Positions 1 through 64,000 of a stretch of 64,000 bases of DNA are shown here, one piece after another. Source of the stretch: Pseudomonadota bacterium (lineage in GTDB: Bacteria; Pseudomonadota; Gammaproteobacteria; Xanthomonadales; Ahniellaceae). The stretch covers positions 136,787 to 200,786 of the forward strand of contig JALHNO010000001.1 in the NCBI GenBank assembly GCA_022843465.1. Direction: 5' to 3'. The translations under genes were made by a program, and so were the position numbers. The notes beneath the pieces are model-generated. The model was not told the origin of the DNA, made no database searches, and was given only the letters and a program-made list of their open reading frames with translations. Each line of letters begins with the position of its first letter. Positions within the stretch are counted from its first letter, which is position 1.

Positions 1-216
1 GCAAGAGCACAAGCAAGAGCACAAGCAAGAGCACAAGCAAGAGCACAAGCAAGAGCACAAGCAAGAGCACAAGCAAGAGCACAAGCAAGAGCACAAGCAA
101 GAGCACAAGCAAGAGCACAAGCAAGAGCACAAGCAAGAGCACAAGCAAGAGCACAGGCAAGAGCACAGGCAAGAGCACAGGCAAGAGCACAGGCAAGAGC
201 ACAAGCGAGAGCAAGA
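1..216. repeat. 12-bp tandem repeat array (at window edge)
   Basis: Seventeen full 12-bp units run from 1 to 204. The first twelve are GCAAGAGCACAA, four (145-192) are GCAAGAGCACAG, and one more is CAA-type; a degenerate unit follows to 216. The array is cut by the window start, so its true length is unknown. The unit length is a multiple of three, so it stays open in several frames (for example Ala-Arg-Ala-Gln), but no start or gene context supports coding. It lies directly upstream of the regulator gene at 273. Confidence 0.95.
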
Positions 217-272
217 GCTGCGGGGTGGGCGGGGCGGTGCGCGATTTGGGTGGGGCAGGACGATGGAGAATT

Positions 273-1664
273 ATGGAAGTTGGGCGTAGGCAATGTGTGC
301 TGGTGGTGGACGATGATGCTTCGGTGCAGGTGTCGTTGGCTTTGCTGTTGAAGCAGTCCGGGCTCGAAGTCTTGACCGCGGATGGTCCCGAGGCGGCGCT
401 GGCCTCGTTGGCGGGGCAGTCGGTGGATCTGGTGTTGCAGGACATGAACTTCTCGGCGCAGACCAGTGGCGAGGAAGGGCTAGCCCTGCTGGCGGCGATC
501 AGGCAGCAGCAACCTGCGCTGCCGGTGCTGTTGATGACGGCCTGGGGTTCGATCAATCTGGCGGTGCGCGGGGTCAAGGCAGGGGCTGCGGATTTCTTCA
601 CCAAGCCCTGGCAGAACGCGCAGCTGATCGAGCTGATCCGCACTACGCTGGAACTGGCGGCAACGCGACCGGCCAATCGGCTGGACCGCGCAGCGCTTGA
701 TCGCGAGTTCGACTTCGGCGGCATCCTCGGCGAGCATCCGGAACTGTTGAAGGTGTTGGCGACCGTGGCGCGGGTGGCGCGAACACGCGCGCCGGTGCTG
801 ATCCTCGGCGAGAGCGGTACCGGCAAGGAACTGATCGCCGATGCCATTCACCGCAACAGCCCGCGCGCCGGCAAGGCGGCGGTCAAGATCAATATGGGCG
901 CGATTACTTCCTCGTTGTTCGAGAGCGAGATGTTCGGCCATGTCCGCGGTGCCTTTACCGATGCCAAGGTCGACCGCCGCGGCCATGTCGCGCTGGCCCA
1001 TGGCAGTACCCTGTTTCTCGACGAGATCGGTGAGCTCAACCGCGCCGATCAGGTGAAGCTGCTGCGTGTCCTGCAGGACCACAGTTATCGGCCGGTCGGC
1101 GCCAGCCAGTCCGAGCAGGCCGATATCCGCGTGGTGTCGGCGACCAATCGCGAGCTGGCCGAGATGGTGGCGGCGGGTGAGTTCCGTGAGGACCTGTTCT
1201 ATCGCCTGAAGCTGATCACGCTGCGCCTGCCGCCGCTTCGCGAACGCCGCAGCGATATCGCCTTGATCGCCGATCAGCTGATTGCGGATCTGGCAGCCGA
1301 ATATGGTCTGGGCCAGATCAGCATTAGCCAGAATGCGCGCGACTGGCTGAGTGCTCAGCACTGGCCCGGCAATATCCGCCAGCTCAAACAGGTGCTCGAA
1401 CGCACCCTGCTGCTGGTCGGCAAGCCGGTGCTGGAGCAAGCCGACTTCGTCGATGCCGAGGCCGCTGCCGATCGTCAGCGCGCGGATGTCGCGATCGAGG
1501 GTCTGACGCTGGAACAGGTCGAGCGGATGATGATCGAGAAGGCCCTGGTCCAGCACGACCGCAACATCACGCGGATGGCCAGAGCGCTCGGTCTCAGCCG
1601 CGCCGCGCTCTATCGGCGACTGGAAAAATTCGGCCTGAGCGCCAGTGACGAGGAAGCCACTTGA
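273..1664 (+). CDS. NtrC-family sigma-54-dependent response regulator
   Basis: Cytoplasmic two-component regulator (463 aa) that, when phosphorylated, should activate sigma-54 promoters. A receiver domain (1-125) has the acidic VVDDD cluster, phospho-acceptor Asp57, Thr89 and Lys111. The AAA+ domain (about 148-390) shows Walker A GESGTGKE (179-186), Walker B STLFLDE (245-251) and the arginine-finger region FREDLFYRL (304-312). A Fis-type helix-turn-helix ends the protein (431-452). The sigma-54 contact loop reads GAFTDA (226-231), not GAFTGA. The ATG at 273 is chosen over an in-frame GTG at 225 because GGAG lies at 265-268 and the receiver domain begins right after. It overlaps the kinase gene by 4 bp. 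The target genes cannot be told from sequence. Confidence 0.95.
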
Positions 1665-3082
1665 GTCTGCGCGCACGCATGCTGGCGTATTTGATCTCGG
1701 TGCATGCGCTGTTCTTTGTGCTGGTCGTCGTGCTTTATCACCAGCGCCCCGTTGTCGTGGTGGCCAGTGAAGCCATCCTGCTGCTCAGTCTGCTGGTGGG
1801 CATGGCCCTGATCGAGCGTGCGCTGCGGCCACTGGATTACGCGCGCCGCTTTCACGATCTGCTGCAGGAGCAGAACTATGCTGCGCGCCTGCAGCAATCG
1901 CCAGATGACGAGTTGGCCGGCCTGGTCGAGCAGTTCAATCGCATGCTCGATGCGCTCTACCAGGAACGACTGAAACTCGGCGAGCAGCGCGGGTTTCTCG
2001 ATCGCTTGCTGGCGGCGACGCCGAGCGCGGTGATCGCCTTCGATTTTGATCAGCGCATCAGCGTATGCAATGCCGCCGCCGGCAGTCTGCTCGGACTCGC
2101 GGCGCCGGAGGGGCGCGCCCTGGCCGACTGGTTGCACGGCGATGCCGGCTTCGTCGCCAGCATGGGTCCCGGAGATCGTCAGCGCAGCCGCGATCTGCTG
2201 GCGCAGATCAGCACCCTGGCCGAGGGCGAGAGCCGTCTGCTGGTCGATACCGACGGCCGTCGTTATCGCTGCCAGCTCAAGCACTTTTTCGATCGCGGAT
2301 TTCCCCGCCAGTTCATGCTGATCGACGAGCTGACCCAGGAACTGGAACGCTCGGAGAAGGCGACCTACGAGAAGCTGGTGCGCGTGCTCGCGCACGAGGT
2401 CAACAATACGGTCGCTGCCACCGGCTCGGTGCTCGATTCGCTGCTGTACTACCAGCCCCAGCTTGCCAGTCCGGATCGCGTCGACTTCGCCACCGCCATC
2501 GATGCCGTCAAGCGCCGCAATGGCAGCCTCGGCGAATTCATCGAGCGCTTCAGCCGGGTCGCCAAGATGCCCGAGGCCGAGCCGCGACCGACCGATGTGC
2601 GCGGTGTGATGGATGACATCCTCAGGCTCTACCGCGAACAATGCCGCAGTCTCGGCATTCGCATCGAGTGGCTGCGCTGCGACCCGCTGCCGGCGCAGAT
2701 GATCGATCGTCACCTGATGGAGCAGGCGCTGATCAATATCGTCAAGAATGCGCTGGAAGCTGTAGCTGCCACGCTCGCCGGAGGCACCGGCTCCGCTGGC
2801 TACATCCATCTGGAATGGCTGCGCGACGGCGATCGCCTGCGCCTCTCGGTGATCGATTCCGGTGATCGCCTCGGCGAAGTGCCGGCCGGTCAGATGTTCA
2901 CGCCGTTTTTCACCACCAAGAAAGGCGGCCATGGCATCGGTCTGCTTTTCGTCCGCGAAGTGATGAATCGCCACACTCTCAGCTATCGCTTGGCCGCTAC
3001 CGGTCAGGGCGAGACGCGGTTCGATATCTGGTTTCCCGGGATCCCAAACCACGCCGCAATTCGCCCGTCGCCCGCTACATAG
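1661..3082 (+). CDS. Membrane sensor histidine kinase, partner of the NtrC-type regulator
   Basis: 473-aa inner-membrane kinase that should phosphorylate the regulator encoded just upstream. Two membrane helices occupy about residues 8-52, followed by a HAMP-like linker and a PAS-like sensor segment (about 105-215). The H-box is LAHEVNN with His245. The ATPase domain has the N-box Asn363 (NIVKNALEA), a G1-like IDSGD and the G2 box GGHGIG (422-427). The little sequence between the two helices suggests intracellular or membrane sensing. The start is TTG at 1661, overlapping the upstream TGA as TTGA, so translation is probably coupled; an in-frame ATG at 1679 is the alternative. The NtrB/NtrY-like family is clear, the signal is unknown. 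Confidence 0.93.
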   Translation: MSLRARMLAYLISVHALFFVLVVVLYHQRPVVVVASEAILLLSLLVGMALIERALRPLDYARRFHDLLQEQNYAARLQQSPDDELAGLVEQFNRMLDALYQERLKLGEQRGFLDRLLAATPSAVIAFDFDQRISVCNAAAGSLLGLAAPEGRALADWLHGDAGFVASMGPGDRQRSRDLLAQISTLAEGESRLLVDTDGRRYRCQLKHFFDRGFPRQFMLIDELTQELERSEKATYEKLVRVLAHEVNNTVAATGSVLDSLLYYQPQLASPDRVDFATAIDAVKRRNGSLGEFIERFSRVAKMPEAEPRPTDVRGVMDDILRLYREQCRSLGIRIEWLRCDPLPAQMIDRHLMEQALINIVKNALEAVAATLAGGTGSAGYIHLEWLRDGDRLRLSVIDSGDRLGEVPAGQMFTPFFTTKKGGHGIGLLFVREVMNRHTLSYRLAATGQGETRFDIWFPGIPNHAAIRPSPAT

Positions 3083-3096
3083 CGCAGCGCCAGGAA

Positions 3097-3447
3097 TCAA
3101 GTCCTGGACTGGATGGACCGGCTCGTGCGGAACTGCTGGATGACCTGCTGCACCGGCGGGGTGCCCAGTCTGCTGCCGAGCTCTTGCAGGCGTTCGGCCT
3201 GCTCCTCGGGCATTTTTCTTGCCTCTTCGGTGGCCAGCAGCAACTGCAGGACCTTGTACTGTTGCGCGGCGATGGTGACGTCGAGTATGTCGCTGGAAGG
3301 TGTGGTCGGATGGCCACCGAAGATCGGTGCGCCTGCTTTCAACAGAACGCCTACGACCTCGGTGTGTCCCAGCATGCTGGCGACATGCAGAGGCGCCTGG
3401 GTGCCGAGAAGTCACCTGGTTCGGGGCCGAAGTCGCTGATGCGCGCG
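3097..3447 (-). pseudogene. Ankyrin-repeat protein remnant
   Basis: The minus strand encodes a typical ankyrin repeat, with APLHVASMLGHTEVVGVLLK followed by a helical C-terminal tail ending at the stop at 3097. The frame is closed just upstream by a TGA, and related sequence (ISDFGPEPGD) continues in a neighbouring frame. The 5' part is therefore lost or frameshifted, and only about one repeat and the tail remain. It lies convergent to the histidine kinase gene with only 14 bp between stops. A short functional protein starting at the internal ATG (3375, 92 aa) cannot be excluded. Confidence 0.6.
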
Positions 3448-3544
3448 GAAGCCTTCGGTCAAAGCGGCCGCCGCTGAGCACCACCGTTCGGTTTTGCCGG
3501 CTTCCGACATTCCTCAGTCTGAACCTCCCACCAGGCCATCACGA

Positions 3545-5041
3545 ATGCCAGCGATCCGTCCGCTTCTCCCTCCGCATCCGACCTCGGTTTTATGGTCCAG
3601 ACCCACTGGCGCAGGCGCCGCACAGCTCAGGCGCAGCAGATGGCTGGCTGGTCTGGTCCTGTTCGCCTGCGTGGGCGCGGCGACCGCGCAGTCTGGTGCG
3701 GCGCCGCTGGCGAATGTTGGCCCGGTCTTCATCGATTTCGGCACGATCAATTTTGGTGTGCGCAAGACGACACCGGTCACCTTCCGCAATCTGACGACAT
3801 CGGTGATGACGCTGGCCGGCGGCGGCGTCAATGCGGCCGGCACCCAGGCGGGCTTCAGCGCGACTACCGGTAGCTGTGGTCCGACCCTGGCCGCCGGCGC
3901 CAGCTGTCATTTTGACTACAGCTTTCGCCCGGCCAACAATTCAGGCACCGAGCTGACCGGTGGCACCACCATCGGGGTAACTTCAGCGGGCCGCACCCAG
4001 AATTTCTCGCTCAGCTTTGTCGGTCGTGGCAGCGGCGATCTGGTGGTGATGCGGCCGCGCACTATGGACTTTGGCGACTGGCTGATTGGCGAAACCGCGG
4101 TCGTGCCGGTCATCATCACCAATCTTCAGAGCTCGGCGGTGAGCTTTGCCGGCGGCGGCTTCAATACCGCCAATGGCTTCGGTGCCAGCAGTGGCACCTG
4201 CGGCGGCGCGCTGGCCGCAGGCGCGAGCTGTCAATTCAACTACACATTCACGCCCGGTCAGAATGGTCTACTGCAGAACGCGACAGCCATCGGTGTGACC
4301 ACCGCGGCCCCCGCCCTGGCGCAGAACTTTCCACTGAGCTTCAGCGGAACCGGCGTCAGCAGCGTCGGCGTGGTGACCATCGCGCCGATCGCGATCGACT
4401 TCGGCAATGTCAAGATCGGATCGCGCGTGGCTGCGCCCATCACCTTCAGCAATATCGGTGCGGTCCCGATTGACTTTGGCGGCGGCGGCGTCTCCAGCAA
4501 CACCTTTGCGGGTGCCTTCCTGGGCGGTGCCGGCTGCGGCTCGGGCACGGCGGCGGCTGGCGCAAGCTGCACCCTGGAATACAGCCTGCGCCCGAACATG
4601 TTGGGCCCGGACAGTGCCAGCACCGGCATGACCTTCAGCCGTCCCGGCGCCAGCCAGTCGGAGACGTTCCAGTTGTCTGGCGTCGGCATCGGTGAACTCG
4701 CCCAGGTTTCGCCCGTGGAGTTCGACTTCGGCGAAGTCGCCATCGGCACCACCCATACGGTGCCGGTCACCATTCTCAATGATGGCGATCTGCCGCTGAC
4801 CGGCTTCGTCGGCGGCGGCGTCGCCTTTCCGTTTTCGCAGACCAACAACTGCAATGGCAGCCTGGCGCCGGGCGCCACCTGCACATTCAACTATCAGTTC
4901 TCGGCCAGCATCAGCAGCATCGGTCCGCAGCAGACCCTGACCCTGATCTCGTTCACCAATGTCAGCGGCCTGCAGCCGACCAAGGAAATCCGCATGCGTG
5001 CCACGGGCGTGGATCGGATCTTCAACAACGGATTCGAATGA
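3545..5041 (+). CDS. Exported choice-of-anchor D (ASH-like) repeat protein with C-terminal FE tag
   Basis: 498-aa predicted exported protein. After a long basic N-region comes a hydrophobic signal segment (WLAGLVLFACVGAATA) with probable cleavage near ATA-QS. The mature part is four Ig-like repeats of about 105 residues, each opening with a V/I-x-x-x-x-x-DFG strand and containing a GGG(V/F) motif and a Cys pair (for example GSCGPTLAAGASC). This pattern fits the choice-of-anchor D/ASPM-SPD2-Hydin-like family. The protein ends in IFNNGFE, a tail shared with other exported proteins of this window. The ATG at 3545 is preferred to an upstream TTG at 3494, but neither has a good ribosome site. Probably a surface or secreted structural/adhesive protein. 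Confidence 0.8.
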   Translation: MPAIRPLLPPHPTSVLWSRPTGAGAAQLRRSRWLAGLVLFACVGAATAQSGAAPLANVGPVFIDFGTINFGVRKTTPVTFRNLTTSVMTLAGGGVNAAGTQAGFSATTGSCGPTLAAGASCHFDYSFRPANNSGTELTGGTTIGVTSAGRTQNFSLSFVGRGSGDLVVMRPRTMDFGDWLIGETAVVPVIITNLQSSAVSFAGGGFNTANGFGASSGTCGGALAAGASCQFNYTFTPGQNGLLQNATAIGVTTAAPALAQNFPLSFSGTGVSSVGVVTIAPIAIDFGNVKIGSRVAAPITFSNIGAVPIDFGGGGVSSNTFAGAFLGGAGCGSGTAAAGASCTLEYSLRPNMLGPDSASTGMTFSRPGASQSETFQLSGVGIGELAQVSPVEFDFGEVAIGTTHTVPVTILNDGDLPLTGFVGGGVAFPFSQTNNCNGSLAPGATCTFNYQFSASISSIGPQQTLTLISFTNVSGLQPTKEIRMRATGVDRIFNNGFE

Positions 5042-5157
5042 TCGCCGAAGCGATCGCCGTGCTCATTGCGCTCGGCCGGTGACTGCAATCCCGAATGCGA
5101 CGGCCGTTCTGCAGCCGTGCCTGCACCCCGGCAGCAGGCCGTGTCATGGCGTCGCCC

Positions 5158-5226
5158 GATCCTTCGACGTCGGACGCTGCAAATGGAGGGCGTGGCTCAT
5201 GCGACGCCTTCAGGCTACTGATCGCG
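5158..5226 (-). repeat. Solitary degenerate copy of the 62-kb 209-bp repeat core
   Basis: The segment CCTTCGACGTCGGACGCTGC, continuing through GGAGGGCGT and GCGACGCCTTCAGGCTACTGAT, closely matches the reverse complement of part of each unit of the tandem array at 62390-63385, with scattered differences. It sits in a 528-bp stretch (5042-5569) between two exported-protein genes in which no gene is supportable. Confidence 0.75.
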
Positions 5227-5414
5227 CCGTTCTATGAAATCAGCCTGATCACGAATATCTTCCGCGACTACCTCAACGGATTGGGTACGGCCGGAAATAT
5301 CGCCAGCTGGGTGCTGCCGTCTTCACAATCCGCCTATGATGCTGCACAGCACAACGCACAATGTGCGAAGGGCAAACAGGATCGGGAACGGGTCTGCGGC
5401 TTCTGAATCAGGCT

Positions 5415-5446
5415 CCGCCCTGACTCTGTGCTGTGCATCAGGGCGG
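5415..5446. other. Perfect 9-bp inverted repeat in intergenic DNA
   Basis: CCGCCCTGA (5415-5423) pairs perfectly with TCAGGGCGG (5438-5446) across a 14-nt loop. No T-run follows, so a Rho-independent terminator is not clearly supported. It may be a terminator-like hairpin for the gene ending at 5041 or another repeat remnant. Confidence 0.5.
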
Positions 5447-5569
5447 GGCGGAATTCCGGCCGGGCCTCGTGGTGACGCCTCGCCCGGTGAATTCATTGTT
5501 GCGCACCGTTCCCCGATGCATGGCCGCAGCGGCGGCCGATGACTCTTTCCCGAATAGCGGAGTTCGTCG

Positions 5570-6412
5570 ATGATGGATGCAAAGAACACTCAGCCTGTGT
5601 CCGGCCGAGCATGGGCCAGGGACGGTGGGATGCTGTGCCTGGGCGCAATGATCGCAAGCACGGAATGGTGGTTTGCCACGGGTCGTCACGCCGCAGAGAC
5701 GCTTGCCGCTGCCCAACCCGTTGCGGCGCACGAGCGCGAATCTCCCGCGCATTCTGCACCAGCTCTTCCGCCCGCGCCCGTGCCCGGTGCGGCTTCTTCC
5801 ACGGCCGCGGCGGTCGTGCAGGCGGATAGTTCCGCAACACCCGGCCATCGCGTGCAAACGCAGTATGGGCAGGTGCCCCCGCCCCCTGCAGAGCACGACC
5901 CACGGCTGGATGGACTCGCCGACGAAGCGCTGAGGCAGCTTGCCAAGCAGGGCGATGTCGACGCCATGCTGACGCTTGCCGAGCGACTGATGGATCCGGC
6001 TCGGCAGGCCACGTCGGGCTGGGAGAGCACCACGTTATTGGAAGATGCGCTTGCCCATGGCTCGACCGAGGCGGCCATGGCCTTGGGCGAGAACATGATG
6101 AAGAACAAGTTTCAGTACGAGCCAGAGGCGAGCGAAGTCGACCTTCTCATGACCCGACAACTGGCCGCCGCGCACTATGTCACTGCGCTGATGATGGGCG
6201 ACTTGCGTGCACTTGAGGGCGTGCAGGCTGTGCTCCCATCAAATCCTTCGAGTGTCTATATAGTGGGTATGCTCAGAGGCGGCTACTTCGGCTACCAGCG
6301 GATGTTGGATCGTCGCGCCGAACTGGGCCTGCCACCGTTCAGCGCGCACTTTCCGCCTTATCGATGGACGCCGGAGCAGCGCCTGATGTACGACATCATG
6401 CACAAGCAGTAG
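5570..6412 (+). CDS. Hypothetical protein with N-terminal hydrophobic segment and helical C-terminal domain
   Basis: 280-aa protein not assigned to a family. A weakly hydrophobic N-terminal segment (about 20-35) could be a signal anchor. It is followed by a low-complexity Ala/Pro linker (about 40-110) and a helical domain from about 115. The helical part resembles Sel1/TPR-like repeats (LADEALRQLAKQGDVDAMLTLAERL, then ALAHGSTEAAMALGENMM). Such domains bind partner proteins, often in the cell envelope, but this is inference. The ATG at 5570 follows GGAG at 5559-5562; ATGs at 5573 and 5577 are nearby, of which only 5573 is in frame. It stands alone, with no clear operon. Confidence 0.7.
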   Translation: MMDAKNTQPVSGRAWARDGGMLCLGAMIASTEWWFATGRHAAETLAAAQPVAAHERESPAHSAPALPPAPVPGAASSTAAAVVQADSSATPGHRVQTQYGQVPPPPAEHDPRLDGLADEALRQLAKQGDVDAMLTLAERLMDPARQATSGWESTTLLEDALAHGSTEAAMALGENMMKNKFQYEPEASEVDLLMTRQLAAAHYVTALMMGDLRALEGVQAVLPSNPSSVYIVGMLRGGYFGYQRMLDRRAELGLPPFSAHFPPYRWTPEQRLMYDIMHKQ

Positions 6413-6816
6413 GAAGGGTTGCCCATTCCGGTGTGGATGCGGTGACTGCCGGGCGTTTCTTCAGCCACTGCCGTTGGTGCCCGAAGCTTGGGCGGTCGCC
6501 TGATCTTGAGCGCGCAGACAGGCCTGGCCGGCGCAGCAATTGCCTGAAAGCCGCGCAACCCGGCAGTCGGTTCGCGCCAGGAGTCTGAAGAGGATCCCGT
6601 TGGTTCTCGCGCTGATCGATCGCAGGAAGCAGGCTCGGTGCCGGGAGTCCACGCAACCCGTCCGGAGGTTTCCGGGAAGTTCGGGATGACACAGTCTGCG
6701 CGTTCTGGTCGGTCGACGCCCGAGCAGGTCTGGCCTCTGAAGAAAATCTCACGGCCCTTGCCGGTTTTGCTCCAACTTTTGCGTACTGGTCGGTAACCGC
6801 AACGGAAACCGCCGCC
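6413..6816. other. Intergenic stretch with no recognisable feature
   Basis: About 400 bp between two plus-strand genes. Open frames on both strands are present but have no ribosome site, no family resemblance and no domain pattern. It probably holds the promoter of the gene at 6817. I see no tRNA, terminator with T-run or strong repeat. Confidence 0.5.
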
Positions 6817-8979
6817 ATGAAAGCCATCTTTTGCACTGTTCTTGTTGTCGTACTCTGCCTGTTCGCCGAAGCCGGCCAGACTCAAGCCGTCGCCAGTACC
6901 GGCTATGCCCTGCGCGCCATCGATGGGGACAACGAGGTCGGTGCGCACTTTGCGATGGTGCCGCGCCCGGGAGGGGTAACCGGGTTCTTCTACCTCGCCG
7001 ATCTTGGTCGCCTGGTGGCGTCGAACTGTCCAGGCCTCACCTGCAGCCAGACCTATGCACTGAGCAATCCAGCTGCCGATCGCGGCAGCCATGTCAGCGC
7101 TGCCAGTCGCAGCGCGCTGAACGATCGTCCCTTCGTGGCCTACTACGACGCCGGCGCCGGCGATCTGATTGCAATGGATTGCCAGTCCAGCGACTGCGTG
7201 TACGGCATCGAGCGCACCCTTGAGAGCATCGGCAATATCGGCCAGGACACGGCGACGGTGGTTGATCCGGCCACCGGCTTTCCGCTGATCGCCTACTACG
7301 ATGTCGACAACGCCGACCTGCGCCTGTACCGCTGCGCCAGCGCGGTCTGCGACTCGGGCAGTTCGGTTCTGGTCAGTGGCAGCAATGACCGCGGCCGCAA
7401 TGTCAGCATGGTGTTTGCCGGTACCACGCTGTGGCTGGCATTCGAGGATCGCACCAGCGGAGAACTGTTGCTGGCGCGCACTACAGCGCCCTACAGCAGC
7501 TTTGCGCTGTTCAGCCAGGCCAATGGCGCCGAGCCGTCATTGACTGCCGATGCCGGTGGCTTTCTCGACATGGTCTGGCGCGAGACCATCGGCAATACCC
7601 TGCAGCGACTGCAATGCCTCAACGCGATCTGCAGCAGCGCCAACCAGATCACCCTCGCCGGTGGCGGTCGTGGCTTCCGGCCATCGTCGTCGCGGCTGGG
7701 CAATGGCAACCTGCTGGTGGCGCACTTCGAACCCGCCGCGGGCAATCTGCGCGGAACGGTCTGCAATGACCTCGCCTGCAGTGCCCCGCAGGCCCTGGTG
7801 TTCGCCAGCGGCGCCGCTATCGCCGGCAAGTCACTGGTACGCGTCGCCGCTGGCGATCTGCCCCAGGTCTACTTTCACAATGCGGCACGGGCGGATGTCG
7901 ATGCGGCCCAATGCAGCTCTGCCGCCTGCACCAGTTTCCTCAGGCGCACCGCGTTCAATGGTCTGTACATCAGCGGCACGCGGCTGGCGCTGCGCGCCGA
8001 CGGACGCGCCGTGGTTGCCTATATCCGCCAGCGGCAACCCTGGCTTGCAGAATGTGCCGACACGCTCTGCAGTTCAGTCAGCCGCATTGTGATTCCCGGA
8101 TTCAACAGCGACACCCGGCCCGCGCTGGCGCTGCGACCTGATGGTCGCCCCGTCATCTACTACGCCAGCCTCGGTGGCAGCGAACTCTACGATTGCGCTG
8201 ACGTGATCTGCACGACCGGCAGTCCGCGCATGGTCAGTGGCAGTGGCAACTCCACCAGCAATGTTATCGAAATGGCGTTGCGCGCCGATGGCCGGCCGGT
8301 GCTGCTGTACACCGTATCCAATGCCAATGATGTCTACGTCTTCGACTGCAGCGACATCAACTGCAGCAGCGGCAGTGCGCGCCTGCTGGTCGACGAGCCG
8401 ACGGGCAACGGTACCTTTCTGTCCGGTTTCGCAATCGTGATCGGTCCGGGCGATCGTCCGATCGTGATGTATTCCCTGTTCAGCAATTCAGGCAATCAGC
8501 AGCGCTATGTACGCTGCAATGACAGCGCCTGTGTTGCGGCCACCGTCAGCACTGTGGGAGCCAATCCGGGCTTCTTCGCTACGCCGTTGGCACTGCGCAG
8601 CGATGGCCGCCCGGCGTTCCTGGAAACCAGCGCGAACCAGTACGCCATTTGCGACAATGCCGACTGCAGCGGAATCGCCCGTTTCCCGGTCGGCACCGGC
8701 AGCGTCATTCGCACCCTGGCGATGCAGGCCGGCGATCGACCGATCTGGGACGCCGGCGGGATCGGCGTTGCGTTCATCAGCAACTGCGATGACGCCACCT
8801 GTGGCAGTGTGCAACAGCCGATCCTGCTGACCGACAGCAATCCACAGAGCAGCTATCTGGGATCGCTGGCGCTCACTGGCAATGGTGTCGCGCAGGTTGC
8901 CTATGAGGAACAGAATCTTGGCGATGCCATCCTGGTCGTGCCATTGCCGGATGCGGTGTTCGCCAACAGTTTCGAATAG
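6817..8979 (+). CDS. Large exported Cys-pair repeat protein with C-terminal FE tag
   Basis: 720-aa exported protein beginning with a clear signal peptide (MKAIFCTVLVVVLCLFAEAG). The mature chain consists of many repeats of about 45-55 residues. Each combines an Ala-Leu-Arg-x-Asp-Gly-Arg-Pro strand followed by a hydrophobic strand with a Cys-x4-Cys pair (for example CSDINCSSGSARL, CADVICTTGSPRM), which suggests a disulfide-stabilised beta-propeller or solenoid. The tail reads VFANSFE, close to the IFNNGFE end of the protein at 3545. No catalytic motif is visible. It may be a surface protein of unknown role. The start ATG at 6817 agrees with the signal peptide. Confidence 0.8.
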   Translation: MKAIFCTVLVVVLCLFAEAGQTQAVASTGYALRAIDGDNEVGAHFAMVPRPGGVTGFFYLADLGRLVASNCPGLTCSQTYALSNPAADRGSHVSAASRSALNDRPFVAYYDAGAGDLIAMDCQSSDCVYGIERTLESIGNIGQDTATVVDPATGFPLIAYYDVDNADLRLYRCASAVCDSGSSVLVSGSNDRGRNVSMVFAGTTLWLAFEDRTSGELLLARTTAPYSSFALFSQANGAEPSLTADAGGFLDMVWRETIGNTLQRLQCLNAICSSANQITLAGGGRGFRPSSSRLGNGNLLVAHFEPAAGNLRGTVCNDLACSAPQALVFASGAAIAGKSLVRVAAGDLPQVYFHNAARADVDAAQCSSAACTSFLRRTAFNGLYISGTRLALRADGRAVVAYIRQRQPWLAECADTLCSSVSRIVIPGFNSDTRPALALRPDGRPVIYYASLGGSELYDCADVICTTGSPRMVSGSGNSTSNVIEMALRADGRPVLLYTVSNANDVYVFDCSDINCSSGSARLLVDEPTGNGTFLSGFAIVIGPGDRPIVMYSLFSNSGNQQRYVRCNDSACVAATVSTVGANPGFFATPLALRSDGRPAFLETSANQYAICDNADCSGIARFPVGTGSVIRTLAMQAGDRPIWDAGGIGVAFISNCDDATCGSVQQPILLTDSNPQSSYLGSLALTGNGVAQVAYEEQNLGDAILVVPLPDAVFANSFE

Positions 8980-9173
8980 GCGCGTCGGTGCCTTAGGGTA
9001 TTGATCAGCGGCCCAGTGATGACGCAGACGGCGCCCGGACCGGACAAAAAAACTGTGACGGAATGCCGCTTTCCAGCTCGTTGTGCTATTGTTCAGGATT
9101 CGTGTCCTTCACCGACTGCCCACGATGCTTGCGGGTAGCAGTCTTCTACATCGCAACCATCAGGGAGCAGCAC

Positions 9174-10043
9174 ATGAAATTGCAGCGTATCGTCGGCCTC
9201 GCCGCCGGTCTGGTTCTTTCGGCCAGCGTCGTTGGCCAGAGCCGGGAACTCGTCAGCCCGACCGAAGCACACAGCAACACCGTCCATTCGGCCGCTCCCG
9301 TCCAGGTACTCGGCACCCCGGCCCTGCTCGACACCCGCGCCGGCCTGATCACCGGCACCGGCACCGGTGGTGGTGGCGCCGACTCGAGCACCCTGCAGGA
9401 CACTTCGCTCGGCATGGGCGTATTCGGATTCGCCCACTCGACGGCGGGTACGTTCCGCGTCGCCGACGATTTCGTCGTGCCGGCTGAAGGCTGGACGCTG
9501 TCGGCCATCACCGTCTATGCCTACCAGACCGGCTCGGACACCAATACGACGATGAACGCGTTCAACTTCCAGATCTGGGATGGCGAGCCTGGTCTGGTCG
9601 GTTCGAACATCGTGTTTGGCGATACCACCACCAACCGTTACAGCTCCAGCCTGTTCTCCAACATCTACCGTGAGCTGGAAAGCGCGCCCGGCGCCACCAA
9701 TCGCCCGATCATGGCCGTGACCGCCTCGGGTCTGGCGATCGATCTTCCGGCCGGCACCTACTGGATTGACTGGCAGGTGGGCGGCACCCTGGGTTCCGGC
9801 CCGTGGGCGCCACCGCTGACCACGCTGGGCCAGTCCACGACCGGCAACGCCCGCCAGTTCGACGGCGCTGCCTGGGTTGCGCTCACCGATGTGGGCCCGC
9901 AGGGCTTTCCGATGACCCTGGCAGGTACCCCCAATGTCGTGCTCGGCCCGCCGCGTCCGGTTCCGACCAACTCGCCGATGTTCCTGCTCGGCCTGCTCGC
10001 CGCCGTGCTCGGACTGGCGGTTGTGGTAATGCGTCGCCAGTAA
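9174..10043 (+). CDS. Exported protein with VPT/hydrophobic/basic C-terminal sorting-like tail
   Basis: 289-aa exported protein with a signal peptide (MKLQRIVGLAAGLVLSASVV) and a beta-rich body (VADDFVVPAEGWTLSAITVY, IWDGEPGLVGSN) of a type common in anchored exported proteins. The C-terminus is PVPTNSP, a hydrophobic helix (MFLLGLLAAVLGLAVVV) and MRRQ. That architecture resembles exosortase-type tails, specifically IPTL-CTERM-like anchors, although the core is VPTNS instead of IPTLS. The ATG at 9174 is preferred to an upstream frame start at 9063 because GGGAG lies just before it and the signal peptide follows at once. A strong hairpin terminator lies 27 bp downstream. Confidence 0.8.
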   Translation: MKLQRIVGLAAGLVLSASVVGQSRELVSPTEAHSNTVHSAAPVQVLGTPALLDTRAGLITGTGTGGGGADSSTLQDTSLGMGVFGFAHSTAGTFRVADDFVVPAEGWTLSAITVYAYQTGSDTNTTMNAFNFQIWDGEPGLVGSNIVFGDTTTNRYSSSLFSNIYRELESAPGATNRPIMAVTASGLAIDLPAGTYWIDWQVGGTLGSGPWAPPLTTLGQSTTGNARQFDGAAWVALTDVGPQGFPMTLAGTPNVVLGPPRPVPTNSPMFLLGLLAAVLGLAVVVMRRQ

Positions 10044-10070
10044 TCGCAGCTGTACTGAGCAGCAAACGGA

Positions 10071-10095
10071 AGCCACCCGCGAGGGTGGCTTTTTG
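10071..10095 (+). terminator. Rho-independent terminator
   Basis: Perfect 8-bp stem AGCCACCC (10071-10078) and GGGTGGCT (10083-10090) with a GCGA tetraloop, followed by a run of five T residues. It lies just after the stop codon of the exported protein gene at 9174-10043. Confidence 0.92.
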
Positions 10096-10378
10096 TTGGA
10101 GGACGGCACAGGGCTGCCACTTGCTGCCGCCCCGATCGCGTGCCTGACCGCAGCGGCACGCGGCACGTATCCCGAGCTCCGCAGGTGTGACGCGCTGGTT
10201 CGGCGCGCGCAATGGCTGCAGAAGAAATGCGTTCGCTGGCAACCGCCACCGCGCGCAAGCCGGTCGCCTTCAGCATGGGCCAGGCGGTTTCAGGCGGCTG
10301 GACACCCCCGCCTCAGGATCGCGCCATACTTCCAGCTCCGGACGTCTCGCCGGCAATGCGAGCCATTGGAGTGCCGCA

Positions 10379-11206
10379 ATGAGCCAAGCCAGCCAATCCC
10401 TGAGTCGCGAAGACGCGCTGCTGTATCTGCGTCGCTTTCCCGCTCAGGGCATCATGGCCGTGCTGGTCAATCTGCTGCTGGTGCTGGCCAGCAATGCCGT
10501 GGTGCTGTGGCTGCTGCTGCACAAGGGCCTTTCTCCAGCACAACTGATTGCACTGGTGATCGTTGAGACTCTGCTGCTGATCGCGATCGCCTGGTTGCAG
10601 CAACGGATGGTGCCGCGTCGCGACTGGCTGGAACAGCCCAAGCCCTGGCGCGAACGGGCACCGCTGATCGGTTTCGTCCTGCTCTGGATCGGCTGCGCCT
10701 ACGGGCTGACGCTTGCGGTATTGCGCGGCTACGGCGATCTGTTCGCCCTGCTGACCTCGCTCGATGCCTGGACCGAATCCAGACTGCACTGGTCCCTGCT
10801 CGCCACCCTGACCCTCGCCCTGATCCACGTCGTGGGCGATCACTGGCACTACCGCCGTCTGGGCGGGCCCTTTCACTCCAGCGTCAGCCATGATGCGATG
10901 GCGCGTTATCTCACGCTCCTGCTCGGCGGCATCCCTTTTGCGATGCCGTTCTTCGCGGTGTTTCTCGGTGGCGTCAAGGGCATCGAATTCGCAGCGCGCA
11001 AGGCGCGCACGGCACCGCAGCAATCCCTACTGGTGCTGATCACGATGATTGTCGTGGCGTCCCTGAGCTACGCCCTGATCACCCGGCTGGTCGACAGCGA
11101 TGTGTCGGCCTGGGCAATTGGTTTCATCTTTGCCAAGCTCATCGCCGAAGCCGCGCTTGCCTGCATGCCGCTGGTGATGGCGCATGTGGCTCGCCATGGG
11201 CCGTAG
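10379..11206 (+). CDS. Polytopic membrane protein of unknown function
   Basis: 275-aa integral membrane protein with about six hydrophobic helices, for example GIMAVLVNLLLVLASNAVVL, LIALVIVETLLLIAIAWL and a helix near LITMIVVASLSYALI. No catalytic motif or known family is recognised. The ATG at 10379 follows GGAG (10368-10371) with 7-bp spacing; a longer frame reaching 10187 lacks such a site and would add a non-membrane leader. It is convergent with the FG-GAP protein gene, with 14 bp between stop codons. Confidence 0.75.
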   Translation: MSQASQSLSREDALLYLRRFPAQGIMAVLVNLLLVLASNAVVLWLLLHKGLSPAQLIALVIVETLLLIAIAWLQQRMVPRRDWLEQPKPWRERAPLIGFVLLWIGCAYGLTLAVLRGYGDLFALLTSLDAWTESRLHWSLLATLTLALIHVVGDHWHYRRLGGPFHSSVSHDAMARYLTLLLGGIPFAMPFFAVFLGGVKGIEFAARKARTAPQQSLLVLITMIVVASLSYALITRLVDSDVSAWAIGFIFAKLIAEAALACMPLVMAHVARHGP

Positions 11207-11220
11207 CTGGTGGGGCTGAC

Positions 11221-12732
11221 CTAAAGCCTTTCTTCCAAATCGTCAGAAAAAATCGCCGGAAATCCTTGGTGGACGGTGACAGCGCCGGTATCAGTCTCCG
11301 ACTTCGAACGGTCGGCTCCCGCGATGCCGATTACCACGACAGGTCCCGACATCGAGACAGCGTTGCCTAGCCCATCGCCTTCACTGCCCGCCGGGTCTGA
11401 CAGCTTGGTCTCCTGCTGCCAGCTGCCGCTGCTACGACTGAAGACGTATGCGGCACCTTGATTGACGCCTGGATCATCGGAAGCAGGCGCACCGATGACA
11501 GCATTGTCACCAACGATTGCGACCGAGGCGCCAAAACGGTCCTGCGGCATGGTATCGACCGGACTGAAGCGTGCGCGCTGTCTCCACTCGCCCCCCGAAG
11601 ACCAATAGGCAAAAACGGAACCAGGTCCGGGCGGGACTTGCGAATCAGACGGGTAGGCGCCCACCAGTATGGTGTGGTTGGAGATCGCCACCGACTTTCC
11701 AAAACCGTCAGCGGCCGTGCCATTTACTGGATAGAGGTAGTACCGGAACGTCCAGGAAGACTCGCCACGGGTGTACAGATACGCCTTGCCAAAGTCGGTC
11801 GAACCCTGCTTATACAGGGAGGTAACGACCGCTGTTCGGTCGTGCATTGCCACTGCATAGCCGAATTCTGCTGGTTCAAATAAAACTGGGATGTCCAGGC
11901 CGTTATCAAGGACCCAGCCCTCCGCAGTACGCTCATACTCGACCACGGTGCCGCGAAAGTTGCTGTTTCCCGTTGCGCCAGCGATCAGGAAATCGCCTGC
12001 GACTGCCACGGAACTGCCCAAGTAGTTCGCTGTGCCGGTGATCGAGTTCGGTAGGCTCAGCCTGGCTTGCTGTTGCCAAGCACCTGCCTTTCGCGTGAAC
12101 ACATAGACAGCGCCAGCGTCCCGTTGCCAACTGAGCGCGCCGGGAATCTCCCAGTAAGGCGCCCCGATTGCAATGGTATCGCCGTCGATGGCGACCGATT
12201 CCCCAAAAAAATCCTGAGCACCACCATCATCCGGCAGCAACTCCGCTTGAAAGACCCATGCGCCTTGCTCATGCACATAGACGCGGACAGAACCGGCATT
12301 GCTGCCCCAAACGGTGTCGTCGCGCGGCACGCCGACCACCAGTGTGTCCCCGGCCACCGCTACTGAGCGACCGAAGGTGTCGGCCGCCGCGGCAGCATCG
12401 GGGTTGCTGATTTTCGTATCCGGAAACTCGTAGTCGTACCCGCTGACCCTTCTGGCGGGCTCTGCGCCGGGATCTGGCACGGCGAGCGACATGGTGTCAG
12501 CCAGCTCGGCTGCGATCGCACTGCTGTTGCCTGCCTGAACCGCACCGGCCCGCGCTCCGGACGCCAGCGCAACATGGCCATCATCGACAATGAGCTGTTG
12601 CGGATGCTCACTGTCCGCCACCATGGCTTGCTGCTTGAAGGAAGCCAGGCTGGCCGCATCGGCGCCGCTGGCGAGCAAGGCGCAGATGAAGCCGAGGCGA
12701 AGTCTTCCCGTCCGGATAGCTGGTCGGTTCAT
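11221..12732 (-). CDS. Exported seven-bladed FG-GAP beta-propeller protein
   Basis: 503-aa exported protein with signal peptide (LRLGFICALLASGADA). After an N-terminal module of about 70 residues it carries seven FG-GAP units: FGRSVAVAGDTLVVG, FGESVAIDGDTIAIG, LGSSVAVAGDFLIAG, FGYAVAMHDRTAVVTS, FGKSVAISNHTILVG, FGASVAIVGDNAVIG and LGNAVSMSGPVVVIG. Seven units fit a complete integrin-alpha-like propeller. The tail IFSDDLEERL is a divergent form of the FE tag. The N-terminal module is almost identical, also at DNA level, to that of the gene at 17391-18776. The ATG at 12732 is used because a longer frame would run into the neighbouring Sel1 gene. Role probably surface binding; ligand unknown. 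Confidence 0.85.
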   Translation of the reverse strand: MNRPAIRTGRLRLGFICALLASGADAASLASFKQQAMVADSEHPQQLIVDDGHVALASGARAGAVQAGNSSAIAAELADTMSLAVPDPGAEPARRVSGYDYEFPDTKISNPDAAAAADTFGRSVAVAGDTLVVGVPRDDTVWGSNAGSVRVYVHEQGAWVFQAELLPDDGGAQDFFGESVAIDGDTIAIGAPYWEIPGALSWQRDAGAVYVFTRKAGAWQQQARLSLPNSITGTANYLGSSVAVAGDFLIAGATGNSNFRGTVVEYERTAEGWVLDNGLDIPVLFEPAEFGYAVAMHDRTAVVTSLYKQGSTDFGKAYLYTRGESSWTFRYYLYPVNGTAADGFGKSVAISNHTILVGAYPSDSQVPPGPGSVFAYWSSGGEWRQRARFSPVDTMPQDRFGASVAIVGDNAVIGAPASDDPGVNQGAAYVFSRSSGSWQQETKLSDPAGSEGDGLGNAVSMSGPVVVIGIAGADRSKSETDTGAVTVHQGFPAIFSDDLEERL

Positions 12733-12829
12733 GCGGCGCGCTCCCATCTGCAGTCCAAGGATTGCCTGGTCGGGTGTGCGACGCCACAACAACGCTGGGC
12801 GCGTGACCGCGAGCCTGAGCCCGGCATGC

Positions 12830-15127
12830 TCAAGGCTCCGGCTCGGGGCCGACTTCGGTGTAGATACTGCCTTTCTGATACAGCGCCAGCCGTGCCTGCA
12901 GGCGGGCGAGCTGTTCGGCTTCGCTGCCCTCGGCCTCGGCGGCAGCGATGACATCCTGCTGCACCCGGCTCGCTTCGTCAAAATTGCCATCGGCGGCATG
13001 GCAGGCGGCGAGGGTGTCGTTGCTGCCAAAGTCCAACTGCACCAGTGTTTGAAGTTCGCGCATCAAGTCGAGGCCGCGTTTGGCATCACGAAGGCCTGCG
13101 TCCGGTGATGTGCACAGTACCCATGCCCAGTTGTTGTAGGCGGGGGTGTACTTGGCATCTACGGCCCGTTGCCACAGCTGCGATGCCGCTGCCGGATCGG
13201 GCGCGCCGCCGCGCCCCAGCCAGGTGTTGAAGGCGAGCGACTCGGTAGACGCCATGTCGCCGCCGTCGCTGGCCTTTCTCAGCCAGGCGATGCCGGTGCG
13301 GCGTACCACGGGATCGCTGTCATGGACATGGATGCCGCCGAGCACGCCCTGAAATTCGGAATCACCGGCTTCAGCCAGCGGCTGAATCAGGGCGATCGCT
13401 TCCTTGCGGCTCTCCGCAGTGTCGATGCCATGGGCTAGCCAGCTGGCGAGCAGATTGCGGGCGTCCTTGCCAACCCTTTTGTCGGCGAGATCAGGGCGCC
13501 CGACCAGATAGCGCAGTATCCCTTCGGCATCGGCATTGGCCGTCTTGTCATTGCCGCGCTGCAATTGCACACTCGCCAGTCGCAACGATGCCTGTGGGTC
13601 GCCAGCGATGTGGGCGCTGCGCACCCACTCGATTTCGAGCTTGCGACTCTGCTCTGATCCAGACTGCCGGGCGTAGTGGTCGGCGACTGCCAGCATGGCC
13701 TCGCTGGAACCGCCATGGCCTGCCCGTTCCAGCCAGTAGAGTCCGCGCGCCTCATCCTGCTTGATGTCCGTGCCGGACATCAGGGCCGTGCCCAGGGTCC
13801 GCTGTGCCGGCACCAGATCGGATTCTGCGGCGCGTTCGATCCATCGATGGCCTTCATCAAGCCGCTTCTGATCGATCAGCAGCGCGCCGTACAGCCACTG
13901 TGCCTGGATCAGTCCGCCCTCGGCGGCGCGTTGCAACTGTGCCAGCGCGCGCGCTGTCGGCTTTCCCTGCCGCGATGTGCTCACCTCGTTCATGGCGACC
14001 AGCATCGCGGCGACATCGTCGCCGCCACGGGCAGCACGCTTCAGCGGCTTGCTCAGTACCGGCCAGACATTCGCGGCATCGGCCTTGCGAAACGACAGGG
14101 ATGCCAACTTCTTGCGTCCGCCCACATCCCCCAGGCGCGCGTCGGCGGCGTCCAGCAGGGCCTTGGCCGATTTGACGTCGCGGGGCACGATTTCGCCGCG
14201 CAGGTAGGCCCGGGCCAGCAGCACCAGGGCGTCACTGAGTCGGATCTCGACATACGGCAGCAGGGCGTCGACAGCGCGCAGTCCACAGTCGGCGCCGGGC
14301 ACCTGCTCGCAGACCTGGAGCAGTCGCAGGGCGGCCACATAGCTGCCCTCGTGTGCCTGCCGTTCGAGGGCATCCAGGCGTTCGCCCTGGTTCGGCAGAC
14401 GCGCTGCCAGCAGCAGTTCGTAGCCGGCCGTTGCTGCGCCAAGCTCCAGTTCATGGAATCGTTTCAGCAGGCCCTCTGCCAGGACGCGCCGATAGCTCGG
14501 AAAGCCGGCACCGGGCTGGTCCCGGCTGAGTCGCACCAGCGAATCGAGGAAGTCGAAGTGGAGCACGCGCTCGCGCTGCTCTTCCTCATCCCAGAGTCCA
14601 ACCACGCGCACCAGGTGACGGGAGCTGGCGTACGAATCATAGTGATCGAACAGCAATTCCTGGCCGCTGGCCTGAATGAAGGCCCAGACATCGGCATCGG
14701 CCAGTACGCGCACCGGCGCCACGCCGTTGTCGTCTGGCCGCGCGGCGAAGCCATGCCGGACCAGGGCTGCGAAGCGCGCGCTTCGCACATCCGCCTTCCC
14801 GGTTTCGTTCAATGCTTCGGCACAGCGATAGGCGGCATGCCACACGCCGAGACCGACGGGATTGGTGATCAGAGCGGCATCCAATGTGTCCGCATGTTCC
14901 CGGCAGCGCTCGGCGATCGGCTCACCCTCGTCGTCGGAGAGCGCGCTGGTGGCTTCATAGGTCGCCATCAGTTCCTGCAGATCACCCTCGTCCAGAGTCC
15001 GTCGCCAGTCTTCAGCGATACGCTCGTCAAATCCGGGGCGGTTTGACGCCTCTGCGTGCAAGCAGGTTGCCAGCGCCGTCAGCAACGCGGCGACAAGAAA
15101 GGAGTGGTGTGCCGGGGTCGATTTCAT
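12830..15127 (-). CDS. Exported Sel1-like repeat (TPR-type) protein
   Basis: 765-aa protein with a signal peptide (HHSFLVAALLTALATCLHAEA), so it probably works in the periplasm. Helical Sel1-type repeats fill the middle and C-terminal parts, for example AAEGGLIQAQWLYGALLI, AAESDLVPAQRTLGTALMSG and ERAGHGGSSEAMLAVADHY. Sel1 repeats mediate protein-protein contacts. Its ATG overlaps the TGA of the upstream transglutaminase-domain gene by 4 bp (ATGA), so the two are translationally coupled and probably act together. The gene ends 97 bp before the FG-GAP protein gene, which may belong to the same transcript. Confidence 0.85.
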   Translation of the reverse strand: MKSTPAHHSFLVAALLTALATCLHAEASNRPGFDERIAEDWRRTLDEGDLQELMATYEATSALSDDEGEPIAERCREHADTLDAALITNPVGLGVWHAAYRCAEALNETGKADVRSARFAALVRHGFAARPDDNGVAPVRVLADADVWAFIQASGQELLFDHYDSYASSRHLVRVVGLWDEEEQRERVLHFDFLDSLVRLSRDQPGAGFPSYRRVLAEGLLKRFHELELGAATAGYELLLAARLPNQGERLDALERQAHEGSYVAALRLLQVCEQVPGADCGLRAVDALLPYVEIRLSDALVLLARAYLRGEIVPRDVKSAKALLDAADARLGDVGGRKKLASLSFRKADAANVWPVLSKPLKRAARGGDDVAAMLVAMNEVSTSRQGKPTARALAQLQRAAEGGLIQAQWLYGALLIDQKRLDEGHRWIERAAESDLVPAQRTLGTALMSGTDIKQDEARGLYWLERAGHGGSSEAMLAVADHYARQSGSEQSRKLEIEWVRSAHIAGDPQASLRLASVQLQRGNDKTANADAEGILRYLVGRPDLADKRVGKDARNLLASWLAHGIDTAESRKEAIALIQPLAEAGDSEFQGVLGGIHVHDSDPVVRRTGIAWLRKASDGGDMASTESLAFNTWLGRGGAPDPAAASQLWQRAVDAKYTPAYNNWAWVLCTSPDAGLRDAKRGLDLMRELQTLVQLDFGSNDTLAACHAADGNFDEASRVQQDVIAAAEAEGSEAEQLARLQARLALYQKGSIYTEVGPEPEP

Positions 15128-17232
15128 CGCTTGTCGTCCTTGCCCTTGCGGTCGTCGTTCTCTTTCATGACATCGCGAATCAGCGCGTTGAGGCGCCGAT
15201 CACGTTGTTTGCCGGCTTCGCGGTCGGGCAAGGCGAGTATCCAGTTGGGATGTGCGATCTCGGCAATTTCCCGCCTCAGCTTCAGGTGCTCCGGTACCTG
15301 ATCGACTGCCACCACCGCCGACTTGGTGCGGACGCTCTGCTCGAGAAACACGATGTTGTCCTTCTGGCCGGAGACGTACGAGTAGTCGACGCTGGCGTCC
15401 TTCTTGCTGAAATTCTCCGGGCTGCCCTTCCAGCGCCAGCCGTTGGGAAGCCGAAGCTCGATCCGATGTTCTCCAAGCTGCGGATAGGCCAAGGCCAGTG
15501 GTGTCGAGCGCAGTATCGTCTGCGGCATGCGCAAGCTGTCGGCAACGGTGTCGGCAAAAAGATCCAGACGGCGTTCGCCGGACGTGGCAGCTCCCCAAGG
15601 GCTGGCCAGTTTGTAGCGCTCCACCAGCACCAGCCGATTGCCCTCCGCGACATCATCTACCCGCAGGGCTTCGGCGACCGTCAGGTCGCCAAGACGTCGG
15701 CGGTAGACCTCCTGATAGCGCCGCGACACCGCCTCGACACCGCTGACCGCAAGATCCATCCGCATGCGATTGGCGGCGTCTCCAAGATAGGTGCTGGTGA
15801 CGCTCAGCGTGGCCGAATTGCCGTCCTCGGCGATGTCGAATCGCTCTTCGACCCGACTGCTGTCCAGATAGTCCGGGTTGCGCGACACCGGCACCAGTGC
15901 GCTCGCATCGGCGCGTACCGGAAGCGCCACGCCGAAGTCTCCGATGCTCTGCGCGTGCGCACTGCCGCGCTGCTGGGTGCGGGTTGGATCGAGCCACAAG
16001 GTTCGTTCGCCGTCGCGGACCTGCACGATGACGTGATCGAAACTGGACGCCGCCGGCGGATGCGCCGAGATCGCCTTGCCACTGCTCGCGCTCACCAGGG
16101 CGGGATAGGCTTCAATAGCCATGGCATCGAAGATGGCGACCAGCAGGCGCGATTTGTCCTTGCAGTCGCCGCGTCGCCTGGACCAGACCAGCGCAGGCTC
16201 CGCAGGACGGTGGGTGTTGTCGCCAATCTCCGCGCCGAAATAGCGCACGTCCTCCTGAACCGCCAGCAGTGCGGCCGAGACCCGGGCGTCCAGCGTCGGC
16301 AGCGCGCGCCACTGCTCGATCCGCTCCCGGAGGTCATCGGGCAAGGGTTGCGGCTCGGGATAGAGTTGCTTGGCCCAGCGCGCGACATCCGCCCAACTGC
16401 GCTTTTCCGTGACGCTGACGTAGGGATAGGCAACATACCAGTGCGGATATTCACCCTCGTCGTGCTGCGCCGCGATGCCATGGGACCGATAGCGCCACTC
16501 GATGAAACCAGGCGACTTGATGACCTGGGGCGCAGCGACGCGGGCGTCTCGGAATTCCTGGGGTTCGCTCCTGGGATCGAAAAGAATGCGGAACTGACGC
16601 TCGAGGATGGGATGCTTCGCCGAAAAACCGGCACCGTCCATATCCAGGCCGGACAGGATCGGATTCTCACCCACGACAGTGAACCGGATGCGAACGACGT
16701 CGCCGACCCGAACATCGTCGAGCAGCAGCAGCGCGCTGACGGCACCGGTCGCCATATCCTGTTCGAATGCGGACTCGCGGCGCGCCAGCGTGATCCGATC
16801 CGGATTCAGCCGATCATGCCAGCTGCCACCCCGGCGCAGGGCGACCTCATGCAGGGTGAGTTGCTGGAACTCGGGGACGAAATCGATCTCGAATTTGCCG
16901 GCGTCCGTCAGCGTTTCGGTCGACACCGGTTCGTAGGCGTAGTCGCGATAGCGCGCGCGATTGCCGCCAACGCGGTAGGCCTGGTCATCAACCAGCCAAT
17001 GGCGCCAGCGCTCAACGGTCCCGGGTTCGGGTTTCGCATCCCACTCGCCCGGTACTTCCATTGGCTTGACCCATTCCGGCGCTGGACCCGTCATCAGGAA
17101 GAACTCGCCGCGCTCGATGCGCTGCCGGCCGAGTTCCGTCGCCATGCTGCCCGTGCTCGCGCAAATCAGCGCCATGAAGGTGACCACGGTGCACCATGGA
17201 CGCCGGATCAGAGAAGTGGAATTGAACTGCAT
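15124..17232 (-). CDS. Exported DUF3857 / transglutaminase-like domain protein
   Basis: 702-aa protein with signal peptide (CTVVTFMALICASTGSMA). The N-terminal half matches the DUF3857 beta-rich domain (LRRGGSWHDRL region, about 80-250). The central part is a transglutaminase-like cysteine-protease fold with all three catalytic residues: Cys357 in RRGDCKDKSRLL, His400 in FDHVIVQV and Asp415 in LWLDPTRT. A C-terminal beta domain follows. Such pairs occur in envelope proteins of many Gram-negatives, with unknown substrates. The ATG at 17232 follows AAGG; the long upstream extension lacks support. It is coupled by ATGA overlap to the Sel1 gene. Confidence 0.88.
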   Translation of the reverse strand: MQFNSTSLIRRPWCTVVTFMALICASTGSMATELGRQRIERGEFFLMTGPAPEWVKPMEVPGEWDAKPEPGTVERWRHWLVDDQAYRVGGNRARYRDYAYEPVSTETLTDAGKFEIDFVPEFQQLTLHEVALRRGGSWHDRLNPDRITLARRESAFEQDMATGAVSALLLLDDVRVGDVVRIRFTVVGENPILSGLDMDGAGFSAKHPILERQFRILFDPRSEPQEFRDARVAAPQVIKSPGFIEWRYRSHGIAAQHDEGEYPHWYVAYPYVSVTEKRSWADVARWAKQLYPEPQPLPDDLRERIEQWRALPTLDARVSAALLAVQEDVRYFGAEIGDNTHRPAEPALVWSRRRGDCKDKSRLLVAIFDAMAIEAYPALVSASSGKAISAHPPAASSFDHVIVQVRDGERTLWLDPTRTQQRGSAHAQSIGDFGVALPVRADASALVPVSRNPDYLDSSRVEERFDIAEDGNSATLSVTSTYLGDAANRMRMDLAVSGVEAVSRRYQEVYRRRLGDLTVAEALRVDDVAEGNRLVLVERYKLASPWGAATSGERRLDLFADTVADSLRMPQTILRSTPLALAYPQLGEHRIELRLPNGWRWKGSPENFSKKDASVDYSYVSGQKDNIVFLEQSVRTKSAVVAVDQVPEHLKLRREIAEIAHPNWILALPDREAGKQRDRRLNALIRDVMKENDDRKGKDDKR

Positions 17233-17390
17233 GCAGGACCTTGCGCTCGGGACGTGGTGAAACGGCATCATATACAAGCCGCGCGTCTGCTGCCGGCGGA
17301 AGCGAAGGGGATTCAGGCCGGCTTGCATGCTGCGTGCCGCCGATCGTGAGCGAACGGCGAATCCCTGCGCGCGTCGGAGCTGAAACAGAC

Positions 17391-18776
17391 CTACTGCGCA
17401 GCCTCGCGCGCACAGCTGTCGACACACTTGGCATCCTTGGCATAGCCCAGCGCGTCATTCTCGTACATGCGCTCATCGGCCTCGCGAATGCGCGGCGGTA
17501 TGCCAGTGAATGCGGGCATTGCGACACCGTTGGCGATGTAGACGTTGATGGGTCGGTCAAACGTGATCTCACCGAGAATCCGCACATCGCGGTGGATGTG
17601 CAACGAATCTGCCCGCCTCTCCTTGAGCTTGGAATCGGCAAAGCTTGCGAAATGCAGCGCGCCGATCTCCGCACCCGGGAGCAGCACCACATTGCCGATC
17701 CGGTTGCCAAGCACGCCAGCGACCCTGGCGCGAAAGCTGATGAAGATCGCGCCGACATCGGTGTGCGCGGAGCCGCCGACCGCCGAATCGGCATCAAGGA
17801 AGATGTTGCCATTGGCAATCGCCACACCGTGATCCAATTGTGCGCCGTGCTCCAGCTTGATCGCGCCATTGAATATGCGCGCTGATAGTGCCCGCGCTTT
17901 CGGTTCCAGTTCCACGCTGCCGTTTACAGTCTCTAGCGCCCCGGCAGAAACGCCCGTATTGACCCGTATCCCGCCATTCAACACATGGATCGTCTGGGTG
18001 GAGTCCGCACTCAACGAGACACCGGAACCCAGGTGGATATCGCGCTTCGCCTGCGCACTGGTGTCAGCTGCGAGCAAGGGTGTCGACAGCTCCTGGCAGG
18101 ATCGATAGGGGTCACTGGCACGCCGGCGAAGCCCGATGTGGCGCGCTGCGATACCTCGCTGCTCGGCAATGGTGGCGCCGCGTGCGAGCTTGATGCCGAT
18201 GCAGCGGTGCGTCACCAGGGCGCCTTCGATGTGTGCGTCGCGACCCAGCTTCAGAACAATCCTGTCCGGGAATTCATCCACGGTATCGACGGCGCGAAGA
18301 AAGTGCAGTGCGCCGGCAAACCGCGCGGACTTGTGCAGTTCAACCTCGCCAGCGAAATTGTGGATGCTGGCATCGACCACAGCACCCTGTTCGATGCTGA
18401 TCCTGCAGTGATAGTTCTCGATCCGACCATGGATCCGCGCACCCGACAGGATCTGCAGTTCGCCATTGCCACAGTAGACGTATTCACCGACCGTGCCGGC
18501 AAGCTTCAGGCTGCCATTGCGGACGATGATGGATTTCGCCTCACTGGAGCTGGCCGCCATCACACCGCCATTGATCACCTCTACCGCATCGGCCCGCGCT
18601 CCGGACGCCAGCGCAACATGGCCATCATCCACAATGAGCTGTTGCAGATACTCGCCGTCGGCCACGACAACGTTCTGCTTGAAGTAGGCCAGGCTGGCTG
18701 CGTCGGCGCCGATGGCGAACATGGCGCAGATGAAGCCGAGCGGAAGTCTTGCTGTGCAGATGATCGGACGGTCCAT
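17391..18776 (-). CDS. Exported bactofilin-like (polymer-forming) beta-helix protein
   Basis: 461-aa exported protein with signal peptide (LPLGFICAMFAIGADA). The chain is a run of short beta-strand turns with hydrophobic and Gly/Asn corners (VEVINGGVMAAS, SIIVRNGSLKLAGTVGEYVY, LEHGAQLDHGVAIANGNIFL, AGVLGNRIGNVVLLPGAEIG). This is the pattern of polymer-forming, bactofilin-like right-handed beta-helices. An insertion with Cys residues lies near 230. Its first 60-70 residues are nearly identical to those of the FG-GAP protein at 11221-12732. It lacks the FE tail and ends in CVDSCAREAAQ. The family placement rests on pattern only. Upstream of the transglutaminase gene by 158 bp on the same strand. 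Confidence 0.72.
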   Translation of the reverse strand: MDRPIICTARLPLGFICAMFAIGADAASLAYFKQNVVVADGEYLQQLIVDDGHVALASGARADAVEVINGGVMAASSSEAKSIIVRNGSLKLAGTVGEYVYCGNGELQILSGARIHGRIENYHCRISIEQGAVVDASIHNFAGEVELHKSARFAGALHFLRAVDTVDEFPDRIVLKLGRDAHIEGALVTHRCIGIKLARGATIAEQRGIAARHIGLRRRASDPYRSCQELSTPLLAADTSAQAKRDIHLGSGVSLSADSTQTIHVLNGGIRVNTGVSAGALETVNGSVELEPKARALSARIFNGAIKLEHGAQLDHGVAIANGNIFLDADSAVGGSAHTDVGAIFISFRARVAGVLGNRIGNVVLLPGAEIGALHFASFADSKLKERRADSLHIHRDVRILGEITFDRPINVYIANGVAMPAFTGIPPRIREADERMYENDALGYAKDAKCVDSCAREAAQ

Positions 18777-18930
18777 GCCGGGTGTTCGCAGTGGCTGTAG
18801 CAGGCCGCGCAGTCTAGCGCCGGCCTTTGGCCGACGACTATCTGGAGCGGCGCCCATCCTCTCTGTGCGCCCCTGCAGGAGGTTGCGAATCGGGTCGATG
18901 TACTGGAGCTCGCGCGGCTGCGTTCTTCAC

Positions 18931-19317
18931 TCAATGCGCAGCCTGTCGAATCAGTGCGGTCAGCACGTCGCGATCGAACCCGCTGATCTGCTGATCGCCA
19001 ATGACAAAGACCGGCACCACCCTGAGATCCATGCGCTTGGCTATGCGCTGGGCTTCGGGCGACTGGTCGACTACCAGTTCACGATGCGGGATGCCCTGGG
19101 CATCAAGCCAGGCGCGTGCCTTGTTGCATACCGGGCAGGTGCTCAGCGAAATCATGATGAGTTCGTCCGAGGCTGGCAGTCCGGCCGCGCTGCGATCAAT
19201 CGCGCGGGCTTCCGTGGTCGCCGATGCAGCCGCACGGATCTGGCCAAACAACCAGCCCGAGCCCAGGCCGATGCCGAGAAAAACCAGTGACAATAGTAGG
19301 TACTTGAGCAGATTCAT
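18931..19317 (-). CDS. Membrane-anchored glutaredoxin-like protein
   Basis: 128-aa protein with an N-terminal membrane helix (LLKYLLLSLVFLGIGLGSGWLFG) and a glutaredoxin/thioredoxin-fold domain from about 50. The redox motif is CPVC (Cys61 and Cys64), followed by helix NKARAWLDAQGI and the cis-Pro region VVPVFVIGD. The domain should face the periplasm and reduce or form disulfides, perhaps in the Cys-rich exported proteins encoded next to it (inference). The ATG at 19317 follows GGAG. Confidence 0.85.
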   Translation of the reverse strand: MNLLKYLLLSLVFLGIGLGSGWLFGQIRAAASATTEARAIDRSAAGLPASDELIMISLSTCPVCNKARAWLDAQGIPHRELVVDQSPEAQRIAKRMDLRVVPVFVIGDQQISGFDRDVLTALIRQAAH

Positions 19318-19374
19318 GGGTTCTCCGGTACGGGAGGCGCGGTGCCGGGCCGGGGCCACGGCACCGCATGAACA

Positions 19375-19566
19375 TCAGTTGAGAATGCAGCGACGCGACT
19401 TCATGCAGCTGTCATACAGACCAGCACAGGCGGGCGCGCCGTAGTTGAGCTCGCACTCCTGCTGATAGATGCGGCAGCACTCCGACAGCGTCATGGCGCT
19501 GGCGCTGAAGCCGATGCCACAACCGACTGCGAGCAGGGCGAATTGGAAGAAGCTCTTGAATTTCAT
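19375..19566 (-). CDS. Small Cys-rich exported protein
   Basis: 63-aa protein with a signal peptide (MKFKSFFQFALLAVGCGIGFSASA) and a short mature part of about 39 residues holding six Cys (ECC, QEC, PAC, DSC, RRC). These are probably paired in three disulfides. GGAGAG lies just before the ATG at 19566. No family is recognised. It is 57 bp upstream of the membrane-anchored glutaredoxin gene on the same strand, which suggests a redox link. It could be a small secreted effector or structural peptide. Confidence 0.7.
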   Translation of the reverse strand: MKFKSFFQFALLAVGCGIGFSASAMTLSECCRIYQQECELNYGAPACAGLYDSCMKSRRCILN

Positions 19567-19662
19567 TTGACTCTCCAAGGTGATGGATGTTTTTCGTTGC
19601 ATGTCGCCAGCGCGGACATGGGCCCATGACGCCCTGCGCCGGTCACGGAACTTGGGTCCGCG

Positions 19663-19908
19663 TCAGCCCAGATGCGTGGTGCCGATCTTGTTACCCGAGA
19701 TCCGGGGACGAAATCGATCATCGGCCAGGAAACTGAGCGCGGCTGCAACGGCGGCTTGGGCAGCGATGATGATGTCGGTGGCGGGCGGGTTGCCGTATGC
19801 GTTGCAGCAATCACGCGCACGCCGACACCCTGGCACGCGGAAACGGGCCAGGGTGTTTGATTTGGACGAAGCGCAACCAGCCACCGGGCGGTCGCGCAGC
19901 CTACTCAA
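19663..19908 (-). CDS. Possible small coupled ORF of unknown function
   Basis: 81-codon frame that starts at a TTG overlapping the TGA of the upstream exported-protein gene (TTGA), the same junction as at 1661. The second half looks protein-like (PPATDIIIAAQAAVAAALSF, then DDRFRPRISGNKIGTTHLG) and has high GC at third positions, while the first half is Arg/Cys-rich and less convincing. It may instead be a remnant. The rest of 19567-19904 holds nothing else I can support. Confidence 0.25.
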   Translation of the reverse strand: MSRLRDRPVAGCASSKSNTLARFRVPGCRRARDCCNAYGNPPATDIIIAAQAAVAAALSFLADDRFRPRISGNKIGTTHLG

Positions 19909-20360
19909 TACTCGCCGAGGTAGCCGCAGTAGAGATGGGCGGTGGTGGTTGTGCTCAATCCGTACTTCGACGTCACCGTCAGGTACAGGATGTTGTTGGC
20001 CCCTGCCGAACAGGTCACTGAGGCAGTGTCATCCAGATAGGGCGGATTGACGAAATTGAGGCTGCCCGATTTGGACCAGCTGTAGGTCAGACCACCGTAC
20101 TTCGGCCAGGCCTCGCAGTTGTAGCGATTGGACGTGTAGTCGCAGACGATCTGGGTCTCGGCTGGCGGTGGCGGCACGTTGTAGGCGAAGTCGAGCGCCT
20201 TTGCCCCGGTGGTGCAGCTGGGCTCCCTGGCGCTGACACAGGACTTCGCTACCGGAACTTCCGGACAGAAGCGATCCGGATCGGGATCGCAGACCACTGC
20301 CATTGCCGAGACCGGCAGCAGCAGGGCGAGAACGGGTACGACACGACGCTGCAAACGCAT
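19905..20360 (-). CDS. Exported Cys-containing protein of unknown function
   Basis: 151-aa protein with signal peptide (RVVPVLALLLPVSAMA). The mature chain has eight Cys residues (VVCDPD, RFCPEV, KSCVSA, PSCTTG, IVCDYT, YNCEAW, VTCSAG, LYCGYL) spread through a beta-rich, aromatic sequence, which suggests a compact disulfide-bonded extracytoplasmic domain. A good ribosome site (AAGGAGCG) precedes the ATG at 20360. It lies 161 bp downstream of the Ser/Thr kinase gene on the same strand. No family is recognised. Confidence 0.7.
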   Translation of the reverse strand: MRLQRRVVPVLALLLPVSAMAVVCDPDPDRFCPEVPVAKSCVSAREPSCTTGAKALDFAYNVPPPPAETQIVCDYTSNRYNCEAWPKYGGLTYSWSKSGSLNFVNPPYLDDTASVTCSAGANNILYLTVTSKYGLSTTTTAHLYCGYLGEY

Positions 20361-20521
20361 AAGAACGCTCCTTGGACCAGGAAATACGGGCCGGCCACCG
20401 GAAGGCAGCCGAGACGGACGCGGGCAGGCATCGCATCAGGGACAGTACACGGGATACACGCCAAAACCGGATCATAACCGGCTGCAGGCCGCGAAATTCG
20501 GGTAAATCGCGGGTGGCGCGC

Positions 20522-23089
20522 TCAGGATTCCGCGTCGATACGTGCCAGCATCACGGCAGCGGCAGCACAGGGCGCTGCCTGGATGTCCGGGCGCTCAGGA
20601 TTCGGCGCGGACGCGATCACCGCGCATTCCACCGCCTCGAACGCCTGCCTGAGCAGGGCGATGTGGTTGCTGCGATTGGAATCATCGGCCACATCCAGGC
20701 CCACCTGGGCACCGGCGCTGACCAGCAGCGACAGCGCGGCCGCGGCCTCTCCGTCCGCCAGCAGGGTGCGTGCATAGCTGTTGCGAAACAGGATCGTGGC
20801 ATTGCTCTTCATGCCAAAGCGGGTTTGCGCGGCGCCGAACACCTTGCGATACAGATCCCTGGCTTCGGCCCGTCGGGCCGGGTCGGCAACGATCACCTCG
20901 GCAAGATTGAACAGCGTGCGCAGGGTATCGGGATGGGTGTCGCCGAGAATTTCCTGGTAGATCGAGATGGCCTCGCGGTAGACCGCTTCCGCCTCGCTGG
21001 CGTGCTCCAGGGTGATCAGTGCATTGCCCAGTACCATTGCCGCCTTGGCGACAAACGGACTGCGCGGCCCGTACGCTGCCACCACGTCGGCATGGACCTG
21101 GCGCGCATCGCTGAGCGACTCCTCGGGGCGGCCGAGCAGGCGCTTCTGCACCGCAATCTGGATGCGCGTCAACGCAATCCTTGGGTGCTGCGGATCCAGT
21201 GCCGTGTGATGCCAGTCAACGGTCTCCTCGAGTATCCGCAGTGCCTCGGCATTGTCGCCATTGCTGCGCAGCGCGTTGGCCAGCCAGAGCCGCGCGCTGT
21301 TTGCCCATTCGTCTTCCGGCGGACGCGTGTGCATCGACTCGATCGCGTGACGCAGCAACACGATTGCCTGCTGGTACTCGGCCGAGCGCAGCAGGACGAT
21401 GGCCTTGGTCACTTCCCATTCCGGCGTCAGCTCGACGCCGAGCGCGCTGGCCTCGTGCAGGCTGCCCTGGGCACGCTCGTATTCACCGGCGGCGTAGAGG
21501 GCGCGCGCACGCATCACCAGCAGATGGAAGTGTTCACCCGGATCAAGCCGGCCGCGCCTGGCCGCGTCGGCGGCACGATCAAAAAGCTCTGCAGACTGGG
21601 TGGAAAGCCCGATCGCCAGTTCCACTTCGGAAATGCTGCTGGCAAGACTGGCATACAGTTCCGGCTGGGCGTCGAAGCTTTCCTCCAGCGCAGGTCGGGC
21701 TGCGTCCAGCACGGCGCGCACGGTGACAGCCTCCCCGGACACCCGCGAGGGATCGGCCGACAGGAAGGCATTGCGCAGAATCGACAAAGCCTGTTGCGCG
21801 CGATCACGCTCGCGCAGCGCTGCGAGATTGCGGGCCGCCAGCACGCCGGCAATCGTCGCGACGGCGACCAGCAGCAGGGCGCCCAGCGCAACCGGGAGCC
21901 GGTTGCGATCGATGAACTTGCGCAGACGATACCAACGCTGGCCCGCGCTCGCGCGGATCGGTCGGCAGGCCAGAAAATTGGCAACATCGTCGTCCAACTG
22001 CTCGACGCTGGCATAGCGCTCCTCCGGCGCCTTGCGCAGACACTTCTGCACGATGCGCTCGAGATCGCCCGAGCTGGCGCGGCGCAGTGCCGCCAGATTG
22101 CCCAGTCCGCGGTTCAGTGCAATCCGCTCGGATGCCTCGGCGATGCGCCGGCTCATCGGCGCCGGTGGAACGTGCAGGATCTGTGTCTCCAGCTGCGCGG
22201 CACCGGCGCCCTGCAGATCAAACGGTGCCAGCCCGCAGCACAGCTGGTACATCACCGCGCCCAGTGCATAGACATCGCAGGCGACGGTGACGCGGGCGCC
22301 GAGCAACTGCTCGGGCGCGGCATTGCTGAAGCTCAGATAGCGATCTGCGGTAGCGGTGCCATCACCGGCATGCGCGCCCGCCAGAACCTTGGCGATGCCA
22401 AAATCCAGCAGTTTGGCGGTGCCGCCGGCTTCGACCAGGATATTGCTCGACTTGATATCGCGATGCACGACCAGGTTCTGGTGCGCGTGACTGACGGCCG
22501 CCAGTACCTGGCGAAAAATCTGCAGTCGGTGTTCGAGGGAAAGCAGGCGGCGGTCGCAATGCTCGAACAGGGGCTCGCCTTCGACCAGTTCCATGACCAC
22601 ATAGGGCGTGCCATTGGCGAGCGCGCCGGCGTCGATCAGCCGGCAGATACCTGGATGGCTGAGTCCGGCAAGAATCTGCCGCTCGGCGGAAAAGCGTCGC
22701 AGCAGATCCGGGTTGGTCAACTCCTGGCGCAACAGCTTGATGGCCACCCTCTGGGTGAATCCGCGTTCGCTGCGCTCGGCGCGAAATACCCGCCCCATGC
22801 CGCCGGCACCAATTTCCTCCAGGATCGAAAACTCGCCGAGTTGGCTGCCGGCGTGCACGGCATCGGGCATCGCGTCGCGCAGCACGGCTTCCAGAGAGCC
22901 GAATACGCTGCGGGTATCGCGACCGGCAATGGCGCGCTCGTGCGCCAAAAGCCGACACAGTTCCTCATGCAGTGCGCTGTCATCGCCGCAGGCCGCACGC
23001 GCGTAGGCATCGTGCTCGGCCTGTGGCAGATCCAGCGCGGCATCGAACAGCGCATACAATCGGGCGATGCGATCGGCATCAGGTTGCAT
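20522..23089 (-). CDS. Transmembrane Ser/Thr protein kinase with C-terminal TPR-type repeats
   Basis: 855-aa Hanks-type kinase. The catalytic domain (about 86-360) has the P-loop GAGGMGRV, Lys118 (VAIKLL), the catalytic loop HRDIKSSN with Asp211 and the metal-binding DFG (229-231), so it should be active. A short helical segment precedes it. A single membrane helix follows at about 395-420 (LPVALGALLLVAVATIAGVLAA), placing about 440 residues of TPR-like repeats outside the cytoplasm (for example EEALRI, LGRPEESLSDARQVHADVVAAYGP). The repeats probably sense or bind partners. The gene follows an ECF sigma gene by 6 bp, so the kinase probably controls that sigma factor by phosphorylation, as in known ECF/kinase pairs. 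Confidence 0.93.
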   Translation of the reverse strand: MQPDADRIARLYALFDAALDLPQAEHDAYARAACGDDSALHEELCRLLAHERAIAGRDTRSVFGSLEAVLRDAMPDAVHAGSQLGEFSILEEIGAGGMGRVFRAERSERGFTQRVAIKLLRQELTNPDLLRRFSAERQILAGLSHPGICRLIDAGALANGTPYVVMELVEGEPLFEHCDRRLLSLEHRLQIFRQVLAAVSHAHQNLVVHRDIKSSNILVEAGGTAKLLDFGIAKVLAGAHAGDGTATADRYLSFSNAAPEQLLGARVTVACDVYALGAVMYQLCCGLAPFDLQGAGAAQLETQILHVPPAPMSRRIAEASERIALNRGLGNLAALRRASSGDLERIVQKCLRKAPEERYASVEQLDDDVANFLACRPIRASAGQRWYRLRKFIDRNRLPVALGALLLVAVATIAGVLAARNLAALRERDRAQQALSILRNAFLSADPSRVSGEAVTVRAVLDAARPALEESFDAQPELYASLASSISEVELAIGLSTQSAELFDRAADAARRGRLDPGEHFHLLVMRARALYAAGEYERAQGSLHEASALGVELTPEWEVTKAIVLLRSAEYQQAIVLLRHAIESMHTRPPEDEWANSARLWLANALRSNGDNAEALRILEETVDWHHTALDPQHPRIALTRIQIAVQKRLLGRPEESLSDARQVHADVVAAYGPRSPFVAKAAMVLGNALITLEHASEAEAVYREAISIYQEILGDTHPDTLRTLFNLAEVIVADPARRAEARDLYRKVFGAAQTRFGMKSNATILFRNSYARTLLADGEAAAALSLLVSAGAQVGLDVADDSNRSNHIALLRQAFEAVECAVIASAPNPERPDIQAAPCAAAAVMLARIDAES

Positions 23090-23095
23090 GCGGCG

Positions 23096-23698
23096 TCAGC
23101 CCTGCTGATCTGCGACGGTGGCCGTCGCGGAAAGATCGGCCGACAGCCAGGCGCGCGCAAACCGCCAGTGGCGACCGACTGTGGCTCTGGACAGCTCGCA
23201 GGACGTCACGATTTCGTCGATCTCCAGACCAGCGAACAAGCGCAGCTCCGCTACCCTGGCTACCGCCGGATGCGCCGCGGCCAGCCGGCTCAGTGACTGG
23301 TCCAGTGCCAGCCAGTCCACCAGATTGCCGGCGCCGACCAGCGCCTCGCAATCCGGATGATCGAGCCCGACAAAGCGGACATCGCCACCATGCTTCTCCG
23401 TCATGCGCTGGCGAATGTGGTCGATCAGCACGCGCCTGATCAGGGTTGCCGCGATCGCATAGAAATGTGCGCGATTCTGCCAGGGCACATCCTTTTGCCC
23501 GGCGATCCGCTCATAGGCCTCGTTTACCAGTTCGGTCGGTCGCAGGGTGAGCTGGCTGCCGCGGCGCCGAACCTGGCCAGCGGCGATATCGCGCAGCACC
23601 GGATAGATCAGGTTGGCCAGCTGGTTCTCGACAGCGCGATCGCCGTCCTTCCAGCGCTTGAGCAGAGCGGTGATGTCCTTGTCGGCGGAAACGTTCAT
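23096..23698 (-). CDS. ECF-type RNA polymerase sigma factor paired with the Ser/Thr kinase
   Basis: 200-aa ECF sigma factor. Region 2 covers about 10-85 (VRRRGSQLTLRPTELVNEAYERI, then RAHFYAIAATLIRRVLIDHIR), and region 4 covers about 125-180 with a helix-turn-helix (LRLFAGLEIDEIVTSCELSRATVGRHWRFARAWL). The sequence style matches the TIGR02999-like ECF group often found beside Ser/Thr kinases in Xanthomonadales. No anti-sigma gene is adjacent, which fits kinase-dependent activation. The ATG at 23698 is preferred; an 18-residue upstream extension to 23752 overlaps a decayed gene and lacks support. Confidence 0.9.
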   Translation of the reverse strand: MNVSADKDITALLKRWKDGDRAVENQLANLIYPVLRDIAAGQVRRRGSQLTLRPTELVNEAYERIAGQKDVPWQNRAHFYAIAATLIRRVLIDHIRQRMTEKHGGDVRFVGLDHPDCEALVGAGNLVDWLALDQSLSRLAAAHPAVARVAELRLFAGLEIDEIVTSCELSRATVGRHWRFARAWLSADLSATATVADQQG

Positions 23699-23735
23699 GA
23701 GAGGCTTGCTGCCGCCGGTCGTGCAGGAGGGGGAG

Positions 23736-23996
23736 TCACTCCGGGCGATCATAGCGTGCCGGCGATGCTGCCGGATCCCACGTGGACGCGGTCAGCGACT
23801 CGACGTCCTCCAGTCGCTCTGCATGCTTGAACGCTACCCCGTCGCGCAGCAGTATCTCGGCACAGAGGGCGAGCACGCTGGGCGCGTTGTTCGGTGCGGC
23901 CCAGACATGGAGCTTCCAACCCTGGTCGAGCTGCTCCTGTCCGCGCGGCGTTCACTGCCGCCACAGTCCCTTGACGAAGTGCTTCAGTCGCCATAG
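23736..23996 (-). pseudogene. Remnant of a class III/IV lanthionine synthetase N-terminal domain
   Basis: Reading the minus strand, a frame opening before 23952 gives RLKHFVKGLWRQ, then TGA, then TPRGQEQLDQGWKLHVWAAP. It continues with NNAPSVLALCAEILLRDGVA and FKHAERLEDVESL to a stop at 23736. The block QGWKLHV, then NNA..VL, then GVAFK matches the conserved start of LanKC/LanL-type lanthionine synthetases (typically QGWKIHVS...NAE.VL...G..FKF). The TGA at 23952-23954 sits where family members often have Trp, so it looks like a nonsense mutation. The lyase, kinase and cyclase domains are all absent. Family assignment is from memory of the motif. Confidence 0.5.
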
Positions 23997-24310
23997 GCGC
24001 CGCCGGCGATCCGGTGGTCGACGATCATGTTCAGCGCGTGATTCCACAGCGTGCGTGCGTTGCGCATGGCAACACAGCGCAGCGCGGTTGTGGGCATCGA
24101 CGCATTTGTGGACGCGCGCGGGCCAGCGTCGGCGTCGCTGCGGATGTCGGCGCAGGGGCCGAAGGCGAGGGCAATGCCGGCGTCGCCTTCGGCATCCAGC
24201 GCTGTGCCTGCGGCTATCGAGACGAGGCGTACCTCAAGCTCAAGATCATCGCCATTTTCCTGCCAGCGCTACCCGAAAACGCCCATCTGCACCCACACTG
24301 ATCCGCGAAG
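23997..24310. other. Decayed coding DNA, identity unclear
   Basis: Two overlapping readings look protein-like. On the minus strand an open frame of about 90 codons without a start ends in LRCVAMRNARTLWNHALNMI and then AGGAYGD with a stop at about 23995. On the plus strand a frame ends in CGYRDEAYLKLKIIAIFLP and a stop at 24299-24301, which vaguely resembles the C-terminus of ISL3-like transposases. Neither has a start, ribosome site or intact domain. With the lanthionine synthetase remnant this makes about 570 bp of apparent gene decay. Confidence 0.35.
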
Positions 24311-24312
24311 AC

Positions 24313-24346
24313 CCAAAAGAAAGGGCCAGGCATTGCGCCTGGCCCC
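24313..24346 (-). terminator. Rho-independent terminator of the fasciclin gene
   Basis: On the minus strand a perfect 9-bp stem (GGGCCAGGC/GCCTGGCCC, 24323-24345) with a 5-nt loop is followed by TTTCTTTTGG. It lies 46 bp after the stop of the fasciclin-domain gene. Confidence 0.88.
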
Positions 24347-24391
24347 GGAACCGATCATGCCGCCGCAGTGCGCGGCATGCGCTGACTCACG

Positions 24392-24892
24392 TTACGGCAG
24401 AATTACCGTGTCGATCACGTGGATTACGCCATTGCTGGCCTTGATGTCGGTGGCCGTCACAGTCGCGCCATCAACCATCACCTTGCCACCGGTGACGCTG
24501 ATCCTGGCGTCCTTGCCGTTGACGGTCTTGGCGCTGCTGAGCTTGACCACATCAGCGGCCAGCACCTTTCCGGAGACGACGTGATAGGTCAGGATGCCGG
24601 CGAGCTTGGCCTTGTTTTCGGGCTTCAGCAGGGTCTCCAGCGTGCCTGCCGGAAGCTTCTCGAAGGCAGCGTCGGTTGGCGCGAATGCCGTGAACGGTCC
24701 CTTGCCGTCGAGCGTGCCGACCAGATCGGCGGCCTTCAAGGCTGCGGTCAATGTTTCAAAATCGGCATTGCTGCTGGCGATTCCGACGATGGTGGGCGTC
24801 GCCATGTCTTCGTGATGACCGGCAAACACCGGAGCGGAGAGGGTGAGGCTGCTGGCAATGGCCAGCGAAAGAAGCAGGTTGCGGTTGAACAT
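24392..24892 (-). CDS. Exported fasciclin (FAS1) domain protein
   Basis: 166-aa exported protein with signal peptide ([19 protein letters not shown]) and one full FAS1 domain. The two conserved blocks are visible: [20 protein letters not shown] near the start and [14 protein letters not shown] at the end, with the YHVVSGKV strand between. FAS1 domains mediate adhesion or polymer binding. The ATG at 24892 follows GGAG, and a terminator follows the gene. It is a single-gene unit. Confidence 0.93.
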
Positions 24893-25158
24893 GGGGGAAC
24901 TCCGTGGCGGGTAGGGGAAGCGCAGTTCGTTGCGCCAGGCCCAAGATGACGGATGCCGTGTCGCCTCGCAGTGCAGCGGCCGTGATGGTTCATTACACGG
25001 ATGTCGCAACCGCGTCGGCACGATGTTGTCGTGCGGTGAACGACCAGACCGGTGTGAGTCGCACCGTCTGGCGATGAAAGCGGGTCTCGATCTGCGCTGC
25101 AGACCGCTGCTGGCAAGTTGTGTGTTGCTTGCCAGGAAGCGCAGCCTGGCGCTTGTTC

Positions 25159-25824
25159 TCAGCCACGCCCACGCGCCTCAAGGCGCCGGTAGATGATCAG
25201 CCCGATGATGGCGCCGAGCATCGCCAGTGCGGAATCCTTCTGTGCGTCCCAGATATCGCCCTGGGCACCGAGATAGGCCTGGCCGAGTTCACCGCCGAAG
25301 AACTCGGCGGCCTGCCACTCGATCATCTCGTAGAGCTCGGAGTTGGACATGATGAACATCACCGGCAACAGATGTCGCCAGATGCCCCGCAATGGGCCGC
25401 GGGCATCGAGCAGTTGCGCGACACTGGGGATCAGCAGCAGTCCATACAGAAAATGGACCAGGCGATCGAAATGATTGCGTTCGCTGCCGATCAGGGCCTG
25501 CAGATCGCCGCCGGTGATCTGTCGATACCAGTCGGCGTAGGGCACTTCGGAGTAGGTGTAGTAGGAACCGAGCGCGTGCAGGCAGAAGAATACGAATAGG
25601 GCACTGTACGCCAGATGGGAAAACGGCAGCCGGCGATGGCTCCACACCAGCAACGGAATGGCGACGAAGACCAGCAGGTTTTCCAGCAGCCAGTCCTCAC
25701 GATAGTGCGGCGCGATCGCGAGCAGGCCCCACCAGACCACGAAGACCATCAGCAGCATCAGCGGATAGCGATGGCTGGTGCGGATATCGGGATCGGATCG
25801 AACAGCGCTCTTCGGTGCAGACAT
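25159..25824 (-). CDS. DUF2238 (YjdF-like) inner-membrane protein
   Basis: 221-aa polytopic membrane protein of the YjdF/DUF2238 family, function unknown. Recognisable family blocks are [46 protein letters not shown] and [20 protein letters not shown]. About six membrane helices are visible. The start at 25824 gives an N-terminus directly before the first helix; a longer frame to 26043 lies in intergenic DNA shared with the divergent phosphoesterase gene. Confidence 0.88.
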
Positions 25825-25972
25825 GGGTCCGGCTCCTGCAGTGGCATGATCATGCACGCGGCTCGTCCAGCGCGCACTACCTGCAAGATATCGCAGGTAG
25901 CCAGCCCGGCGCGCGCCGCGTAGATTGCCGCCACAGACGCGACCACGCCGGATCGCGCACAGGGGAAGGTCC

Positions 25973-26860
25973 ATGGGCATCGCCTTCGAGCGTGTCGTGA
26001 TCGTCATGCTGGAAAACTCCACGCGGGCCAATGTCATGGCCAATCCCTACATGAACGCGCTGCGCCGCAAGGGCGTGTTTCTCGGCAACAGCTATGGCGT
26101 GACCCATTCCTCACAGCCGAACTACATCAATGCCGTGGCCGGTGACACCTTCGGTCTGTACAACGACACGCCGGGCTATGTGCAGTGGATCTATTCCAGC
26201 AACAATGACAATCCGGTCACCAGTATCGTCGATCTGCTGGAGGCCGCCGGACTGAGCTGGAAGTCCTATGCCGAAAGCCTGCCGCCGGGCTATCTGCAGA
26301 ACGCGCAGGCGATGTACCCGAACATCCCGCCCGATCCCGATCCCAATCCGGGTTTCTTCGCGCGCAAGCATGTGCCCTTCCTGTCGTTTCCGAACATCAT
26401 CCAGAATCCGGCGCGTGCAGCCAACATCGTCGATGCCCAGCAATTCCATCTGGATCTGGCCGCGGGCAAGCTGCCGCACTACAGCTGGTACACACCGAAC
26501 CTGATCAATGATGGCCACACGCTGGATCCCGCCGAGGGCAAGCAGGATCCGAACGATCTCGATCGCCATACCAATATCGACAACGTCGCCGCCTTCCTGC
26601 ACAACTTTCTCGGCGAAGATCCGCTGGCGCGGTTCCCGCCGGAGACCCTGATCGTGATCACATTTGATGAGGCCTATCCGTATCACGACCCCTACGAGAT
26701 CTACAGCCTGCTGATCGGCGACATGCTGCCGGCTGGCACGACACGCAGCGAGCCCTACAACCACTACAGCCTGCTGCGTTCGGTGCAGGACAATTTCGGC
26801 CTCGGCAGTCTCAAGCGCAACGATGCCGCTGCCGCGCCGTACTGGTTTCTGCGGCGCTGA
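25973..26860 (+). CDS. Phosphoesterase-family (phospholipase C / acid phosphatase-like) protein
   Basis: 295-aa protein of the PF04185 phosphoesterase family. The start has the metal-site motif VVIVMLENST, followed by THSSQPNYINAVAGDTFG, PHYSWYTPNLINDGHT and VITFDEAYPYHDPYE, which correspond to the conserved metal-ligand blocks. No signal peptide is visible, so it may be cytoplasmic or exported by another route. The ATG at 25973 follows GGGGAAGG. Substrate (phospholipid or phosphomonoester) cannot be told. It is divergent from the YjdF-like gene and convergent with the LuxR-type gene. Confidence 0.85.
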   Translation: MGIAFERVVIVMLENSTRANVMANPYMNALRRKGVFLGNSYGVTHSSQPNYINAVAGDTFGLYNDTPGYVQWIYSSNNDNPVTSIVDLLEAAGLSWKSYAESLPPGYLQNAQAMYPNIPPDPDPNPGFFARKHVPFLSFPNIIQNPARAANIVDAQQFHLDLAAGKLPHYSWYTPNLINDGHTLDPAEGKQDPNDLDRHTNIDNVAAFLHNFLGEDPLARFPPETLIVITFDEAYPYHDPYEIYSLLIGDMLPAGTTRSEPYNHYSLLRSVQDNFGLGSLKRNDAAAAPYWFLRR

Positions 26861-26899
26861 CGAGCGCGCCGCGCCGAACACCGGATCGGTAGGGCCGGG

Positions 26900-27358
26900 T
26901 CAGGGAATCAGCCCGGCTTCCTTCGCCCGTTGCACCGCCTGCGTGCGACGTTGTGCCGACAACTTGTCGAACAATCGGGCCGCGTGTGTCTTCACCGTGT
27001 TCTCGCTGATATGCAGACGCGCGCCTATCTCGCGATTGCTCAGTCCTGCCGCCAGCGCTTCAAGAATGTCGAGTTCGCGTCCGGTGATGCCGAGTTGCTG
27101 CTGACGCGCCTCATTGCGCACGAATCCGGTTGCGGCCGGTACTGCGACAGCTATCGGCACCTCGCGCACCACGATGGTCTCGCGCGTACGGGTCAGCTTC
27201 AGTCCCAGCCAGATGCCGAGCGCAGAGAAGATCAGTGCCACGATGCCGCCATAGATTTCGAACGAATGGCTGAGCACCAGGAAACGGTATTCGACCAGCT
27301 TGAGCAGGGCGATCAGGACGCCGGCAAGCAGGCCGTAGAGGAGGACGGTTTTCTTCAC
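26900..27358 (-). CDS. Membrane-tethered LuxR-type transcriptional regulator
   Basis: 152-aa protein that begins with two membrane helices (LLYGLLAGVLIALLKLV and IYGGIVALIFSALGIWLGLKL) and ends with a LuxR-type helix-turn-helix (GITGRELDILEALAAGLSNREIGARLHISENTVKTHAARLFDKL). It has no receiver or ligand domain, so the DNA-binding part is probably held at the inner membrane. The start is uncertain: GTG at 27358 gives MKKTVLLYG, TTG at 27382 adds eight residues. Targets unknown. Confidence 0.85.
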   Translation of the reverse strand: MKKTVLLYGLLAGVLIALLKLVEYRFLVLSHSFEIYGGIVALIFSALGIWLGLKLTRTRETIVVREVPIAVAVPAATGFVRNEARQQQLGITGRELDILEALAAGLSNREIGARLHISENTVKTHAARLFDKLSAQRRTQAVQRAKEAGLIP

Positions 27359-27576
27359 GCGGGCCCGGACTACGCGATGCAATCAACTGGGTGTTGAGCC
27401 TAGCATCGTGGCTGCAGGCTGGCACCCTGGCGTTGGCTGCCAACAGGCCCGGTGTGCTGGCGCACTGCTGCAAGGGCGACTTGCGGCCATGCCGCTGGTG
27501 CGGCGCCGCTGGACCGGCGTAACCTGCAGCGGAGTCGCCGATCAGCGCGACCGCCAACAGGCAAGGGAGGATTCAG

Positions 27577-28113
27577 GTGTACGAAGACGTTCTGCGGTTC
27601 TGGTTCGAAGAAATTTCGAGTGCGCAGTGGTGGAAGGTCGATCCCGAATTCGATCGACTGATCGCCCGGCGATTCGGCGCCCTGCACGCGCAGGCCTGTC
27701 AGGCCGAGTTGTTCGAATGGCGACAGCAGGCGTCGGGCCGCCTTGCCGAGATCATCGTGCTCGATCAATTCTCGCGCAATCTCTATCGTGGCCAGGCCGG
27801 CGCCTTTGCGGCCGACTCGATGGCATTGGCACTGGCGCAGGAGGCGGTCGCCAGCGGTGCCGATCAGCAGCTTGCATCCGAGCGGCGCGCCTTTCTCTAC
27901 ATGCCCTATATGCACAGCGAATCGGCGCGCATCCATCAGGAGGCTGAGCGTCTGTTCAAGCAGAACACGGCGGAACAGTCCTTTGAGTTCGAACTCCGCC
28001 ATAAGGCGATCATTGATCGCTTCGGTCGCTATCCGCATCGCAATGCGGCACTGGGCAGATCGTCGACGGCCGAGGAAACCGCCTTTCTGGCCGGACCGGG
28101 TTCGAGCTTCTAG
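27577..28113 (+). CDS. DUF924 family protein
   Basis: 178-aa soluble helical protein of the DUF924 family, function unknown. Family hallmarks are RFWFEE, QWWKVDPEFDRLIARRFG, EIIVLDQFSRNLYRG, FLYMPYMHSES and the C-terminal RFGRYPHRNAALGR. The start is GTG at 27577 with a strong GGAGG site. It is monocistronic, about 160 bp before the next plus-strand gene. Confidence 0.93.
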   Translation: MYEDVLRFWFEEISSAQWWKVDPEFDRLIARRFGALHAQACQAELFEWRQQASGRLAEIIVLDQFSRNLYRGQAGAFAADSMALALAQEAVASGADQQLASERRAFLYMPYMHSESARIHQEAERLFKQNTAEQSFEFELRHKAIIDRFGRYPHRNAALGRSSTAEETAFLAGPGSSF

Positions 28114-28273
28114 CCGCAGCTTGGGGCTACAGCAAAGCAGATTGGGCGCGGCCGCCGACCACAGAGGAGCGTATTGGGCGGTTGACCATGACTGCTGGCA
28201 CCCCCTGACTTCCTTCACTGTCTGGTGTGCTACGGCACCAGCACACTAAAGCCCCTACCGAAGGAGAGTCACC

Positions 28274-29146
28274 ATGAAGGGCATCGTGTTACCGCTGTTG
28301 ATCGCTGGTTTGCTGGGCGTGGCCACGCCGGTACTGGCTGGGCCCCAGGTCGAAAACGCGCGCCGCGCCAGCGTCGCCGCGCCCGATCCGGCCGTCCAGG
28401 TCCTGGAAGTCGCCCGTCTGCTGCGCAGCAACGACTTGGCCGGACTGATCCAGGCGACCCTACCGCCGAGCGCCTATGAAAAGCTCCGTGCGGACTATGA
28501 GGTGCAGCGCAAGCAGCCGACCACGGACGCGCAGCGCGCCAAGTTCGCCGAGGAATTCGCCCGCTTCAACGCGCCGGATGCGATCGACAAGTTGATGGCA
28601 GAAATCGAGCCCAAGTTGGTCGAGGCCCGGCCCAAGCTGCCGGCAGCCCTGATGATGGGCCTCGGCGCGGCACAGATGGCGGTGTTGTCCGAGGAGAGTG
28701 ATCTCACCGCCGACCAGCGCGCCTCTCTGCAACAGGCCTTGCCGGGTCTACAGCAATGGTTGACGACCACCGATTTCCTCAGCTCCGACTCGGCGCGACG
28801 TGCGCTCACCGTCCTCGCGGAAGCGGTGCGTGGCAGCGGAATCGAGTCAATCGATGAACTCAAACAGATGTCGTTCGAACAGGTCCTGGCCAAGGCGGAC
28901 CCCGTGCTTGCCGCCGGCAAGAAGGCAATGCAGGTCTATGGCTTGGACGTCAATGCGATCGTCGACTCGATTCGCGTTGAAGTGCTCTCGATCGAAGGCA
29001 GCAATGCCCGCGTTCGCACCACGGTTACCGTGTTCAATGCGCCGGTCTCAAGCGAACACGATCTGGTTCTGCTCGATGGCCGCTGGTACGGACGTCATGT
29101 GCTGGAACACGATGCCGATGAAGACGAAGATTCCGCGCAGGGTTGA
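28274..29146 (+). CDS. Exported helical protein of unknown function
   Basis: 290-aa protein with signal peptide (IVLPLLIAGLLGVATPVLA) and a mostly helical, charged periplasmic body (VLEVARLLRSNDLAGLIQAT, FARFNAPDAIDKLMAEIEPK), ending in a beta segment (ARVRTTVTVFNAPVSSEHDLVLLDGRWY) that resembles a small NTF2-like or DUF-type end domain. No catalytic motif is seen. GGAGAG precedes the ATG at 28274. A repeat cluster follows the gene. Confidence 0.75.
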   Translation: MKGIVLPLLIAGLLGVATPVLAGPQVENARRASVAAPDPAVQVLEVARLLRSNDLAGLIQATLPPSAYEKLRADYEVQRKQPTTDAQRAKFAEEFARFNAPDAIDKLMAEIEPKLVEARPKLPAALMMGLGAAQMAVLSEESDLTADQRASLQQALPGLQQWLTTTDFLSSDSARRALTVLAEAVRGSGIESIDELKQMSFEQVLAKADPVLAAGKKAMQVYGLDVNAIVDSIRVEVLSIEGSNARVRTTVTVFNAPVSSEHDLVLLDGRWYGRHVLEHDADEDEDSAQG

Positions 29147-29219
29147 TTGCGGATTTGAAGCGAACCGCAGCTCCGCTTCGAGCAGGGAAGCGGAGTTGCT
29201 GGGCGCCTGCAGCCGCTGC

Positions 29220-29430
29220 TCTTGACGTTGACGTCGGAGAGCGTGGCTTGCCGCGCTGCTCGGCTCTGCTCCTGTAGGGCATCTCTGTGAGATGCCATCT
29301 CGACACCGCGAGGATCTCACCATGGCATCTCACAGAGATGCCCTACAGGAAAAGATCAATACGACAGCAGCGCGGCAAGCCACGCTCCATGGCTCTCAGC
29401 AGCGGAGCTGGTCAATCAACTCGGGGACGG
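29220..29430. repeat. Composite intergenic repeat with nested inverted repeats
   Basis: Nested palindromes fill this gap. The outer arms are GAGCGTGGCTTGCCGCGCTG (from about 29239) and its complement ending at 29386. The inner arms are CCTGTAGGGCATCTCTGTGA (from about 29270) and its complement ending at 29349. A short TTGACG run precedes the left arm, and CAGCGGAGCTGGTCAAT follows the right arm. The same bricks occur near 34, 46 and 59 kb. The structure is REP/BIME-like; RNA from it would form a long hairpin between two convergent genes. Confidence 0.85.
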
Positions 29431-29442
29431 GCGCGGCTTGAC

Positions 29443-30300
29443 TCATTCGAACGAATCCGCGAACAGATCGGTCTCGAAACGAAACTGGTAGTAGCCATCG
29501 TAAAGATTCTGCACCAGATGATCGTAACCTTCCGGGCTCAGATGAAAACAATCCCGGCCGAGTCCGGCGCGATTGCGCATCGCGGTCAGTGGGCTCGGCA
29601 GGTTTGCCTCACCCGGTAACGGCAGGCCGGGCGGCAGCATGTCGATGCCGTACTTGTTCTGCATCAGACCGAAATGACGCACATGATGGATGCGCGGATG
29701 GGCATCGGCGATGCCGGCATAGGCATCGACAAAATCGATGGCGGCGGCATTGAGCTGCGCCGGAGTCGGCTGCCCCAGATCATTCCACAGGGGCGTGCAG
29801 AACAATGCACCGATCAAACCGGTGCGGGTATCGCGAAAATTCGGATAGTCGTAAAAGCTAAGCAGCACCTCGATATCGGCGCGCTGGGCGAGGATGAAAT
29901 CGATGATGATGCCGAGATCGAACAGGATGGCCTGCTTGAGCGCCTCCACCTGCAGCGGTGTCAGGCTGGTCGACCAGGCGTCGAGAAAATCATTGCCACC
30001 GACGGTCAGCTGCACGATATCGATGCCGGGATTGGCCAGCAGGGCATCCGCGATCAACTGTAGTTTCGCCGGCTGCTTCCACTCGGCAGCGGTACTCCCG
30101 CTTTCGGTGGTGGTGGTGCCGACCGCGCTGAACTGACCGACACCATTGCTGGTGAACACTACTTCGTGGGCGCCGTCCTGCCACATCTCGGCTGCCCAGC
30201 TGTCGCCGACCACCAGCACCCGCGGCGTCTGTGCCACGGTCGTCTGGCTGAGGGCCAGTGGCAGCAGCAGCGCGCAGATCAGCAGGACTCTGAGCTTCAT
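29443..30300 (-). CDS. Exported SGNH/GDSL hydrolase with C-terminal FE tag
   Basis: 285-aa exported esterase/lipase-type hydrolase. Signal peptide (VLLICALLLPLALSQTTVAQ), block I VVGDSW with nucleophile Ser34, block III VGGND, and block V DCFHLS with the Asp-x-x-His pair near the C-terminus. All catalytic elements are present. The chain ends in LFADSFE, the tail shared with other exported proteins here. The ATG at 30300 starts the signal peptide. It is preceded by a 247-bp divergent gap to a DUF2306-type gene. Substrate unknown. Confidence 0.9.
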   Translation of the reverse strand: MKLRVLLICALLLPLALSQTTVAQTPRVLVVGDSWAAEMWQDGAHEVVFTSNGVGQFSAVGTTTTESGSTAAEWKQPAKLQLIADALLANPGIDIVQLTVGGNDFLDAWSTSLTPLQVEALKQAILFDLGIIIDFILAQRADIEVLLSFYDYPNFRDTRTGLIGALFCTPLWNDLGQPTPAQLNAAAIDFVDAYAGIADAHPRIHHVRHFGLMQNKYGIDMLPPGLPLPGEANLPSPLTAMRNRAGLGRDCFHLSPEGYDHLVQNLYDGYYQFRFETDLFADSFE

Positions 30301-30547
30301 CGCGATGAACCCGGTTGCCAATTCTGCAAGATACCAGCATCGATGGCCGTTGCCGCCCCCGCCTGGCTGCGAACCGCCGTGCGCACCGCTGTCGCCTCGG
30401 CCGGCGAGCGCAGCGCGATCGTGCCTGGTCGCCAGCTGGCGCGCCCGGTCACAGCGCAACCGTCACTGGTCGCAATGCGCAGGAGGCACGGTCGCGGGTT
30501 GGCGACACTGCGGATTCACAGTTCCCGCCAGCGACGAGTGGATCCCG

Positions 30548-31411
30548 ATGAGCAATGCCAAACCCGTACACGTTCCAAGCCTGGACAACGCCGTCGAGAC
30601 CCCGCGCCGCGAGGCGCACGCGCGTCTCTGGTCCGGCCCCCTGCTCATTGCCGCCAAAGCCTGGTGTGTCGTTGCGGTGCTCGGCCAGTTGCTGATGGCG
30701 ATCTATGTGATCGGCTTCTACGGCAGGGCGGCGATCGCCGGTGACATGGCACGCTGGAACAAGGTGCTGCCGCATGGCTTCATCGCCGGCGATAGCCTGG
30801 GCAATGCGGTGGTTGCGCTGCACCTGCTGTTCACTGTGCTGATCGTGCTCGCTGGTGCCCTGCAGCTGATTCCTGCAATTCGTCGGCAGGCGCCGGCCTT
30901 GCATCGCTGGAACGGGCGCGCCTACATCTTCTGCGCCTTCGTGATGAGCCTGGGCGGACTGATCATGCTGATGACGCGGGGCGGTGTTGGCGCGCTGTCG
31001 CAGCACATCGCGATCGCCATCAATGCCGTGCTGATCATGGTCTGTGCCGCGCTGGCGCTGCATCACGCGTGGGCGCGCAGGTTCGATCGACATCAACGCT
31101 GGGCGCTGCGTCTGTTTCTGGCAGTCAGCGGGGTCTGGTTTTTCCGGATCGGGCTGACGCTCTGGATCGTGGTCAACCAGGGTCCGGTCGGATTCGACCC
31201 GGAGACCTTTACCGGTCCCTTCCTCAGCGTGCTGGCCTTCGCGCAATATCTGCTTCCACTGGCCGTGTTCGAGTTGTACTTGCAGGCGAGATCGGCGCGC
31301 ACCGAATTTCCGCGCATGCTGATGACCCTGTCGCTTGCCGTGCTGACGCTGGCGACTGCGGCCGGTATCGCCACCGCGACGATGATCCTGTGGTGGCCGC
31401 GGATGGGCTGA
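30548..31411 (+). CDS. DUF2306-type polytopic membrane protein
   Basis: 287-aa inner-membrane protein with about seven helices. It has DUF2306-like features: an HRWNGRAYIFCAFVMSLGG block after LQLIPAIRR, and HRHQRWALRLFLAVSGVWFFR later. Function is unknown. The ATG at 30548 is taken because the preceding 400 bp of the open frame has no membrane or domain character. It lies 60 bp before the LytS-type kinase gene and a similar membrane protein lies after the LytR-type gene, which suggests a four-gene unit. Confidence 0.8.
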   Translation: MSNAKPVHVPSLDNAVETPRREAHARLWSGPLLIAAKAWCVVAVLGQLLMAIYVIGFYGRAAIAGDMARWNKVLPHGFIAGDSLGNAVVALHLLFTVLIVLAGALQLIPAIRRQAPALHRWNGRAYIFCAFVMSLGGLIMLMTRGGVGALSQHIAIAINAVLIMVCAALALHHAWARRFDRHQRWALRLFLAVSGVWFFRIGLTLWIVVNQGPVGFDPETFTGPFLSVLAFAQYLLPLAVFELYLQARSARTEFPRMLMTLSLAVLTLATAAGIATATMILWWPRMG

Positions 31412-31471
31412 GCACGGTGACCAAATGAGCGGCGCCCCCGGACCCTCGATCCATCGCTACCATTCGTCGCA

Positions 31472-32554
31472 ATGAACGTGCCTCCGCTGCCATCGAACTC
31501 CGCAAGCCCGAACTCCGCACTGGGCTGGCAGCGGCTGCGTCTTACCATCGCGGTGTCGGCGGCGCTCGGATTTCTGTTGAGTCCCGCCTGGACGGCGCCG
31601 ACCCTGCTGGTGATGCTTCGCGCGATCCTGGTCGGGCTTGTCGCCATGCTGACGTTCAGTCTGCTCGAACGCTGGCCACGCCGATTGCCACGCTGGCTGG
31701 GTCGCTGGGTCCTGCAGGTGATCAGTGTCGCCGTCGTCACGCCGTTCGCCGTGTTCATCGCCTATCTGCTGACCACCGGTCACGACGCGACGCCGCTCTG
31801 GCAGAACAAGGAACGTCTGCAGGGCATGGGCATGATGATGGGCTTCGGCGTGCTGCTGGTTCCGTGGATCACGATGACTGCCCTGCTCAGGCAACGCGAC
31901 AGCACGGTGCGCAACCAGGCCCAGGCTTTTGCGCTTGAACGCATGGCGCTTGAACGCAGCGCGCTGGATGCCCGTCTGCGTCTGCTCCAGGCCCAGGTCG
32001 CTCCGCATTTCCTGTTCAATACCCTGGCCAACATACGCGAACTGGTGGACTCTGGTTCGGAGCAGGCCTCGGGGGTCCTGGACAGCCTGATCGCCTATCT
32101 GCGCGCCGCGGTGCCGCGCCTGCATGAATCCGCGACGACCATCGGTCAGGAGATGCAACTGGTGCGCGCGTATCTGGACCTGATGCATATGCGCATGCCG
32201 GATCGACTGAACTATTCGGTGCAGGCCGAAGAGACAGTAATGGACCTGCGCTGCCCGGCAACGACGGTGCTGAGTCTGGTCGAGAACGCGGTCCGTCATG
32301 GCATCGATCCCAGCGAGGACGGCGGCGATATTGAAATTCGCGTGTTGGAGGTCGCTGGCCGCTGTCGCGTGCAGGTCAGCGACAGTGGACTCGGCCTGCG
32401 GCCCACCCAGGGCAGCCTGGGTACCGGCCTGGCCAATTTGCGCGAGCGCCTGCAGCTGGTCTTCGGCGACGCTGTCGGTCTGCGTCTGGCTGAACTCAGG
32501 CCGCGCGGCGTGTTGGCCGAGGTCGAGTTTCCGGCGCAGCGGGTGGCGCCATGA
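31472..32554 (+). CDS. LytS/AlgZ-type membrane histidine kinase
   Basis: 360-aa sensor kinase of the His_kinase (PF06580) family. Four N-terminal membrane helices (about 25-140) precede a coiled linker and the H-box QVAPHFLFNTLANIRE. The ATPase part has SLVENAVRHGI (N-box), VSDSGLGL (G1) and GTGLANLRERL (G2). The stop overlaps the start of the LytTR regulator gene as ATGA, so they form a coupled two-component pair. The signal is unknown; the flanking membrane proteins are candidate targets or co-sensors. Confidence 0.94.
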   Translation: MNVPPLPSNSASPNSALGWQRLRLTIAVSAALGFLLSPAWTAPTLLVMLRAILVGLVAMLTFSLLERWPRRLPRWLGRWVLQVISVAVVTPFAVFIAYLLTTGHDATPLWQNKERLQGMGMMMGFGVLLVPWITMTALLRQRDSTVRNQAQAFALERMALERSALDARLRLLQAQVAPHFLFNTLANIRELVDSGSEQASGVLDSLIAYLRAAVPRLHESATTIGQEMQLVRAYLDLMHMRMPDRLNYSVQAEETVMDLRCPATTVLSLVENAVRHGIDPSEDGGDIEIRVLEVAGRCRVQVSDSGLGLRPTQGSLGTGLANLRERLQLVFGDAVGLRLAELRPRGVLAEVEFPAQRVAP

Positions 32555-33336
32555 GCATCGTCGCGGCGACTGCGTTGATCGCCGATGACGAGCCTCTGCT
32601 GCGCAAATCACTGTGCCGCATGCTGGCCCAGGCCTGGCCCGACCTGCGCATCCTCGCGCAGGTACGCAATGGTCGCGAGGCCGTCGAGCAGTTCGAGGCA
32701 CTGCAACCGGCAATCTGCTTTCTGGATGTGCAGATGCCGGGCATGTCCGGCGTCGAAGCGGCAAGACTGATCGGGCGCCGCGCCCAACTCGTGTTCGTCA
32801 CTGCCTTCGATCAGTATGCGGTACAGGCATTCGAGCACGGCGCACTCGACTATCTGATCAAGCCCGTGGAAGCAACGCGGCTGGCCGATACGGTGGCACG
32901 CCTGCAGCAGCGCCTGGCCAGCGCACGCAGCCTGCCCGACCCGGGGATGCTGCTGGATCAGCTGGCCGCGCGGCTACGCCCAGCCACGGAGCCGACCAGC
33001 CTGCGCTGGATACGCGCTTCGGTCGGACAGACGCTGAAGATGATTGCGGTCGATGAAATCGACTTCCTGAGATCCGACGAGAAGTACACCCGGATCGCCT
33101 GGCGCGGCGATGGCGGCAAACCGGGCGAGGCACTGATCCGCACGCCGCTCAAGGACCTGCTGGCCCAGCTCGACGGCAGTCACTTCGTCCAGGTACACCG
33201 TTCGGTTGTGGTCAATCTGCGCGCGATCAGCCATCTCGTGCGCAGCGACAACGAAACCGCCGAGATCCACCTGCGCGGTCGCAGCGAAGTGCTGCCGGTC
33301 AGTCGCAGCTTCGTGCATCTGTTCCGGCAGATGTAG
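32551..33336 (+). CDS. LytTR-type response regulator
   Basis: 261-aa regulator. The receiver domain (about 5-120) has IADDEP, phospho-Asp in FLDVQMPG, Thr in VFVTAFD and Lys in YLIKPVEA. The C-terminal LytTR DNA-binding domain (about 155-258) shows VDEIDFLRSDEKYTRI, the FVQVHRSVVVNL block and LPVSRSF. LytTR proteins bind direct repeats upstream of target genes. It is coupled to the kinase gene by a 4-bp overlap, and a hairpin follows the stop. Confidence 0.95.
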   Translation: MSIVAATALIADDEPLLRKSLCRMLAQAWPDLRILAQVRNGREAVEQFEALQPAICFLDVQMPGMSGVEAARLIGRRAQLVFVTAFDQYAVQAFEHGALDYLIKPVEATRLADTVARLQQRLASARSLPDPGMLLDQLAARLRPATEPTSLRWIRASVGQTLKMIAVDEIDFLRSDEKYTRIAWRGDGGKPGEALIRTPLKDLLAQLDGSHFVQVHRSVVVNLRAISHLVRSDNETAEIHLRGRSEVLPVSRSFVHLFRQM

Positions 33337-33337
33337 T

Positions 33338-33377
33338 GCGGTCGCCGCTGCCCGCCGATCTGGCGGACTGCGACCGC
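33338..33377 (+). terminator. Terminator-like hairpin after the LytTR regulator gene
   Basis: GCGGTCGC (33338-33345) pairs with GCGACCGC (33370-33377), and CGCC/GGCG inside the loop can extend the structure. It starts right after the stop codon. There is no T-run, so termination would be partial or Rho-assisted. Confidence 0.45.
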
Positions 33378-33494
33378 GGCTCGTCGCCAGCGGACGCGGC
33401 CCGTCCATCTGGAGGGGCGGCTCGTCGCAATCCGATGGCCAGCTGATCGACAGGCTCGCACACTGCACCGAACAAGAAGCCAGTGGAGCACTCC

Positions 33495-34178
33495 ATGCGC
33501 AATCTGCACATCCTTGCCGGTCTGATCGCCCTGGTGGCCGGTGCCATCGCCCTGTGCGCGCGCAAGGGCTCGCCGCTGCACCGGCGCAGCGGCCAGGTGT
33601 TTGTTGCCGCAATGCTGCTGATGACCGCCAGTGCGGTGATCATGGCCGTGTTCCTGCGACCGCATCGGGTCAATACGGTGGCCGGTCTGCTGACCCTTTA
33701 CCTGGTCTGCAGCGGATGGTTGACGGTGCGCTGGCCGGTGCCCGAAATGCGTCGCTGGCTGGCTGGACTGATGTGCATGGCCTTCGCCGCCGGCGGCTAC
33801 GCCGTGCTGCTCGGTATCGAGGCGCTCAACAACGGCATCGGTCATATCGGCGGGGTGCCCGCGCCGGCCATCTTCATGTTCGCCGTCGTTGGAATCTCGG
33901 CCGGCCTGCTCGATGCCCGTCTGCTGCATGCCGGCGACATCCAGGGCGCACAGCGCATCATCCGGCATCTGTGGCGGATGGGCTATGCGATGTGGATCGC
34001 CACCATGTCGTTCTTCCTCGGCCAGGCGAAGTTCTTTCCGCAGTCGGTGCGCGGTACTGGATTGCTCGCCGTCCCGGTCCTGCTGGTCGCCCTCGTGCTG
34101 CTGTATTCCCTGGTGCGCGTGCTGGTCGCCGCCAGGCGCCGACGGGCATCGGCAGCAGTCACGGGAGTCCGATCGTGA
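33495..34178 (+). CDS. Polytopic membrane protein, possibly DUF2306-related
   Basis: 227-aa membrane protein with about seven helices and an N-terminal motif LHILAGLIALVAGAIALCARKGSPLHRRSGQVFVAAML. It recalls the HRxxG/xxxVFxxxM block of DUF2306-like proteins such as the one at 30548. GGAG (33485-33488) precedes the ATG at 33495, so the upstream GTG at 33483 is less likely. It follows the LytS/LytR pair by 158 bp and may be its target. Function unknown. Confidence 0.75.
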   Translation: MRNLHILAGLIALVAGAIALCARKGSPLHRRSGQVFVAAMLLMTASAVIMAVFLRPHRVNTVAGLLTLYLVCSGWLTVRWPVPEMRRWLAGLMCMAFAAGGYAVLLGIEALNNGIGHIGGVPAPAIFMFAVVGISAGLLDARLLHAGDIQGAQRIIRHLWRMGYAMWIATMSFFLGQAKFFPQSVRGTGLLAVPVLLVALVLLYSLVRVLVAARRRRASAAVTGVRS

Positions 34179-34206
34179 GCCGGGTCGTGCCGGTCGGTGG
34201 TCGTAG

Positions 34207-34278
34207 ATGTTGATGTCGAGGTTGACGTTGACGTTGACGTTGACGTTGACGTTGTAGAGCGTGGCTTGCCGCGCTGCG
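34207..34278. repeat. GTTGAC hexamer run joined to a GAGCGTGGCTTGC element
   Basis: Five and two-thirds tandem GTTGAC hexamers (34221-34254), preceded by degenerate units, run directly into TAGAGCGTGGCTTGCCGCGC (from 34255). The same junction occurs twice, in reverse orientation, at 45.93-46.02 kb. No gene is supportable anywhere in 34179-34670. Confidence 0.9.
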
Positions 34279-34340
34279 TTTGATTTTGATCGTTCGTCGT
34301 CAACGTCCTCGTCAACGTCGCAGGCAAGAGCAGCGAGTAG

Positions 34341-34367
34341 GTCGGGTCCCGCGAAGCGGTACCCGAC
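34341..34367. repeat. REP-like imperfect palindrome
   Basis: The arms GTCGGGTCCCGC and GCGGTACCCGAC form an imperfect hairpin with a GAA loop, typical of extragenic palindromes. A second, related-looking palindrome (GGCGGAT arm and ATCCGCC arm) lies at 34493-34519. Between them is a degenerate run rich in CACAACC and CCGCAACC. Confidence 0.7.
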
Positions 34368-34544
34368 GTCGGAGTGTCCGCAGCATCAAGCTCCGCGACC
34401 ACAAGCTGCACAACCACAACCTCCGCAACCACAACCGGAGCAACCATCGCCACGTCGCTCGATGCTCGCAGAAGAAATCGGCGAGACGGCGCGGCGGATA
34501 ACGCTGCGCGGGATCCGCCGTACGCGCCGCCGTTGATCCTGCTC

Positions 34545-34634
34545 TTGTAGAGCGTAGCTTGCTGCGCTGCTCTCCATCCATCCATTCTTTTTGCCGAAGA
34601 GAACCAAGAGCAGCGCGGCAAGCCACGCTCTACA
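34545..34634. repeat. Inverted repeat pair of the GAGCGTGGCTTGC element
   Basis: Left arm 34545-34571 (a variant with TAGCTTGCTGCGC) and right arm 34608-34634 (GCGCGGCAAGCCACGC) are near-perfect inverted copies, separated by about 36 nt. The unit can fold into a long hairpin just after the stop of the minus-strand DUF1456 gene and could act as its terminator. Confidence 0.85.
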
Positions 34635-34670
34635 GGAGCGACGCCGACGTCCAGCACTGCTTGCGTCGGT

Positions 34671-35141
34671 CTAGTCGTGGCGCACGCCGAGCGTCAGGCC
34701 CTTGAGGAAATTGCGCAGCATCTGATCGCCGCAGGGCCGGTAGTTGCGGTGATCCTGCTGCCGGAACAGGGCCGAAAGTTCCGGCTTGGAAACCGGAAAC
34801 CCGGCGTCCTCGAAGATCTGGTGCATGTCGGCGTCCTTCAGTTCGAATGCGACCCGCAATTTCTTCAGCACGATATTGTTGCTGATCCGCTTCTCGACCG
34901 GTCGCGGTGCCTGCCCCGGAATCGTCCCGCGCAGATGAATCACCAGACCATCCAGAAAATGCGCGAGCACGCTGTCGCTGCAGGCGCGGAATCCGGGTGC
35001 GTCTTCCTTCTTGAGATAAGCCTGCACCTCGTCCTTGGCGAGCACCAGCCCGGCGTCGGCCAGCTGGGCGATCTCGATCACGCGGATGTCGCTGAGATCG
35101 AGCATGTAGCGAATGCTGCGCAGTACGTCATTGTTGATCAT
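34671..35141 (-). CDS. DUF1456 (YehS-like) family protein
   Basis: 156-aa protein made of two similar halves of about 70 residues. Each starts with a N(N/I)(D/V)(V/L)L(R/K)xxR motif (MINNDVLRSIRYMLDLSD and SNNIVLKKLRVAFELKD) and ends with a CxDxxLxxFLxGL block. This duplication is the hallmark of the DUF1456/YehS family, function unknown. Single gene, no clear operon. Confidence 0.93.
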   Translation of the reverse strand: MINNDVLRSIRYMLDLSDIRVIEIAQLADAGLVLAKDEVQAYLKKEDAPGFRACSDSVLAHFLDGLVIHLRGTIPGQAPRPVEKRISNNIVLKKLRVAFELKDADMHQIFEDAGFPVSKPELSALFRQQDHRNYRPCGDQMLRNFLKGLTLGVRHD

Positions 35142-35342
35142 TGCCGGCTGATTCCATCCCTTGCGTGGTCGTGCCCGCCATTATGCCGCCTGCGCGACGA
35201 TCACGGCAGTCGCAATGTGGCGTGGTCCGGCTGGCCTGCCATCGCTGCAGCGTCAACCAAATTGCTGCGGGCACGTTGAACAGCGCGTGAGGCGCCGAAC
35301 GCGCGCGGCGACCTCGCTTCCCCATCCCACAGGAGCAAGATC

Positions 35343-35831
35343 ATGTTGCGTACCACCCTGCTTTCCAGTCTGTTCGCGCTTTGTCTCGCCACGTCCGCGA
35401 ATGCCGCCCTGCACGTCGACAGCACGACCACCCTGACCGACGCCGCCGGCGGCACCATGGTCAGTCACACCACGGGTGACATCGGCAGCGAAACCGGCAG
35501 CGCGCTCAGCGAGGCCAGCTTCCTGAATTTCTCTCCGCGCCAGAAGGGCGGCAGCGTCAATGGCAATCTGAGCCGCACGCGTGAGCGTGATGGCGAACTG
35601 ATCACTCAGAACTACAGCGGCAATCTGAGTCTGGTCATTCCTGCCGATGGCAACGGACAGGAAGCCCGCACAGTGACCCTGCAATTTGACGACGTCACTG
35701 TCGTGCGTTCCGAAGAAGGCCGTACCATCAGTGGCACCCTGGTCATCAACGGTCGGGAAGTACCCGCCGACGAAGCGCCGCGCTCGATCATCGCCATCCT
35801 GATCGGTCTGGTGCGGCTGATGCAGGTGTAA
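35343..35831 (+). CDS. Exported protein of unknown function
   Basis: 162-aa protein with signal peptide (LLSSLFALCLATSANA) and a Ser/Thr/Gly-rich, beta-type mature chain (SRTRERDGELITQNYSGNLS, VTLQFDDVTVVRSEEGRTISG). It ends in a hydrophobic stretch (SIIAILIGLVRLMQV) that could be a C-terminal membrane contact. CAGGAG lies before the ATG at 35343. No family is recognised. Confidence 0.75.
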   Translation: MLRTTLLSSLFALCLATSANAALHVDSTTTLTDAAGGTMVSHTTGDIGSETGSALSEASFLNFSPRQKGGSVNGNLSRTRERDGELITQNYSGNLSLVIPADGNGQEARTVTLQFDDVTVVRSEEGRTISGTLVINGREVPADEAPRSIIAILIGLVRLMQV

Positions 35832-35857
35832 TGAGCCTGCGCTGAGCCCGCAGCAGA

Positions 35858-35884
35858 GCCCCGCACCTGCTGGAGGTGCGGGGC
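35858..35884. terminator. Bidirectional hairpin between convergent genes
   Basis: A perfect 11-bp stem (GCCCCGCACCT / AGGTGCGGGGC) with a 5-nt loop lies between the exported-protein gene and the convergent CsbD gene. No T-run is present, but position and strength suggest termination on both strands. Confidence 0.6.
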
Positions 35885-35899
35885 CACGCCGGAGCGTGA

Positions 35900-36100
35900 T
35901 CAGTTGTAGCGGCTTTCGAAGTCCTTGATCTGCTTCTCGGCCTCATCAAGGCTGACGCCATAGGCCTTCTGCAGCTGTCCGAGCAACTCGGTACGACGGC
36001 CGGCAATCACATCCAGCTGATCGTCAGTGAGTTTGCCCCACTGCGCCTGCAGTTTGCCCTTGAATTGCTTCCATTCACCTTTTGCGATTTCCCAGTTCAT
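35900..36100 (-). CDS. CsbD-like stress protein
   Basis: 66-aa small hydrophilic protein of the CsbD/YjbJ family. It starts with MNWEIAKGEWKQFKGKLQAQWGKLTDDQLDVIAG, the family signature, and ends in IKDFESRYN. Such proteins accumulate under general or osmotic stress; their molecular role is not known. AAAGGAG precedes the ATG at 36100. Confidence 0.95.
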   Translation of the reverse strand: MNWEIAKGEWKQFKGKLQAQWGKLTDDQLDVIAGRRTELLGQLQKAYGVSLDEAEKQIKDFESRYN

Positions 36101-36268
36101 GGGTTTCTCCTTTGCCTTGCGGGTAGAAAACCAGCGTCGCTCGACGCCGGCGGTGGGTCATCGAACGGTCGGCTTCAGTTCTGTGCCTGATGTTGCCGTC
36201 CTGAGCCCGCGCTGCAGCCAGCGGACCCCGATGACAAAACGGTTGGACTCTCCACGGCTTGCCCCCGC

Positions 36269-37039
36269 TCACGCGGTCGCCAGCTCCGCCAGCACGTTCC
36301 AGCGCGGACGCGCAGCCGGTTCGCGATAGGGCTGATGCGGCAATAGTCGATCTGTCTCGCAGCGCACGGCGGCGTAGCACTCGCAGCTCAGCTGCTCCAA
36401 CTGACTACGGTCGATCACGGCGATCCGCCCGCGATGACAGGAGATCGCGCCCATCCGCTGCAACTTTCCGGCGCAATCGGTGATGCCTTCGCGGCGCACG
36501 CCCAATCGATTGGCAATCGACTCATGGGTCAGGCAGAGGTCACCATCGGACTGCCGATCCAAAGACAGCAGCATCCACCGACACAGTTGCTGTTCGATCG
36601 AGTGGTAGCGGTTGCAGGCGGCGGCCTGCGCCATCTGCGCAGTGCGTGCCTGGCTGTAGCGCAGCAACAGTTGCAGCGCGGCACCGTGGCGGTCGAACTC
36701 ATCCTTGATATGGACGCCCAGCATCCGGCAGGCGCCGCCCGCGCGCTGTACGCTGGCGCGCCAGGGGCTGCAGACTCCGCCCATGTAGGCAGCGACACCG
36801 ACCAGGCCCTCGTTGCCGATCATGGCGACTTCCGAGGATGCGCCGCTTGCGCTGACATTGAGCAGGGACACGATGGCGTCGGTTGGGAAGTAGACATGGT
36901 GTCGCGGCTGAGCTGCCTCATAGAGCAGCTGGCCGGCGCGCAGTTGTACGCATTCCAGATGCGGCAGCAGACGCGCCTGCACTTCTTCGGGCAATGCCGC
37001 CAGCAGGCGATTACGCTTTGCAATGGTTGAAGACAGCAT
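36269..37039 (-). CDS. Crp/Fnr-family transcriptional regulator
   Basis: 256-aa regulator with a cyclic-nucleotide-binding-like beta-roll (about 20-130, including GQLLYEAAQPRHHVYFPTDAIVSLL and MIGNEGLVGVAAYMGG) and a C-terminal helix-turn-helix (HESIANRLGVRREGITDCAGKLQRMGAI). Four Cys residues occur (C-S-P, GGACR, AACN, QLCRW), but not the Fnr N-terminal cluster. The YFPTD form is common in Crp-like proteins that do not bind cAMP. It is divergent from the DUF4398/OmpA operon, which it could control. Confidence 0.9.
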   Translation of the reverse strand: MLSSTIAKRNRLLAALPEEVQARLLPHLECVQLRAGQLLYEAAQPRHHVYFPTDAIVSLLNVSASGASSEVAMIGNEGLVGVAAYMGGVCSPWRASVQRAGGACRMLGVHIKDEFDRHGAALQLLLRYSQARTAQMAQAAACNRYHSIEQQLCRWMLLSLDRQSDGDLCLTHESIANRLGVRREGITDCAGKLQRMGAISCHRGRIAVIDRSQLEQLSCECYAAVRCETDRLLPHQPYREPAARPRWNVLAELATA

Positions 37040-37332
37040 GTCGGATTCCTTTTGGCCGGGAGCCGGGCGCTCGGGGTCATTCCCCAGCTACTCACTCACG
37101 ATGCGTGCCAACAAAAGAAGCCAACAAAATCAATCATGTGTAACGATTTTCCGGCGCAGGACCTGTGCAATACGCACGGTTGTCTTGCAGCCTGCACGGA
37201 TCAACCCTGCGATTGCCGGCCGCTGCAGGCGCCGCGAATGCGCTCAGTTCGCTATCGCACTGAGCTTGTGAGCTGATGCACCCAGACTTGGTGTCCAACC
37301 GATCCGCCGAATCGGGACCAGAGGGAGACGCC

Positions 37333-37761
37333 ATGAACAAGAGACCTGTAATCCATCATTCCGCTGCTTCGCAGCCGGGCAGCCGCGCCGGCCTCGGCAG
37401 ACTGCTGCTGGCGAGCCTGTTGGCGCTTGCCGTCGCCGCCTGCGCTTCGACGCCAGCGCCACCCACCGACGCCTTGCAGGCAGCCCAGCTCGCCATCGAG
37501 TCCGCCGAGCAGGCGCGGGTCGCCGATTACGCCGCGACCGAATTGGGTGCCGCACGCGAGGACCTCGCCGAAGCCCGCATCGCCGTCCAGGACGAAGAAA
37601 TGGTGCGTGCACGGCGTCTGGCCGAGCGTTCACGCGCCAGTGCCGAACTCGCCACGGCGCGCGCCTCTGAAGCACGCAATCGTGAAATCAACGCCGAACT
37701 GCAGAAGACCATCGATGCCCTCGAGCAGGAACTGCAACGCAATTCCGGAGGTCGCCCATGA
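37333..37761 (+). CDS. DUF4398-type outer-membrane lipoprotein
   Basis: 142-aa lipoprotein. A basic N-terminus leads to a hydrophobic segment and lipobox LAVAAC with Cys37; the following residues AST do not suggest inner-membrane retention. The mature chain is an Ala/Glu-rich coiled coil (LQAAQLAIESAEQARVADYA, TELGAAREDLAEARIAV) of the DUF4398 type. The ATG at 37333 follows GAGGGAGA. It overlaps the OmpA-like gene by 4 bp (ATGA), so the two are coupled. Confidence 0.85.
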   Translation: MNKRPVIHHSAASQPGSRAGLGRLLLASLLALAVAACASTPAPPTDALQAAQLAIESAEQARVADYAATELGAAREDLAEARIAVQDEEMVRARRLAERSRASAELATARASEARNREINAELQKTIDALEQELQRNSGGRP

Positions 37762-38882
37762 ATCGCTTCAATCGCAGCTTTGCCAAAATCGCCGTCAGCG
37801 CTTTCATTGCGCTGGCAGTCAGCGCCTGTGGCCCCTCGATGGTTCGACCCGAGGGCGCCGATGATGCGCGCACCCGGCTGAGCCGACTGCAATCCGATAC
37901 CGTTCTCGCCGGTCTGGCGCCGATCGCGATCCGCGAAGCCGAAGCGGCCGTGCGTGCCGCCGAGGAGCCGCGCAAGGACCAGGACTATGCCCGTCATCTG
38001 GTGGCGATTGCCGATCGCAAGGTCGACAAGGCCTGGGCGCTTGCCGAAGCCCGTCATCTTGAGGACCAGCGCAAGCTGCTCAGCGAACAGACCGAGCGCA
38101 TGCGTCTGGATGCCCGCACCCGGGAAGCCGATCGCGCGCGCCGTGATGCCAGCGTCGCCCGCAGCCAGGCCGAACTGGCGCGCCAGGATGCGATGAATTC
38201 GCGCATGACCGCCGAGCAGGCGCTGGTCGAGAAGCAGCGCGCGGCCGAGCGTGCCGAAGCGGCCCGTGCCGATGCGCAATCGGCGCGCAGCGATGCGTCC
38301 TCAGCACGCACTGAAGCGGAGTTGGCACGCAGCGATGCACAATCGGCGCGCAGTGCAGCCGAAATCGCAGCGTCTGAGCGCCAGGCGGCCGAGCAACAGG
38401 CTGCCGCCGCACGCGCCCAGGAACAGCAGGCGCGCCAGAACGCGGAGGCGGCCCGTGCCGACGCTGACGTCGCGCGCCAGAAAAACGAGGAGCTGCGCCA
38501 GCGGATCGCAGAACTCGATGCCAAGGCAACCGAGCGTGGCCTGATCGTGACTCTGGGCGACGTGCTGTTCGAGACCGCCAAGGCCGACCTCAAGGGTGGT
38601 GCTTCAGCCAATCTCGGCAAGCTGGCACGCTTCCTCAACGAGTACAGCGAGCGCAGCGTGATCATCGAAGGGCATACCGACAATGTGGGGCGCGAGGACT
38701 ACAACCTTGGCCTGTCCCAGCGTCGTGCCGATTCGGTGCGCAACTTCCTGATTGCCCAGGGCGTCGCCGCCAGCCGGATCAGCGCCACCGGCATGGGTGA
38801 AGCGGTACCGGTGGCCGACAATGGATCGAGCACCGGACGTCAGCAGAATCGCCGCGTCGAAGTGATCATCTCCAACGATTGA
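37758..38882 (+). CDS. OmpA-family lipoprotein with long coiled coil
   Basis: 374-aa lipoprotein (lipobox AVSAC, Cys24). A DUF4398-like segment is followed by a long Ala/Arg/Glu coiled coil with repeated ARSDA / ARxEA units (about 120-255), and then a C-terminal OmpA peptidoglycan-binding domain (ETAKADLKGGA, IEGHTDNVGREDYNLGLSQRRADSV, QNRRVEVII). It should sit in the outer membrane and hold the peptidoglycan at a distance set by the coiled coil. It forms a two-gene operon with the lipoprotein at 37333. Confidence 0.93.
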   Translation: MNRFNRSFAKIAVSAFIALAVSACGPSMVRPEGADDARTRLSRLQSDTVLAGLAPIAIREAEAAVRAAEEPRKDQDYARHLVAIADRKVDKAWALAEARHLEDQRKLLSEQTERMRLDARTREADRARRDASVARSQAELARQDAMNSRMTAEQALVEKQRAAERAEAARADAQSARSDASSARTEAELARSDAQSARSAAEIAASERQAAEQQAAAARAQEQQARQNAEAARADADVARQKNEELRQRIAELDAKATERGLIVTLGDVLFETAKADLKGGASANLGKLARFLNEYSERSVIIEGHTDNVGREDYNLGLSQRRADSVRNFLIAQGVAASRISATGMGEAVPVADNGSSTGRQQNRRVEVIISND

Positions 38883-38895
38883 GCATCGTCGCAAG

Positions 38896-38926
38896 GCGCC
38901 ACCGGAGCCAGTCAATCCGGTGGCGC
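38896..38926 (+). terminator. Terminator-like hairpin after the OmpA-family gene
   Basis: A perfect 11-bp stem (GCGCCACCGGA / TCCGGTGGCGC) with a 9-nt loop begins 14 bp after the stop codon. No T-run follows. Confidence 0.6.
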
Positions 38927-39029
38927 TGCGCCGCTGCGAGGCTCAGCTCGACTGCGCGCGCCAGGTTCAGCTTCAGGATATCCTGCGCCGCTTCGGGTCG
39001 CGCGATCAGCGGCCAATGGAACCGCGTGC

Positions 39030-39395
39030 ATGACCAGACGCAATACGCCGGCGCTTGCTGGCCTGCTGGTGGCAACTGCCATCGCTGGCTGCGCGCGCAC
39101 ACCTGCCGAGCCGACGGCTCGCGAAATCCACGGCGCCTTGCAGTCGCTGCTGGAGCAACGCAGCGAAGCGGGCCGTGTCTTCACGCCAGCGGCGCTGCCC
39201 GCTGCCGGCAGGCGGCTGCAATTTGCGATCAGGCTGCGAGCGGTGGAGAAGAAGTCCTGCGTCGGCAAGGAGCGCGTGTACACCTGCCTGGTCAGCGCCC
39301 GCCTGAGTTTTCCGCCGGTAAAGGACGAGCCCGAGCGCCATGAGCTGAGCCTGGTGCTGTTCGACGGCCCGGGTGGCTGGCGCATTATCGAGTGA
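39030..39395 (+). CDS. Small lipoprotein of unknown function
   Basis: 121-aa lipoprotein with lipobox IAGC (LAGLLVATAIAGC, Cys21). The mature chain is a small alpha/beta domain (REIHGALQSLLEQR, then RLQFAIRLRAVEKKSC, YTCLVSARLSFPP, LSLVLFDGPGGWRI) with a Cys pair that may form a disulfide. No family recognised. It lies 34 bp before the next exported-protein gene and may form an operon with it. Confidence 0.75.
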   Translation: MTRRNTPALAGLLVATAIAGCARTPAEPTAREIHGALQSLLEQRSEAGRVFTPAALPAAGRRLQFAIRLRAVEKKSCVGKERVYTCLVSARLSFPPVKDEPERHELSLVLFDGPGGWRIIE

Positions 39396-39429
39396 ACGGG
39401 CATGCTCTGGCTTTCCAGGAGCGTCCGTG

Positions 39430-40074
39430 ATGTCCAGAGTATTCGGTCTGATGTTGTGCAGCCTGATCGCATTTCCACTGGCGGCTGCCGATTCCCTGCC
39501 GATGCCGCTCGAGGCCAGCGATCCGCAGGTTCCCATCGAAGTCATCGCCGACCAGACCTGGAGCGGTGAAGATGTCCAGGCAACCCGCAAGCAGTGGAGC
39601 AAGCTGGCACTGCCGCCGATCACCTACGAAGCCGCCAAGGGGCCTCTGCACCTGGTGGTCGACTATGCCGCGCTGCGCCTGGGTGATCAGCGCGGCACGG
39701 CGCTGATGGATGTCGGCATCGAATGCCCGGAGGCGATGCAGCCCTGCGCGATTCCGATGACCTCCAGTGTGATTGCGATCGACTCCGACTATATGGGCGA
39801 GCATGTTGCGACCATCGCCGGTCAGCCGATCGCGGTCTGGGTGGGCCGTCAGGGGCATCGCTACAGTTTTCCGGATGGAACCCGGGTCGATGTCTGGTTG
39901 AGTCTGCTCGAACGCAATCAGCTGGATCCGAAGGCGATCCGCGCGCGTCTGGTCTATGGCCAGATCAGCGCCGAGGCCTTGCCCGGACAGGTGACCCGGT
40001 TCGGTACCCTGCTGAAATTCGCCTCGGCCATCTTCGTGGTGGCGGTGATCGTGCTGTGGTGGTTGCGACGCTGA
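39430..40074 (+). CDS. Exported protein with C-terminal membrane helix, function unknown
   Basis: 214-aa protein with a signal peptide (VFGLMLCSLIAFPLAAADS), a beta-rich periplasmic body of about 165 residues with a Cys pair (IECPEAMQPCAI), and a C-terminal helix FASAIFVVAVIVLWWLRR that should anchor it in the inner membrane. AGGAG (39417-39421) supports the ATG at 39430. No family is recognised. Confidence 0.72.
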   Translation: MSRVFGLMLCSLIAFPLAAADSLPMPLEASDPQVPIEVIADQTWSGEDVQATRKQWSKLALPPITYEAAKGPLHLVVDYAALRLGDQRGTALMDVGIECPEAMQPCAIPMTSSVIAIDSDYMGEHVATIAGQPIAVWVGRQGHRYSFPDGTRVDVWLSLLERNQLDPKAIRARLVYGQISAEALPGQVTRFGTLLKFASAIFVVAVIVLWWLRR

Positions 40075-40132
40075 TGATCTGCCACCCGCTTTCGCCCGAA
40101 CTCATGCCAGGGATCGCCGGCCAGGCGCAGCG

Positions 40133-40582
40133 GTGACGAGCACAGCCGCCATCAGGATCGTGTTGATCGATCCGCCCTCCGGAGTCCGCTTTGCCGTGCA
40201 ACGCGGTCGTGACGAACTGCTGGCGCCGGCGCAGACCACGACGGACCGGATCATCTTCGAGTTGGCGCTCAAGGTGCTCGATGCCAGCTGCCAGCCACCG
40301 AGATTCGGCGGGCCGTATGTCCACGGTCCGAGCGCCGCGCGATTCGTCTACGTCAATTCCGGCAGCTACGCTGGCGAGGCGGGCACCTGCTGGTCGCGGC
40401 GCATCAAACTGCCGCTGAAGGACATCACGGCCGAACTGCTGCAGTCGCTCGCAGCCGGCGATGAGTATCTGCTGCAGGCGGAGATCGCCGGTCGTGCCCG
40501 CGATGGTGGCCCGGCCTGTGCCACGGTTCCGTTGCTGAGGCCCTGGCAGCGGCTTGTGCGCACGCAGGCGATCGCCGTGTGA
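40133..40582 (+). CDS. DUF5990-like protein
   Basis: 149-aa soluble protein. The pattern IRIVLIDPPSGVRFAVQRG, then GPYVHGPSAARFVYVNSGSYAG, then CWSRRIKLPLKDIT matches my recollection of the DUF5990 family, whose function is unknown. The start is GTG at 40133. It ends 46 bp before the EamA transporter gene on the same strand. Confidence 0.7.
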   Translation: MTSTAAIRIVLIDPPSGVRFAVQRGRDELLAPAQTTTDRIIFELALKVLDASCQPPRFGGPYVHGPSAARFVYVNSGSYAGEAGTCWSRRIKLPLKDITAELLQSLAAGDEYLLQAEIAGRARDGGPACATVPLLRPWQRLVRTQAIAV

Positions 40583-40628
40583 TCGCGCGAGTGCCTGGCG
40601 TGACCGCCGGTATGCCCGGGGTCTGAGC

Positions 40629-41486
40629 ATGCCGACACGTCGTGTGCTGGTGCTCACCGTGCTCAGTCTGCTGGCTTTTGCCGGCAACTCCCTGCTGTGT
40701 CGCCTGGCATTGCGTGATACCGCCATCGATCCGGCCAGTTTCACCGGCATCCGCTTGATCGCCGGCGCGCTCGTGCTGTATCTGCTGGTGCAATCCAGGT
40801 CACCGCGTCAGCGCGGCGGTGGCGACTGGGTCTCGGCACTGGCCCTGTTTGCCTATGCCGCCGGCTTTTCGTTTGCCTATGTCGGCCTCAGCGCCGCGAC
40901 CGGTGCCCTGCTGCTGTTCGCTGCGGTCCAGGTCACCATGATCGGGCACGGCCTGTGGCGCGGCGAACGCCTGCGTGGCTGGCAGTTGCCCGGACTGCTG
41001 CTCGCGGTTGTCGGCCTGGTTGTCCTGTTGTTGCCCGGTCTGGCCGCGCCGCCGCTGGATTCGGCAGGGCTGATGATCGTGGCCGGACTGGCCTGGGGTG
41101 TCTATTCGTTGCGCGGTCGTGGCAGTGCCGATGCCGCGCGCGCCACCGCCGGCAATTTCGCGCGTGCCGTGCCGTTCGCCGTGCTGCTCAGCCTGTTCGC
41201 GCTGGATCGTTTTGCCGTGGACAGCGCCGGCATCATCTACGCGCTGGTATCGGGAGCCATCACCTCGGGCCTCGGCTATCTGCTCTGGTACAGCGTACTG
41301 CCGGCCCTGCGTGCGACCCAGGCCGCGATCGTGCAGCTCAGCGTTCCGGTGCTGACCGCAGTGGCCGGCGTGGTCCTGCTGGATGAGTCGATGAGTCTGC
41401 GTCTGGGGCTGGCGTCGATCAGCGTGCTCGGCGGCATTGCCCTGGTGATTGCCGGTGGTCTGCGCGGAGCCGCAAGTGCGCGTTGA
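40629..41486 (+). CDS. EamA-family (DMT) transporter
   Basis: 285-aa inner-membrane protein with ten predicted helices arranged as two EamA repeats: the first includes FTGIRLIAGALVLYLL and ATGALLLFAAVQVTMIG; the second includes GLAWGVYSLRG, ITSGLGYLLWYSVLPALRATQAAIVQLSVPVLTAVAGVVLLDE. It should export small metabolites; the substrate is not evident. The ATG at 40629 is selected because the upstream frame extension overlaps the DUF5990-like gene. Confidence 0.9.
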   Translation: MPTRRVLVLTVLSLLAFAGNSLLCRLALRDTAIDPASFTGIRLIAGALVLYLLVQSRSPRQRGGGDWVSALALFAYAAGFSFAYVGLSAATGALLLFAAVQVTMIGHGLWRGERLRGWQLPGLLLAVVGLVVLLLPGLAAPPLDSAGLMIVAGLAWGVYSLRGRGSADAARATAGNFARAVPFAVLLSLFALDRFAVDSAGIIYALVSGAITSGLGYLLWYSVLPALRATQAAIVQLSVPVLTAVAGVVLLDESMSLRLGLASISVLGGIALVIAGGLRGAASAR

Positions 41487-41556
41487 GCCGATGGCGCATG
41501 GCGCCTTGCCCGCTCACATTGAGTCGACGGCCGGCGCGACGTACCCTCAGCCGATC

Positions 41557-42162
41557 ATGCCCAGCGACGCCGATGCCATCATCGAACTCTACGATCGCCA
41601 CGCCGAATCGTATGCGCGCGAGCGCGGACTCAGGCTCGGCAGCGAATCCGGCTGGCTGGCACGCTTCGCGGCCCTGCTGCCCGCCGCTGGCCACGTACTC
41701 GATCTTGGCTGCGGTGCCGGTGCACCGATCGCCGCGCACCTGATCGCCTCAGGCCATGCGGTGACCGGGGTCGACAGCAGTGCCAACATGATCGAACTGT
41801 GCCGGCGACGTTTTCCGCAGGCCGACTGGCACTGCGCGGATATGCGCCAGCTTGCGCTGGCATCGCGCTTCGATGGTCTGCTCGCCTGGGACAGCTTCTT
41901 CCATCTTGCGCATCAGGATCAGCGCGACATGTTTGCCATCTTCCAGCGACACGCCGCAGCGGGCGCCGCGCTGATGTTCACCAGTGGGCCCGAACACGGC
42001 GAGGCCTATGGCGAGTTCCACGGCGCCCGCCTGTACCACGCCAGCCTGGCTGCGCAGGAATACAGCGACCTGCTGCAGGACCATGGCTTTGCGGTGTGTG
42101 CCCAGGTGTTCAATGATCCGGAATGTGGCGGCCACTGCGTCTGGCTGGCACAGGCCGTGTAG
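41557..42162 (+). CDS. Class I SAM-dependent methyltransferase
   Basis: 201-aa methyltransferase. The SAM site shows motif I VLDLGCGAGAPIA, then GVDSSANMIELCRRRFP (motif II region), WHCADMRQL and the FDGLLAWDSFFHL block of motif IV. The start is weakly marked; the ATG at 41557 puts the conserved IIELYDRHAESYA helix at the N-terminus, while an ATG at 41491 is the alternative. Substrate unknown. It follows the EamA gene by about 70 bp. Confidence 0.9.
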   Translation: MPSDADAIIELYDRHAESYARERGLRLGSESGWLARFAALLPAAGHVLDLGCGAGAPIAAHLIASGHAVTGVDSSANMIELCRRRFPQADWHCADMRQLALASRFDGLLAWDSFFHLAHQDQRDMFAIFQRHAAAGAALMFTSGPEHGEAYGEFHGARLYHASLAAQEYSDLLQDHGFAVCAQVFNDPECGGHCVWLAQAV

Positions 42163-42178
42163 ACCGCAGGGCGGCGCG

Positions 42179-42212
42179 ACCGTGGACATGGGCGCTGCCC
42201 GCTGTCCACGGT
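42179..42212. terminator. Bidirectional terminator-like hairpin
   Basis: A perfect 10-bp stem (ACCGTGGACA / TGTCCACGGT), with an inner GGGC/GCCC stem, lies between the methyltransferase gene and the convergent glycine-zipper gene. No T-run. Confidence 0.6.
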
Positions 42213-42225
42213 GCCAGCGCCGACA

Positions 42226-42762
42226 TCAGTTGCTGCCGTCCAGCGTCGCCAGCGCAGTGACTTCACTCAGGCGCACCTGCTCCCCGGGATCGCGTTCCAT
42301 CAAGACGGTGCGGCGGTGGCCATCCAGCGCATAGGTCACCCGGAAGCCCACCTGCTTTTCCACCATGCGGTTCTGCACACGACAGTTCATGGCGGTATCG
42401 CGCACGGTGTCGGTCTTCTGATGGCGGCGGTCGATTTCGCGTCCGGCAAAACCACCGGCCACGGCACCGGCCACGGTCGCGGCATCACGGCCGCGACCAT
42501 CGCCGACCTGATTGCCGATCGCGCCGCCGACCAGGGCGCCGATGATCGTGCCATTGCGCAGATTGTCATCGCGGCCGACCTCACGCGTGGTGCTGACTTC
42601 GGTGCAGACCTCGCGTGGCATCGTCACTTGCTCCAGCTGCGGAGCCACCCGCACCACATCGACGAACTCCGGCGGCGCATTCAACGCGCGGGTGGCGAAC
42701 ACCGCACCCGTGGTTGCCAGCACAACGCCGATCATCACACCAAGTATCAGTTTCTTGTCCAT
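42226..42762 (-). CDS. Glycine-zipper 2TM domain protein
   Basis: 178-aa envelope protein. An N-terminal hydrophobic segment (LILGVMIGVVLATTGAVFA) acts as signal or anchor. The central glycine zipper (GTIIGALVGGAIGNQVGDGRGRDAATVAGAVAGGFAGREI) is the 2TM domain found in SlyB/Rick17-like proteins. A C-terminal beta region (GFRVTYALDGHRRTVLMERDPG) follows. Probably in the outer membrane or periplasm. GAGAGG precedes the ATG at 42762. Confidence 0.88.
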   Translation of the reverse strand: MDKKLILGVMIGVVLATTGAVFATRALNAPPEFVDVVRVAPQLEQVTMPREVCTEVSTTREVGRDDNLRNGTIIGALVGGAIGNQVGDGRGRDAATVAGAVAGGFAGREIDRRHQKTDTVRDTAMNCRVQNRMVEKQVGFRVTYALDGHRRTVLMERDPGEQVRLSEVTALATLDGSN

Positions 42763-43037
42763 GACGTCACCTCTCTGTCTTGTTGTTGACGCGAGTCCAG
42801 CCTGCCAGCGAAAAGCTGAACATCCGCTGGCAAGACGGCGTCGTCGCAAGAGGCTGTGACAGAGTCCTCGTGACGGACTCAGAGAACGTTCAGCTGCCCC
42901 AGCCCGGTCTCGAACAGTCCGGCGCCGTCATTCCCTGATCCGAACCGACAGCCTGGTCCGATTCCGGCGTGTTTCGATCCTCACCATCGGCTAGATTGAC
43001 CCACAGCGCGCCCTGCCTGGCCTCGGATCGGTACACC

Positions 43038-43718
43038 ATGCATCCCCTGCTCGACAACATCCTGTGGAACTCGCTGAAGTACGATCACGCCCACTTCTCC
43101 AGCGGCACCGAGCATGCGCGTCGCTACGCCCGCGGGTTTTCTCCGATCCTTGGTTTTGCCGATCCCAAGCAGCCGGACTTCGCCGCGATCGCCGCCTACT
43201 GCGATCCCGGCGAGCACTTCTACTGCGCTGACTGGGCCGGCGCGATGCCGGCTGGCTGGCAACTCGATGCCGAGGCGACCATGTTCCGGATGGTCTACAC
43301 CGGCGCAATGCCGCTCCAGGATATGGCGCCGGATGCGGTACCACTGACCGCGGAGCATGCGGAGCAGGCCCTGGCCCTGGCTCAGCTGACCAATCCCGGG
43401 CCGTTCGGCCTGCGCACGATCGAGCTTGGCGATTACTTCGGTTATTTCGAGAACGGCAAGCTGATTGCGATGGCCGGTGAGCGCATGCACGCGGGCACCT
43501 TGCGCGAGGTCAGCGGCGTCTGCACGCATCCCGATCATCAGGGTCGCGGCTACGCACGCAGACTGATCGACAAGTTGCTCAGGCGCCAGCTGCAGCGTGG
43601 TCAGCTGCCATTCCTGCATGTGATGAGCGGCAACCATTCCGCACACGCACTCTATCTGCGGATGGGCTTCATCGATCACCACGAACCGGTGGTGCGCGTG
43701 GTCTCGCTGCAGTCGTGA
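43038..43718 (+). CDS. GNAT-family N-acetyltransferase
   Basis: 226-aa protein. The C-terminal part has the GNAT fold: LREVSGVCTHPDHQGRGYARRLIDKLL (motif A, acetyl-CoA loop QGRGYA) and LHVMSGNHSAHALYLRMGFIDH (motif B). The N-terminal half (about 1-110) is a less conserved region typical of FR47-like members. Acceptor substrate unknown. Convergent with the GST gene. Confidence 0.88.
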   Translation: MHPLLDNILWNSLKYDHAHFSSGTEHARRYARGFSPILGFADPKQPDFAAIAAYCDPGEHFYCADWAGAMPAGWQLDAEATMFRMVYTGAMPLQDMAPDAVPLTAEHAEQALALAQLTNPGPFGLRTIELGDYFGYFENGKLIAMAGERMHAGTLREVSGVCTHPDHQGRGYARRLIDKLLRRQLQRGQLPFLHVMSGNHSAHALYLRMGFIDHHEPVVRVVSLQS

Positions 43719-43729
43719 TGGAATGACGA

Positions 43730-44434
43730 TCAGGGTTTGCGCGGAACCTCAAGTCCGCGGACGACGGCCGGCCGTGCCAGTCCGCGCGCCAGCCAGTCGG
43801 CCACGCGGGTGTAGTCGGAGAATCCAACCAGCTCGCGCGCCTCGTAGTAGGTGATCAGATTGCGCACCCAGCCCAGGGTGGCGATATCGGCGATGCTGTA
43901 ATCGTCACCGACGATCCAGGGATGATCGCCCAACTGCGCGTCCAGCACACTGAGCAGGCGCCTGGACTCGTCGACATAACGCGCGAGCGGACGCTTGTCG
44001 GCAAATTCCTTGCCGGCATAGATATGGAAGTAGCCGACCTGGCCAAACATCGGCCCGATTGCCGCCATCTGGAACATCAGCCACTGGATGGTCTGCCAGC
44101 GCAGGCGCGGATCGCTGGAGATGAAGCGGCCGCTCTTGTCGGCGAGGTAGAGCAGGATTGCACCCGACTCAAACAGGCCGAGCGGACGGCCATCGGGACC
44201 GTCGGGATCGATGATCGCCGGAATTTTCCCATTCGGATTGAGCGAGCGAAATGCTGCACTGTGTTGATCGCCGACGCCGATATCGATGCGGTGCGCCTCG
44301 TAGGCCAGCCCGCATTCCTCCAGCATGATCGATACCTTGACGCCATTGGGCGTAGCCAACGAGTACAGCTGGATGCGCTCGGGATGCAACGCGGGCCAGC
44401 GCCTGGTGATGGGAAAATCGGAAAGCGAGTTCAT
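43730..44434 (-). CDS. Glutathione S-transferase
   Basis: 234-aa cytosolic GST. The N-terminal thioredoxin-fold domain contains LYSLATPNGVKVSIMLEECGLAYEAHRIDI, NPNGKIPAIIDPDG (cis-Pro) and LFESGAILLYLADKSGRF (glutathione gamma-Glu site). The C-terminal helical domain ends with WIVGDDYSIADIATLGWV. The TPNGxKV pattern resembles YfcG/YghU-type GSTs. The gene lies 45 bp downstream of glutathione reductase on the same strand, consistent with a glutathione redox operon. Confidence 0.93.
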   Translation of the reverse strand: MNSLSDFPITRRWPALHPERIQLYSLATPNGVKVSIMLEECGLAYEAHRIDIGVGDQHSAAFRSLNPNGKIPAIIDPDGPDGRPLGLFESGAILLYLADKSGRFISSDPRLRWQTIQWLMFQMAAIGPMFGQVGYFHIYAGKEFADKRPLARYVDESRRLLSVLDAQLGDHPWIVGDDYSIADIATLGWVRNLITYYEARELVGFSDYTRVADWLARGLARPAVVRGLEVPRKP

Positions 44435-44479
44435 GGCAGAATTCCAGAGAGCAGGTCCAGGCAACGGGAGCGGCGCGCA

Positions 44480-45835
44480 TCAATCACTGCGCACCGCAGT
44501 TGACAAGGTAACCAGTTCTTCGGCGATGGTGGGATGCACCGCGACCGTGCGATCAAAATCCTCCTTGGTCGCGCCCATCGTAATCGCGATGGCCGCCAAC
44601 TGGATCAACTCGCCGGCCGCCGGCGCAACAATCTGGCAGCCGAGCACATGGCGACTGTCGCGCGCCACGACCAGCTTCATCAATACCTCGTCGGGTCGGC
44701 CCGCGAAGGCGGTTTGCATAGGGCGGAATCGGGTCGCGTAGATGCTGACCGGTTCCCGCGCGCGGGCAGACTCCTCGCTGAGCCCGACCGAACCCAGTTC
44801 GGGTTGGGTAAACACCGCGGTGGCCACCGCGTCGTAATCCAGCGCAGTGGGATTGTTCTTGAACACCGTCTCGACATAGGCCATGGCCTCGCGAATCGCG
44901 ACCGGAGTCAGGTTCAGCCGATCCGTGATATCGCCGATCGCATGCACGGATGACAACGCGGTCTGCGCGTAGCGATCGACCAGCACTTCGCCGCGCCCAC
45001 CGAGTTTGATGCCGGCCTGCTCCAGACCCATATCGGCCGTGTTCGGAGCGCGACCGGTTGCGAACAGCACCTGATCGAACTGTGCCCGTGTCCCGTCGCG
45101 AAACTGCGCGCAGATGCCGTCGCCCTCCCGAGACAACCCAGCCACCTCGTTGTTGAAGCCGATGCCAATTCCATTGGCCTGCATCTGCGCGGCAATCAGG
45201 GCAACGGCCTCGCTGTCGAAACCGCGCAGAATCTGGTCGCCACGATGGCAAAGCTGCACCGTGACGCCCATGCCATGCAGGATGCAGGCGAACTCGCAGG
45301 CGATATAGCCGCCACCGACAATCAGAATGCGCCGCGGCAGCTCGTCGAGATGGAACACCTCATTCGAGGTGATCGCCAGTTCGGCACCGGGTATCGTCAG
45401 GCGCACGGGGTGTCCGCCGGTCGCCAGCAGGATATGTCGCGCGGTTCTGCGACTGCCATCGGCCAGTTGCACCGTGTGGGCATCGATCAGGCGCGCGCGG
45501 CAATCAAAGGTGTGCACGCCGTTGCGCGACAGGATGCCGCGGTAGATCGCCTCCAGGCGGTCGAGCTCGGCATGCAGGCGGGGCTTGAAACTCTGCCAGT
45601 GAAAGCCGCCGCGCTCGACCTGCCAACCGTAGCGGCGCGCATCCTCGATCGAATTGCGGTATCCGGCGGCGAACACCATCAGCTTCTTCGGTACACAGCC
45701 GCGGATGACGCAGGTTCCGCCATAGCGATCCTGTTCGGCCAGGGCGACGCGAGCGCCGGTTTGCGCAGCGACCCGCGCCGCACGCACACCACCGGAGCCG
45801 CCACCGATGACAAACAGATCAAAATCGTAAGTCAT
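44480..45835 (-). CDS. gor: Glutathione-disulfide reductase
   Basis: 451-aa FAD/NADPH enzyme that reduces GSSG. It has the FAD-binding FVIGGGSGGVRAAR, the redox disulfide GGTCVIRGCVPKK (Cys42, Cys47), the NADPH-binding ILIVGGGYIACEFACILHGMG with downstream RGDQILRGFD, and the active-site His434 in AVHPTIAEE. Length and order fit GR. GGGAG lies before the ATG at 45835. The GST gene follows it. A repeat cluster lies upstream. Confidence 0.95.
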   Translation of the reverse strand: MTYDFDLFVIGGGSGGVRAARVAAQTGARVALAEQDRYGGTCVIRGCVPKKLMVFAAGYRNSIEDARRYGWQVERGGFHWQSFKPRLHAELDRLEAIYRGILSRNGVHTFDCRARLIDAHTVQLADGSRRTARHILLATGGHPVRLTIPGAELAITSNEVFHLDELPRRILIVGGGYIACEFACILHGMGVTVQLCHRGDQILRGFDSEAVALIAAQMQANGIGIGFNNEVAGLSREGDGICAQFRDGTRAQFDQVLFATGRAPNTADMGLEQAGIKLGGRGEVLVDRYAQTALSSVHAIGDITDRLNLTPVAIREAMAYVETVFKNNPTALDYDAVATAVFTQPELGSVGLSEESARAREPVSIYATRFRPMQTAFAGRPDEVLMKLVVARDSRHVLGCQIVAPAAGELIQLAAIAITMGATKEDFDRTVAVHPTIAEELVTLSTAVRSD

Positions 45836-45900
45836 GCCTGCTCCCTGAAGGACATCGGCAGGATAGCGGTGACGAGCATGATCGACGATGCGTCGGGCCA

Positions 45901-46060
45901 CGCGTTGATCCCGATCTTGTCCCGACGGGGACAACATCAACGTCAACATCAAACGCAGCGCGGCAAGCCACGCTCTACAACATCAACATCAACATCAAGC
46001 GCAGCGCGGCAAGCCACGCTCCATGGCGCTCAACAGCGGAGCTGGTCAATCCCCGTCAGG
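45901..46060. repeat. Composite repeat: two hexamer/GAGCGTGGCTTGC units plus CAGCGGAGCTGGTCAAT
   Basis: In this orientation, CAACATCAACGTCAACATCA is followed by CGCAGCGCGGCAAGCCACGC; the pair then repeats (CAACATCAACATCAACATCA at about 45979, then a second CAAGCCACGC). CATGGCGCTCAACAGCGGAG and CTGGTCAATC follow (from 46022). These are the reverse complements of the bricks at 34.2 and 59.4 kb and match those at 29.4 kb. The rest of 45836-46252 holds no supportable gene. Confidence 0.88.
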
Positions 46061-46252
46061 GAACAAGATCGAACGCAGCATCAGCCGCAGCGGGGCAAGG
46101 CGGTTTCAAGCCTGAAGCGCAACACCGGCCGAGCGGGCGGAAGCACGGCTCAGCTGCACACCCGCATCGGCATCGTGCCCAGGCGCTGACGCCGAATGCG
46201 TAGTCTCCGGTTCAGCGGCAGCGGCGGCGCCCGCAAGACGAAAGAGCCGTCG

Positions 46253-47260
46253 CTACGGCGTGTCGCCCTGATGCAGAATACGCTGACGCCAGTACGTCAG
46301 TACAAAAATCAGCACACTGACCAGCAGCGCGATGCCGAACACCCAACCCCGGTCGATTCCGGCGCGGCTGCTCCAGCCCAGTGCCACCATGTAGCCGGCC
46401 ATCAACCCCGCATAGACGACACCGTGCCTGATGAGCTGGCGGCGCTGCGATGAACTCTGCGCCCGCGCCATATGCATGCGGGTGTCGATCAGCACGGCCA
46501 GCACCACGACGCCGATGGCCGCAAACATCGAACCCAGCGCCGCCGACAGTTTGGCCAATCCGCTCTTCGCCGCCGAGTGCGCGGCGAGTGCACTGCCTGC
46601 TGCAGATGCCGGCTGAGTGACCGTCGCCAGCGCTGCCAGCACACTGGCGCCAAAGCCGACGCCGGGCGCTGTCTCGCTGGCGTAGCAGCTGATCTGCTGC
46701 TCGATGTCCTGCCGCATCTGATCGCGTGCCCGCTGCAGGCGTTTGCGCAGCGCGCTTTCGCTGATGCCGAGCAGACCGGCGGCGCGCTCGCTGCTGCTGC
46801 CTTCCCGGTAGTACAGCAGCACGGCCTCGCGCTGATCGGTGGCAAGCGCCTGCAACGCCGACCAGGCGATATTCTGACGCTGGCTTTGTTCGAGTGCTTC
46901 GCTGGGCCCTTCGGTCGAGCTCATCAGTTCGGCGGCAGTCTCGGCCGCCGCCATCGTCGCGACCGGCTGCAGACGTCGTCGACGCAGCAGATCGATTGCC
47001 TTGTTGCGCGCCACTTCACGCAACCACGGCGCGGGATTGAGCGTGTCGCCCAGGCTGGGCAGGCGACGCCAGGCTTCCAGATAGGTTTCCTGCGCGATGT
47101 CCTCACTGCTGGCCCGATCGCCGGTGATGGCGAGCGCAACCGCCGTCACCATGCCCTGGGTCAGAGCGACCAGGGTGGCGAATGCATCACGATCACCGGC
47201 GCGTGCGTCCCGCAGGGCGTCCAGCAGTTCCCGTTCAAGTGGATGGGCTATCGTGTTCAT
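46253..47260 (-). CDS. ECF sigma factor fused to a C-terminal membrane domain
   Basis: 335-aa protein. Residues 1-190 are a complete ECF sigma factor: region 2 (ASSEDIAQETYLEAWRRLPSL, WLREVARNKAIDLLRRRR) and region 4 (LATDQREAVLLYYREGSSSERAAGLLGISESALRKRLQRARDQM). The last about 130 residues hold an Ala-rich linker and three hydrophobic helices (AAIGVVVLAVLID, VVYAGLMAGYMVALG, GIALLVSVLIFVLTYW). A sigma factor tethered to the membrane could be kept inactive or released by proteolysis, as inference. No separate anti-sigma gene is seen. Confidence 0.85.
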   Translation of the reverse strand: MNTIAHPLERELLDALRDARAGDRDAFATLVALTQGMVTAVALAITGDRASSEDIAQETYLEAWRRLPSLGDTLNPAPWLREVARNKAIDLLRRRRLQPVATMAAAETAAELMSSTEGPSEALEQSQRQNIAWSALQALATDQREAVLLYYREGSSSERAAGLLGISESALRKRLQRARDQMRQDIEQQISCYASETAPGVGFGASVLAALATVTQPASAAGSALAAHSAAKSGLAKLSAALGSMFAAIGVVVLAVLIDTRMHMARAQSSSQRRQLIRHGVVYAGLMAGYMVALGWSSRAGIDRGWVFGIALLVSVLIFVLTYWRQRILHQGDTP

Positions 47261-47463
47261 GGAGTTCTCCGCTGATGATATCGACAGACACGCAGCAGGG
47301 CGGAAATTGTGACTGCGAGGGTTGCGGCCGGGTCCAGGTCCCTATGGCCAGCGAAGCAATTCCGTGTGGGGCGGCGCTGGCCCATGGCCCCATCGATTCC
47401 GCTGCTGCGCTGGTTGACCATGGCAACGCGGGGTACCGCGAGCAGCAGCTTGCGGGCGCCGGC

Positions 47464-48450
47464 TCAGCCATCAAACCGCGACCGCCGCATCGCGACCTCG
47501 GCGTTCGGCTGCAACGCGGTGATGCCCTGACGCGGCGGCAATACATCCGGAGTCTGGATATTCCAGGCCAGACCGAGGCGGCGCAGCAGGCAGATGAAGC
47601 CGTAGCCGATGTCGATCTGACCGGGGTAAAGCCCGTGCAGGGCCGAAGCCGGAAAGGCGTGGTGGTTGTTGTGCCAGCTCTCGCCCATCGAAGGAATCGC
47701 GGCCCAGGGCACGTTGTGCGCCTGCACCGCGCCCTGGTCGACCAGCCAGGTCTGCGGACCCTGCGAATGGCAGATGTAACCCACCCACCAGTGCATCGAG
47801 ACACCGGTAGCGACGCGCGCACAGACACCCCAGACCAGCCAGGGCATGCCGCCGATCGCGTACAGCAGGATGGCCAGTGGAACCTGCTGCAACATCCAGG
47901 TGCGTTGCAGGAAGCGATAAAACGGATCATCGCCGATGCCGGGCCCGGGATCGAAGCCGGGTGGCTGCTGCAACTGCAATCGACAATGCAGATTCCACCA
48001 GGCATCCTTCAGCATGCCCTGGCCATGGCAGAGATAGGGATGGCAGCGGCTCTGACGCTGCGCCCAGTCACGGAAATCATGCGACTGGATGACCCAGAAC
48101 GGACCCTGCATGCCGACCAGGGTGCCGAGCCAGACCAGCACGCGTTCCAGCCAGAGCGGACACTGAAACGTGCGATGGATCAGCCGGCGGTGGAAGCCGA
48201 CCGAGTGCCCGGCGAGCAGGGTGATTTCCAGCAGGATCAGGTACACCGCGAAGGCGCCCCAGCTGAAATAGAGTGGGCCAAGCAACACGGCGGTCAGCAG
48301 CATGCCGCCATTCCACAGCGAACGCGCGCGATCCCAGACCACCGTGCCCGCGAGCGGATCGGAGGCCGGATCGATGATCAGCGAGTTGACCTTGTAGGGA
48401 CCGCTGGCGGCATCATTGCGCGTATTGTCGGCGGACGACTCAGTGGGCAT
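47464..48450 (-). CDS. Acyl-CoA (fatty acid) desaturase-family protein
   Basis: 328-aa membrane di-iron enzyme of the delta-9-like desaturase family. Histidine boxes are visible: GHSVGFHRRLIH, a variant second box QSHDFRDWAQRQ and the third box ESWHNNHHAFP. Hydrophobic helices lie at about 50-75 and 195-235. The second box lacks the usual HRxHH pattern, so activity or substrate may differ. Its start overlaps the end of the upstream membrane/SRPBCC gene by 11 bp. Confidence 0.85.
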   Translation of the reverse strand: MPTESSADNTRNDAASGPYKVNSLIIDPASDPLAGTVVWDRARSLWNGGMLLTAVLLGPLYFSWGAFAVYLILLEITLLAGHSVGFHRRLIHRTFQCPLWLERVLVWLGTLVGMQGPFWVIQSHDFRDWAQRQSRCHPYLCHGQGMLKDAWWNLHCRLQLQQPPGFDPGPGIGDDPFYRFLQRTWMLQQVPLAILLYAIGGMPWLVWGVCARVATGVSMHWWVGYICHSQGPQTWLVDQGAVQAHNVPWAAIPSMGESWHNNHHAFPASALHGLYPGQIDIGYGFICLLRRLGLAWNIQTPDVLPPRQGITALQPNAEVAMRRSRFDG

Positions 48451-49501
48451 GGCGGGTCACCACGGCCGCTGTCGCCTGCGCCTGCCAGGCTGCCTCGCTG
48501 CGCGACTTGTACAGGCGCAGGCCGACTTCGCTCAGATTGCCGAGCAGCAATTGCGCGGCCCAGTCCGCATAGAAATTGAATTCGGTGGAGATCCGGTAGC
48601 GCACCTTCGTGGTCAGCAGCACACCGCCCGTGCCCGGAGTCAGCGTGTACGAGGTATCGATCAGATCGAAATAGTGGCCGCCGATCACCACATGATCGTC
48701 GAGTGCATGCCGCGGAAACGAATCGGCATCGAAGCGATAGGTCCAACGCAGATACTGCTCAGGCTGCCAGTCCTGGATCAGTTCATCGAAATGCACCTGG
48801 GCGCCCCAGGTTGAAGCGCGTACGCGACCCTCGGCTGTCTCGCGGGTCGCGCCGGACAGCGGCATCGGCACGCCAATGCGCATGGCCCAGGCATCGGCCA
48901 TCTCGGCTTCGGAAATCTGCTCGATGCCATTGAGTTGCTGCCAGATGGTCTCGGCTGGCGCGACGATCAGCACACTGCGCTCAATCTCGCCGATCTGGTG
49001 GCCGCGCGGCAGATGATCGGCGACCAGCACGATCACAAAGGGCAGGGCGGCAAAGCTGTACAGGGTGTGCCGCGGCCAGTGGGTCAGGCGGCAGATCGTG
49101 CCCATCAGCACGCCGCCGATGCCGCCCATGCAGGCAAACATCGGGACGATGACGATGGCGCAGATCAGGCCTTCGATCAGGATCAGCAGGGTCCCGGCAA
49201 CGAACAGGGTGGTGGCCAGCGCGGACGCGGCAAAGTAGTACCACCAGCTGCGCCGGGACTGCCGCTCGGCGAGATAGACGGTGATCATGCCCACCAGCAG
49301 GGGCGCGAAGAAGATGAAGGCTCCGGCCATCGCCGACCAGGATGAGCCGGCGGGTCCGGAAAACGCCAGCCGCAGCAGGATGCCGCCGATGGCACCCGCG
49401 ATGATCGGATAGCGCGCCAGCATCGGCAGCCGGCGCAGGCGTTCCTTCGCCCAGTGAACGGGTTCGGCCGGTTGCGGGTGTGGAGCCGGAGGTTTCGTCA
49501 T
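48440..49501 (-). CDS. Membrane protein with C-terminal SRPBCC-like domain
   Basis: 353-aa protein. The N-terminal half has about five membrane helices (YPIIAGAIGGILLRLAF, AGAFIFFAPLLVGMITVYLA, YFAASALATTLFVAGTLLIL, LICAIVIVPMFACMGGIGGVLM, LYSFAALPFVIVLVAD). The C-terminal half (about 185-340) looks like an SRPBCC/START-type lipid-binding fold (RSVLIVAPAETIWQQLNGIEQI, YFDLIDTSYTLTPGTGGVLL). It is co-transcribed with the desaturase gene, so a role in lipid handling is plausible but inferred. Confidence 0.78.
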   Translation of the reverse strand: MTKPPAPHPQPAEPVHWAKERLRRLPMLARYPIIAGAIGGILLRLAFSGPAGSSWSAMAGAFIFFAPLLVGMITVYLAERQSRRSWWYYFAASALATTLFVAGTLLILIEGLICAIVIVPMFACMGGIGGVLMGTICRLTHWPRHTLYSFAALPFVIVLVADHLPRGHQIGEIERSVLIVAPAETIWQQLNGIEQISEAEMADAWAMRIGVPMPLSGATRETAEGRVRASTWGAQVHFDELIQDWQPEQYLRWTYRFDADSFPRHALDDHVVIGGHYFDLIDTSYTLTPGTGGVLLTTKVRYRISTEFNFYADWAAQLLLGNLSEVGLRLYKSRSEAAWQAQATAAVVTRHAH

Positions 49502-49691
49502 GTCCGCAGAATCGAAAATCTCCGGCGCAGAGCCGGGTTCAGTCGAGCATGGTAAGCGCAATCGCATTGCAGGATCCGCTCGCCGTTGCCTTCCTGCGGA
49601 TGCGGCACCGCAACTGGCTTGCGGCTACGGTGTGTCCTGCCCATACTGGCGGGACTGCGCGCGCCGCGCCCTCCCGGATCGAGAATTCACC

Positions 49692-51686
49692 ATGCATCGA
49701 ACGCTGACTTCGCTGTTCGCGCTGAGCCTGTGCCTGCCGTGCGCAAACGCCATCGCAGCCAAGCCGGAGCCGGCCGACCAGGCACTGGCCCAGTCGATCG
49801 AACAGTTCCTCAAGCCATCCGAATTCCTGGATGTGAAGATCTCGCCCGACGGCAAGTACTTTGCGACTTCGATCATGCTCGCCGAGGACCGCGGCGCGCT
49901 GGCGATCCTGCGCCGCAGCGACATGAAGCTGACCGGCACCTTCAAGATGGGTGGGCGTGACATCGTCGAGTCGTTCGATTGGGTCAACAAGGAGCGCATC
50001 CTGCTGGGTATCGCCGAGAGCGAAGGCTCGCGCGATGCGCCCAGTTCGATGGGCGAGGTGTTCGGCGTCGACTTCGACGGCGGTGAGGCGCGCATGTTGG
50101 CCGGCGGCCGACGGCTGGGAACACGCGGACGGTCGATGGTGCGCAAGGACGCCAAGCTGGAGCGGATCTATGTCATCGACTCATTGCGCGACGATCCCGA
50201 CCACGTGCTGATCTATGTCTACCCGCTGGGTGGCAAGCAGGGCTCGTATCCGCGAATCGAGCGCATGCATGTGCGCGTTCCGGACCGGGAAGTGCTGGCA
50301 CGATCCCCGGTGCTCGATGGTGATTTCCTGGTCGACGATCAGCAGCGCGTACGCTTCGCCTGGGGACTGGACGAGCAGTTTGAACACACGCTCTATTATC
50401 GCGAAGACAATAACGCCGAGTGGCGGCATGTGCCTGATCCTGCCGGTCAGCAGCTCGAGCAGTATGCCGTTGGCATGAGCGCCGACGGCACTCTGGCCTA
50501 TCTGATGGCAGAGCAGAAGTCAGGTCCGAGCGAACTGGTTTCCTGGGATCCGAAGACCGGTGAGCGCAAGTCACTGGCCAGGAACTCCAAGGTCGATCCA
50601 TCCGGGCTGTTCTACAGCACCGACGGCAAGCACCTTCTGGGTGCGTATTTCGAGGACGGTCGGCCGTCGATCAGTGTTCTCGATGGTGCGCATCCTGATG
50701 TTGCGCTCTTGCGCACGCTCATGCAGGCCTTCCCCGGCGAACAAGTTGAAATCGAAAACGCCACCGACGACGGCGCGCTCGTCGTTTTCTCAGTGCGCTC
50801 GGATCGCCATCCCGGTGAATTTTTTCTGCATGATCGTGCCAGCGGCAAGAACTCCATGCTGCTCTCGCGGCGACAATGGATCAAGGCCGACAAGATGGCC
50901 GAAGTGCGACCAGTCGAGTACAAGGCGCGCGACGGGCAGCTTATTCAGGGCTTCCTGACCTTGCCGCCGGGGTCCAGCGGTCGATCGATGCCCCTGATCC
51001 TGAATCCGCATGGTGGTCCGATCGGGGTATACGACAGCTGGGGTTTCGATGAGGAGTTGCAGTTGCTGGCCAGCAAGGGCTACGCGGTGCTCCAGGTCAA
51101 TTTTCGCGGCTCGGGAAACTATGGCCGCAAGTTCCTGCGTCAGGGTTACCGGCAATGGGCCGGTCTGATGATCGATGACCAGACTGATGCGGTGCGCTGG
51201 GCTATCGCCGAGGGCATCGCCGATCCGGAACGTATCTGCATTTATGGCGCGAGCTATGGTGCCTACGCCGCGATGATGGGAACGATCCGTGAGCCCGATC
51301 TCTATCAGTGCGCCATCGGTTACGTCGGCGTCTACGATTTGCCACTGTTGCTGAAGGACGAAAGCGTTGCCGACTATCGGGCCAGCCGCGACTTCTTCCA
51401 CAAGACCCTTGGCAAGGAGCCGGAAGTGCTTTCCAGTATCTCGCCTACCATGCTGGCCGACAGAATCAAGGTGCCGGTCTTCCTCGCCGCTGGAGACGAG
51501 GATTGGCGCGCACCCAAGGAACATTCGGAACGGATGCGCAAGGCACTCAAGCGCGCTGGCAATAACCCGGAGTGGATGCTGGCGCTGCACGAGGGTCACG
51601 GTTTCTATCGGCTGGAGGTCAATCTGGAGTATTACACCCGCCTGCTGGCGTTTCTGGACAAGCACATCGGTGTCGAGTCGCGGTAA
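49692..51686 (+). CDS. Exported S9-family (prolyl oligopeptidase-like) serine peptidase
   Basis: 664-aa exported peptidase. Signal peptide (LTSLFALSLCLPCANAIAA), an N-terminal beta-propeller region (LDVKISPDGKYFATSIMLAE onward) and a C-terminal alpha/beta-hydrolase domain with ILNPHGGPIGVYDSWGF, nucleophile Ser521 in YGASYGAYAAMMG, Asp602 in AAGDEDWRAP and His636 in HEGHGF. This matches the S9C-type acylaminoacyl/dipeptidyl peptidase layout. The ATG at 49692 starts the signal peptide; the 64-codon upstream extension is unsupported. Confidence 0.92.
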   Translation: MHRTLTSLFALSLCLPCANAIAAKPEPADQALAQSIEQFLKPSEFLDVKISPDGKYFATSIMLAEDRGALAILRRSDMKLTGTFKMGGRDIVESFDWVNKERILLGIAESEGSRDAPSSMGEVFGVDFDGGEARMLAGGRRLGTRGRSMVRKDAKLERIYVIDSLRDDPDHVLIYVYPLGGKQGSYPRIERMHVRVPDREVLARSPVLDGDFLVDDQQRVRFAWGLDEQFEHTLYYREDNNAEWRHVPDPAGQQLEQYAVGMSADGTLAYLMAEQKSGPSELVSWDPKTGERKSLARNSKVDPSGLFYSTDGKHLLGAYFEDGRPSISVLDGAHPDVALLRTLMQAFPGEQVEIENATDDGALVVFSVRSDRHPGEFFLHDRASGKNSMLLSRRQWIKADKMAEVRPVEYKARDGQLIQGFLTLPPGSSGRSMPLILNPHGGPIGVYDSWGFDEELQLLASKGYAVLQVNFRGSGNYGRKFLRQGYRQWAGLMIDDQTDAVRWAIAEGIADPERICIYGASYGAYAAMMGTIREPDLYQCAIGYVGVYDLPLLLKDESVADYRASRDFFHKTLGKEPEVLSSISPTMLADRIKVPVFLAAGDEDWRAPKEHSERMRKALKRAGNNPEWMLALHEGHGFYRLEVNLEYYTRLLAFLDKHIGVESR

Positions 51687-51759
51687 ATCAGGACCGAGTG
51701 TCGGTTTTTGCTGGCGAATTGCGCTTGCATCTGTAATGACCCTGATCAGGATCCGACCC

Positions 51760-52272
51760 ATGCGAATTCTCAGCTGTTTTCTACTTGCCGTTCTGCTGAT
51801 GGCGCCGACGCTGGCCGTGGCCGGGGCTGCGCAGTCTCCATTCTTCGAATTGCGCGCGATCGGTAGCCCCGCCAGCGCCGGTTTGCCGCTGGTCGCGCGT
51901 GCCCTCTACCGGTTTTGCGTTTACGAGGAGATGATTGGCAGCAGCCAGGTGAGCCAGTCGGACGGCGTGGTGACGCTGACCGTTACCATGGTGCCGTTCC
52001 CCCCAGGCACGGCCTGCTTTACACCGCCGCCGCCAGATTTTTACGATTTCCCCCTGGGTAGCTTTGCCGAAGGCGACTACACCCTGATACTGGAGACGAT
52101 CAGCTCGATTCCCGGCCGGACCTATCTGCCGGTGAGCACCAGCTTCAGCGTCGGACCCGCCCTCCGCAGCGTGCCCACGCTATCGCCTGCGTCCTGGCTT
52201 GTCCTGGCCGCAGCGATGGTGCTGGTATTGGCGCGGTCGCGGCACCGTCTCGGCCAGTCCGGAGCCGATTGA
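51760..52272 (+). CDS. Exported protein with IPTL-type C-terminal sorting tail
   Basis: 170-aa protein with signal peptide (ILSCFLLAVLLMAPTLAVAGAA) and a small beta-rich domain with a Cys pair (RFCVYEEM, TACFTPPPP). The C-terminus is VPTLSPASWLVLAAAMVLVLARSRHR, closely matching the IPTL-CTERM model (IPTLSxW, hydrophobic helix, basic tail), an anchor of the exosortase-like type. No processing enzyme is found in this window. AGGA precedes the ATG at 51760. Confidence 0.8.
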   Translation: MRILSCFLLAVLLMAPTLAVAGAAQSPFFELRAIGSPASAGLPLVARALYRFCVYEEMIGSSQVSQSDGVVTLTVTMVPFPPGTACFTPPPPDFYDFPLGSFAEGDYTLILETISSIPGRTYLPVSTSFSVGPALRSVPTLSPASWLVLAAAMVLVLARSRHRLGQSGAD

Positions 52273-52428
52273 GAGCAGCACCTGCAGGTCGGGATGCTGC
52301 CGCTGCAGCTCAGCAGGACACTGAATCGATCCGGGCCAGTTTGACGCCGGCCGGCACGGTGTGCGGCAATGTCCGCATCCGCAACGCTTGTGCGTATGGG
52401 CAAGCGACCGATACGGAGAACACCTGTC

Positions 52429-54354
52429 ATGCGCCTCGCCTGCCTGATCCTGCTCTGCTTCCCGCTGCTCGCCAGCGCCCTCGACATCACGGCGCCGGGT
52501 CGCGCCGGGATCGACAGCGCGATCGACGTCTCGCTGTCTGAAACCCAGGACCCACGTGCCTACGTCACCATCGTCAAGCCCGATGCCGCTGAAGGCAGTT
52601 ATGACGACTACGTCTATACCGACCGCAATCCGCTGAGCATCCGGACACCGGCGGTCGCGGGTGTTTACGAATTGCGCGTATCTGCGGCCGAGGCACCGCA
52701 TGCCACCCTGGCGCGCAGGCCGATCGAAGTCTTCAAGCCCGAGGCAAGGATCACGGCACCGGCCACCGCGCGGGTGACCGAACTGCTCAGCATCGGCTGG
52801 AGCGGCCCCTCCGGCAATCGCGCCTACATCACCCTGGTGCCGGCAGCGCTGGCCGACGGTGAATACCGCGAGTACGAATATCTGGAAGCGGGCAAGGATT
52901 CCGGAACCGTCACCCTGACCACACCGTCCGCACCCGGCGACTACGAGTTGCGTTATGCAACCGATCGCGGCAGCGTGCTCGCGCGCCAGCCACTGACGGT
53001 TGGCGATCTCGCCGCGACGCTGTCGTTTCCGGCCACGGTCGCCATGGGCGGCAAGATCGACATCGGCTGGACCGGTCCGGAGAACGCGCGCAACTACCTC
53101 ACCATCGTGCCAGCCGATGCGTCGGCTGAGTCCTACAAGGATTACGTGTACACCACCAGGCCGAGCTTGAGTCTGGTCGTGCCCGAGCAGCCGGGTGCCT
53201 ATGAAGTGCGCCTGCTCAGCGCTGATGGCAAGCGCGTGCTGGCGCGCGGCCCGCTGCAGGTTGGCGCGGCGACGGCGTCGCTCGATGCGGTCGCCAGTGC
53301 CGAGGCCGGTAGCGAGATCCGGGTGATCTGGCAGGGCCCGGACAATGCCGGTGACTACATCGCGGTCACCCAGATCGGCAAGCCGGAGAAATATCTCAAG
53401 TTCGCCTACACCCAGCATGGCAGTCCGCTCAAACTGCAGATGCCCGATCAGGCCGGCCAGTACGAATTGCATTATCTGACGGCGCGCAGCAGCCAGTCGC
53501 TCGCCAGTCGCGCGCTGACGGTGACGCCCGCAACCGGTGTCGGCAGCCTGAAGGTGAGCCGCGCGTCGAGCGAGGTCCGATCAGCGCAGGGCGCGTCCGC
53601 TGGTGTGTCGGCAGGTGGCGAGGTGGCGGGCAGCATTGCGCTGATCCTGGATGCTTCCGGCAGCATGTTGCAGCGGCTCGGTGATCAACGCCGCATTGAT
53701 CTGGCGCAGGCGGCGTTGACGCGCCTGATCGATACCCGCATCGCGCCCGGCACGCCGGTCGCCCTGCGCGTATTTGGTCATCTCAATCCGGGCGGCTGCG
53801 AGACCGAACTGGTCGCGCCGCTGGCCCCGCTGGACCGCGCCAGAATGGGCGCCCAGGTGCGCGCCATCGCGGCGCGCAATCTTGCCAAGACCGCGATCGG
53901 CGCGTCGCTGGCGGCGACTGCCGAGGATCTCGCCGGCGTCGAGGGTCGCGCCCTGATCGTGCTGGTGACCGACGGCGAAGAAACCTGTGGCGGCGATCCC
54001 GAGCGCGAGATCCGCAAGCTCAAGGAATCCGGATTCGACTTTGCACTCAATATCGTCGGCTTTGCCATTGACCAAGCCGGGCTCGAGCAGGACTTCCAGC
54101 GCTGGGCGGCACTTGGCGACGGTCGTTATTTCTCGGCCGCCAATGGCGACGCATTGACTGCGATGATCCAGCAGGCCAGTCAATCCGGACCAGCATCCTT
54201 CGTGGTGCTGCGTGCGGGTGCTCAGGTCGCCAGCGGCGAGGTCGGCGCGCAGGCGATCAACCTGAAGCCGGGTAGCTATGAACTGGTAGTCGGAGATCGT
54301 CGGCAGAACATCGAGATCGTCAGCGGTGCAGAGACCCGCGTCGCGATCGACTGA
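52429..54354 (+). CDS. Exported von Willebrand factor A protein with four Ig-like repeats
   Basis: 641-aa exported protein. After the signal peptide (LACLILLCFPLLASA) come four repeats of about 87 residues (about 18-103, 106-192, 195-280, 282-370), each with W(S/T)GP or similar, an AY(I/V)T(I/L)V strand and Y-D/E-Y-V-Y. A VWA domain follows, with a full MIDAS start DASGS (Asp408, Ser410, Ser412) and DGEETCGG. A short beta end domain closes the chain. Probably a metal-dependent adhesion or envelope-complex protein. The ATG at 52429 follows GGAG with wide spacing. Confidence 0.88.
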   Translation: MRLACLILLCFPLLASALDITAPGRAGIDSAIDVSLSETQDPRAYVTIVKPDAAEGSYDDYVYTDRNPLSIRTPAVAGVYELRVSAAEAPHATLARRPIEVFKPEARITAPATARVTELLSIGWSGPSGNRAYITLVPAALADGEYREYEYLEAGKDSGTVTLTTPSAPGDYELRYATDRGSVLARQPLTVGDLAATLSFPATVAMGGKIDIGWTGPENARNYLTIVPADASAESYKDYVYTTRPSLSLVVPEQPGAYEVRLLSADGKRVLARGPLQVGAATASLDAVASAEAGSEIRVIWQGPDNAGDYIAVTQIGKPEKYLKFAYTQHGSPLKLQMPDQAGQYELHYLTARSSQSLASRALTVTPATGVGSLKVSRASSEVRSAQGASAGVSAGGEVAGSIALILDASGSMLQRLGDQRRIDLAQAALTRLIDTRIAPGTPVALRVFGHLNPGGCETELVAPLAPLDRARMGAQVRAIAARNLAKTAIGASLAATAEDLAGVEGRALIVLVTDGEETCGGDPEREIRKLKESGFDFALNIVGFAIDQAGLEQDFQRWAALGDGRYFSAANGDALTAMIQQASQSGPASFVVLRAGAQVASGEVGAQAINLKPGSYELVVGDRRQNIEIVSGAETRVAID

Positions 54355-54444
54355 GCCGCCTGAAGTCACCCGCCGGCCCGGATCGGAGTAGGCTAGTGCG
54401 CATCGACTGCCGTTCGCGGCAGTCAATCTCGGACGGAGTGGCTG

Positions 54445-54855
54445 ATGACACAGGAACCTGCGCGGAGCTGGTGGGGACGCAACTGGAAGTGGTTCATCCC
54501 GGTCGGTTGCCTTTCGATGCTGCTGCTCTTCGTCGGCGGCATCGCGGTCATCATGACGCTGACCTTCGGCATGATGAAGTCCTCGGATGCCTACGGCCTG
54601 GCGATGGCACGCGCACAGGCCAGTCCTGAAGTCCGCGCAGCGCTGGGCGAACCCATCCAGGCGGGCTACATGGTCTCGGGTCGGGTCAATGTCAGCGGCC
54701 CGGCAGGCGATGCCAATATGTCGATTCCCCTCTCGGGTCCGCGCGGTAGTGGCACCCTGTATCTGGTCGCCGAGAAGTCTGCCGGTCAATGGCGCTTTGA
54801 AGAGCTGGTGCTGGAAGTCGAGGCCAGTGGAGCGCGCATCGATCTGAACGAGTAG
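54445..54855 (+). CDS. Coa1/TIM21-family small membrane protein
   Basis: 136-aa protein. One membrane helix (FIPVGCLSMLLLFVGGIAVIMTLTFGMM) follows WWGRNWKWFIP, and an extracytoplasmic domain begins MKSSDAYGLAMARAQASPEVRAALGEPIQ, ending in LVLEVEASGARIDL. This matches the cytochrome c oxidase assembly factor Coa1 family (PF08695). The exact function in bacteria is not known. GGAG precedes the ATG. Next plus-strand gene is the NapH-like protein, so a respiratory link is possible. Confidence 0.82.
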   Translation: MTQEPARSWWGRNWKWFIPVGCLSMLLLFVGGIAVIMTLTFGMMKSSDAYGLAMARAQASPEVRAALGEPIQAGYMVSGRVNVSGPAGDANMSIPLSGPRGSGTLYLVAEKSAGQWRFEELVLEVEASGARIDLNE

Positions 54856-54900
54856 CGCTGCGCCCAGGGCGTCCGCGGCACGCTCCCGCGGGTGCGGGGC

Positions 54901-56904
54901 ATGCAGTACCCTTGGTGGATGTCTGCCCGCCCAGCCAAAGCACGTGATCGCTCCACAGCGGCCGCCAAGCCATCGAAGATCCGCGCCTCGCGCATGGGCA
55001 AGTGGCGTGCCCTGGTCCTGATCGGCGTCCACGTCATCATCGGCCTGCACATCGCGCACTGGCTGAGCACGGGCGAAACCGTGACCCCGGTCGAGCCGTC
55101 CGAAGCGATGGCATTCAGTCGCTCGTCGATCGTCAATGCCGGGCTGATCTTCTTTGCCGCGATGATCCTGCTGACCGCGATCTTCGGCCGCTTCTTCTGC
55201 GGCTGGGGTTGTCATGTGGTCGCGCTGCAGGATCTCTGCCGGCACTGGATGCTGAAGATCGGGATTACACCCAGGCCATTGAAATCACGCTTTCTGATCT
55301 GGGTGCCGACGCTGGCGTTCCTGTACATGTTCATCTGGCCTGCGGTCTACCGGCTGTGGCTGGGCGATTCACTGGCGGTGCGCGGTTTCGAGATGACCAC
55401 GGCGCATTTCTGGAGCACTTTTCCCGGCTGGATAGTCGGCATTCTGACCTTGCTGATCTGCGGTTTCGCCTGCGTGTATTTTCTTGGTGCCAAGGGCTTC
55501 TGCACCTACGCCTGCCCGTATGGCGCGATCTTCGCGGCCGCCGACCGCGTCGCGCCGATGCGCATCCGGGTCACCGACGCCTGCAATCAATGCGGTCACT
55601 GCACCGCGGTATGCAGCTCCAACGTCCGCGTGCATGAGGAGGTGCGTGACTGGGCGATGGTGGTTTCTCCCGGCTGCATGAAATGCCAGGACTGCGTCAG
55701 TTCCTGCCCAACCAATGCCCTGTACTACGGCAGCGGACCGATTCCGCTGCTGGCCAAGCCGCGCGTCGCGCCATCGGCCAAACCACCGCAGCCGATCCGC
55801 TGGCGCGATGAGCTGATCCTGGTCTCGTCCTTCGTCATCAGCTTTCTGATTGCGCGCGGGCTGTACGGTGTGGTGCCGTTTCTGATGTCACTCGGTCTCG
55901 CCGGCGTGGTCGCGTTTCTGACCCTGACCACGGTGCGGCTATTCAGTGAGCCCGTAGTGGAACGTCCGGGATTGCGCCTCAAGCGCGACGGCCGCCTGCT
56001 GCCGCAGGGCCGCTGGTTCGTGCTGGCGATGAGTCTGCTGGCGCTGTTGCTGGCGCATAGTGCATTTATCCGTACCCAGGCCTATCTGGGCGCACGCGCG
56101 TATTCGACAACGCTGCCGCTGCGCACGACCGTGCTCGAAGAACCGGGCACCGTGCTTACGCCCTCGGCGGAACGTCGTGCCACGATCGCTGCCGGCATTC
56201 GTCATCTGGACCAGGTCGATGCCTGGGGTCTGTTTCCAAGTCTGGGCAATGCCGCGATGCTGGCCTGGCTGCACACGCTGGCAGGTGCCGAAGTGCAGGC
56301 AACCGCGCAGGCGCAACAGGCCTTGCACCGCAACGAACTGCCCGAGCAGATGCATCAGTTGCTGGCGCGTCTGGCCCTGCTCAAGGGCGATCCGGTCACG
56401 GCGGTTGGGCACTGGCAGGGCGCGATCGAGGCGCGTCCGGACCTTGCCGGCGGCTATATCGCCCTCGGTCTGCACTATGCCAGAGCGGGCGATCTTGCTG
56501 CGGCGCAGCAGGTGTTCGACCGCGGCGTTGCCGTGGCTGCGGCGAACCCTTCCCTGTACTACAACGCGGCCCTGGCACGCGCTGTTCAAGGTCAGGTGCC
56601 CGACTCGATCCCCTTGTTTGAACAGGCGCTTGTGCTGGACCCGCGGCATCGTGAAGCGCGCGAGAATCTCGCTGGCGTGCTCGCCAGTCAGGGCGAGTTT
56701 GCGGCCGCAATCGGTCACTACCGGATCGCACTGCAGCAAGCCCCGCAGGACGTGCAGACCCGCCTGCTGCTGGCGCGCGCCCTCGCCGGGGCGGGCGACT
56801 ATCCGGCGGCGCGGCAGGAACTGCAGACCATACTCGAGATCGATGCAACAAATGGCGACGCCCGCGCAATGCTTGACGCAATCGCTGGAAGTGTGTCTCC
56901 GTAG
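54901..56904 (+). CDS. NapH-like polyferredoxin fused to TPR domain
   Basis: 667-aa membrane protein. About four N-terminal helices carry FCGWGCHVVALQDL and CTYACPYGAIFA, as in NapH/CcoG-like proteins. Two 4Fe-4S clusters are coded by CNQCGHCTAVC and CMKCQDCVSSCP. Two more membrane segments (about 300-345 and 375-390) lead to a C-terminal run of TPR repeats (about 465-660, for example GYIALGLHYARAGDLAAAQQVFDRG, ARENLAGVLASQGEFAAAIGHYRIALQ). It should pass electrons and dock a partner through the TPRs. The start is uncertain (ATG 54901, ATG 54919 or GTG 54892). Confidence 0.88.
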   Translation: MQYPWWMSARPAKARDRSTAAAKPSKIRASRMGKWRALVLIGVHVIIGLHIAHWLSTGETVTPVEPSEAMAFSRSSIVNAGLIFFAAMILLTAIFGRFFCGWGCHVVALQDLCRHWMLKIGITPRPLKSRFLIWVPTLAFLYMFIWPAVYRLWLGDSLAVRGFEMTTAHFWSTFPGWIVGILTLLICGFACVYFLGAKGFCTYACPYGAIFAAADRVAPMRIRVTDACNQCGHCTAVCSSNVRVHEEVRDWAMVVSPGCMKCQDCVSSCPTNALYYGSGPIPLLAKPRVAPSAKPPQPIRWRDELILVSSFVISFLIARGLYGVVPFLMSLGLAGVVAFLTLTTVRLFSEPVVERPGLRLKRDGRLLPQGRWFVLAMSLLALLLAHSAFIRTQAYLGARAYSTTLPLRTTVLEEPGTVLTPSAERRATIAAGIRHLDQVDAWGLFPSLGNAAMLAWLHTLAGAEVQATAQAQQALHRNELPEQMHQLLARLALLKGDPVTAVGHWQGAIEARPDLAGGYIALGLHYARAGDLAAAQQVFDRGVAVAAANPSLYYNAALARAVQGQVPDSIPLFEQALVLDPRHREARENLAGVLASQGEFAAAIGHYRIALQQAPQDVQTRLLLARALAGAGDYPAARQELQTILEIDATNGDARAMLDAIAGSVSP

Positions 56905-56970
56905 CGGCTATCTTCAGCCCCCGCATTCCGATCCCTTAGAGTTGCCCTGCCTGGGCACAGGAGTAGTCCC

Positions 56971-58239
56971 ATGCGCTTTTTCTCCCTCCTGAACGCTGCG
57001 CGACTGGCTGCCCCCGGTCTCGCGCTGATCGCCAGTTGCCTGGTTGCACCGAACACCGTCAGTGCCGGCAATGTCGGCCCTGATGTCACCGTCTTCCTGC
57101 TTTCGGACACCAGCAATTACGGCATGGCCGGCGGTATCCGCGGTTACTCGGTTGGCACCACATCGTGCAATATCGGCGATGCCCCGTTGAACTGGTGCGA
57201 CAACAATGGCGGCTGCGGCGCCGGTACCACCGATGAGGATCATCCGGTCATCGCGCAGAACATGTACCGGCTGAAATCGGGTCGTTTTGATCAGATCGGG
57301 GCGAGCTGGCTGAAGCATGGCTTCGTCTCCACCAACAGCACCAATGCAGCCTGCGGCAGTTGTGTGCAGCCGCCACTGGGCGGCAATCAACTCGGCGTTG
57401 GCTGTACCGATCCCTATGGTTCGGGCCTCAATGGTGGCCGACCACTGGGCCCCAAGTCGCAGGTGGATCCGACCACCGGTGTCTATCCGTTCCCGCATGC
57501 TGGTGGCTCGGGCAGTCAGTCCGCGGTCTGGAATCAGCGCGTAGCGGTGGCACAGACTGACCTGGATCCGGGTTCCAACGCGGGCGCGCGCTACTTCGTC
57601 GAGGGCCACTACATCGCGCCGGATGATGCCGCTGCCGGCAATGGGCTGAACAATGCCTCGTACCGCGAAGTGACAGTCAATGCGTCTACGTTCAATCTGA
57701 GCTTTTCCGGCGCCACCGTACAGCGCAAGTCTGCCATCGAAGCCTGGGCCACAATCGATCCCGGCGTGGAATTTTTCACGATTGATCTGCCAACCACCCC
57801 GGTGCAACGCTTCAATGTCGCGCGCCGGGTCACCGATCTGACCGGTGGCGTCTGGCATTACGAGTACGCCGTGCACAATCTGAATTCGGTACGCGCCGCC
57901 AATCGTCTGAGCATCGAATTCTTCGGGCCGACCACATTCAGCAATGCCGGCTTCCATGACGTCGACGCGCATTCCGGTGAGCCCTATGACACCGCCGATT
58001 GGCCGCCGGTCACGACGGCCGAGAACATCAGTTGGCAGACACCGGCATTCGCGACACCGGCCAATGCCAATGCGCTGCGCTGGGCCACTATGTACAACTT
58101 CTGGTTCGACGCCGATCGCCCGCCCGAAGAAATCGAGGACCATCGGCTTGGCCTGTTCACCGCCGGAACACCGAGCGAGATGGTGTTCCTGGTCGGTACC
58201 GCACCGGTGCAGTTCAGCGACGGCTTCGAAGCGCCCTGA
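56971..58239 (+). CDS. Large exported protein with near-C-terminal FE tag
   Basis: 422-aa exported protein. Signal peptide (LAAPGLALIASCLVAPNTVSA), then a Gly/Asn-rich chain with a Cys motif CNIGDAPLNWCDNNGGCGAG and CGSCVQPPLGG near the N-terminus, and a beta-rich C-terminal half (ARRVTDLTGGVWHYEYAVHNLN). The chain ends VQFSDGFEAP, the FE tag with two extra residues. No catalytic function can be assigned. GGAG-like purines precede the ATG at 56971. Confidence 0.8.
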   Translation: MRFFSLLNAARLAAPGLALIASCLVAPNTVSAGNVGPDVTVFLLSDTSNYGMAGGIRGYSVGTTSCNIGDAPLNWCDNNGGCGAGTTDEDHPVIAQNMYRLKSGRFDQIGASWLKHGFVSTNSTNAACGSCVQPPLGGNQLGVGCTDPYGSGLNGGRPLGPKSQVDPTTGVYPFPHAGGSGSQSAVWNQRVAVAQTDLDPGSNAGARYFVEGHYIAPDDAAAGNGLNNASYREVTVNASTFNLSFSGATVQRKSAIEAWATIDPGVEFFTIDLPTTPVQRFNVARRVTDLTGGVWHYEYAVHNLNSVRAANRLSIEFFGPTTFSNAGFHDVDAHSGEPYDTADWPPVTTAENISWQTPAFATPANANALRWATMYNFWFDADRPPEEIEDHRLGLFTAGTPSEMVFLVGTAPVQFSDGFEAP

Positions 58240-58296
58240 TCACCGTCATCCGCCAACCTGGGTCGCGCGGCATCGCTCGTTGCTGCCGCGCGCTGA

Positions 58297-58481
58297 CCGT
58301 AGGATGTGCTGAGCACCGCGAAGCGCATCGATCTCGACCCCACCACGGTGCGAGTTGAGTACCCGCTCTGCCGTAGGATGTGCTGAGCAAGGCGAAGCGC
58401 ATCAATCCGGAAGCCACTGCGACGCAAGGTAAACACCGATCCCTACCGTAGGATGTGCTGAGCACCGCGAAGCGCATCGAT
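58297..58481. repeat. Three copies of the GTAGGATGTGCTGAG repeat
   Basis: About 36-bp copies of CCGTAGGATGTGCTGAGCA(C/A) followed by GCGAAGCGCATC lie at 58297, 58371 and 58446, with spacing of 74 and 75 bp and mostly different spacers. The element resembles a GTAGGATGTGCTGAG family that I recall from other proteobacteria. The surrounding 58240-58527 holds no gene. Confidence 0.9.
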
Positions 58482-58527
58482 CCCGATCTCACCACAGCCT
58501 CGGGCACATGCCGGATCTCGCCCACGC

Positions 58528-59043
58528 TCAACTCCTGCTGCGGATGTACTCCACCAACTGATCCAACGCCTTGCCCCAGCCATCGTGGAAACCGATGTCC
58601 TCATGGCGTTTGCGATCGGCTTCGTCGCGATGCAGAGCCAATGCGCTATAGCGCGTGCCGCCTTCGACCGGTTCCAGTGTGAGCACCGCGGTGAACGCCA
58701 GATCGGCACAATCCAGATCGGACACCGCACTCAACTTGGCCGGTCGATAGCCCGGCTCAAGCACACTGGTCCAGATCAGCTTGCGATATTCGATGACTTC
58801 GAGATAGCAACCGAGGTTGGGAAACTCCTGGCCATCGGGCGAACGCATCACCGTGTGAAACCTGCCGCCCGGCCGCAGATCGATCTCGCAGGCCACGGTG
58901 GACCAGGGCGCCGGCGTGAACCAGCGCATCAGCTGTTCGGGAACCGTCCAGGCCGCCCACACTTTCTCGACCGGTACATCAATGACACGTTCAAGCAACA
59001 GGTCCAGACGCGGATTGAACGGCTGCGGTTTGGAAAAGCTCAT
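58528..59043 (-). CDS. SRPBCC/AHSA1-type protein paired with ArsR regulator
   Basis: 171-aa protein with the AHSA1-like SRPBCC fold: [45 protein letters not shown], then [12 protein letters not shown] and the C-terminal helix [17 protein letters not shown]. Such proteins may bind hydrophobic ligands. The gene starts 2 bp after the stop of the ArsR gene, the usual operon in this family. The ATG at 59043 follows GGAG from the upstream gene end. Confidence 0.92.
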
Positions 59044-59045
59044 GA

Positions 59046-59375
59046 TCACTCCTTCATCGACTTGAGGTGGGCATCGAGTTGATCGAGCCGGCGCGTCCAC
59101 AGATCGCGCTGCCTGAGCAGCCAGCTCTCGGCCGACTTGAGCGACTGCGGCGCCAGCCGATAGGTGCGCACGCGGCCGGTCTTCCGCGAGCGGACCAGGC
59201 CGCAGTTTTCCAGTACATCGAGGTGCTGTGAGAACGAAGGCAGGGCCATCTGGAACGGTTGCGCCAGCTCGCTCATCGCCGCCGGACCACGGCCCAGACG
59301 CTCCAGCACGGCGCGTCGGGTGGGATCGGCGAGCGCCTGGAACACCCGATTGAGCTGAACCGATTGCTTAGCCAT
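59046..59375 (-). CDS. ArsR-family transcriptional regulator
   Basis: 109-aa winged-helix repressor: [65 protein letters not shown]. The usual metal-binding Cys pair of ArsR/SmtB is absent, so the signal is probably not a metal. It begins a two-gene operon with the SRPBCC gene. It should repress its own operon. Confidence 0.94.
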
Positions 59376-59427
59376 GTGCCTGACTATACGCAGCGCGGAT
59401 AGTTAGGGCAATACCTTTGTATAAGGT

Positions 59428-59518
59428 TGATGTTGACGTTGTCCCCCGAAGGGATTGACCAGCTCCGCTGTTGAGAGCCAAAGAGCGCGGCTCGCCATGC
59501 GCGTGTACGCGGGCTCTG
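59428..59518. repeat. Composite brick: hexamer run and CTGGTCAAT element upstream of the 125-bp array
   Basis: GTTGATGTTGACGTTG is followed by GATTGACCAGCTCCGCTG and TTGAGAGCC, the reverse complement of the bricks at 29.4 and 46.0 kb. The 125-bp tandem array starts right after it. No gene is supportable in 59376-60229. Confidence 0.85.
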
Positions 59519-59520
59519 TG

Positions 59521-60095
59521 TAGGGCATCTCTGCGAGATGCCGTCATCAGGGCGCCGCGGTATCGGGATGGCATCTCACAGAGATGCCCTACAGGATCAG
59601 AGACGAGCAGCGGGGCCAGCCATGCGCGTGTACGCGGGCTCTGCGTAGGGCATCTCTGCGAGATGCCGTCATCAGGGCGCCGCGGTATCGGGATGGCATC
59701 TCACAGAGATGCCCTACAGGATCAGAGACGAGCAGCGGGGCCAGCCATGCGCGTGTACGCGGGCTCTGTGTAGGGCATCTCTGCGAGATGCCGTCATCAG
59801 GGCGCCGCGGTATTGGGATGGCATCTAACAGAGATGCCTTACAGGATCAGAGACGAGCAGCGGGGCCAGCCATGCGCGTGTACGCGGGCTCTGTGTAGGG
59901 CATCTCTGCGAGATGCCGTCACCAAGGCGCCGCGGTATCGGGATGGCATCTCACAGAGATGCCCTACAGGAACAGCGACGAGCAAGCGGGGCAAGCCATG
60001 CGCGTGTACGCGGGCTCTGTGTAGGGCATCTCTGCGAGATGCCGTCATCAAGGCGCCGCGGTATCGGGATGGCATCTCACAGAGATGCCCTACAG
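59521..60095. repeat. Five tandem 125-bp units with internal inverted repeat
   Basis: Units start at 59521, 59646, 59771, 59896 and 60022. Each begins TAGGGCATCTCTGCGAGATG, and after about 25 bp has GGCATCTCACAGAGATGCCC, forming a stem. A spacer follows with CCATGCGCGTGTACGCGGGC. Differences are few. The same inverted repeat is seen once at 29.27-29.35 kb. Open frames within it follow the repeat and are not genes. Confidence 0.95.
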
Positions 60096-60165
60096 GAAGA
60101 GCGACGAGCAAGCGGGGCAAACCGGGCTCCCGGCTGAACCCGGTGACTGGCAGACCCGGCAGGCC

Positions 60166-60216
60166 TTGACAGTCAACTTTTACAAGCGTAAAACGAAAAT
60201 CGTTTACACATGTAAA
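60166..60216 (+). promoter_or_regulatory. Promoter and BlaI-type operators
   Basis: TTGACA (60166-60171), 17 bp, TAAAAC (60189-60194) form a promoter. A perfect palindrome TTTTACAAGCGTAAAA (60178-60193) overlaps the -10, and a second dyad TTTACACATGTAAA (60203-60216) lies downstream. The TACA/TGTA core of the second fits BlaI/MecI operators. It lies just before the BlaI-type gene, suggesting autoregulation. Confidence 0.8.
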
Positions 60217-60229
60217 GCGAGCCCGTGCC

Positions 60230-60607
60230 GTGCCCAGTATCGCCATCAGTCAAGCCGAAAGCGTGGTCATGCAAGCCCTTTGGAGCGCCGGGGAGGCGAC
60301 CGCTGAGGACATCATTGCCGAGGTTGCCAGCGCCAATGCCTGGCAGGAGGCGACCGTGCGCACCCTGATCAACCGCCTGCTCAACAAGGGTGCGATCACG
60401 GCTGAACGCGACGGTCGGCGCAATCTGTACCGGCCACTGATGGTCGAGTCGGAGTGGGTCACCGAGGAGAGCAGCGGCCTGCTCGCGCGATTGTTCGGCG
60501 GCCGCGTCGCGCCCCTGGTCGCGCACTTCAGCCAGGAGGGCAAATTGAGTGCGGAGGACATCCGTGACCTGAAGAAGCTGATCGGGAAGATCGAAAATGG
60601 AAAGTGA
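60230..60607 (+). CDS. BlaI/MecI-family transcriptional repressor
   Basis: 125-aa winged-helix repressor: ISQAESVVMQALWSAGEATAEDIIAEVA, then WQEATVRTLINRLLNKGAITAERDGRRNLYRPL, and a C-terminal dimerisation helix region (APLVAHFSQEGKLSAEDIRDLKKLIGKI). The start is GTG at 60230. Two palindromic operators lie upstream, and it overlaps the M56 peptidase gene by 11 bp. Its release probably depends on cleavage by that peptidase. Confidence 0.94.
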   Translation: MPSIAISQAESVVMQALWSAGEATAEDIIAEVASANAWQEATVRTLINRLLNKGAITAERDGRRNLYRPLMVESEWVTEESSGLLARLFGGRVAPLVAHFSQEGKLSAEDIRDLKKLIGKIENGK

Positions 60608-62315
60608 ACTGCTCGGCTGGGTGATCCGCACCACACTGGCTTCGACCACCGCCATCATCCTTGTGCTGGCCGCGCGCCCGCTCTGCCTGCGCCTGCTGGG
60701 CGCGCGTGCGGCACTCTGGCCCTGGCTGCTGGTGCCATTGATGATGACGGCCGTCAGCCTGCCGCCGCCCACCGAGACCATCGTGATCCGCGCGGCTCCG
60801 GCAGTCGTGGGGCAGGCGAGTGCGAACACGGATCCTCAAGCTGGCCGGCCTGCGCACATCCATGCAGCAGCCGACCCGTCAGCCACGATCCCGGCAACCG
60901 CGGAATGGCGGTGGCCAGATATCGAGCCTTCGATGCTGGCCGTCTGGCTACTCGGCAGCCTGATCTTCGCGCTGCATCTCTGGCGTGCACAACGCCGGTT
61001 CCTGCGCGGCCTGGGAAATCTGGATGCGCGCGGCGATGGCAGTTTTCTTGCCGAGACCAGCGAGATCGGTCCCGCGGTGGTTGGTCTGCTGCGTCCGCGC
61101 ATCGTGCTGCCCGCAGATTTCGACGAGCGCTATGACGCCCGGCAACGCGAGCTGATCCTGGCGCATGAGCGCTGCCATCTGGCGCGCGGCGATCTGGCGA
61201 TGAACCTGCTGGTCTGCGCGCTGCGCTGCCTGTACTGGTTCAATCCACTGATGCATCTGGCAGCACGCCATCTGCGCTTCGACCAGGAACTCTCCTGCGA
61301 CGCCGCAGTGCTGCGCAACCACCCCAATTCGCGTCGTGACTACGCCGACGCCATCCTGAATACGCAACTGGCGGACCTTGGACTGCCCGTCGGTTGCTAT
61401 TGGCAGTCCAGCCATCCCCTGAAGTGGAGAATCATCATGTTGACGCAACCCAAAGCTGGACTCGCCCGCCTGATCTTCGGCGCGGCGCTGGTTGTCACCG
61501 GAAGTACCTTGGCCGCCGTGTCGGCCTGGGCGGCGCTGCCGGCACGTGTCGTGACCGAAGTATCAGCTGCCCCCGAAACCGTATCGAACGCAGCTGTCAT
61601 CGCTGACACAGCGACACCCGCTGTGCCCGTGGTGGCGGCACGGCCGAGTTCCATCGCGCCGGATTCGGCAGCGCCGGTCGTTGCCCCACGTCCGGTCAAC
61701 GCACCGGCACCGGTTGCCGATCCGCAGCCGGCAGCCAGCGCACAACCGGCGGCAACCGCGACAGTGGCCGTGCCAGCGCGATCACCGGCGCCGCGCACCG
61801 GAATGATCACGCCGCTGCCGCGACCCGCGGTCGCTGCGCTCGCTCCCGTCCGCGCTGCGCGGATGCCGATGCCAGCCTTGCTGACTGCTGAGCCCGACGC
61901 CGCCAACGCAGGCGGCGAGGCAATCGGCGAGATCGAACTGCCGCGGATGACCAAGCTCGCCAAACCGCGCTTTCCGCGCGTCGCCAGTCGCAGATTCCCT
62001 CATGAGGGCGGCGATGTGGTCGTGCGGGTGGATCTGGATGAGCAGGGCAGGGTCAGCAATCTGGGAATCGAACACAGCGAACTCGGCCGCGCTTTCGAGA
62101 AGGCCGCCATCGCTTCGGTGAAGCGCTCCGAGTTTGCACCGGCACGAAAGAACGGGATCGCGGTCAGTTGTACGGCTCTGGTGGCTATCCGCTTCCAGCA
62201 GGACGAGCCGACCGATTTCTCGCAGCTGATGGATTTCCCGGTGACCCTGCGCGGCCATCCGCGCCAGCACTACCATGAGCCGCGTTATGTGAACTGGCGG
62301 CCGCGCGGCGGCTAA
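60597..62315 (+). CDS. BlaR1-like M56 metallopeptidase fused to TonB-type C-terminus
   Basis: 572-aa membrane peptidase. Membrane helices lie at about 10-30, 40-55 and 115-130. The zinc site is HERCH (190-194) with the downstream Glu231 in FDQELSCDAAVL, and a further helix lies near 285-305. An Ala/Pro-rich linker (about 320-470) follows. The C-terminal domain (about 480-545) is TonB-like (KPRFPRVASRRFPHEGGDVVVRVDLDEQGRVSNLGI). There is no penicillin-binding sensor domain, so the signal differs from BlaR1. Overlaps the repressor gene by 11 bp. Confidence 0.9.
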   Translation: MESELLGWVIRTTLASTTAIILVLAARPLCLRLLGARAALWPWLLVPLMMTAVSLPPPTETIVIRAAPAVVGQASANTDPQAGRPAHIHAAADPSATIPATAEWRWPDIEPSMLAVWLLGSLIFALHLWRAQRRFLRGLGNLDARGDGSFLAETSEIGPAVVGLLRPRIVLPADFDERYDARQRELILAHERCHLARGDLAMNLLVCALRCLYWFNPLMHLAARHLRFDQELSCDAAVLRNHPNSRRDYADAILNTQLADLGLPVGCYWQSSHPLKWRIIMLTQPKAGLARLIFGAALVVTGSTLAAVSAWAALPARVVTEVSAAPETVSNAAVIADTATPAVPVVAARPSSIAPDSAAPVVAPRPVNAPAPVADPQPAASAQPAATATVAVPARSPAPRTGMITPLPRPAVAALAPVRAARMPMPALLTAEPDAANAGGEAIGEIELPRMTKLAKPRFPRVASRRFPHEGGDVVVRVDLDEQGRVSNLGIEHSELGRAFEKAAIASVKRSEFAPARKNGIAVSCTALVAIRFQQDEPTDFSQLMDFPVTLRGHPRQHYHEPRYVNWRPRGG

Positions 62316-62389
62316 GGCCTGATCGGCGGCGTGGCAAGCAGCCGCGCCGCCGCTGGACTGAATGGGCTCAGGCCGTGGCGTTGCTGACG

Positions 62390-63385
62390 CACGGAGGGCC
62401 GCGCTCCCGCGCGGCCGCTCTGGCTTCTGGCCCAAGGCCGCCCTGCTCCATCGCTTCAGCCTGAACTCCCGATGGATTCTTGCTGCTGGCCTGTCGGTAG
62501 CCTGCAGGCGTCGCAGGAGCGACGCCCTCCATTCGCAGCGGCCGATGTCGAAGGTCCGACGACTGATCAGGATTGTTGCGAATCGGGAGGGCGCATGGGA
62601 CGGAGGGCCGCGCTCCCGCGCGGCCGCTCTGGCTTCTGGCCCAAGGCCGCCCTGATCCCTCGCTTCAGACCGAACTTCCGATGGATTCTTGCTGCTGGCG
62701 TGTCGGTGGCCTGCAGGCGTCGCAGGAGCGACGCCCTCCACTCGCAGCGGCCGATGTCGAAGGTCCAACGACTGATCAGGATTGTTGCGAATCGGGAAGG
62801 CGCATGGGACGGAGGGCCGCGCTCCCGCGCGGCCGCTCTGGCTTCTGGCCCAAGGCCGCCCAGCTCCCTCGCTTCAGACCGAACTCCCGATGGATTCTTG
62901 CTGCTGGCCTGTCGGTAGCCTGCAGGCGTCGCAGGAGCGACGCCCTCCATTCGCAGCGGCTGATGTCGAAGGCCCAGCGACTGATCAGGAATGTTGCGAA
63001 TCGGGAGGGCGCATGGGACGGAGGGCCGCGCTCCCGCGCGGCCGCTCTGGCTTCTGGCCCAAGGCCGCCCAGCTCCCTCGCTTCAGACCGAACTCCCGAT
63101 GGATTCTTGCTGCTGGCCTGTCGGTAGCCTGCAGGCGTCGCAGGAGCGACGCCCTCCATTCGCAGCGGCTGATGTCGAAGGCCCAGCGACTGATCAGGAA
63201 TGTTGCGAATCGGGAGGGCGCATGGGACGGAGGGCCGCGCTCCCGCGCGGCCGCTCTGGCTTCTGGCCCAAGGCCGCCCAGCTCCCTCGCTTCAGACCGA
63301 ACTCCCGATGGATTCTTGCTGCTGGCCTGTCGGTAGCCTGCAGGCGTCGCAGGAGCGACGCCCTACACTCGCAGCGGCCGAAGGA
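62390..63385. repeat. Five tandem 209-bp units
   Basis: Units begin at about 62392, 62601, 62810, 63019 and 63228, the last cut short at about 63385. Period is exactly 209 bp. Each has a hairpin GGCCGCGCTCCCGCGCGGCC, a second hairpin GGCGTCGCAGGAGCGACGCC and a CTGATCAGGA segment. The period is not a multiple of three, so long open frames across the array change frame and are not genes. A degenerate copy lies at 5158-5226. Confidence 0.96.
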
Positions 63386-63436
63386 CGGCGCGAATGCCGG
63401 GCAGCGCCAGCTGCCTCGCCGGTGGGCAGTCGGCGA

Positions 63437-64000
63437 TCAGCTGGCCTGCCGATAGCGTTGAATCAGGTATTCGGTTGATCGATGCATCTCAAGCAGGGGC
63501 AGCACGGTTTTCCAGAGCGCATCCGCGCGACCATGTTCGCCGAGTGCACGCAGGGACAGGGCGACGAAACCATTGACCTCGGCGATCAGGCCCATCATCA
63601 GCGGGTTGCCCTGGAACTGTCTGGCCTGGGACAAGGCCTCGCCATAATGCCGCAGCGCCTGCGCGTGTTGTGCGCGCTCACTGGCAACTACGCCGCGGAC
63701 ATAGCGATAGCCGATCATGGCGAGTTCCGAGAGTCCGGCGAGAGGCGCCTGCGCAATCAAGTCCTCGGCGCCATCGGCATCGCGCTGATAGCGCGCCAGT
63801 GACATCGCCAGATCGATCGCCACCAGATGATTGCCGGGATCGAGCGCGAGCTGACGGCGTTGCGTCGCGATCATCCGGGCGTGATCGCCGGCGGCATCGT
63901 GGATGGCAGCCAGCGTGGTCAGATAGGACTCGGGCGATTCACTGGCCTCGTGCTGCTGCCAGAGGCGCAGGCCGGCCTCGGTCTCGCCGCGTGCTGCCAG
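63437..64000 (-). CDS. C-terminal part of a TPR-containing protein (cut by window end)
   Basis: At least 187 residues in one frame run off the window end. The chain has TPR-like helices (LAARGETEAGLRLWQQHEAS, SYLTTLAAIHDAAGDHARM, LAMIGYRYVRGVVASERAQH, AQALRHYGEALSQARQF, LGEHGRADALWKTVLPLLEM). It could be the C-terminus of a TPR kinase or CadC-type regulator, but the N-terminal domain is outside the window. Confidence 0.75.
   Translation of the reverse strand: MAARGETEAGLRLWQQHEASESPESYLTTLAAIHDAAGDHARMIATQRRQLALDPGNHLVAIDLAMSLARYQRDADGAEDLIAQAPLAGLSELAMIGYRYVRGVVASERAQHAQALRHYGEALSQARQFQGNPLMMGLIAEVNGFVALSLRALGEHGRADALWKTVLPLLEMHRSTEYLIQRYRQAS

Follow-up and report, generated by a model that had tools for sequence, protein, structure and literature searches.

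Intergenic mosaics of GTAG-tagged REP hairpins, probably hybrid BIMEs, with a hexamer repeat in fixed register with one REP class

A stretch of 64 000 nucleotides (the window) was analysed together with the genome that contains it; all genome-wide counts come from this one genome of the species (5.18 Mb, 45 contigs). The intergenic mosaics in the window are best read as hybrid BIMEs/REPINs in which two or more GTAG-tagged classes of REP, among them those here termed R1 and R2, are combined; they would have formed by the mechanism proposed below (probability about 0.78). An initial annotation of the window had proposed a mobile or copied modular element assembled from reusable bricks. The bricks are real and recur across the genome in non-random combination: 117 sites were found for R1 (≤2 mismatches), 306 for R2 (≤1 mismatch), 21 for an accompanying arm, CAGCGGAGCTGGTCAAT (≤2 mismatches; three in the reversed control), and 165 overlapping 18-mers for the hexamer (≤1 mismatch). 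The bricks are therefore not confined to the window, and their order is not random, as judged from a fixed register, R1 gaps of 22+6n and recurrent composites. The proposal of a copied modular system was right, and the system is probably also mobile. The 13-mer and 11-mer originally named as bricks recur as claimed, with the correction that they are the GTAG-proximal halves of hairpins.

R1 is a GTAG-tagged REP hairpin of the form AGCG-K-GGCTTGCC-S-CGCT; cores with three or more mismatches were excluded ahead of every count. Positions 5 and 14 pair as G–C or T–G in 125 of 155 cores and the predicted folding energy is −8.1 or −5.6 kcal/mol; the T·G form is equalled or surpassed in stability by 21 of 200 shuffled sequences. 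TAG heads are common, and TGG, TGT, AAG and others are also found. Within the window GAGCGTGGCTTGC has six exact sites (29239+, 29375−, 34257+, 34618−, 45963− and 46009−) and one site with a single mismatch (34550); at ≤2 mismatches there are 11 sites against 5.2 expected, so that the two-mismatch matches are largely at chance level. Inverted neighbours occur as 23 +− and three −+ pairs with variable gaps. Having a GTAG head, a short palindrome and many copies, R1 is a REP by form; no claim is made here that it belongs to a RAYT/REP pair. Among 16 PF01797 (Y1-transposase) matches in the genome, none was seen as an intact RAYT gene with R1 on its flanks; because the genome is a draft in 45 contigs, such a gene could sit in an assembly gap. 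R1 is probably an orphan class.

R2, GGCATCTC-NNN-GAGATGCC, is likewise a GTAG-tagged REP hairpin with a short palindrome and many copies (predicted folding −7.8 kcal/mol, z −4.2). GTAGGGCATCTCNNNGAGATGCC occurs exactly 221 times in this genome (113 + 108) and in none of 60 relatives. The window holds 12 sites for TAGGGCATCTC (one with one mismatch; 0.6 expected), which form six inverted pairs: a single pair at 29.3 kb and five in a 125 bp tandem at 59.5–60.1 kb. For R2 only positions and spacings were used and orientation calls were set aside. Among the 199 cores examined there are 76 inverted pairs whose members are separated by exactly 27 nt, i.e. R2 forms REPINs, two inverted REPs at fixed spacing; REPINs are reportedly a feature of Pseudomonas fluorescens (Bertels and Rainey, 2011). 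The initial annotation had suggested a search for a REP-associated tyrosine transposase near the copies, and one candidate was found with R2 and none flanked by R1. This 144-residue RAYT-like gene (C28:31775–32209) is surrounded by the 19 R2 cores of one array, 11 upstream and eight downstream within 2.5 kb. Its product carries HVH and YVRENPVQAGL, and it scores 74.9 bits with NCBIfam (cut-off 80) and 21.7 with Pfam (cut-off 23), both under the curated cut-offs.

The hexamer is tied to R1 by register. TTG repeats at six-base steps on both sides of R1: upstream, 82 are in phase against 13, 13, 7, 5 and 26 in the other phases, and downstream 57 against 6, 1, 4, 2 and 8. None of 5000 random registers attains the upstream in-phase count, and the register is weaker yet present in an R1 sample that was not chosen through matches. 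It is absent at R2, where YTG stands ahead of TAG in 91% of 116 heads. Gaps between direct R1 neighbours equal 22+6n in 22 of 30 cases, after one adjustment. Two or more hexamers followed by YTGTAG were assigned to only 18 of the 155 R1 cores (first-match classes), and both the unit sequence and the unit number differ between sites. GTTGAY dimers have 15 matches in the window at ≤1 mismatch (0.8 expected), those at 17538 and 31086 being far from any brick. Runs of (TTTGGC)n, also far from R1, are separate from the hexamer runs. The arm is part of a longer form of the TCCCC..GGGGA leader that precedes R1, in which its reverse, ATTGACCAGCTCCGCTG, is found. It occurs exactly at 29400+, 46034+ and 59454− in the window; a fourth match, at 38900, has three mismatches and is of no weight.

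The sites in the window illustrate the combinations. At 29.2 kb two hexamer units, CTTGAC GTTGAC (29221–29232), stand beside the left R1 core (29240–29257, plus strand; head GGAG instead of GTAG) of an R1-R2-R2-R1 composite, so that the run reported there amounts to only two units, one of them CTTGAC. The R2 dimer follows at 29278–29342 (cores 29278–29296 and 29324–29342, gap 27), then the right R1 core (29369–29386, minus strand), with head ATGG, and the arm (29400–29416, plus strand). At 34.2 kb a GTTGAC run (34209–34254, plus strand) leads in register, as GTTGAC-GTT-GTAG-R1, into a core with a TAG head (34258–34275, plus strand). An inverted R1 dimer with a gap of 43 lies nearby, its first core being the variant AGCGTAGCTTGCTGCGCT (34551–34568, plus strand) and its second at 34612–34629 (minus strand). 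At 45.9 kb the minus strand carries a direct R1 pair (gap 28 = 22+6): the proximal core (46003–46020, head ATGG), a hexamer linker (45978–45999), the distal core (45957–45974), a hexamer run beyond it (45931–45953) and the hairpin TTGTCCCCGTCGGGACAA at the end of this run (45917–45934); the arm is at 46034–46050 (plus strand). The first description of hexamers directly preceding R1, once at 34.2 kb and in two places on the minus strand at 45.9 kb, is thus correct. At 59.4 kb a run ending in GTTGTC (59426–59443, plus strand) enters the TCCC..GGGA/arm leader, with the arm at 59454–59470 (minus strand; ATTGACCAGCTCCGCTG on the plus strand). Five tandem units of 125 bp follow (59494–60118), each with one R2 dimer (ten R2 cores) and degenerate R1; of the bricks claimed there, the R2 dimers and the arm stand and R1 is present only in degenerate form. 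The statement that the bricks always lie between genes was judged within the window, from ORFs and from Pfam for nine neighbouring ORFs (three Pfam-less); the first hexamer units of one run (34203–34213) overlap the end of a Pfam-less ORF (33206–34213).

R1 and R2 share one array at 23 loci, where 43 of the 155 R1 cores lie within 150 bp of R2 (about 2.7 expected from the genome-wide R2 density); no further RAYT system that could serve R1 was identified. On C1 and C3 outside the window only two of 32 R1 cores, at a single locus, are near R2. The R1-R2-R2-R1 composite was found 14 times in the DNA examined, with spacers that are alike by eye.

In the mechanism that we propose, each REP consists of a GTAG-like tetranucleotide and a short hairpin able to fold on single-stranded DNA, and RAYT-type HUH/Y1 transposases would recognize both and copy or move inverted REP pairs. 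R2 retains a RAYT-like gene in its array, R1 is probably an orphan, and the arrays would grow via tandem duplication. The hexamer may have arisen when the TTG-containing sequences on either side of R1 slipped during replication; having slipped from R1's own flank, it would therefore stay in register with GTAG, and the site-to-site variation of the unit and its number is as slippage would give. Slippage alone leaves the lack of a register at R2 unexplained, given that YTG precedes TAG there too. Repeat identity, hairpin potential, the register, the recurrent composites and the gene within an R2 array are observed; movement of the elements, slippage of the hexamer and any influence on adjacent genes are inferred.

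Neither R1 nor R2 has an exact match in a relative of the same genus; the R1 core is matched exactly in four of 60 relatives, and at seven loci with R1-type REPs in relatives no hexamer run was seen. GTTGAYGTTGAYGTTGTAGAGC has three exact matches in a contig collection from which records of or near this genome were possibly excluded (Ascidiaceihabitans, Bacteroidota and Deltaproteobacteria records); they were rejected as further cases, with no R1 or R2 on the surrounding DNA examined. Across 61 genomes TTGNNNTTGNNNTTGTAG occurs 38 times in this genome and 0–7 times elsewhere, and its backward control 84 and 0–7 times; because in this genome the control exceeds the pattern, this count is uninformative alone and was replaced as a test by the R1 register counts. 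GTAGGAGC heads with three in-phase YTG occur in 20 of 299 genomes, with at most four per genome. YTG directly precedes TAG in a fraction of 0.42 in G194 (18 stretches, one selected for containing a match; 38 GTAG hairpins) and 0.49 in G189 (20 stretches; 57), the hairpin finder having also included non-REP hairpins in both; beyond the first YTG the register is weak in G194 (TTG 0.08, 0.05, 0.03 and so on) and near background in G189.

R1 might instead be a hairpin from the end of an IS200-like element, with which it would have spread rather than by a RAYT, the mosaics being debris of that element. Six gene remnants, 88.0–91.5% identical to the C3 copy over shared stretches of 382–814 bp, mostly end in an R1-like hairpin; however, the surroundings of two intact copies (C25) differ and show no R1 over the stretch inspected, the C13 remnant has degenerate ends and only one end is visible for the C14 copy. 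REPs are, moreover, known insertion targets of ISs, to judge from the title of a cited paper, which would give the same picture, and we regard this origin as unlikely. Slightly less likely still is the view that the hexamer arrays came first, TTG-hexamer microsatellites serving as the insertion target of R1. It would account for in-register hexamers on both sides of R1 and for the position of the 12 GTTGAY run-ends of one form that were examined, every one of which is next to R1 or to the leader-type hairpin of R1. The two flanks are out of register with each other across R1, however (TTG at −6 and +22 from the core start, 28 apart and not a multiple of 6), the unit varies by site and the R1-type REPs at the seven loci examined in relatives lack hexamers. 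Selection for hexamers as regulatory sites, e.g. repeated promoter or protein-binding sites, is very improbable: TTGAC resembles a −35 hexamer and the register with R1 is strong, but the unit and run length vary, R2 sites lack hexamers and the runs in the window occupy convergent, tandem and divergent gene gaps alike. CRISPR and coding repeats were dropped on general grounds, and a single-contig artefact was ruled out by copies on many contigs.

Beyond the preferred hybrid-BIME reading, there is an outside chance that the hexamer is part of R1's own mechanism: a track of TTG hexamers would guide the placement or duplication of R1 in steps of six bases, giving direct distances of 22+6n and allowing R1 and R2 to replace each other at the GTAG head while the linker stays the same. 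Such a REP system would carry its own repeat track, unlike the published systems as far as the portions compared describe them. With a hairpin REP and a microsatellite locked in register, one can test whether REP hairpins cause their flanks to slip or a RAYT-type enzyme uses flanking repeats, and two hybridizing REP classes, one with a candidate RAYT in its array, are an opportunity to study the formation of mosaic BIMEs.

Hybrid BIMEs, arrays that combine the REPs of two RAYT systems, have been described in Stenotrophomonas (Nunvar et al., 2010; PMC2817692), which in the parts compared shares with the present system the GTAG head and palindrome, two REP classes per array and a RAYT gene directly associated with the BIME, here the RAYT-like gene in the R2 array; those parts describe no in-register hexamer such as R1 has. 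The GTAG-tagged REP families of Di Nocera et al. (2013; PMC3733652) resemble the present repeats, in the portions consulted, in their GTAG, short stem, loop of TT type, HH dimers and tandem clusters. A few are regularly tied to other DNA tracts, which are long palindromes there and a hexamer microsatellite here. With the REPINs of P. fluorescens, as excerpted from PMC3116915, R2 shares inverted doublets at fixed spacing (gap 27) and the mosaics share mixed-class tandem clusters, whereas R1 neighbours are direct as often as inverted. Heptamer GGGAATC repeats of Xanthomonas (PMC4692102, in extract) are also intergenic simple repeats with a long unit, vary in length and at times form inverted pairs, but have another unit, generally no mobile-element association and no link to a REP head. 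A literature search covering titles and abstract openings, with subscription papers outside its scope, returned no description of a hexamer tied to REPs. The claim of something more complex than a simple REP is only partly right, since published hybrid BIMEs account for most of the combinatorial reuse; relative to the literature as compared here, the in-register hexamer at R1 goes beyond them, as perhaps does the repeated occurrence of the R1-R2-R2-R1 composite.

The genome is a 5.18-Mb draft in 45 contigs. Of this, 1.59 Mb was examined in detail: contigs C1 and C3 in full (817 kb, including the window at C1:136787–200786) and stretches elsewhere picked around listed matches to R1, the arm, the hexamer or Y1 transposases. 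Because of this selection, counts across the 1.59 Mb are enriched for matches, including hexamer matches; C1 and C3, with or without the window, provided the unpicked sample, chosen independently of hits. All four bricks of the initial annotation were found in the window at the positions it gave. For two bricks, the sequence is the GTAG-proximal half of a short palindrome; these palindromes are the cores of the REP classes R1 [GTAG-AGCG(T/G)GGC-TT-GCC(G/C)CGCT] and R2 (GTAG-GGCATCTC-NNN-GAGATGCC). Genome-wide, R1 matched 117 sites (≤2 mismatches), R2 306 sites (≤1 mismatch), the arm 21 sites (≤2 mismatches, versus 3 for the reversed control) and three GTTGAY units 165 overlapping sites (≤1 mismatch). 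The sampled DNA held 155 R1 cores, 199 R2 cores and 21 arms, with 41, 59 and 6, respectively, in C1 and C3.

Folding was calculated for single DNA strands. R2 reached −7.8 kcal/mol (z −4.2) and the G-C form of R1 −8.1 kcal/mol (z −3.3). The T.G form of R1 gave −5.6 kcal/mol (z −1.3; 21 of 200 shuffles equal or better), its reverse strand −3.1 kcal/mol, and the GTTGAC run folded weakly on itself (−5.9 kcal/mol, z −2.5). Positions 5/14 of R1 were G-C in 65 and T-G in 60 cores, together 125/155; the remaining 30 carried nine other combinations.

R1 is frequently immediately preceded by a small hairpin leader, TCCCC..GGGGATT(G/T)CAT(A/G)G, which was followed directly by R1 (≤3 mismatches) in 22/27 cases in the sampled DNA and 7/9 in C1 and C3. 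The arm is part of a longer version of this leader (GGGATTG-ACCAGCTCCGCTGTTGAGAGC-CATAG-R1). When the upstream sequence of each of the 155 R1 cores was assigned to the first class it matched, six followed the arm leader, 19 the short leader, 19 an R2 pair, 30 another R1, 18 two or more hexamers and then YTGTAG, 30 YTGTAG only and 33 other sequence.

In 76 pairs among the 199 sampled cores, two R2 copies are separated by exactly 27 nt, a REPIN-like arrangement, and five such pairs make up a 125-bp tandem array at 59.5–60.1 kb of the window. R1 neighbours less than 100 nt apart (57 pairs in the sampled DNA) were arranged +− in 23 cases, −+ in three and directly in 31. The two classes combine in 14 sampled R1-R2-R2-R1 composites with spacers that, judged by eye, are alike from locus to locus; the R1 pair has the same orientation in 13 of the 14, three of these sharing one array on contig C10. 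In the window, composites occupy 29240–29386 (R1 inverted) and 59985–60128 (R1 degenerate). R2 lay within 150 bp of 43/155 sampled R1 cores (23 loci; the density of R2 across the genome predicts ∼2.7). The corresponding count in C1 and C3 was 6/41 (0.9 expected), four of the six being supplied by the window, and without the window it was 2/32, both at one locus. Support for hybrids is therefore good across the whole genome and weak within the unpicked sample alone. The window holds other repeats as well: a 209-bp × 4.7 tandem array belonging to one more REP-like class, R4 (GGGCGTCGCTCCTGCGACGCC / GGGCCGCGCTCCCGCGCGGCC, five per orientation; 62391–63381), a GTAG-tagged, hairpin-like 74-bp × 2.7 repeat (CCGTAGGATGTGCTGAGCACCGCGAAGCGCATC..; 58296–58495), perhaps a further REP class, and a 12-bp tandem repeat (GCAAGAGCACAA, 17.8 copies; 1–213) interrupted by the window edge.

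The hexamer run is in register with R1, TTG recurring at six-base steps on both sides (..GTTGAY-GTT-GTAG-R1-GC-N-TTGAY..); the unit itself varies (GTTGAC, GTTGAT, GTTGCC, CTTGAT and CTCTGG were all found). Upstream flanks were taken from heads TAG or TGG with no REP within 60 nt, 64 of 71 being kept after near-duplicate removal, and the first triplet before TAG was omitted from the count. TTG occurred 82 times in phase versus 13, 13, 7, 5 and 26 times in the other phases; a random register per flank gave a mean of 24 and a maximum of 63 over 5000 trials. Downstream the counts were 57 versus 6, 1, 4, 2 and 8 (47 flanks). C1 and C3 gave 27 versus 6, 6, 5, 4 and 10 upstream (29 flanks) and 7 versus 1, 0, 0, 0 and 1 downstream (six flanks); without the window these became 17 versus 5, 5, 4, 3 and 8 (22 flanks) and 3 versus 1, 0, 0, 0 and 1 (four flanks). 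The register therefore exists in the unpicked sample, though weaker.

Gaps between direct R1 pairs, with 2 nt added where the head was the shorter TGT form (our adjustment, 6/30 gaps), fitted 22 + 6n in 22/30 cases [22 (15), 28 (4), 46 (2) and 52 (1)], the others being 17 (2), 23 (3), 41, 43 and 44; counted once per place, 18/25 fitted. Of 14 run-ends GTTGAYGTTGAYGTTGT genome-wide, 12 were examined in sequence: seven enter R1 or degenerate R1 directly and five a TCC-type hairpin, followed by R1 (two) or the arm (one), meeting an opposite-strand R1 (one) or stopping there with R1 adjoining its other side (one). R2 heads away from R1 (n = 116) had YTG immediately before TAG in 91% and no TTG register past it.

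Among 60 relatives, the R1 core was matched exactly in four and R2 in none, and the seven R1 loci inspected in relatives had no hexamer runs. Two further genomes from the order carry GTAGGAGCGGC REPs; in the stretches of them that were examined, TAG was likewise often preceded by YTG, and the register further out was weak or near background. YTGTAG therefore looks like a common extended REP head, and the long in-register hexamers appear, as far as the genomes compared go, to be special to this genome.

A profile search of the genome gave 16 PF01797 matches, none of them seen as an intact RAYT flanked by R1. A 144-residue gene at C28:31775–32209 sits inside an array of 19 R2 cores, 73 bp from the nearest upstream and 42 bp from the nearest downstream core; it scored 74.9 bits (6e-21) against NCBIfam REP_Tyr_transpos (cut-off 80) and 21.7 bits against PF01797 (cut-off 23). 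A 158-residue RAYT at C16:14239–14715 (REP_Tyr_transpos score 101.4, over the cut-off) lies inside an array of R4, the class also forming the 209-bp array of the window. A broken RAYT-like gene at C35:95–388, with one TGA and one TAA within the match, has yet a different hairpin class, GTGGGAGCGCCAAATTGGCGC, on one side. Six IS200-like gene copies (C3:242532–245843 and others on C12, C13, C4, C8 and C14) look degenerate, with broken or shifted reading (stops were counted in C12 alone). They share 382–814-bp stretches with the C3 copy at 88.0–91.5% identity. Their borders carry TIR-like GC palindromes (CCCAGGGCGTTGCCCTGGG) together with R1-like hairpins, most copies ending in such a hairpin (degenerate on C13, on one side only on C14).

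TnpA-REP proteins are described as recognising GTAG and the hairpin on single strands and cutting at a CT dinucleotide (PMC8266576), and REP number as going with RAYT presence (PMC2817692). By analogy, R2 may be copied by the C28 protein. R1 could be an orphan class, its RAYT could fall in an assembly gap, or it could be tied to the dead IS200-like element, which may have used R1 as a target or may have given rise to it from its ends. Mosaics would arise through REPs of the two classes landing inside or next to one another and through tandem duplication of arrays. The simplest account of the hexamer is slippage beside the hairpin, which would lengthen each R1 flank in six-base steps starting from TTGTAG before R1 and GC-N-TTGAT after it. 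Across R1, the TTG of one flank lies 28 bases from that of the other, no multiple of six, an offset that would suit separate growth of each flank.

Hybrid BIMEs and RAYT genes in BIMEs (PMC2817692), GTAG families and REPs tied to other tracts (PMC3733652) and REP doublets as units (PMC3116915) have been described in these sources. The titles and abstract openings searched contained no description of a hexanucleotide repeat that is in register with a REP. The whole system is classed here as a known sort of REP mosaic, with the hexamer register as a new variation.
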